Source of the DNA: an uncultured Eubacteriales bacterium
GTDB taxonomy: Bacteria > Bacillota > Clostridia > Oscillospirales > Oscillospiraceae
Length of the DNA: 17,004 nucleotides
Assembly: GCA_900554625.1 (NCBI GenBank)
Contig: USHP01000009.1
Span: forward strand, 1 to 17,004
Direction: 5' to 3'
Positions 1-17,004 of the stretch are shown here, in pieces. Positions within the stretch are counted from its first letter, which is position 1. The number at the start of each line of letters is the position of its first letter. A model generated the notes under the pieces. It worked only from the letters and a program-made list of their open reading frames with translations. It searched no databases and was not told the origin of the DNA. Made by a program: the position numbers and the translations under genes.

Positions 1-38
1 TCGGGTCAAAATCTCTCGCCGAATCTCCTTACCCCATT

Positions 39-323
39 ATGCGGTGTTGCCTTAATAAAAAGACGCTGATGTGGTACGACGAAGTCGGCCTGTTCAAGCC
101 TGCAGTCGTTCGGGAAAATGGCTATCGGTATTATACCTGCCAGCAAAGCTCCGTTTTTGAAACCATTCTGATGCTCAGGGAGCTGAACGTCTCTATTGCG
201 GATATCAAGACCTTTCTGAGCAATCGCTCCGCCGATTCCTTCCAGACCGTTCTGACGGAAAAAACAAAGGAAATCGACAATGCGATCCAGCATTTGGCGC
301 AAATTAATATACCTCCTATTTGA
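39..323 (+). pseudogene. MerR-family regulator remnant (DNA-binding domain only, likely frameshifted)
   Basis: The reading frame shows a MerR-type winged-helix signature: KKTLMWYDEVGLFKPA, then the wing motif ENGYRYY, then a helical stretch ending in HLAQI. MerR proteins normally begin with a first helix ending in something like LCG(V/T) directly before the KKTL helix. Here LCGV is encoded just upstream in another frame (bases 37-48), separated from the frame of NKKTL by five bases, which suggests a frameshift. The nominal ATG at 39 has no ribosome-binding site and would omit the first helix. The protein stops at 94 residues, just where the coiled coil begins, so the effector domain (full-length members are about 250-280 residues) is missing. 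It converges with fucI and is probably not part of the operon. The gene may start left of the window. A short functional MerR protein cannot be excluded. Confidence 0.6.
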
Positions 324-394
324 TACACTATCTACAACATACGCCAGCTAATAGCCAACCATTTCATTCCAAAGTTACTTCATAAGCTCGCCCC

Positions 395-2224
395 CTATCT
401 ATACAGAGGACCGTAGGTAGCACAGGCGCGGTAATCCTGGCCTTCCTTGTCCATGCCAAATGCATTCCAGCAGGCAGGGCGATAAATATCATCCAGAGGA
501 ACGTTGTGCATGCAGACAGGGATTCTCAGCATGGAACACATGGTGATCAGGTCAGCACCGATGTGGCCATAGGAGATGGCACCGTGGTTGGCACCCCAAT
601 TCATCATAACCTCGTATGCGGTCTTGAAGGGAGAGCCTTCCTTGCCATCACAGCGGGGTGCAAACCAAGTGCAGGGCCAGGTGGGGTTGGTACGCTCCAT
701 CAGTGTATCGGAAACCTCGTCAGGCAGGTTGACGGTCCAGCCTTCGGCAATCTGTAGCACAGGGCCCAGGCCCTTGACCAGATTCATACGGATCATGGTG
801 CAGGGCATTTCGGCCTTAGTGGTGTAGTGGCTGGAGAAGCCGCCGCCACGGAAGTTATCCTGACCAGCTTCGCACCAGACAGTAGCTTCGGTCATCTTCT
901 TGATATCTTCCTCGGTGACTTCCCACCAACGCTTCATAGTGGCATCGCCGTTTTCGTCAGTGCAGACACCGGAGGCATCCAGACAGGCAGCACCGGAGTT
1001 CAGCAGATGGATGATACCGTTGGACTCAGCAGCCTTGCCTTCCAGCTTGTAGCCGGTGACACGCTCGGTAGCTTCGCCAGACCAGTAGGTACGAACGTCA
1101 GCGAAAATCTGAGCACGGTGGGTCACCAGACGCATCATCAGCATGCTCATACCGTTGAGAATATCGTTTTCAGTAGCCAAGGTGTATGGCTCACGGGCAC
1201 CTTCATAGTCGAAGGAGGAACTCAGAAGAGCTTCTGGGTAGTCGCAGTTGGGCCAATGGTCGGTCCACTGACGCTGACCCTGGAAGCCACCTACGATGGC
1301 ATTGTGACCAACCTTTTCTTCCTCGAACTTATCGGGCAGATTGGGGTTGCCAGCCATCAGGTCCTTGATGATGCAGTACATCTTAACGGTAAACTCCCAC
1401 TGCTTTTCCTTTTCCTCGGGAGTAAACTTGATGCGCACGGTTTCGCCCAGGAATTCAACTTCCTCGGGGTTATCATCGCGACCTTCCTTGCAGTGCTCCT
1501 TGGTCCAGGCCAGCGCCTTCAGGTATTCTTCCTCGTTATAGATACCTTCTTCCATGCGGCGCAAAATCTCAACCTCATCCACGGACTCCACGCGCATACC
1601 GAAATACTCTTCCAGCATGCTCTGGTCCATAATGGAACCGGCAATACCCATGCACTGGGAACCAATCTGCAAGTAAGACTTACCACGCATGGTGGCAACA
1701 GCGACAGCAGCACGGCCAAAGCGCAGCAGCTTATCCTTCACATCTTCGGGCATCTGGGTGACCTGATCCCGGTCCTGAACCTCATGACCGTAGATACCGA
1801 AAGCGGGAAGGCCCTTCTGTGCATGACCGGCCAAAACAGCAGCCAGATACACAGCGCCGGGACGCTCGGTGCCATTGAAGCCCCAAACACCCTTAATGGT
1901 GTGGGGATCCATATCCATAGTCTCGGAGCCGTAGCACCAGCAGGGAGTGACGGACAGGGTGATGGCTACACCTTCCTTCTTGAACTTATTGGCGCAGGCA
2001 GCGGCTTCAGGCACACGGCCGATGCAGGTGTCAGCCATAACAACCTTTACGGGTTCACCGTTGGAGTAGAACAGATTCTCCTCGAACAGCTTCTTGGCAG
2101 ACTCGGCCATTGCCCAAACAAGAGGTTCCAGAGATTCACGCATCATCTGAGGGCCACGGCGGCCATCAACGATGGGGCGAATACCGATTACGGGATAATC
2201 ACCAACATATCTGTTTTTTGCCAT
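395..2224 (-). CDS. fucI: L-fucose isomerase FucI
   Basis: This 609-residue protein matches the FucI family (E. coli FucI is 591 residues) from end to end. It interconverts L-fucose and L-fuculose in the cytoplasm with Mn2+, the first step of fucose catabolism. The family metal ligands are in place: Glu352 in ATEND, Asp376 in FADVRTYW, and His547 in WGANHG. Their spacing matches E. coli Glu337, Asp361 and His528. The C-terminal GQDYRAC and YGPLY motifs are also typical. A GAAAGGAG Shine-Dalgarno site precedes the ATG. It is the last gene of the minus-strand cluster, 38 bases after the kinase stop. Codons are strongly biased (GGT, GCT, ATC, CTG, AAG preferred), suggesting high expression. No convincing terminator was found in the about 70 bases between its stop and the MerR remnant. 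L-arabinose or other aldoses may be side substrates, as in some family members. Confidence 0.96.
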   Translation of the reverse strand: MAKNRYVGDYPVIGIRPIVDGRRGPQMMRESLEPLVWAMAESAKKLFEENLFYSNGEPVKVVMADTCIGRVPEAAACANKFKKEGVAITLSVTPCWCYGSETMDMDPHTIKGVWGFNGTERPGAVYLAAVLAGHAQKGLPAFGIYGHEVQDRDQVTQMPEDVKDKLLRFGRAAVAVATMRGKSYLQIGSQCMGIAGSIMDQSMLEEYFGMRVESVDEVEILRRMEEGIYNEEEYLKALAWTKEHCKEGRDDNPEEVEFLGETVRIKFTPEEKEKQWEFTVKMYCIIKDLMAGNPNLPDKFEEEKVGHNAIVGGFQGQRQWTDHWPNCDYPEALLSSSFDYEGAREPYTLATENDILNGMSMLMMRLVTHRAQIFADVRTYWSGEATERVTGYKLEGKAAESNGIIHLLNSGAACLDASGVCTDENGDATMKRWWEVTEEDIKKMTEATVWCEAGQDNFRGGGFSSHYTTKAEMPCTMIRMNLVKGLGPVLQIAEGWTVNLPDEVSDTLMERTNPTWPCTWFAPRCDGKEGSPFKTAYEVMMNWGANHGAISYGHIGADLITMCSMLRIPVCMHNVPLDDIYRPACWNAFGMDKEGQDYRACATYGPLYR

Positions 2225-2262
2225 TATAGAGAGACTCCTTTCGAGATTTGATTACTTGGAGT

Positions 2263-3681
2263 TTATTTGCCAATGACGTCACAGAAGATACGATACTTTT
2301 CATCCAGTGCATCAATCTTCTGGGGATAATAAGTAGTTACCTTTTCTGTTTTGCGGATCAGCTTCCGGCCTTCAGCTACATTCTTGATTGCGCCAAGGGC
2401 GATCAACTGAAGCATGATGTTGCCCAGAGCAGTTGCTTCCGTGGGACCTGCAACAACGCTGAAACCCAGAGCATCTGCGGTCATCTGGCACAGGAACGTA
2501 TCCTTGGTGCCGCCGCCCAGCAGATGCAGAACCTCAAATTTCTTGCCGGTGTTCTCCTGGATCTGGGCAATGGCATAGCGGTACTTCATGGAAAGGCTTT
2601 CATAAATGCAACGCACCAAGGCACCATCGATCTGAGGAATATTCTGTCCGGTATTTTCACAGTAAGCACGAATCTTCTCAGGCATCCCACCGGGTTGTGC
2701 AAATTCGGGAGCATCCGGATCAATGAAGCAGGTGAACGCAGGCTCCTTACGGGCCAGCTGTTCCATGTCATTGTAGGAGTATTCTTTGCCTTCAGCACGA
2801 AAGTTTCTGCGGATTTCCTGAATGAGCCAAAGTCCGCTGATGTTTTTTAGGTAGTTGATCTGTCCGTTGGCACCGATTTCGTTGGACAACTCATCTTCCA
2901 TACTCTTTTTCGTAAGAATAGGCTTGTCCAGCTCGCATCCAATCAAAGACCATGTGCCGCAAGACAGAAAGGCGGCTTCTCCAATACCATCCCAGGGCAT
3001 AGCCGCAACAGCGCACTGGGTGTCATGTCCGGCGACCTTCACTACAGGAATTCCCTTGTACTCACCGCATTCGGTCGCACAGTCCACAATTTTAGGAAAG
3101 AATGTAACTGGGAACGGTGTCAGCGCCGTAATGTTATGATCCCAGTTTCCGGTCACCGGATTCACCATCTGAGAGGTGGATGCAATCGTCTTGTCCACGG
3201 TACGGCTTCCGCACAAGGCCCATGCAAACAAATCCGGCATAAACAACATACATGCGGATTCCAGTCTTTTTCCCTTTTCCGTCATCAGCTGGAAGATCGT
3301 ATTGATAGGCATAATCTGATTGCCTGTAGCATGATACAGCTTTTCGGGAGTAATCTCATTGAATACCTGTTCCGGTACACCATTGGTTCTGGGGTCTCGG
3401 TAATTTGTCGGCAAACTCATCAGGTAGTCATTCGCTGTAATCATGCCATAGTCTACACCCCAAGTGTCAAAAGCAAGCGAATCCACTTTTCCGCAGGATG
3501 CAACAGTGTTTTCTACTTCTTTCAGCAGCGATAAGAAATCCCAGGCTATCCGCCGATTCTCTCTAAGCGGTACATTATCAAAGCGACGAATCTCCTCATA
3601 ACTGATTTTCTTTCCATCGAAATGGCCTAAAACTGCTCTGCCAGTAGATGCACCAAAATCAAATGCCAAAACAGTGTTCAT
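2263..3681 (-). CDS. fucK: FGGY-family sugar kinase, probable L-fuculokinase (RhaB-like)
   Basis: A 472-residue FGGY carbohydrate kinase, expected to phosphorylate L-fuculose to L-fuculose 1-phosphate with ATP. Visible motifs are the N-terminal phosphate-binding loop FDFGASTGR (residues 7-15), a WGVDYG motif near 74-79, the likely catalytic Asp220 in AGHDT, the CGTWSL motif (241-246) and the ATP-site GGGTK (389-393). The GTWSL and FFPK features and the length look more like rhamnulokinase (RhaB) than E. coli FucK, but FucI and FucA as neighbours and no rhamnose isomerase point to fuculose. RhaB-like kinases serving fucose are known in gut Clostridia such as Roseburia. A start two codons upstream exists, but it abuts the AAGGAGGA site with no spacing. 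The ATG at 3681 sits six bases from it and overlaps the fucA stop as TGATG, implying translational coupling. Confidence 0.88.
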   Translation of the reverse strand: MNTVLAFDFGASTGRAVLGHFDGKKISYEEIRRFDNVPLRENRRIAWDFLSLLKEVENTVASCGKVDSLAFDTWGVDYGMITANDYLMSLPTNYRDPRTNGVPEQVFNEITPEKLYHATGNQIMPINTIFQLMTEKGKRLESACMLFMPDLFAWALCGSRTVDKTIASTSQMVNPVTGNWDHNITALTPFPVTFFPKIVDCATECGEYKGIPVVKVAGHDTQCAVAAMPWDGIGEAAFLSCGTWSLIGCELDKPILTKKSMEDELSNEIGANGQINYLKNISGLWLIQEIRRNFRAEGKEYSYNDMEQLARKEPAFTCFIDPDAPEFAQPGGMPEKIRAYCENTGQNIPQIDGALVRCIYESLSMKYRYAIAQIQENTGKKFEVLHLLGGGTKDTFLCQMTADALGFSVVAGPTEATALGNIMLQLIALGAIKNVAEGRKLIRKTEKVTTYYPQKIDALDEKYRIFCDVIGK

Positions 3682-4397
3682 CAACATTCCTCCTTCTTAT
3701 GGAGGATTGGATCATCAGGATTGAATACCTTATAGCCCGGATGCCGACCAGTGATGCGGTAGTAGCTTCTCAGGTCGATCAGCTTTTGTATGTTAGGACG
3801 GCTGATGTCGATGCTGCCACCTAAGATAACCGCATTGATAGTGATTTTTGCCCACAGTTCCAGGCTCTCCATCCGGTAAAAAGCTGTGATGACATCGCTT
3901 CCCACTGCCAATGCACCATGATTTTCCAGCAGCATCACATCATGCTCCCGAAGATAAGGCTCGATGGCATCGGGAACCTCAGAAGTAGATGGGGTCCCAT
4001 AGGGAGTCAGCGGCACAGAACCGATGGCTGCCACATCCTCAATCATGTTGTACATATCCATAGCCTTGTGGGCAACCGCAAAACCTGTCGCTCCAGGAGG
4101 ATGTGCATGGATTACACTTTTTACATCCGGGCGCTTGTCATAGCAGCGCAGATGCATCTTGATCTCACTGGAAGGCCGCAAACCGGGAGCTGCCTCCAGA
4201 ACGTTGCCCTGGCGGTCAATGCGAATCAGCTTTTCCGGGGTGATGAAGGATTTGCTCATTCCTGTAGGCGTTGCAAGGATGGTACCATCGTCCAGCATCG
4301 CGGATACATTTCCATCATTTGCTGCAACCCATCCAAGCTGCCACATTTTGTGACAGACGTCACATATCTGTTCTTTATACAAATTAATATCACTCAT
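3681..4397 (-). CDS. fucA: L-fuculose-phosphate aldolase (class II aldolase)
   Basis: A 238-residue zinc-dependent class II aldolase/adducin-family protein. It cleaves L-fuculose 1-phosphate to dihydroxyacetone phosphate and L-lactaldehyde. The zinc and catalytic residues are visible: Glu78 in PSSE, His97 and His99 in HAHP, and His160 in ENHG. All four are offset by exactly five from E. coli FucA Glu73, His92, His94 and His155. The NDGNVS phosphate-binding segment lies at 28-32. The protein is slightly longer than E. coli FucA (215), with a C-terminal extension ending in a Lys/Glu-rich tail. An alternative ATG at 4403 is only three bases from the GGAGG site (4407-4411). The ATG at 4397 has a nine-base spacer and is preferred. 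Eight bases overlap the upstream GH109-like gene, and the stop overlaps the kinase start, so the three genes form a tight translational unit. Confidence 0.93.
   Translation of the reverse strand: MSDINLYKEQICDVCHKMWQLGWVAANDGNVSAMLDDGTILATPTGMSKSFITPEKLIRIDRQGNVLEAAPGLRPSSEIKMHLRCYDKRPDVKSVIHAHPPGATGFAVAHKAMDMYNMIEDVAAIGSVPLTPYGTPSTSEVPDAIEPYLREHDVMLLENHGALAVGSDVITAFYRMESLELWAKITINAVILGGSIDISRPNIQKLIDLRSYYRITGRHPGYKVFNPDDPILHKKEEC
3688..3695 (-). promoter_or_regulatory. Shine-Dalgarno AAGGAGGA within the fucA end, for the kinase
   Basis: The site lies within the last fucA codons (KKEEC). It is six bases from the ATG at 3681 and directly abuts the earlier ATG at 3687, so the later start is preferred. 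The TGATG overlap with the fucA stop suggests re-initiating ribosomes. Confidence 0.75.
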
Positions 4398-5592
4398 TGG
4401 CATTCGCCTCCGCAGTTTTTTCCTTGAAATTGGGGATTTTAACCGGCATACCGCCTGATGCTATGGAAATCTCAGAAAGCGGCGTGATACACATAATCGT
4501 TGCTGCATCATATACATCAATCGGCATCGGTTCCCCAGAGCGAATATGGTCAAAGAAATCGCGATAGCAAAGGTAGTCCATTCCGCCATGCCCTGCTGCG
4601 CGCTCTTCCTCTGTTATCGAAGCCCATATAGGATGATTATATTCCTTAGCATATTGATCTGCATTTCCCCACTGCTCTTTCCACTCGAAGTCACAATCAT
4701 TATGGGTTCCATCAATAAACACTGAGTCGTTTACTTCCGTGTACATACCCTTTGTCCCACGGACGGTAAAACCTCTGCTATACGGCCTCGGTAATGTTGT
4801 GTCCAAAGTAATGGTTATGGTCTCGCCACCGGCACAGGTAATCACGGTGGTTACGATGTCACCCTGCGCGAATTTAGCCTCACACAGTTCCTCGTTTTCC
4901 GGTTGATGCTTCAAGCAATACTCATGAAGGCCAACCGATTTGGAAGCAGTACTACTGAGTGTCATCAGTTGGTTAGAGTGATTAATATCGAGAATCTTCA
5001 TAATCGGTCCCATTTCATGAGATGGATAGTTCTCACAATTGCGGGAGAGATATTCGTTCAGTCGATAATGTCTGTTTTCTTTTCCGGTTGTGATTTCTTC
5101 TCGTAAATCGTGACAGTATCCACCGGAACAGTGAACGATCTGGCCAAACAAGCCCATCCGGACCATATTCAGTACCATCAGTTCCCGTTGACCGTAATTG
5201 CAGTTTTCCAGGAACATATACGGTGTACCGGTTCTCTCTTGGGTTCTGACAAGCTGGTAGCACTCTTCTACTGTATAGGCACCGCCGACTTCACTTCCCA
5301 CCGGAATGCCTTGCTCCATACAGTAGGTCACCACCTCTGTATGGTATTTCCATGAGGTGATTACAATCACGCAGTCAACCAGATTCTTGTTTACCAGCTT
5401 TTTGTAATCAGTCGTTTCATATGGGCGTTTATGACCCGCGTTTTCTATCAGATCCGCTACACGCTCAACACGGTCCTGATAAATATCGCAGACAGCCGTA
5501 ATTCTAATGTCATCCATTTTAAGAAACACTTGGTTTGTCAGCCCATATCCACGCAAGCCAAGGCCAATGATGCCTACACGAATTTGTTCCAT
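4390..5592 (-). CDS. Gfo/Idh/MocA protein resembling GH109 NAD-dependent alpha-N-acetylgalactosaminidase
   Basis: A 400-residue protein with an N-terminal NAD-binding Rossmann fold (IIGLGLRG, residues 8-15) and a C-terminal Gfo/Idh/MocA domain. Several segments are those I associate with GH109 glycosidases rather than ordinary dehydrogenases: TVEECYQLV (107-115), LENCNY (128-133), YPSHEMGPI (189-197, matching the GH109 YPTHxxGP motif whose Tyr and His are catalytic in the Elizabethkingia enzyme), PRPYSR (269-273) and HGGMDY (335-340). GH109 enzymes remove terminal alpha-GalNAc using NAD+ in a redox-assisted mechanism. There is no signal peptide, so it would act in the cytosol on an imported glycan. 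The start has a GGGAG site seven bases upstream. The gene follows a strong hairpin and overlaps fucA by eight bases. It could instead be a sugar dehydrogenase, or a redox glycosidase of another specificity. Confidence 0.8.
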   Translation of the reverse strand: MEQIRVGIIGLGLRGYGLTNQVFLKMDDIRITAVCDIYQDRVERVADLIENAGHKRPYETTDYKKLVNKNLVDCVIVITSWKYHTEVVTYCMEQGIPVGSEVGGAYTVEECYQLVRTQERTGTPYMFLENCNYGQRELMVLNMVRMGLFGQIVHCSGGYCHDLREEITTGKENRHYRLNEYLSRNCENYPSHEMGPIMKILDINHSNQLMTLSSTASKSVGLHEYCLKHQPENEELCEAKFAQGDIVTTVITCAGGETITITLDTTLPRPYSRGFTVRGTKGMYTEVNDSVFIDGTHNDCDFEWKEQWGNADQYAKEYNHPIWASITEEERAAGHGGMDYLCYRDFFDHIRSGEPMPIDVYDAATIMCITPLSEISIASGGMPVKIPNFKEKTAEANANE

Positions 5593-5619
5593 ACAGATAC
5601 TCCCAACTATATAGGATGC

Positions 5620-5652
5620 AAAAAGGAGCGGGGCAAAGCCCCGCCCCCTCTT
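5620..5652 (-). terminator. GC-rich hairpin with T-run between binding-protein gene and GH109-like gene
   Basis: On the minus strand a stem with core GCGGGGC / GCCCCGC (5644-5638 and 5634-5628), a TTT loop and further G-C, G-U and A-U pairs is followed directly by a TTTTT run (5624-5620). This has the form of an intrinsic terminator. As it sits inside the cluster, partial readthrough probably lowers expression of the catabolic genes relative to the binding protein, or the hairpin protects the upstream mRNA end. No clear second promoter is seen between it and the GH109-like ATG. Confidence 0.7.
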
Positions 5653-5678
5653 TCATTGCATAAAGGACATTGATTGAA

Positions 5679-7256
5679 TTAGTTCAGTTCGTTGAATGCG
5701 ATTGCCTGCTCATGCAGAGCCTCGTAAACCTTGTCAGCACCGGCTGCGGTCATCTTATCTCTCAGCTTTGCAATATCGCCAGCAGGATCCTCGGTGAAGC
5801 CCAGGCCCAGCAGCTTATACTCGTTGTTGAAGATCTCGCCCATTGCAGCGATCTCATTCTTAACCTCGCTGTCATCAAAGACGAAGGTCTGGTAACGGCT
5901 GCTACGTGCAGTCTCCTGCCAGATAGCAGTCAGCTCGCTCAGGTTGGGGATACCACCCTCAACAACACGCCAGTTAGCATCGTTACGGACGCCCCAGTTG
6001 CAGTTGCCGTCATAGGGATAGTTGACGCTGTCAGGCAGGGGAACCAGTGCATTGTCGCCAACTGCTTCCCAATGCTTGCCTTCAATACCATAGCAGAACA
6101 GGCTGTTGATTTCTGGATCATTACGCAGGTAATCCAGAGCCATCAGAGCGCGTTCGGGGTTCTTGGACTTAGAGAAGATGCTCATGCCGTTTGCCAGATA
6201 GGAATTCAGAACAGGAGGTGCACCATCCTGTGCGTCAAACACGCGGACATCCCACTCAGGATGCTCGGTAGCCAGCTGTGCGTACAGGCTCTTGGCGGTG
6301 TTCACGTTGCACAGAGCCAGAGCGGACTTACCAGCCAGGAAGGACTCAGTGTTATTCTGGGTGTTAACAACAGCGTTCTTGCTCCAGAAGCCGCGATCCT
6401 TCCAATCCTTCAGACGGGTGATCACATCCAGGAATGCAGCCTGATCGTAGTTGCCCTTAACATCTGCGTTGTCATCAACTCCGCTGACGCTAGCCATGGA
6501 CTGCCAGGGGCCAATGCTGATAACCTTCTCTTCAGATTCCCAGTTTGCCTTTGCCCACATACGGTCATAGACGAACAGCTTATCGTAGTCAGAACCAACA
6601 TCCAAAGGAATGAGGGTGGGTTCGTTGTCAACGATAGCCTGCATGTAAGCCTCAGCCTCATCCAGAGAAGCGACAGACTTGATATCGTACTTGTCCATTA
6701 GGTCGCCACGGGCAATCCAAACGTAGGAAGTGATTTCCTTGTAGTTCATGGGCATCATGTAGACCTTACCATCAACCTTGGCCTCTTCCCAAGCCTCGGG
6801 ATACATGGTGGCTGCGCTCATGGGTGCGTAGGTTTCCAGCGCTTCCTGGGTGATTTCCCAGAAGCCCTGTTTGGTGGCCTGAGAGTTGTAGAAGCACCAG
6901 TCAGCAGTATAGATGATGTCCCACTCCTCGCCGGAAGCAAAAATCAGAGGATACTTCTGCTCATACTCACCCCAGCTCATGAACTTCACTTCGATGGTGG
7001 CATTGATTTCTGCCTTCAGCTTTTCGTTGATCTTTGCGAAAACCTCGTCATTGTCAACGGGACGATCACCGATCAGGTACATAGTCAAGGTTACTTCTTC
7101 CAGGGTTTCGGATTCTGCCTCAGTGACATCATCCTTAGGTGCATCAGTCTTGGTAGGTTCACCAGTGGTAGGATCAGCAGCAGGAGCATCGTTGCCGCAA
7201 GCAACCAGACCCAAAACCATAACCAAGGCCAACAGCATTGCAATAAGTTTTTTCAT
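5679..7256 (-). CDS. Sugar ABC transporter substrate-binding lipoprotein
   Basis: A 525-residue extracellular solute-binding protein of the large LipO/YtcQ type, with a C-terminal region like DUF3502. The N-terminus MKKLIAMLLALVMVLGLVAC is a lipoprotein signal with lipobox LVAC and lipidated Cys20, followed by an acidic and Thr/Pro-rich linker. It should capture an oligosaccharide at the outer membrane face and pass it to the two permeases. A longer reading starts at 7274, but a perfect AAGGAGGA site (7264-7271) lies inside that extension, seven bases before the ATG at 7256, which is therefore the start. Codon use is strongly biased, as expected for an abundant binding protein. A GC-rich hairpin follows the stop. 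The ligand is not readable from sequence; the neighbours suggest a fucosylated host glycan. Confidence 0.9.
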   Translation of the reverse strand: MKKLIAMLLALVMVLGLVACGNDAPAADPTTGEPTKTDAPKDDVTEAESETLEEVTLTMYLIGDRPVDNDEVFAKINEKLKAEINATIEVKFMSWGEYEQKYPLIFASGEEWDIIYTADWCFYNSQATKQGFWEITQEALETYAPMSAATMYPEAWEEAKVDGKVYMMPMNYKEITSYVWIARGDLMDKYDIKSVASLDEAEAYMQAIVDNEPTLIPLDVGSDYDKLFVYDRMWAKANWESEEKVISIGPWQSMASVSGVDDNADVKGNYDQAAFLDVITRLKDWKDRGFWSKNAVVNTQNNTESFLAGKSALALCNVNTAKSLYAQLATEHPEWDVRVFDAQDGAPPVLNSYLANGMSIFSKSKNPERALMALDYLRNDPEINSLFCYGIEGKHWEAVGDNALVPLPDSVNYPYDGNCNWGVRNDANWRVVEGGIPNLSELTAIWQETARSSRYQTFVFDDSEVKNEIAAMGEIFNNEYKLLGLGFTEDPAGDIAKLRDKMTAAGADKVYEALHEQAIAFNELN

Positions 7257-7263
7257 TTGTATT

Positions 7264-7271
7264 TCCTCCTT
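7264..7271 (-). promoter_or_regulatory. Shine-Dalgarno AAGGAGGA that fixes the binding-protein start
   Basis: This perfect site lies seven bases before the ATG at 7256, and inside the longer open frame beginning at 7274. It shows that the six extra N-terminal residues are not translated and that the lipoprotein signal starts with MKKL. Confidence 0.85.
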
Positions 7272-7282
7272 CATTTTTATAA

Positions 7283-7300
7283 AAAATTCTTCCGAATTTT
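7283..7300 (-). other. Small AT-rich hairpin between permease and binding-protein genes
   Basis: AAAATTC and GAATTTT form a perfect 7-base stem around a 4-base loop (GGAA on the transcribed strand), followed by T-rich sequence. It lies in the 44-base gap directly after the second permease stop. It is a weak stem and may be an mRNA end-stabilising or processing site that helps make binding protein in excess of permeases. It could also be chance in AT-rich sequence. Confidence 0.35.
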
Positions 7301-8215
7301 CTACCCTTTTACTGCGCCAATGGTGACGCCTTTCACGAAGTACTTCTGCAAGAACGGATACAGCAGAATAATCGGTCCTGTTGCAACTACTGTCATAGCC
7401 AGCTTCAGCGGTTCACTGGGAACGTCGCTTGCCGGTATGCCACTGCGGGCAGCCGCTGCATTCATAGCCTGCGCTTTCGTCAGGATATTGTTCAGGTAAT
7501 ACTGAAGCGGGTACAATTCCCGGCTTCCCTCATCCAGAAACAGCATCGCATTATACCAGTCATTCCAATAGTTCAGTGCCAAGAACAGGCCAACGGTTGC
7601 CAGACCCGCTTTGGAAAGTGGCAGTGCGATCTTGAAGAAAATCGTCAGATCGTTTGCGCCGTCCAGTCTTGCAGATTCATATAGCGATGTTGGTATGCTC
7701 ATCATATAACTTTTTAGAATCAACATATAAGTCACATTGATCATGATCGGCAGAATCATGGAAATGACGTTGTTGTGGAAATGCAGATACTTTGTACAGA
7801 AAATGTACCAGGGGACCAGGCCGCCGCCGAATATTGACGTGAAATAGAAGAAAAAGGACACTTGATAGCGGTACCGAAAATCGGGACTGGCCAACACATA
7901 GGCAGCCATACTGGTAAAGAACAAGCCTACCGTCGTTCCCGTAAATGTAACAAAAATTGTTACACCGTAGGCTCTCACGATTTCCTCCGGAATACGGAAC
8001 AGCATCTTATAGGCATCCAGTGAAAATGTCTCCGGGATCAACTGGTAGCCATGAAGCTGAATCGCATATTGCTCTGTAAAAGATCCACTGATAACCAACA
8101 GGAAAGGCAGTAAGCATACTGCTGCAAGAACAGCAAGAAAAACATAAGATATCACATTGAAAATAATTCTATCTTTGCCAAGAGGCATCTTGCTTTGATT
8201 CGTATATTTTGCCAT
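7301..8215 (-). CDS. Carbohydrate ABC transporter permease (UgpE/YtcP type)
   Basis: A 304-residue inner-membrane permease of the MalG/UgpE/YtcP class. Hydrophobic segments are visible near residues 22-43, 84-109, 117-139, 149-168, 203-217 and 272-290. The cytoplasmic coupling loop, which docks the ATPase, reads YESARLDGAND (179-189), a good EAA motif. The protein ends in GVTIGAVKG, a common C-terminus for this class. A GAGAGGGGG ribosome-binding site precedes the ATG. It is 31 bases downstream of the partner permease gene and 44 bases before the binding-protein gene. No ATPase gene is present in the window, so a shared MsmK/UgpC-type ATPase encoded elsewhere is expected. Confidence 0.92.
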   Translation of the reverse strand: MAKYTNQSKMPLGKDRIIFNVISYVFLAVLAAVCLLPFLLVISGSFTEQYAIQLHGYQLIPETFSLDAYKMLFRIPEEIVRAYGVTIFVTFTGTTVGLFFTSMAAYVLASPDFRYRYQVSFFFYFTSIFGGGLVPWYIFCTKYLHFHNNVISMILPIMINVTYMLILKSYMMSIPTSLYESARLDGANDLTIFFKIALPLSKAGLATVGLFLALNYWNDWYNAMLFLDEGSRELYPLQYYLNNILTKAQAMNAAAARSGIPASDVPSEPLKLAMTVVATGPIILLYPFLQKYFVKGVTIGAVKG

Positions 8216-8246
8216 TCATATCCCCCTCTCAACAGTTTGCACGGCA

Positions 8247-9173
8247 TCAGAACAGCGCGTAATCCGGTTCTACTTTCTTAACACACCAGTTAGCAAACAG
8301 AACCAAAGCGAAGGACAAACCAGACTGATAAAGACCTGCCGCACTCGTCATGCCAAATTCCTGAAGATCCAGCAACGACCGGTTCACATATGTATCAATC
8401 ACGTCGGTAACTTCCAGGACCATCGGGTTATTACCGGTAACCTGCCAGAACATCTGGAAGTCACCCTTCATAATCGTACCAATCGCCATCAGGAACAGGA
8501 TTACGATTGTAGGCCGGATACACGGCAGTGTAATGTGCCAGATTTTTTGCCACATGGTTGCTCCGTCAAGATCAGCTGCCTCATACAGGTGCTCGTCTAT
8601 GTTGACGATACTGGCAAGATACATAACTGTACCATAACCGACATTTTTGAAAGCACTGACTGCGATCAGTATAAAAGGCCATGCACCCTTATTTGAGTAA
8701 ACATCAATTGGTTCAACACCAATGCTCTTCAGGAACGTATTCACGGCGCCGAACTCATAATTGAACATGTTGTATATGAATGCACCGACAACAACCCAGG
8801 AAATAAAATAAGGGAAGAACATAACGGACTGGGTGATTCTCTTAAAGAATTTACCCGCCAGTTCACTCAGCATGATCGCACAGGTGATCTGCAGAACTGT
8901 ATTAACACAAAGGAACGCGATATTGTACAGAACTGTATTACGAGTGGTAATCCAAGCCTTGCCTGATTTGAAAAAGTATTCAAAATTTACAAAACCGACC
9001 CAAGGACTTCCAAAGATTCCGTCGTAATAATTAAATTCTTTGAACGCAAGAACAATTCCTGCCATGGGGATATAACACATCAGGATTACAACGATTGCTG
9101 CCGGGAGAACCATAAGCCATTTAATTCGGTTATCCCTCAGGTCACGTAACAATGGATTTCTTCTCTTTGTCAT
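8247..9173 (-). CDS. Carbohydrate ABC transporter permease (LplB/UgpA type)
   Basis: A 308-residue permease of the LplB/UgpA/YteP class and the first gene of the minus-strand cluster. About six membrane segments are visible: near 18-43, 82-104, 115-137, 166-188, 218-236 and 280-298. The EAA loop reads YEAADLDGATMWQ (197-209), followed by the TLPCIRP stretch typical of this class. A strong AAGGGGGG ribosome-binding site sits six bases before the ATG. With the second permease it forms the heterodimeric channel for the oligosaccharide bound by the lipoprotein at 5679-7256. The about 200-base region upstream contains the operon promoter and candidate operators. The order permease-permease-binding protein is the usual one for the LplB-YtcP-LipO group. 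Confidence 0.93.
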   Translation of the reverse strand: MTKRRNPLLRDLRDNRIKWLMVLPAAIVVILMCYIPMAGIVLAFKEFNYYDGIFGSPWVGFVNFEYFFKSGKAWITTRNTVLYNIAFLCVNTVLQITCAIMLSELAGKFFKRITQSVMFFPYFISWVVVGAFIYNMFNYEFGAVNTFLKSIGVEPIDVYSNKGAWPFILIAVSAFKNVGYGTVMYLASIVNIDEHLYEAADLDGATMWQKIWHITLPCIRPTIVILFLMAIGTIMKGDFQMFWQVTGNNPMVLEVTDVIDTYVNRSLLDLQEFGMTSAAGLYQSGLSFALVLFANWCVKKVEPDYALF

Positions 9174-9216
9174 TGTGTACCCCCCTTATGGAAACACTTT
9201 GTCCTTCGTTGTTTTT

Positions 9217-9245
9217 ATCTTAACAAACACCCGCGGGAATTACAA
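9217..9245 (-). promoter_or_regulatory. Predicted promoter of the transport and fucose operon
   Basis: Read on the minus strand, a TTGTAA -35 box (9245-9240) and a TAAGAT -10 box (9222-9217) are separated by exactly 17 bases. Each matches the sigma-70 consensus at four of six positions. It lies about 45 bases upstream of the first permease gene. Weak boxes with a correct spacer fit a promoter that needs an activator such as the adjacent AraC-type regulator. This is a prediction by eye. Confidence 0.45.
9230..9237. promoter_or_regulatory. CCCGCGGG palindrome within the operon promoter spacer
   Basis: A perfect 8-base GC palindrome lies between the -35 and -10 boxes of the predicted minus-strand promoter, in otherwise AT-rich sequence. 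That location suits a repressor operator or altered spacer geometry. No specific regulator is recognised, and chance occurrence is possible. Confidence 0.3.
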
Positions 9246-9310
9246 CGGGACGAAATTACGAAAGGGGGACTAAATTATGTTGTTTTCTCGTTTTCAGGTG
9301 TTTCCAATCA

Positions 9311-9329
9311 AAATACTATTGAAGTATTT
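9311..9329. promoter_or_regulatory. Inverted repeat overlapping the regulator promoter -35 box
   Basis: AAATACT (9311-9317) and AGTATTT (9323-9329) form a perfect 7-base inverted repeat around a 5-base centre. The repeat covers the predicted -35 box at 9319-9324. This position is typical of an operator where a dimeric regulator would block or assist polymerase. The protein that binds is not identifiable from the sequence. Confidence 0.4.
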
Positions 9330-9347
9330 CGATTTTTTGTATATTAT
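9319..9347 (+). promoter_or_regulatory. Predicted promoter of the regulator and glycosidase operon
   Basis: TTGAAG (9319-9324) and TATTAT (9342-9347) are separated by 17 bases and match the -35 and -10 consensus at four and five of six positions. The response-regulator ATG lies about 33 bases after the -10 box. An 8-base palindrome TATCGATA (9345-9352) overlaps the -10 end. No other promoter is evident before the downstream genes, so this one may serve the whole plus-strand operon. Confidence 0.5.
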
Positions 9348-9380
9348 CGATACAGACATAGAATTGGGAGATGATCAATT

Positions 9381-10484
9381 ATGAACTTCACTGTATTGAT
9401 CGCGGACGACGAAAGTATGCCCAGATCTGTCCTAAAAGAGCATCTGCCATGGGACAAGCTTTCTGTCACTCAGGTAATTCTTGCATCAGATGGATTGGAA
9501 GCCCTGGAACAGTCCAAAGCCCACCATCCCGACATTATTATCAGTGATATGAAAATGCCCCATCTTAACGGTCTGGAACTGGCTGCCGCGGTAAGAGATT
9601 TTTTGCCTTCCTGCCAGTTTATCTTTCTGAGTGGCTATACGGACAAAGAATATCTGAAGGGTGCCATCAAATTAAAAGCTGCCAGCTATGTGGAAAAGCC
9701 CATTGATCTGGATGAAATCACAGATGCAATCCGCGAAGTTGTCGCCGATCTGCAGCGTGAATTTATAGCTGATCCAAAGTTCCTTTTCTTCCGTGGTGAG
9801 TCTCAGAACACTGAGGCATTAAATTCGCAGGAGTATCTTTGCGACAAATCCTTGCTCCGGCAGTTGGAAAACAATATCCGCCAGGTTAAGCAAGATGACA
9901 CACTCCTCATGCTGAACACCATGCTTTCTGACATCAAAGAATGTGAGGGCACGTCTCCTGATTATATCAGACATTTATACAGGCAGATTATCTTCATGTT
10001 TTTGCATGCTGCAGAAAGCCAGAATATACAGAGTATCATCAGTCAGACTGATTCACTTCTATACACCGGCGCAAAGCAGCCAACCCTGAATCAGCTTTGG
10101 GATACCCTTTTACAAACAGCACATATCTATTTCTCATCCCTGCTCAGCTCCGACCTGGATATTACCAGCAAGGTTGACCGTTTCTTGGAAAAGAACTACT
10201 GCAATGCGGCACTGACCGTTCAGGAAGTCGCAGACACCCTGGGTTTCACCTATACATACCTGTGTTCTGCCTATAAGAAAAGCTGCGGTAAGACAGTTAA
10301 TCAGAGGCTGACAGAAATTCGTGTACAAAATGCCAAGGAGCTGCTCACATCCACAAACAAGAAGCTCCATGAGGTTGCCAATGCTGTGGGATATGCAGAT
10401 GGCAAGTACTTTGTAAAGGTATTTACCCGGGAGACAGGTTTGTCCCCGAAGCAATACCGTGAGAGGCAAGCTTATGAAGAATAA
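9381..10484 (+). CDS. Response regulator with AraC-type DNA-binding domain (YesN-like)
   Basis: A 367-residue two-component response regulator. The N-terminal receiver domain (about 1-122) has the acidic pair Asp9-Asp10, phospho-acceptor Asp56 in IIISDMKMP, Ser84 and Lys106 in VEKP. The C-terminal domain (about 263-365) is an AraC/XylS pair of helix-turn-helix motifs: LTVQEVADTLGFTYTYL and LHEVANAVGYADGKYF, the latter followed by the FTRETGLSPKQYR signature. A central linker of about 140 residues is typical of YesN-type regulators. It most likely activates the divergent transport and fucose operon and its own operon from the 9174-9380 region. The Shine-Dalgarno site (GGGAG) is ten bases from the ATG, longer than usual. 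The stop overlaps the sensor-kinase start by 11 bases, so the pair is co-translated. Confidence 0.94.
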   Translation: MNFTVLIADDESMPRSVLKEHLPWDKLSVTQVILASDGLEALEQSKAHHPDIIISDMKMPHLNGLELAAAVRDFLPSCQFIFLSGYTDKEYLKGAIKLKAASYVEKPIDLDEITDAIREVVADLQREFIADPKFLFFRGESQNTEALNSQEYLCDKSLLRQLENNIRQVKQDDTLLMLNTMLSDIKECEGTSPDYIRHLYRQIIFMFLHAAESQNIQSIISQTDSLLYTGAKQPTLNQLWDTLLQTAHIYFSSLLSSDLDITSKVDRFLEKNYCNAALTVQEVADTLGFTYTYLCSAYKKSCGKTVNQRLTEIRVQNAKELLTSTNKKLHEVANAVGYADGKYFVKVFTRETGLSPKQYRERQAYEE

Positions 10485-12279
10485 ACTATTAAACTGGATT
10501 GCCCGGTTGTCCTCATTTGGAAAGCTACGGAAACGGCTGCTTTTCATTTACTTTTTGCTGATTGTACTCCCTTTGGGATTCTTTTCTCTTTACAGTAACT
10601 TCCGCGTTCGTAACGTTGTTCAGAATCAAACCCTATCCGCTGCGCAGAATGCATTCGATGATACATATCTCGCAATAAACCGAATCTGGACACAGCTGGA
10701 TGAAGTGATCGATATCCTTGCGACCGATCCGCTTGTATATGCTGTTGCTTCCAATGATCCCAACGATTTCACCTACATTCAGCGCCTTCAGGATTCCGAT
10801 CAGGTTGCCACCACCTTTGAGCAACTGCGAATTCTTTCCGGTGTTGACCGCATCCAGCTATATGTCAATAACGAGTACAGCTATTCAAACGATCAGAATA
10901 ACATCATACAGATCAACGATATCAGCAACAGCCGTTGGTATCAGGGTGTTACGCTGACTGCAAACCGGTACTGGTGCTCCCCCTCTGATTTTTCAGATCA
11001 GTCTGACAATGAGCGTGGATGGTTTTCGTCCATGCAGACAATCTACAATCCCAGAAGCCTTCTGGAGCCTTTGGCAATCGTGCGCGTTGACATCGACCAA
11101 TCTCGTCTCCACAACATTCTTGACGACACCTCCATTACCGAGAACGGAATGCTCCTGATCATGCGGGATCAGGAAATCCTGGCTTCATCTTGCTCCGCAG
11201 AAAGCATTGGAGATATTAATGCTATTGCGCTGAAAATCAAGCCGACTACTACGCCTACATGGACTCAAATCAAAGAGAACGGAACGAAGTACTATATCCA
11301 AAGCCGTGTACTGAACGCATCCGGCTGGCATGTTGCCAGTATCCTACCCGCCAAGGATATTTACCAACCCGGTAATATGCTCAGCACTGAAATGCTGTTA
11401 ATTGTTGCCGTTGTTACAATCGTTGCCTACTTGATGGCCTATTTCCTCAGCCGATCCACATTGGACAGGCTTTCCATGCTTACAAGAACTATGCAAGAAG
11501 TTGAGAATGGCAATACAGATGTCCGCATGGAGCCCTCCGGCGATGACGAAATTGCACAGTTGATCGGAAGTTTCAACCAGATGATGGACGAAATGGATGC
11601 ATTGATGGAAGAAAAGGTTGAGTATGGCCGCCAGATAAAGAATCTGGAGCTGAAAGCTCTTCAGGCACAAATCAATCCCCACTTCCTGTATAATTCCCTG
11701 GATTTGATCAACTGCACCGCCATCAGCCACAACATTCCGGAAATCAGTAAGATGGTTAATGCCCTGAGCAAATTCTACCGGCTGTCACTCAGCAAGGGAC
11801 AGGAAATTATCTCTCTGCGCGATGAAATCAAGCATGTGAATCTGTATCTGCAGATTCAGAATCTTCGTTTTGATAATCGTATCCAAGTAACGTGGGACCT
11901 GGATCCGGAGGCTGATGACTGTCGAGTTATTAAAATCATCCTGCAGCCACTGATCGAAAATGCTGTTATCCACGGAATTTTTGAGAAGCCTTCCAAATCC
12001 GGTTGTCTGAATATCTCCACACGGCGCAGTCAAGACGACATCTATATCACCATTCAGGATGACGGTGTCGGAATGGACGCGCAAACACTCACCAAGAATT
12101 TCACCCCGTCCGTTTCCGGAGAAATCGCAGATACCACCGGCGGATATGGTGTTCGCAACATTCATGACCGAATTAAGCTGGCCTATGGTGAAAGATACGG
12201 GTTGTCCTGCACCAGCACCATTGGTAAGGGCACAACTGTGACAGTCCACATTCCTGCCATTGACTCAGCCACAGATTGA
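10474..12279 (+). CDS. Sensor histidine kinase (YesM-like)
   Basis: A 601-residue membrane sensor kinase. Transmembrane helix 1 is at about 21-41 and helix 2 at about 306-326, enclosing an extracellular region of about 260 residues that probably has a Cache-like fold. A HAMP linker follows (LDRLSMLT to about residue 376). The His_kinase domain has the phospho-acceptor His403 in NPHFLYN, and the ATPase domain has the N-box LIENAVIHG, G1 DDGVGMD and G2 GGYGVRN. This is the YesM/LytS-type architecture paired with AraC-type regulators for sugar sensing in Firmicutes. A GTG at 10459 gives five more residues, but AGAGG lies seven bases before the ATG at 10474, which is preferred. The signal is unknown; the locus suggests a host oligosaccharide or a ligand-loaded binding protein. 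Confidence 0.94.
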   Translation: MKNKLLNWIARLSSFGKLRKRLLFIYFLLIVLPLGFFSLYSNFRVRNVVQNQTLSAAQNAFDDTYLAINRIWTQLDEVIDILATDPLVYAVASNDPNDFTYIQRLQDSDQVATTFEQLRILSGVDRIQLYVNNEYSYSNDQNNIIQINDISNSRWYQGVTLTANRYWCSPSDFSDQSDNERGWFSSMQTIYNPRSLLEPLAIVRVDIDQSRLHNILDDTSITENGMLLIMRDQEILASSCSAESIGDINAIALKIKPTTTPTWTQIKENGTKYYIQSRVLNASGWHVASILPAKDIYQPGNMLSTEMLLIVAVVTIVAYLMAYFLSRSTLDRLSMLTRTMQEVENGNTDVRMEPSGDDEIAQLIGSFNQMMDEMDALMEEKVEYGRQIKNLELKALQAQINPHFLYNSLDLINCTAISHNIPEISKMVNALSKFYRLSLSKGQEIISLRDEIKHVNLYLQIQNLRFDNRIQVTWDLDPEADDCRVIKIILQPLIENAVIHGIFEKPSKSGCLNISTRRSQDDIYITIQDDGVGMDAQTLTKNFTPSVSGEIADTTGGYGVRNIHDRIKLAYGERYGLSCTSTIGKGTTVTVHIPAIDSATD

Positions 12280-12294
12280 GAAAGGAGCTTTGTT

Positions 12295-13869
12295 ATGCGT
12301 TTATCCACATTTACGGATACGGATTGGCTGTATCCGGACTCTGAACACAGCAGCCAAACAGAGATAATTCTTGATGCTGTATGCGGTGGACATGCCGGTG
12401 CACAGATTCTGGGTGATACCCTTCCCTCAGAAGCGGTTGTCCAATTCCGTTGGAATGATTCTGATGGGCCGGATGTTCAGCTTTTCCAGTTACTCCCGGT
12501 GGGGGTAAACGAGAACACGTCCCCCACTCTTATGACAACGACGGACTACGAAAGCTGCTGTGCATTTGTCACCCGGAAAGCACCATTTGATGTTTATGAT
12601 GCCTTACGCCCGGCTGATGGTACAATTCCCGCAGGCGGTAGACTGGCCCTGTATCTGTGCATTGATGTTCCACAGCAAGTGGAAGCGAGAGCATACCATG
12701 GTATGCTTTCCGTAAGTATTGCCGCCATCGAACACACAATCCCTGTAACCTGTACAGTTCACGCATTAACCGTTCCCAAGCTAGCAGAAGCCAAACTGGG
12801 TATGCTCAACTTCTTTGACTATGATGGCCTTGCAACACAACACGATGTAAAAAAGAACAGTCCCGAATACTGGGAGCTGTTCCGTCAATATGTACGGGCT
12901 CAAATTCAGATGCACTGTACCCATATTCTATTGCCTGCCGGTGAGGCAATTATCCAGGATGGTTCCGTAATCGGATTTGATTTTTCAGCAGCAGAGCGCG
13001 CTGGCCAGATTGCCTGGGAAGAAGGCGCTGAAAAACTTTGCGGCGGTCATATTGCTCACTGGCATGAGTGGGATGACTGCGAATACTACCCCAACTGGAA
13101 TCAGACTTTGGGCATTACCTCACCACAGGGTTATCTGCAGATGCGGTTATACTTCTCCCAATGGGCAGAGATTATCAAACGAAACCGCTGGGAAGATTGC
13201 ATGACTCAGGCGTTAGCAGACGAGCCCCAGACTCATAACGACCGTACATACCGTATCCTGGCAGCCATGTGTCGAAAGTTCCTGCCGAATATCCCCATTA
13301 TTGATGCAGTGGAAACCACAAATCTGGGCGGGGGCATTGATATTTGGGTTCCTAAACAGGATACATACGAAAAGTGGCGTGATGAATACGAGATCCTAAA
13401 AGCTGCAGGAGAAGAAATGTGGTTTTATACCTGCGCTTTCCCTGCAGGTCCTGCCATGAACAGAAGCATGGATCTGCCGCTGACTGTCAGTCGGGTTGTG
13501 CTTTGGATGGGTGCGTATTACCGTTTGTCGGGTTTCCTCCACTGGGGATTCAATTACTACATTGGTGATGATATTTGGCACAGTGCCTGCTGTCCTCACA
13601 AGGGCGCGCTGCTCCCGGCTGGCGACGCACACATTGTATATCCCGGTGCAGAAGGTCCCTGGCGCAGTATGCGCTTTGAGGCGCAAAGAGCTGGCGCAGA
13701 AGATTTTGAATTGCTGGTTCAAGCTCTCGAGATTGCACCAGCACAAACAGAAGAAATCATCCGTTCTGTCTGCACCGACTTCAGGAATTATACACGCAAC
13801 GGTTCCGATGTGATCTCTGCCAGACTGAAACTGATTCGCTTACTTGAGGAGGCAAAGGCCAATGGCTAA
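12295..13869 (+). CDS. GH123/DUF4091-family glycoside hydrolase, candidate beta-N-acetylgalactosaminidase
   Basis: A 524-residue protein with the layout of DUF4091/GH123 enzymes. An N-terminal beta-sandwich (about 1-165) contains a GG-x-L-x-LYLCIDVP stretch and a YHGMLSV segment. A TIM-barrel-like region (about 166-450) and a C-terminal helical segment with GPWRSMRFEAQRAGAED follow. GH123 enzymes use a neighbouring Asp-Glu pair for substrate-assisted cleavage of beta-GalNAc; here Asp309-Glu310 in LADEPQ is the obvious candidate. Aromatic barrel motifs WHEWDD (256-261) and LHWGFNYY (415-422) would line the sugar site. No signal peptide is present, so it should act in the cytosol. AAAGGAG lies seven bases before the ATG, 15 bases after the kinase stop. 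Eight bases overlap the fucosidase gene. Family membership is fairly secure; the substrate is inferred. Confidence 0.8.
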   Translation: MRLSTFTDTDWLYPDSEHSSQTEIILDAVCGGHAGAQILGDTLPSEAVVQFRWNDSDGPDVQLFQLLPVGVNENTSPTLMTTTDYESCCAFVTRKAPFDVYDALRPADGTIPAGGRLALYLCIDVPQQVEARAYHGMLSVSIAAIEHTIPVTCTVHALTVPKLAEAKLGMLNFFDYDGLATQHDVKKNSPEYWELFRQYVRAQIQMHCTHILLPAGEAIIQDGSVIGFDFSAAERAGQIAWEEGAEKLCGGHIAHWHEWDDCEYYPNWNQTLGITSPQGYLQMRLYFSQWAEIIKRNRWEDCMTQALADEPQTHNDRTYRILAAMCRKFLPNIPIIDAVETTNLGGGIDIWVPKQDTYEKWRDEYEILKAAGEEMWFYTCAFPAGPAMNRSMDLPLTVSRVVLWMGAYYRLSGFLHWGFNYYIGDDIWHSACCPHKGALLPAGDAHIVYPGAEGPWRSMRFEAQRAGAEDFELLVQALEIAPAQTEEIIRSVCTDFRNYTRNGSDVISARLKLIRLLEEAKANG

Positions 13870-15157
13870 CACCAAATGGTTCGAAGATGCCCGATTCGGA
13901 ATGTTTATCCATTGGGGTCTTTACGCGGTCCACGGGAAAGGTGAATGGCATGCTAGCATTGCCAAAATCACACCCGAGCGGTATGACCAGTATTTTGAAA
14001 CCTTTGACCCCATTGACTACAACCCGAGGATCTGGGCTCGAATGGCAAAAGAGGCCGGAATGAAATATGCGGTTCTCACCACGAAGCACCACGAGGGTTT
14101 CTGCCTGTTTGACTCAGCCTATACAGACTACAAAGCTACCAATACCCCTGCCGGTCGAGATCTGGTTCGGGAATATGTGGAGGCATTCCGGGAGGAAGGC
14201 ATCCGTGTAGGATTATATTACTCTCTCGTAGACTGGCATCATCCGGACTACCCCGCATATCAGGATCCATTCCATCCGCTTCGGGGCGATCCCAGAAGGA
14301 AAGATGAGAAGTGCGATTTCAATCGGTATCTCGACTATATGCATAATCAAGTGCGTGAGCTCTGCACGAATTACGGAAAGATCGATCTGCTGTGGTTTGA
14401 TTTCTCCTACGATGAATTCTGTGGAGAAGGCTGGCGCGCAAATGAATTGGTGAAAATGGTCCGATCTCTCCAGCCTGATATTCTGATTAACAGCCGTCTG
14501 GAAGCCAGCGGCGGGTCCTTAGGTAGTCTGTTAACAGATTCTCCCACAACCTGGTCCGGAGATTTTGCCAATCCTGAGCAGATTATTCCCCCTGCGCCAT
14601 TAACAAGGCCGGATGGCATACCCATTTGTTGGGAGGCCTGCCAAACAATGAACAACAGCTTTGGCTATACAGACGCAGACAGAAACTTCAAGTCTGCAAA
14701 GACCTGCATTCATCAGTTGGTGAACTGCGTATCCAAGAACGGAAATTATCTGTTGAATGTCGGACCCGATGCACGCGGAAACATCCCTCCCCAGTCCAGA
14801 AAAATTCTGGAGGAGATCGGAGACTGGATGCACTTGAATTCGGAAAGCATTTATGGCTGCCATGCCAGCTCCACAAGTATTGACTCCTTTGGCTGCCGTA
14901 TCACTGAAAAGGATCATGTTATTTACCTTCATGTAATGGAGCAGCCGGTAGGACCTCTTGCTCTGACCGGCATCCATAACAGCCAAATTAAAGCTGCAAG
15001 ATTCCTTGGAACCGGTGCAGAAGCAGAAGTATTAACCAACGGATGGGCTGTGCAAAACTATCCCACCATCACCTTTATCAGTCTGGCAGGTCAATCTAAT
15101 GAAACCATTGCCCTTCCGGACGAAAGAGATACTGTCATCAAGCTGATCCTAAACTAA
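13862..15157 (+). CDS. GH29 alpha-L-fucosidase, cytosolic
   Basis: A 431-residue retaining alpha-L-fucosidase. Family GH29 features are ARFGMFIHWG (10-19), HGKGEW (24-29), TTKHHEGF (73-80), the nucleophile Asp180 in LLWFDFS, and the SKNGNYLLNVGPDARG segment close to the end of the catalytic barrel. A short C-terminal beta domain follows. There is no signal peptide, unlike many secreted GH29 enzymes, so it would release L-fucose from imported oligosaccharides and feed FucI directly. A TTG start at 13844 would add six residues, but GAGGAGG lies nine bases before the ATG at 13862. That ATG overlaps the upstream stop by eight bases. The linkage (alpha-1,2, 1,3, 1,4 or 1,6) and the acid/base residue cannot be settled by eye. 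Codon use is unbiased compared with the following gene. Confidence 0.95.
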   Translation: MANTKWFEDARFGMFIHWGLYAVHGKGEWHASIAKITPERYDQYFETFDPIDYNPRIWARMAKEAGMKYAVLTTKHHEGFCLFDSAYTDYKATNTPAGRDLVREYVEAFREEGIRVGLYYSLVDWHHPDYPAYQDPFHPLRGDPRRKDEKCDFNRYLDYMHNQVRELCTNYGKIDLLWFDFSYDEFCGEGWRANELVKMVRSLQPDILINSRLEASGGSLGSLLTDSPTTWSGDFANPEQIIPPAPLTRPDGIPICWEACQTMNNSFGYTDADRNFKSAKTCIHQLVNCVSKNGNYLLNVGPDARGNIPPQSRKILEEIGDWMHLNSESIYGCHASSTSIDSFGCRITEKDHVIYLHVMEQPVGPLALTGIHNSQIKAARFLGTGAEAEVLTNGWAVQNYPTITFISLAGQSNETIALPDERDTVIKLILN

Positions 15158-15181
15158 TTATCACGAAAGGAATCAGATATC

Positions 15182-17004
15182 ATGAGCAAATCGAATCTAA
15201 CCGGTAGAGTTACCATTCCCACCGACCTGGACGTGGTTCCCCAGACCCTGGAGATCATGAAGCGCTGGGGCGCCGATGCCATCCGTGACTGCGACGGCAC
15301 CGATTTCCCCGCAGAACTGAAGGATCTGGACGCCAAAATCTACTCCACCTACTACACCACCCGGAAAGACAATGCCTGGGCCAAGGCCAATCCCGATGAA
15401 GTGCAGCAGTGCTACATCATGACCGGCTTCTATACCGCCTCTGAGGGTGCTCTGTCCATCCCCCTGATGAAGGGCATCTCTCCGGAACTGATGGAAGTCA
15501 ACACCCGTGACGACATCAAGCGCTGGTGGGAGGTTATGGACAGAACCACCGGTCAGCCTCTGAGCACCGACGAATGGCGCTACGACAGCGAAACAGGCTG
15601 CGTGGTGATTGACAAGCCCCAGGCTTTCCACGAGTATACCGTGGCCTTCCTGGCTTACCTGATCTGGGACCCGGTGCACATGTACAACGCTGTGACCAAC
15701 AACTGGCAGAACTTCGAGCACCAGATCACCTTTGACGTCCGCCAGCCCAAGACCCACAAGTTCACCATGGAGCGGCTGCGCAAGTTCATTGCCGACCATC
15801 CTTACGTCAATGTTATCCGCTATACCACCTTCTTCCATCAGTTCACCCTGATGTTTGACGAGCTGAAGCGGGAGAAGTATGTAGACTGGTACGGCTACTC
15901 CGCTTCCGTGTCTCCGTACATCCTGGAGCAGTTTGAGAAGGAAGTGGGCTACAAGTTCCGTCCCGAATTCATCGTGGACCAGGGCTACTACAACAACCAG
16001 TACCGGGTTCCCTCCAAGGAATTCAAGGACTTCCAGGCTTTCCAGCGCTGGGAAGTGGCCAAGCTGGCCAAGGAAATGGTGGACATCACCCACGAGCTGG
16101 GTCTGGAAGCCATGATGTTCCTGGGCGACCACTGGATCGGCATGGAGCCGTTCATGGAAGAGTGGAAGAGCATCGGCATGGATGCCGTGGTTGGCTCCGT
16201 GGGCAACGGCTCTACCCTGCGTCTGATCTCCGATATCCCCGGTGTCAAGTACACCGAAGGCCGGTTCCTGCCCTACTTCTTCCCGGATACCTTCCACGAA
16301 GGCGGCGATCCTGTAAAGGAAGCCAAGGAGAACTGGGTGACTGCCCGTCGGGCCATTCTGCGTAAGCCCATCGACCGGATCGGCTACGGCGGATACCTGA
16401 AGCTGGCCCTGCAGTTCCCCGAGTTTATCGACTACATCGAGTCCGTGTGCAACGAGTTCCGGGAGCTGTACGAGAACATCAAGGGCACCACTCCCTACTG
16501 CGTCAAGACTGTCGCTGTCCTGAACAGCTGGGGCAAAATGCGTGCATGGGGCTGCCACATGGTCCACCACGCCCTGTACCAGAAGCAGAACTATTCCTAC
16601 GCAGGCATCATCGAGGCCCTGTCCGGCGCTCCCTTTGATGTGAAGTTTATCTCCTTCGACGATATCCGCAAGGATCCCAAGATCCTCGACGGCATCGACG
16701 TAATTATCAACGTTGGTGACGGTGATACCGCTCACACCGGCGGTGTTGAATGGGAAGATCCCACCATCAGCGCAGCCATCCGTGGCTTTGTCCATCGGGG
16801 CGGCGGCTTCATCGGCGTGGGCGAGCCCAGTGGCCATCAGTATCAGGGCCACTACTTCCAGCTCGCCTCGGTACTGGGCGTGGAAAAGGAAACGGGCTTC
16901 ACTTTGGGCTATGGCAAGTTCAACCAGGAGGAGCATCCCGACCACTTCCTGCTGGAGGATGCCAGCGAGCCCGTCAACTTCGGTGAGGGCAAGAAGGGTG
17001 TGTA
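15182..17004 (+). CDS. lnpA: GH112 1,3-beta-galactosyl-N-acetylhexosamine phosphorylase, 3' end beyond the window
   Basis: The open frame runs to the window end (607 codons and two bases); the family is about 720-760 residues, so roughly the last 110-150 are missing. It phosphorolyses galacto-N-biose or lacto-N-biose to alpha-Gal-1-phosphate and GalNAc or GlcNAc in the cytosol. Supporting features are the N-terminal GRVTIPTD segment, RWGADAIRDCDGTD (28-41), RYTTFFHQFTL (213-223), and FLGDHWIG (313-320), where Asp316 corresponds to the general acid Asp313 of the Bifidobacterium longum enzyme. The last visible part is the beginning of the glutamine-amidotransferase-like domain (GGGFIGVGEPSG). 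There is no signal peptide. An AAAGGA site lies ten bases upstream of the ATG and the gene follows the fucosidase by 24 bases. Third codon positions are much richer in G and C than in the gene before. Preference for galacto-N-biose over lacto-N-biose cannot be read here. Confidence 0.95.
   Translation, partial: MSKSNLTGRVTIPTDLDVVPQTLEIMKRWGADAIRDCDGTDFPAELKDLDAKIYSTYYTTRKDNAWAKANPDEVQQCYIMTGFYTASEGALSIPLMKGISPELMEVNTRDDIKRWWEVMDRTTGQPLSTDEWRYDSETGCVVIDKPQAFHEYTVAFLAYLIWDPVHMYNAVTNNWQNFEHQITFDVRQPKTHKFTMERLRKFIADHPYVNVIRYTTFFHQFTLMFDELKREKYVDWYGYSASVSPYILEQFEKEVGYKFRPEFIVDQGYYNNQYRVPSKEFKDFQAFQRWEVAKLAKEMVDITHELGLEAMMFLGDHWIGMEPFMEEWKSIGMDAVVGSVGNGSTLRLISDIPGVKYTEGRFLPYFFPDTFHEGGDPVKEAKENWVTARRAILRKPIDRIGYGGYLKLALQFPEFIDYIESVCNEFRELYENIKGTTPYCVKTVAVLNSWGKMRAWGCHMVHHALYQKQNYSYAGIIEALSGAPFDVKFISFDDIRKDPKILDGIDVIINVGDGDTAHTGGVEWEDPTISAAIRGFVHRGGGFIGVGEPSGHQYQGHYFQLASVLGVEKETGFTLGYGKFNQEEHPDHFLLEDASEPVNFGEGKKGV

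What the first reader, a model, noticed from the sequence alone, without database searches (positions are those of the whole stretch)
395..17004. Two-armed locus for import and cytosolic dismantling of a fucosylated host glycan
Seen: divergent arms with ABC permeases, binding lipoprotein, fucI/fucK/fucA and a GH109-like gene on one side, and YesN/YesM, GH123-like, GH29 and GH112 on the other. None of the four carbohydrate enzymes has a signal peptide. Known: GH112 acts inside the cell on imported galacto-N-biose or lacto-N-biose in bifidobacteria. Inference: the cell imports an intact fucosylated oligosaccharide and performs all trimming in the cytosol, keeping every sugar to itself. I know of no described Firmicute system with this enzyme set, but I could not search.
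Basis: partly seen in the sequence, partly recalled or inferred. Interest (0 to 1): 0.8.

Follow-up and report, generated by a model that had tools for sequence, protein, structure and literature searches.

The report
Host-glycan import and cytosolic dismantling locus
A bacterium related to gut Clostridia carries two back-to-back gene arms that probably import a capped host sugar chain whole and take it apart inside the cell, using an enzyme of a recently found disaccharide-releasing kind to feed the phosphorylase encoded beside it.

Summary
The anatomy is real: two divergent arms with an ABC importer, YesN/YesM, FucI, a kinase, an aldolase and four signal-less carbohydrate enzymes (GH109, GH123, GH29, GH112). 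What is new is the middle enzyme. By sequence and predicted fold the GH123-like protein belongs to 'Group 3', whose members can release Gal-beta1,3-GalNAc, a GH112 substrate; the natural substrate of the nearest one was not identified. The conserved unit in relatives is importer, YesN/YesM and this GH123 (14 of 17 loci), with conserved DNA between the arms. The gene after the binding protein varies: GH109 here, GH110 in three loci, GH129 in another genome, a second GH123 in four loci. GH112 is in 14 of 16 genomes with the locus, against 77 of 299 in one background family, but beside the locus in only 1 of 17. I read it as a 'galacto-N-biosidase plus phosphorylase' variant of the Roseburia-type system for capped beta-GalNAc host glycans. 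The substrate is inferred, not shown.

The parts
395..2224 (-). L-fucose isomerase FucI
   Evidence: TIGR01089 899.7 bits, above cut-off 850
2263..3687 (-). FGGY sugar kinase, rhamnulokinase-like; L-fuculokinase by context only
   Evidence: TIGR02627 399 bits, below its cut-off 528; fuculokinase model 100 bits
3681..4403 (-). class II aldolase; L-fuculose-1-phosphate aldolase by context
   Evidence: PF00596 3.9e-48; below the cut-off of the 25 NCBIfam models shown
4390..5592 (-). GH109-type alpha-N-acetylgalactosaminidase, no signal peptide
   Evidence: PF21252 1e-59; best PDB 2ixa 6.4e-86, GGY, YP(T/S)H, RPY and GHGG stretches aligned
5679..7256 (-). lipoprotein substrate-binding protein of the ABC importer
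   Evidence: PF12010 2e-13; hydrophobic N-terminus ending in LVAC; best PDB 5swa 3.9e-27, which is NgtS
7301..8215 (-). ABC permease
   Evidence: PF00528 3.6e-9
8247..9173 (-). ABC permease
   Evidence: PF00528 6.4e-15
9174..9380 (.). divergent intergenic region; block at 9242-9267, promoter-like site for the plus arm at 9319-9347
   Evidence: aligned with 15 related intergenic regions; the block occurs once in the window, 0 in 200 shuffles; promoter-like site 1 found against 0.9 in shuffles, so no evidence alone
9381..10484 (+). YesN-type response regulator with AraC-type output
   Evidence: PF00072, PF12833
10474..12279 (+). YesM-type sensor histidine kinase
   Evidence: PF06580, PF00672, PF02518; dCache below cut-off
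12295..13869 (+). GH123 Group 3 beta-N-acetylgalactosaminidase, candidate cytosolic galacto-N-biosidase; DE pair D309/E310
   Evidence: PF13320 1e-31
13862..15157 (+). GH29 alpha-L-fucosidase, no signal peptide (start taken at the ATG; searches used the TTG at 13844)
   Evidence: PF01120 1.2e-91; best PDB 6gn6 6.9e-161
15182..17002 (+). [quoted passage not shown]
   Evidence: TIGR02336 832 bits, cut-off 560.3; best PDB 3wfz 1.7e-191 and 2zus 1.8e-190

Best explanation
This is a nutrient locus of a bacterium related to gut Clostridia. A lipoprotein and two permeases import a host oligosaccharide whole; no ATPase gene was seen in the window. YesM senses the glycan or a product, and YesN acts on a site between the two arms. 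In the cytosol, GH109 takes off an alpha-GalNAc cap (blood group A or Forssman type), GH29 takes off the fucose, and the Group 3 GH123 then cuts the beta-GalNAc bond and releases Gal-beta1,3-GalNAc. GH112 splits that with phosphate into galactose-1-phosphate and GalNAc. FucI, the kinase and the aldolase use the fucose. The most likely glycan ends in (A or H cap)-Gal-beta1,3-GalNAc-beta-, as in type 4 or fucosylated ganglio chains. Shown by sequence: families, gene order, lack of signal peptides, Group 3 kinship, conserved DNA between the arms. Inferred: substrate, order of trimming, disaccharide-releasing mode, YesN site, co-induction.
Against: NgaDssm, the nearest characterised protein, did not act on GA1 or Gb5, and is only 25-27% identical. 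One of three Group 3 ligand residues differs: W204 is F here; H479 and L485 are kept (read from the alignment with a 23-residue numbering offset that I inferred). Group 3 enzymes also release single GalNAc. GH112 lies within the fetched stretch of only 1 of 17 related loci (L013), and 9 of the 10 GH112 stretches read (L052-L061) have a pair of remote permease-like frames of their own, so it may serve free disaccharide. Of 9 genomes with any GH123 hit, 5 have GH112. The two remote hits have none. Cap removers are patchy: GH110 in 5 of 17 genomes, GH109 in 3 of 17 and none of these at the locus. No convincing enzyme that would free glycolipid head groups was found: a weak endoglycoceramidase-type match in 2 of 17.
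Confidence: 0.5

Rival explanations
1. Core-1 decapping. The importer takes up released mucin core-1 glycans. GH109, GH29 and the GH123 work in parallel, each removing a different cap (A, H, and Sda/Cad-type terminal beta-GalNAc), so that all routes end in Gal-beta1,3-GalNAc for GH112. The GH123 then acts as an exo-enzyme.
For: NgaDssm and NgaBa also act on GalNAc-beta-pNP. Sda is abundant on human colonic mucin and was found on core 1 in mouse fecal mucin (PMC12856340, passages). A relative of a solved alpha-N-acetylgalactosaminidase and a sialidase follow the binding protein in G334, and a full GH101 match is in G016.
Against: No sialidase among the genes of the window. In four loci a second, canonical-type GH123 sits in the transporter arm, which suggests that the Group 3 one has another job. 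A convincing GH101 is in 1 of 17 genomes.
Confidence: 0.27
2. A milk-oligosaccharide locus of the Roseburia type: the glycan is fucosylated lacto-N-biose, GH29 and GH112 process it, and the GH123 and GH109 are passengers.
For: Several characterised clostridial GH112 enzymes take both disaccharides (review table PMC8950772, passages). R. inulinivorans has ABC, GH112 and intracellular fucosidases.
Against: The GH123 is the enzyme that goes with this importer (14 of 17 loci; the loci were found through it, so this is partly built in), while GH29 is beside it in 6 and GH112 in 1. No GH136 or GH20 among the 12 genes. Milk oligosaccharides of the lacto-N-biose type lack beta-GalNAc (recalled).
Confidence: 0.12
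3. Another beta-GalNAc polymer or plant/bacterial glycan (chondroitin fragments, exopolysaccharide) is the target, and the fucose genes serve a side chain.
For: The natural substrate of NgaDssm is unknown, and degradation of exopolysaccharides was suggested for disaccharide-releasing enzymes (PMC11087588, discussion).
Against: No lyase, sulfatase or uronidase among the genes of the window. The tested oligosaccharide-releasing enzymes did not act on chondroitin sulfates. GH110, the alpha-GalNAcase relative and the sialidase in relatives point to host caps.
Confidence: 0.08

Closest known systems
Roseburia/Eubacterium HMO utilisation loci (PMC7335108; passages read)
   Same: ABC importer, regulators, GH112 and, in R. 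inulinivorans, intracellular fucosidases; a biosidase supplies the disaccharide for GH112
   Different: They use GH136 lacto-N-biosidase; here a Group 3 GH123 would take that place, with GH109 and fucose catabolic genes; the predicted glycan contains beta-GalNAc. The same paper reports a second R. inulinivorans locus with GH98, GH36 and GH29 for blood group A/B oligomers
GH123 Group 3: NgaDssm and NgaBa (PMC11087588; abstract, passages and sections 7, 10, 12, 13, 16 read)
   Same: Family, DE pair, H479 and L485 equivalents, nearest predicted fold
   Different: 25-27% identity to NgaDssm; W204 is F; NgaBa is archaeal and NgaDssm a deep-sea sequence, without a metabolic pathway assigned in the sections read
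Streptococcus pneumoniae NgtS-P1-P2 N-glycan importer (PMC5215778; passages read)
   Same: Nearest solved binding protein; importer proposed to take up host glycan fragments for processing in the cell
   Different: Weak kinship (3.9e-27); the ligand there is an N-glycan core
[quoted passage not shown] passages read)
   Same: Cytosolic phosphorolysis of the disaccharide
   Different: There free disaccharide is imported; here it would be made inside the cell from a larger glycan

Membership tests
GH123 Group 3 beta-NGA | nearest to NgaDssm by profile and by fold | tested here: met
GH123 Group 3 beta-NGA | catalytic DE pair | tested here: met
   D309/E310 invariant in 25 sequences, aligned to the NgaDssm DE
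GH123 Group 3 beta-NGA | Group 3 ligand residues W204, H479, L485 (named) | tested here: inconclusive
   H and L kept, W is F (alignment; numbering from an inferred offset of 23)
GH123 Group 3 beta-NGA | open -2 subsite without the Group 4 loops | tested here: inconclusive
   strand-2 stretch short in the alignment; the pocket of the model was not measured
GH123 Group 3 beta-NGA | releases Gal-beta1,3-GalNAc | not testable with these tools
   needs an assay
GH112 phosphorylase | TIGR02336 above cut-off, catalytic Asp kept | tested here: met
   832 bits, cut-off 560.3; FLGD stretch aligned to 2zus (role of that Asp recalled)
GH112 phosphorylase | preference for galacto-N-biose over lacto-N-biose | not tested
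   the paper sought was not held
GH109 | GH109 C-terminal domain and active-site stretches | tested here: met
   PF21252 1e-59; alignment to 2ixa (roles of the residues recalled)
GH29 | PF01120 and kinship to solved fucosidases | tested here: met
   linkage specificity not tested
Roseburia-type HMO locus | GH136 lacto-N-biosidase with GH112 | tested here: not met
   none of the 12 genes matches GH136
Roseburia-type HMO locus | ABC importer, regulators, GH112 and signal-less fucosidase together | tested here: met

The most novel reading that the evidence does not exclude
The Group 3 GH123 is a cytosolic galacto-N-biosidase, the beta-GalNAc counterpart of lacto-N-biosidase, working in series with GH112. 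The locus family is a dedicated system in gut Clostridia for importing and dismantling A/B/H-capped glycosphingolipid-type (type 4/ganglio) head groups, with an exchangeable cap-removing gene (GH109, GH110, GH129, second GH123) matched to the host's blood-group-like antigens.
Probability: 0.33. Interest if true: 0.75.

Novelty: new variant of a known kind. Interest (0 to 1): 0.55.

Why it matters
Disaccharide-releasing GH123 enzymes were described in 2024, and the natural substrates of NgaDssm and the Group 1 enzymes were not identified there. This locus offers a partner (GH112), an importer, a regulator and a host setting, so a physiological role becomes testable. If right, it names a group of gut bacteria that feed on capped beta-GalNAc glycans of the host and keep the sugar inside the cell.

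Tried and rejected
The window's own genome could not be used, so its species and the genes beyond position 17004 stay unknown; relatives bear names of Lachnospiraceae, Oscillospiraceae, Fournierella, Ruthenibacterium, Diplocloster and the like (that these live in guts is mostly recalled). The four-enzyme set as a conserved module was rejected. GH112 next to this GH123 as a general rule was rejected (1 of 17). Suppliers of the glycan were sought in 17 genomes: endoglycoceramidase-type domain 2 (25 bits, weak); GH101 4 at E 0.001, 3 over the cut-off, 1 convincing (the G334 one is the GH129-like gene); GH98 1. A promoter scan was no better than shuffles. GH112 preference could not be read from residues (one search failed). 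Many open frames marked '?' look antisense or stayed unassigned and were not counted as genes. L007 and L008 are cut by contig ends; L014 has another importer (34-35% identity). Signal-bearing GH18/SH3 genes near L007, L008 and L010 were set aside as unrelated.

Literature: (GH112, GH29, GH123, fucosyl together) gave 2 papers; of these PMC11323728 was read in passages and the other only as a listing. One search (galacto-N-biose, GH123) gave 3, of which PMC9016705 was seen only as a listing. (any two of DUF4091, phosphorylase, fucosidase, transporter) is no test: 8,433 papers, 10 listed, none of the 10 with DUF4091. Searches were read as listings, apart from the papers named elsewhere. The search tool holds open-licence papers only, so absence of a description holds for in that library alone.
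Full report
What is there. Two divergent arms fill 395-17004. The minus arm runs permease, permease, binding lipoprotein, GH109, aldolase, kinase, FucI; the plus arm runs YesN, YesM, GH123, GH29, GH112, the last one cut by the window end. Neighbouring genes overlap or lie up to 86 bp apart. The four carbohydrate enzymes have no N-terminal hydrophobic stretch, and in-frame stops 5-20 codons upstream leave little room for one. The names fucK and fucA rest on context only.

What is conserved. A genome scan with the GH123 alignment gave 17 loci. Fourteen (L001-L007, L009-L013, L015, L016) show the two permeases and YesN-YesM-GH123 in the same divergent layout; L017 has the same genes rearranged, L008 is cut by its contig, and L014 has another importer. 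The binding protein is seen in 14 of 17 (these without L007, plus L017). GH29 follows in 6 of 17 (L001, L002, L003, L005, L006, L015), and also in G334 (L051). GH112 is within the fetched stretch in 1 (L013, 85% identical), FucI in 1 (L002), kinase, aldolase and GH109 in 0. The divergent intergenic region of the window aligns with 15 others (the 14 loci and L051), with conserved blocks that are weaker in some, L010 for example. The central 26-base block occurs once in the window and in none of 200 shuffles. One YesN site serving both arms is a natural reading, but neither binding nor co-induction was tested.

The variable position. Behind the binding protein, where the window has GH109, L002, L003 and L006 have GH110 (Pfam and PDB for L002; the family model at all three) without a hydrophobic N-terminus, and L005 only a piece of one. 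G334 has a relative of a solved alpha-N-acetylgalactosaminidase (5wzn, 3.2e-136; that this is family GH129 is recalled), then an esterase-like protein and further on GH110 and a sialidase; the esterase-like protein and the sialidase have hydrophobic N-termini. L011, L012, L013 and L016 have a second GH123 of the canonical type (Pfam on L012; 85-95% identical in the other three). L009 has the esterase-like protein (64% identical). In L001, L004, L010, L015 and L017 the frames tested there gave no such enzyme, and the flanks of L007 and L008 end too early. In the 17 genomes searched, GH110 is in 5 and GH109 in 3, none of the latter at the locus. Where present, the swap of A-type and B-type cap removers at one place argues for a host glycan with blood-group-like caps; that GH109 and GH110 act on A and B antigens is recalled.

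Partnership with GH112. Of 16 genomes with the locus that could be searched, 14 hold a GH112 (L005's genome was not held; G003 and G013 lack it; several are draft genomes). Background: 77 of 299 in the family of G014, 26 of 197 in the family of G012, 25 over the cut-off, some of them fragments. Fisher p is 8e-7 against 76 of 298, uncorrected for kinship and for the families that were not sampled. This GH123 is rare: 3 of 299, two of them remote at 234-237 bits and without GH112, and 9 of 197. Of those 9, the four over 700 bits (a cut I made after seeing the scores) all have GH112; of all nine, five do. Nine of the ten GH112 stretches read carry permease-like frames of their own, so in relatives GH112 may mainly serve imported free disaccharide.

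The importer. The nearest solved binding protein is NgtS of S. pneumoniae (3.9e-27), which binds N-glycan fragments and whose transporter is proposed to import them (PMC5215778, passages). The kinship is at family level and does not tell the ligand.

Compared with what is known. PMC7335108 (passages) describes Roseburia loci with ABC importer and GH112, with signal-less GH29 and GH95 in R. inulinivorans (its GH136 being extracellular) and signal-less GH136 lacto-N-biosidase in R. hominis; it also reports uptake and growth of R. inulinivorans on fucosylated oligosaccharides. The general idea of the finding is therefore published for Firmicutes. The window has a Group 3 GH123 where those loci have GH136, and adds GH109 and fucose catabolism. 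brought up no paper whose listing or passages link GH123 and GH112 in one locus; the library is partial.

Rivals. The strongest is that the GH123 acts as an exo-enzyme and all trimming enzymes uncover core-1 Gal-beta1,3-GalNAc (Sda evidence: PMC12856340, passages). Assays on GA1/Gb5 against terminal GalNAc, and ligand binding by the lipoprotein, would decide. My estimates: host-glycan import and cytosolic trimming 0.85; Group 3 membership 0.9; disaccharide-releasing mode feeding GH112 0.5; glycolipid-type substrate about one third.

Noticed in passing
window 39-323: Plus-strand MerR-family regulator fragment (PF13411, 3.1e-10) converging on fucI; its relation to the locus is unknown.
   Followed up: no
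L065 1953-11046 (G334): Extended relative of the locus: alpha-GalNAcase relative, esterase-like (CE2_N) protein, GH110 and a sialidase after the binding protein.
   Followed up: partly
L005 about 2696-3151: Only a partial GH110 match (about 0.3 of the length) at the position where L002, L003 and L006 have a whole one.
   Followed up: partly
L015 910-4829: A transposase-domain frame lies beyond the binding protein, and about 1.7 kb without an assigned gene separates binding protein and permease.
   Followed up: partly
L068 1989-8993 (G016): A separate cluster with two GH29-like frames (34% and 27%), a canonical GH123 and a GH109 (55%) close together, far from the Group 3 locus.
   Followed up: no
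L012 about 20288-21559: A remote GH110-like frame (30% over a third of the length) about 9 kb from the GH123.
   Followed up: no
P0159: A 519-residue database protein listed with a permease domain and a GH109 domain, 75% identical to the window GH109 over 77%; a fusion, deletion or assembly error.
   Followed up: no
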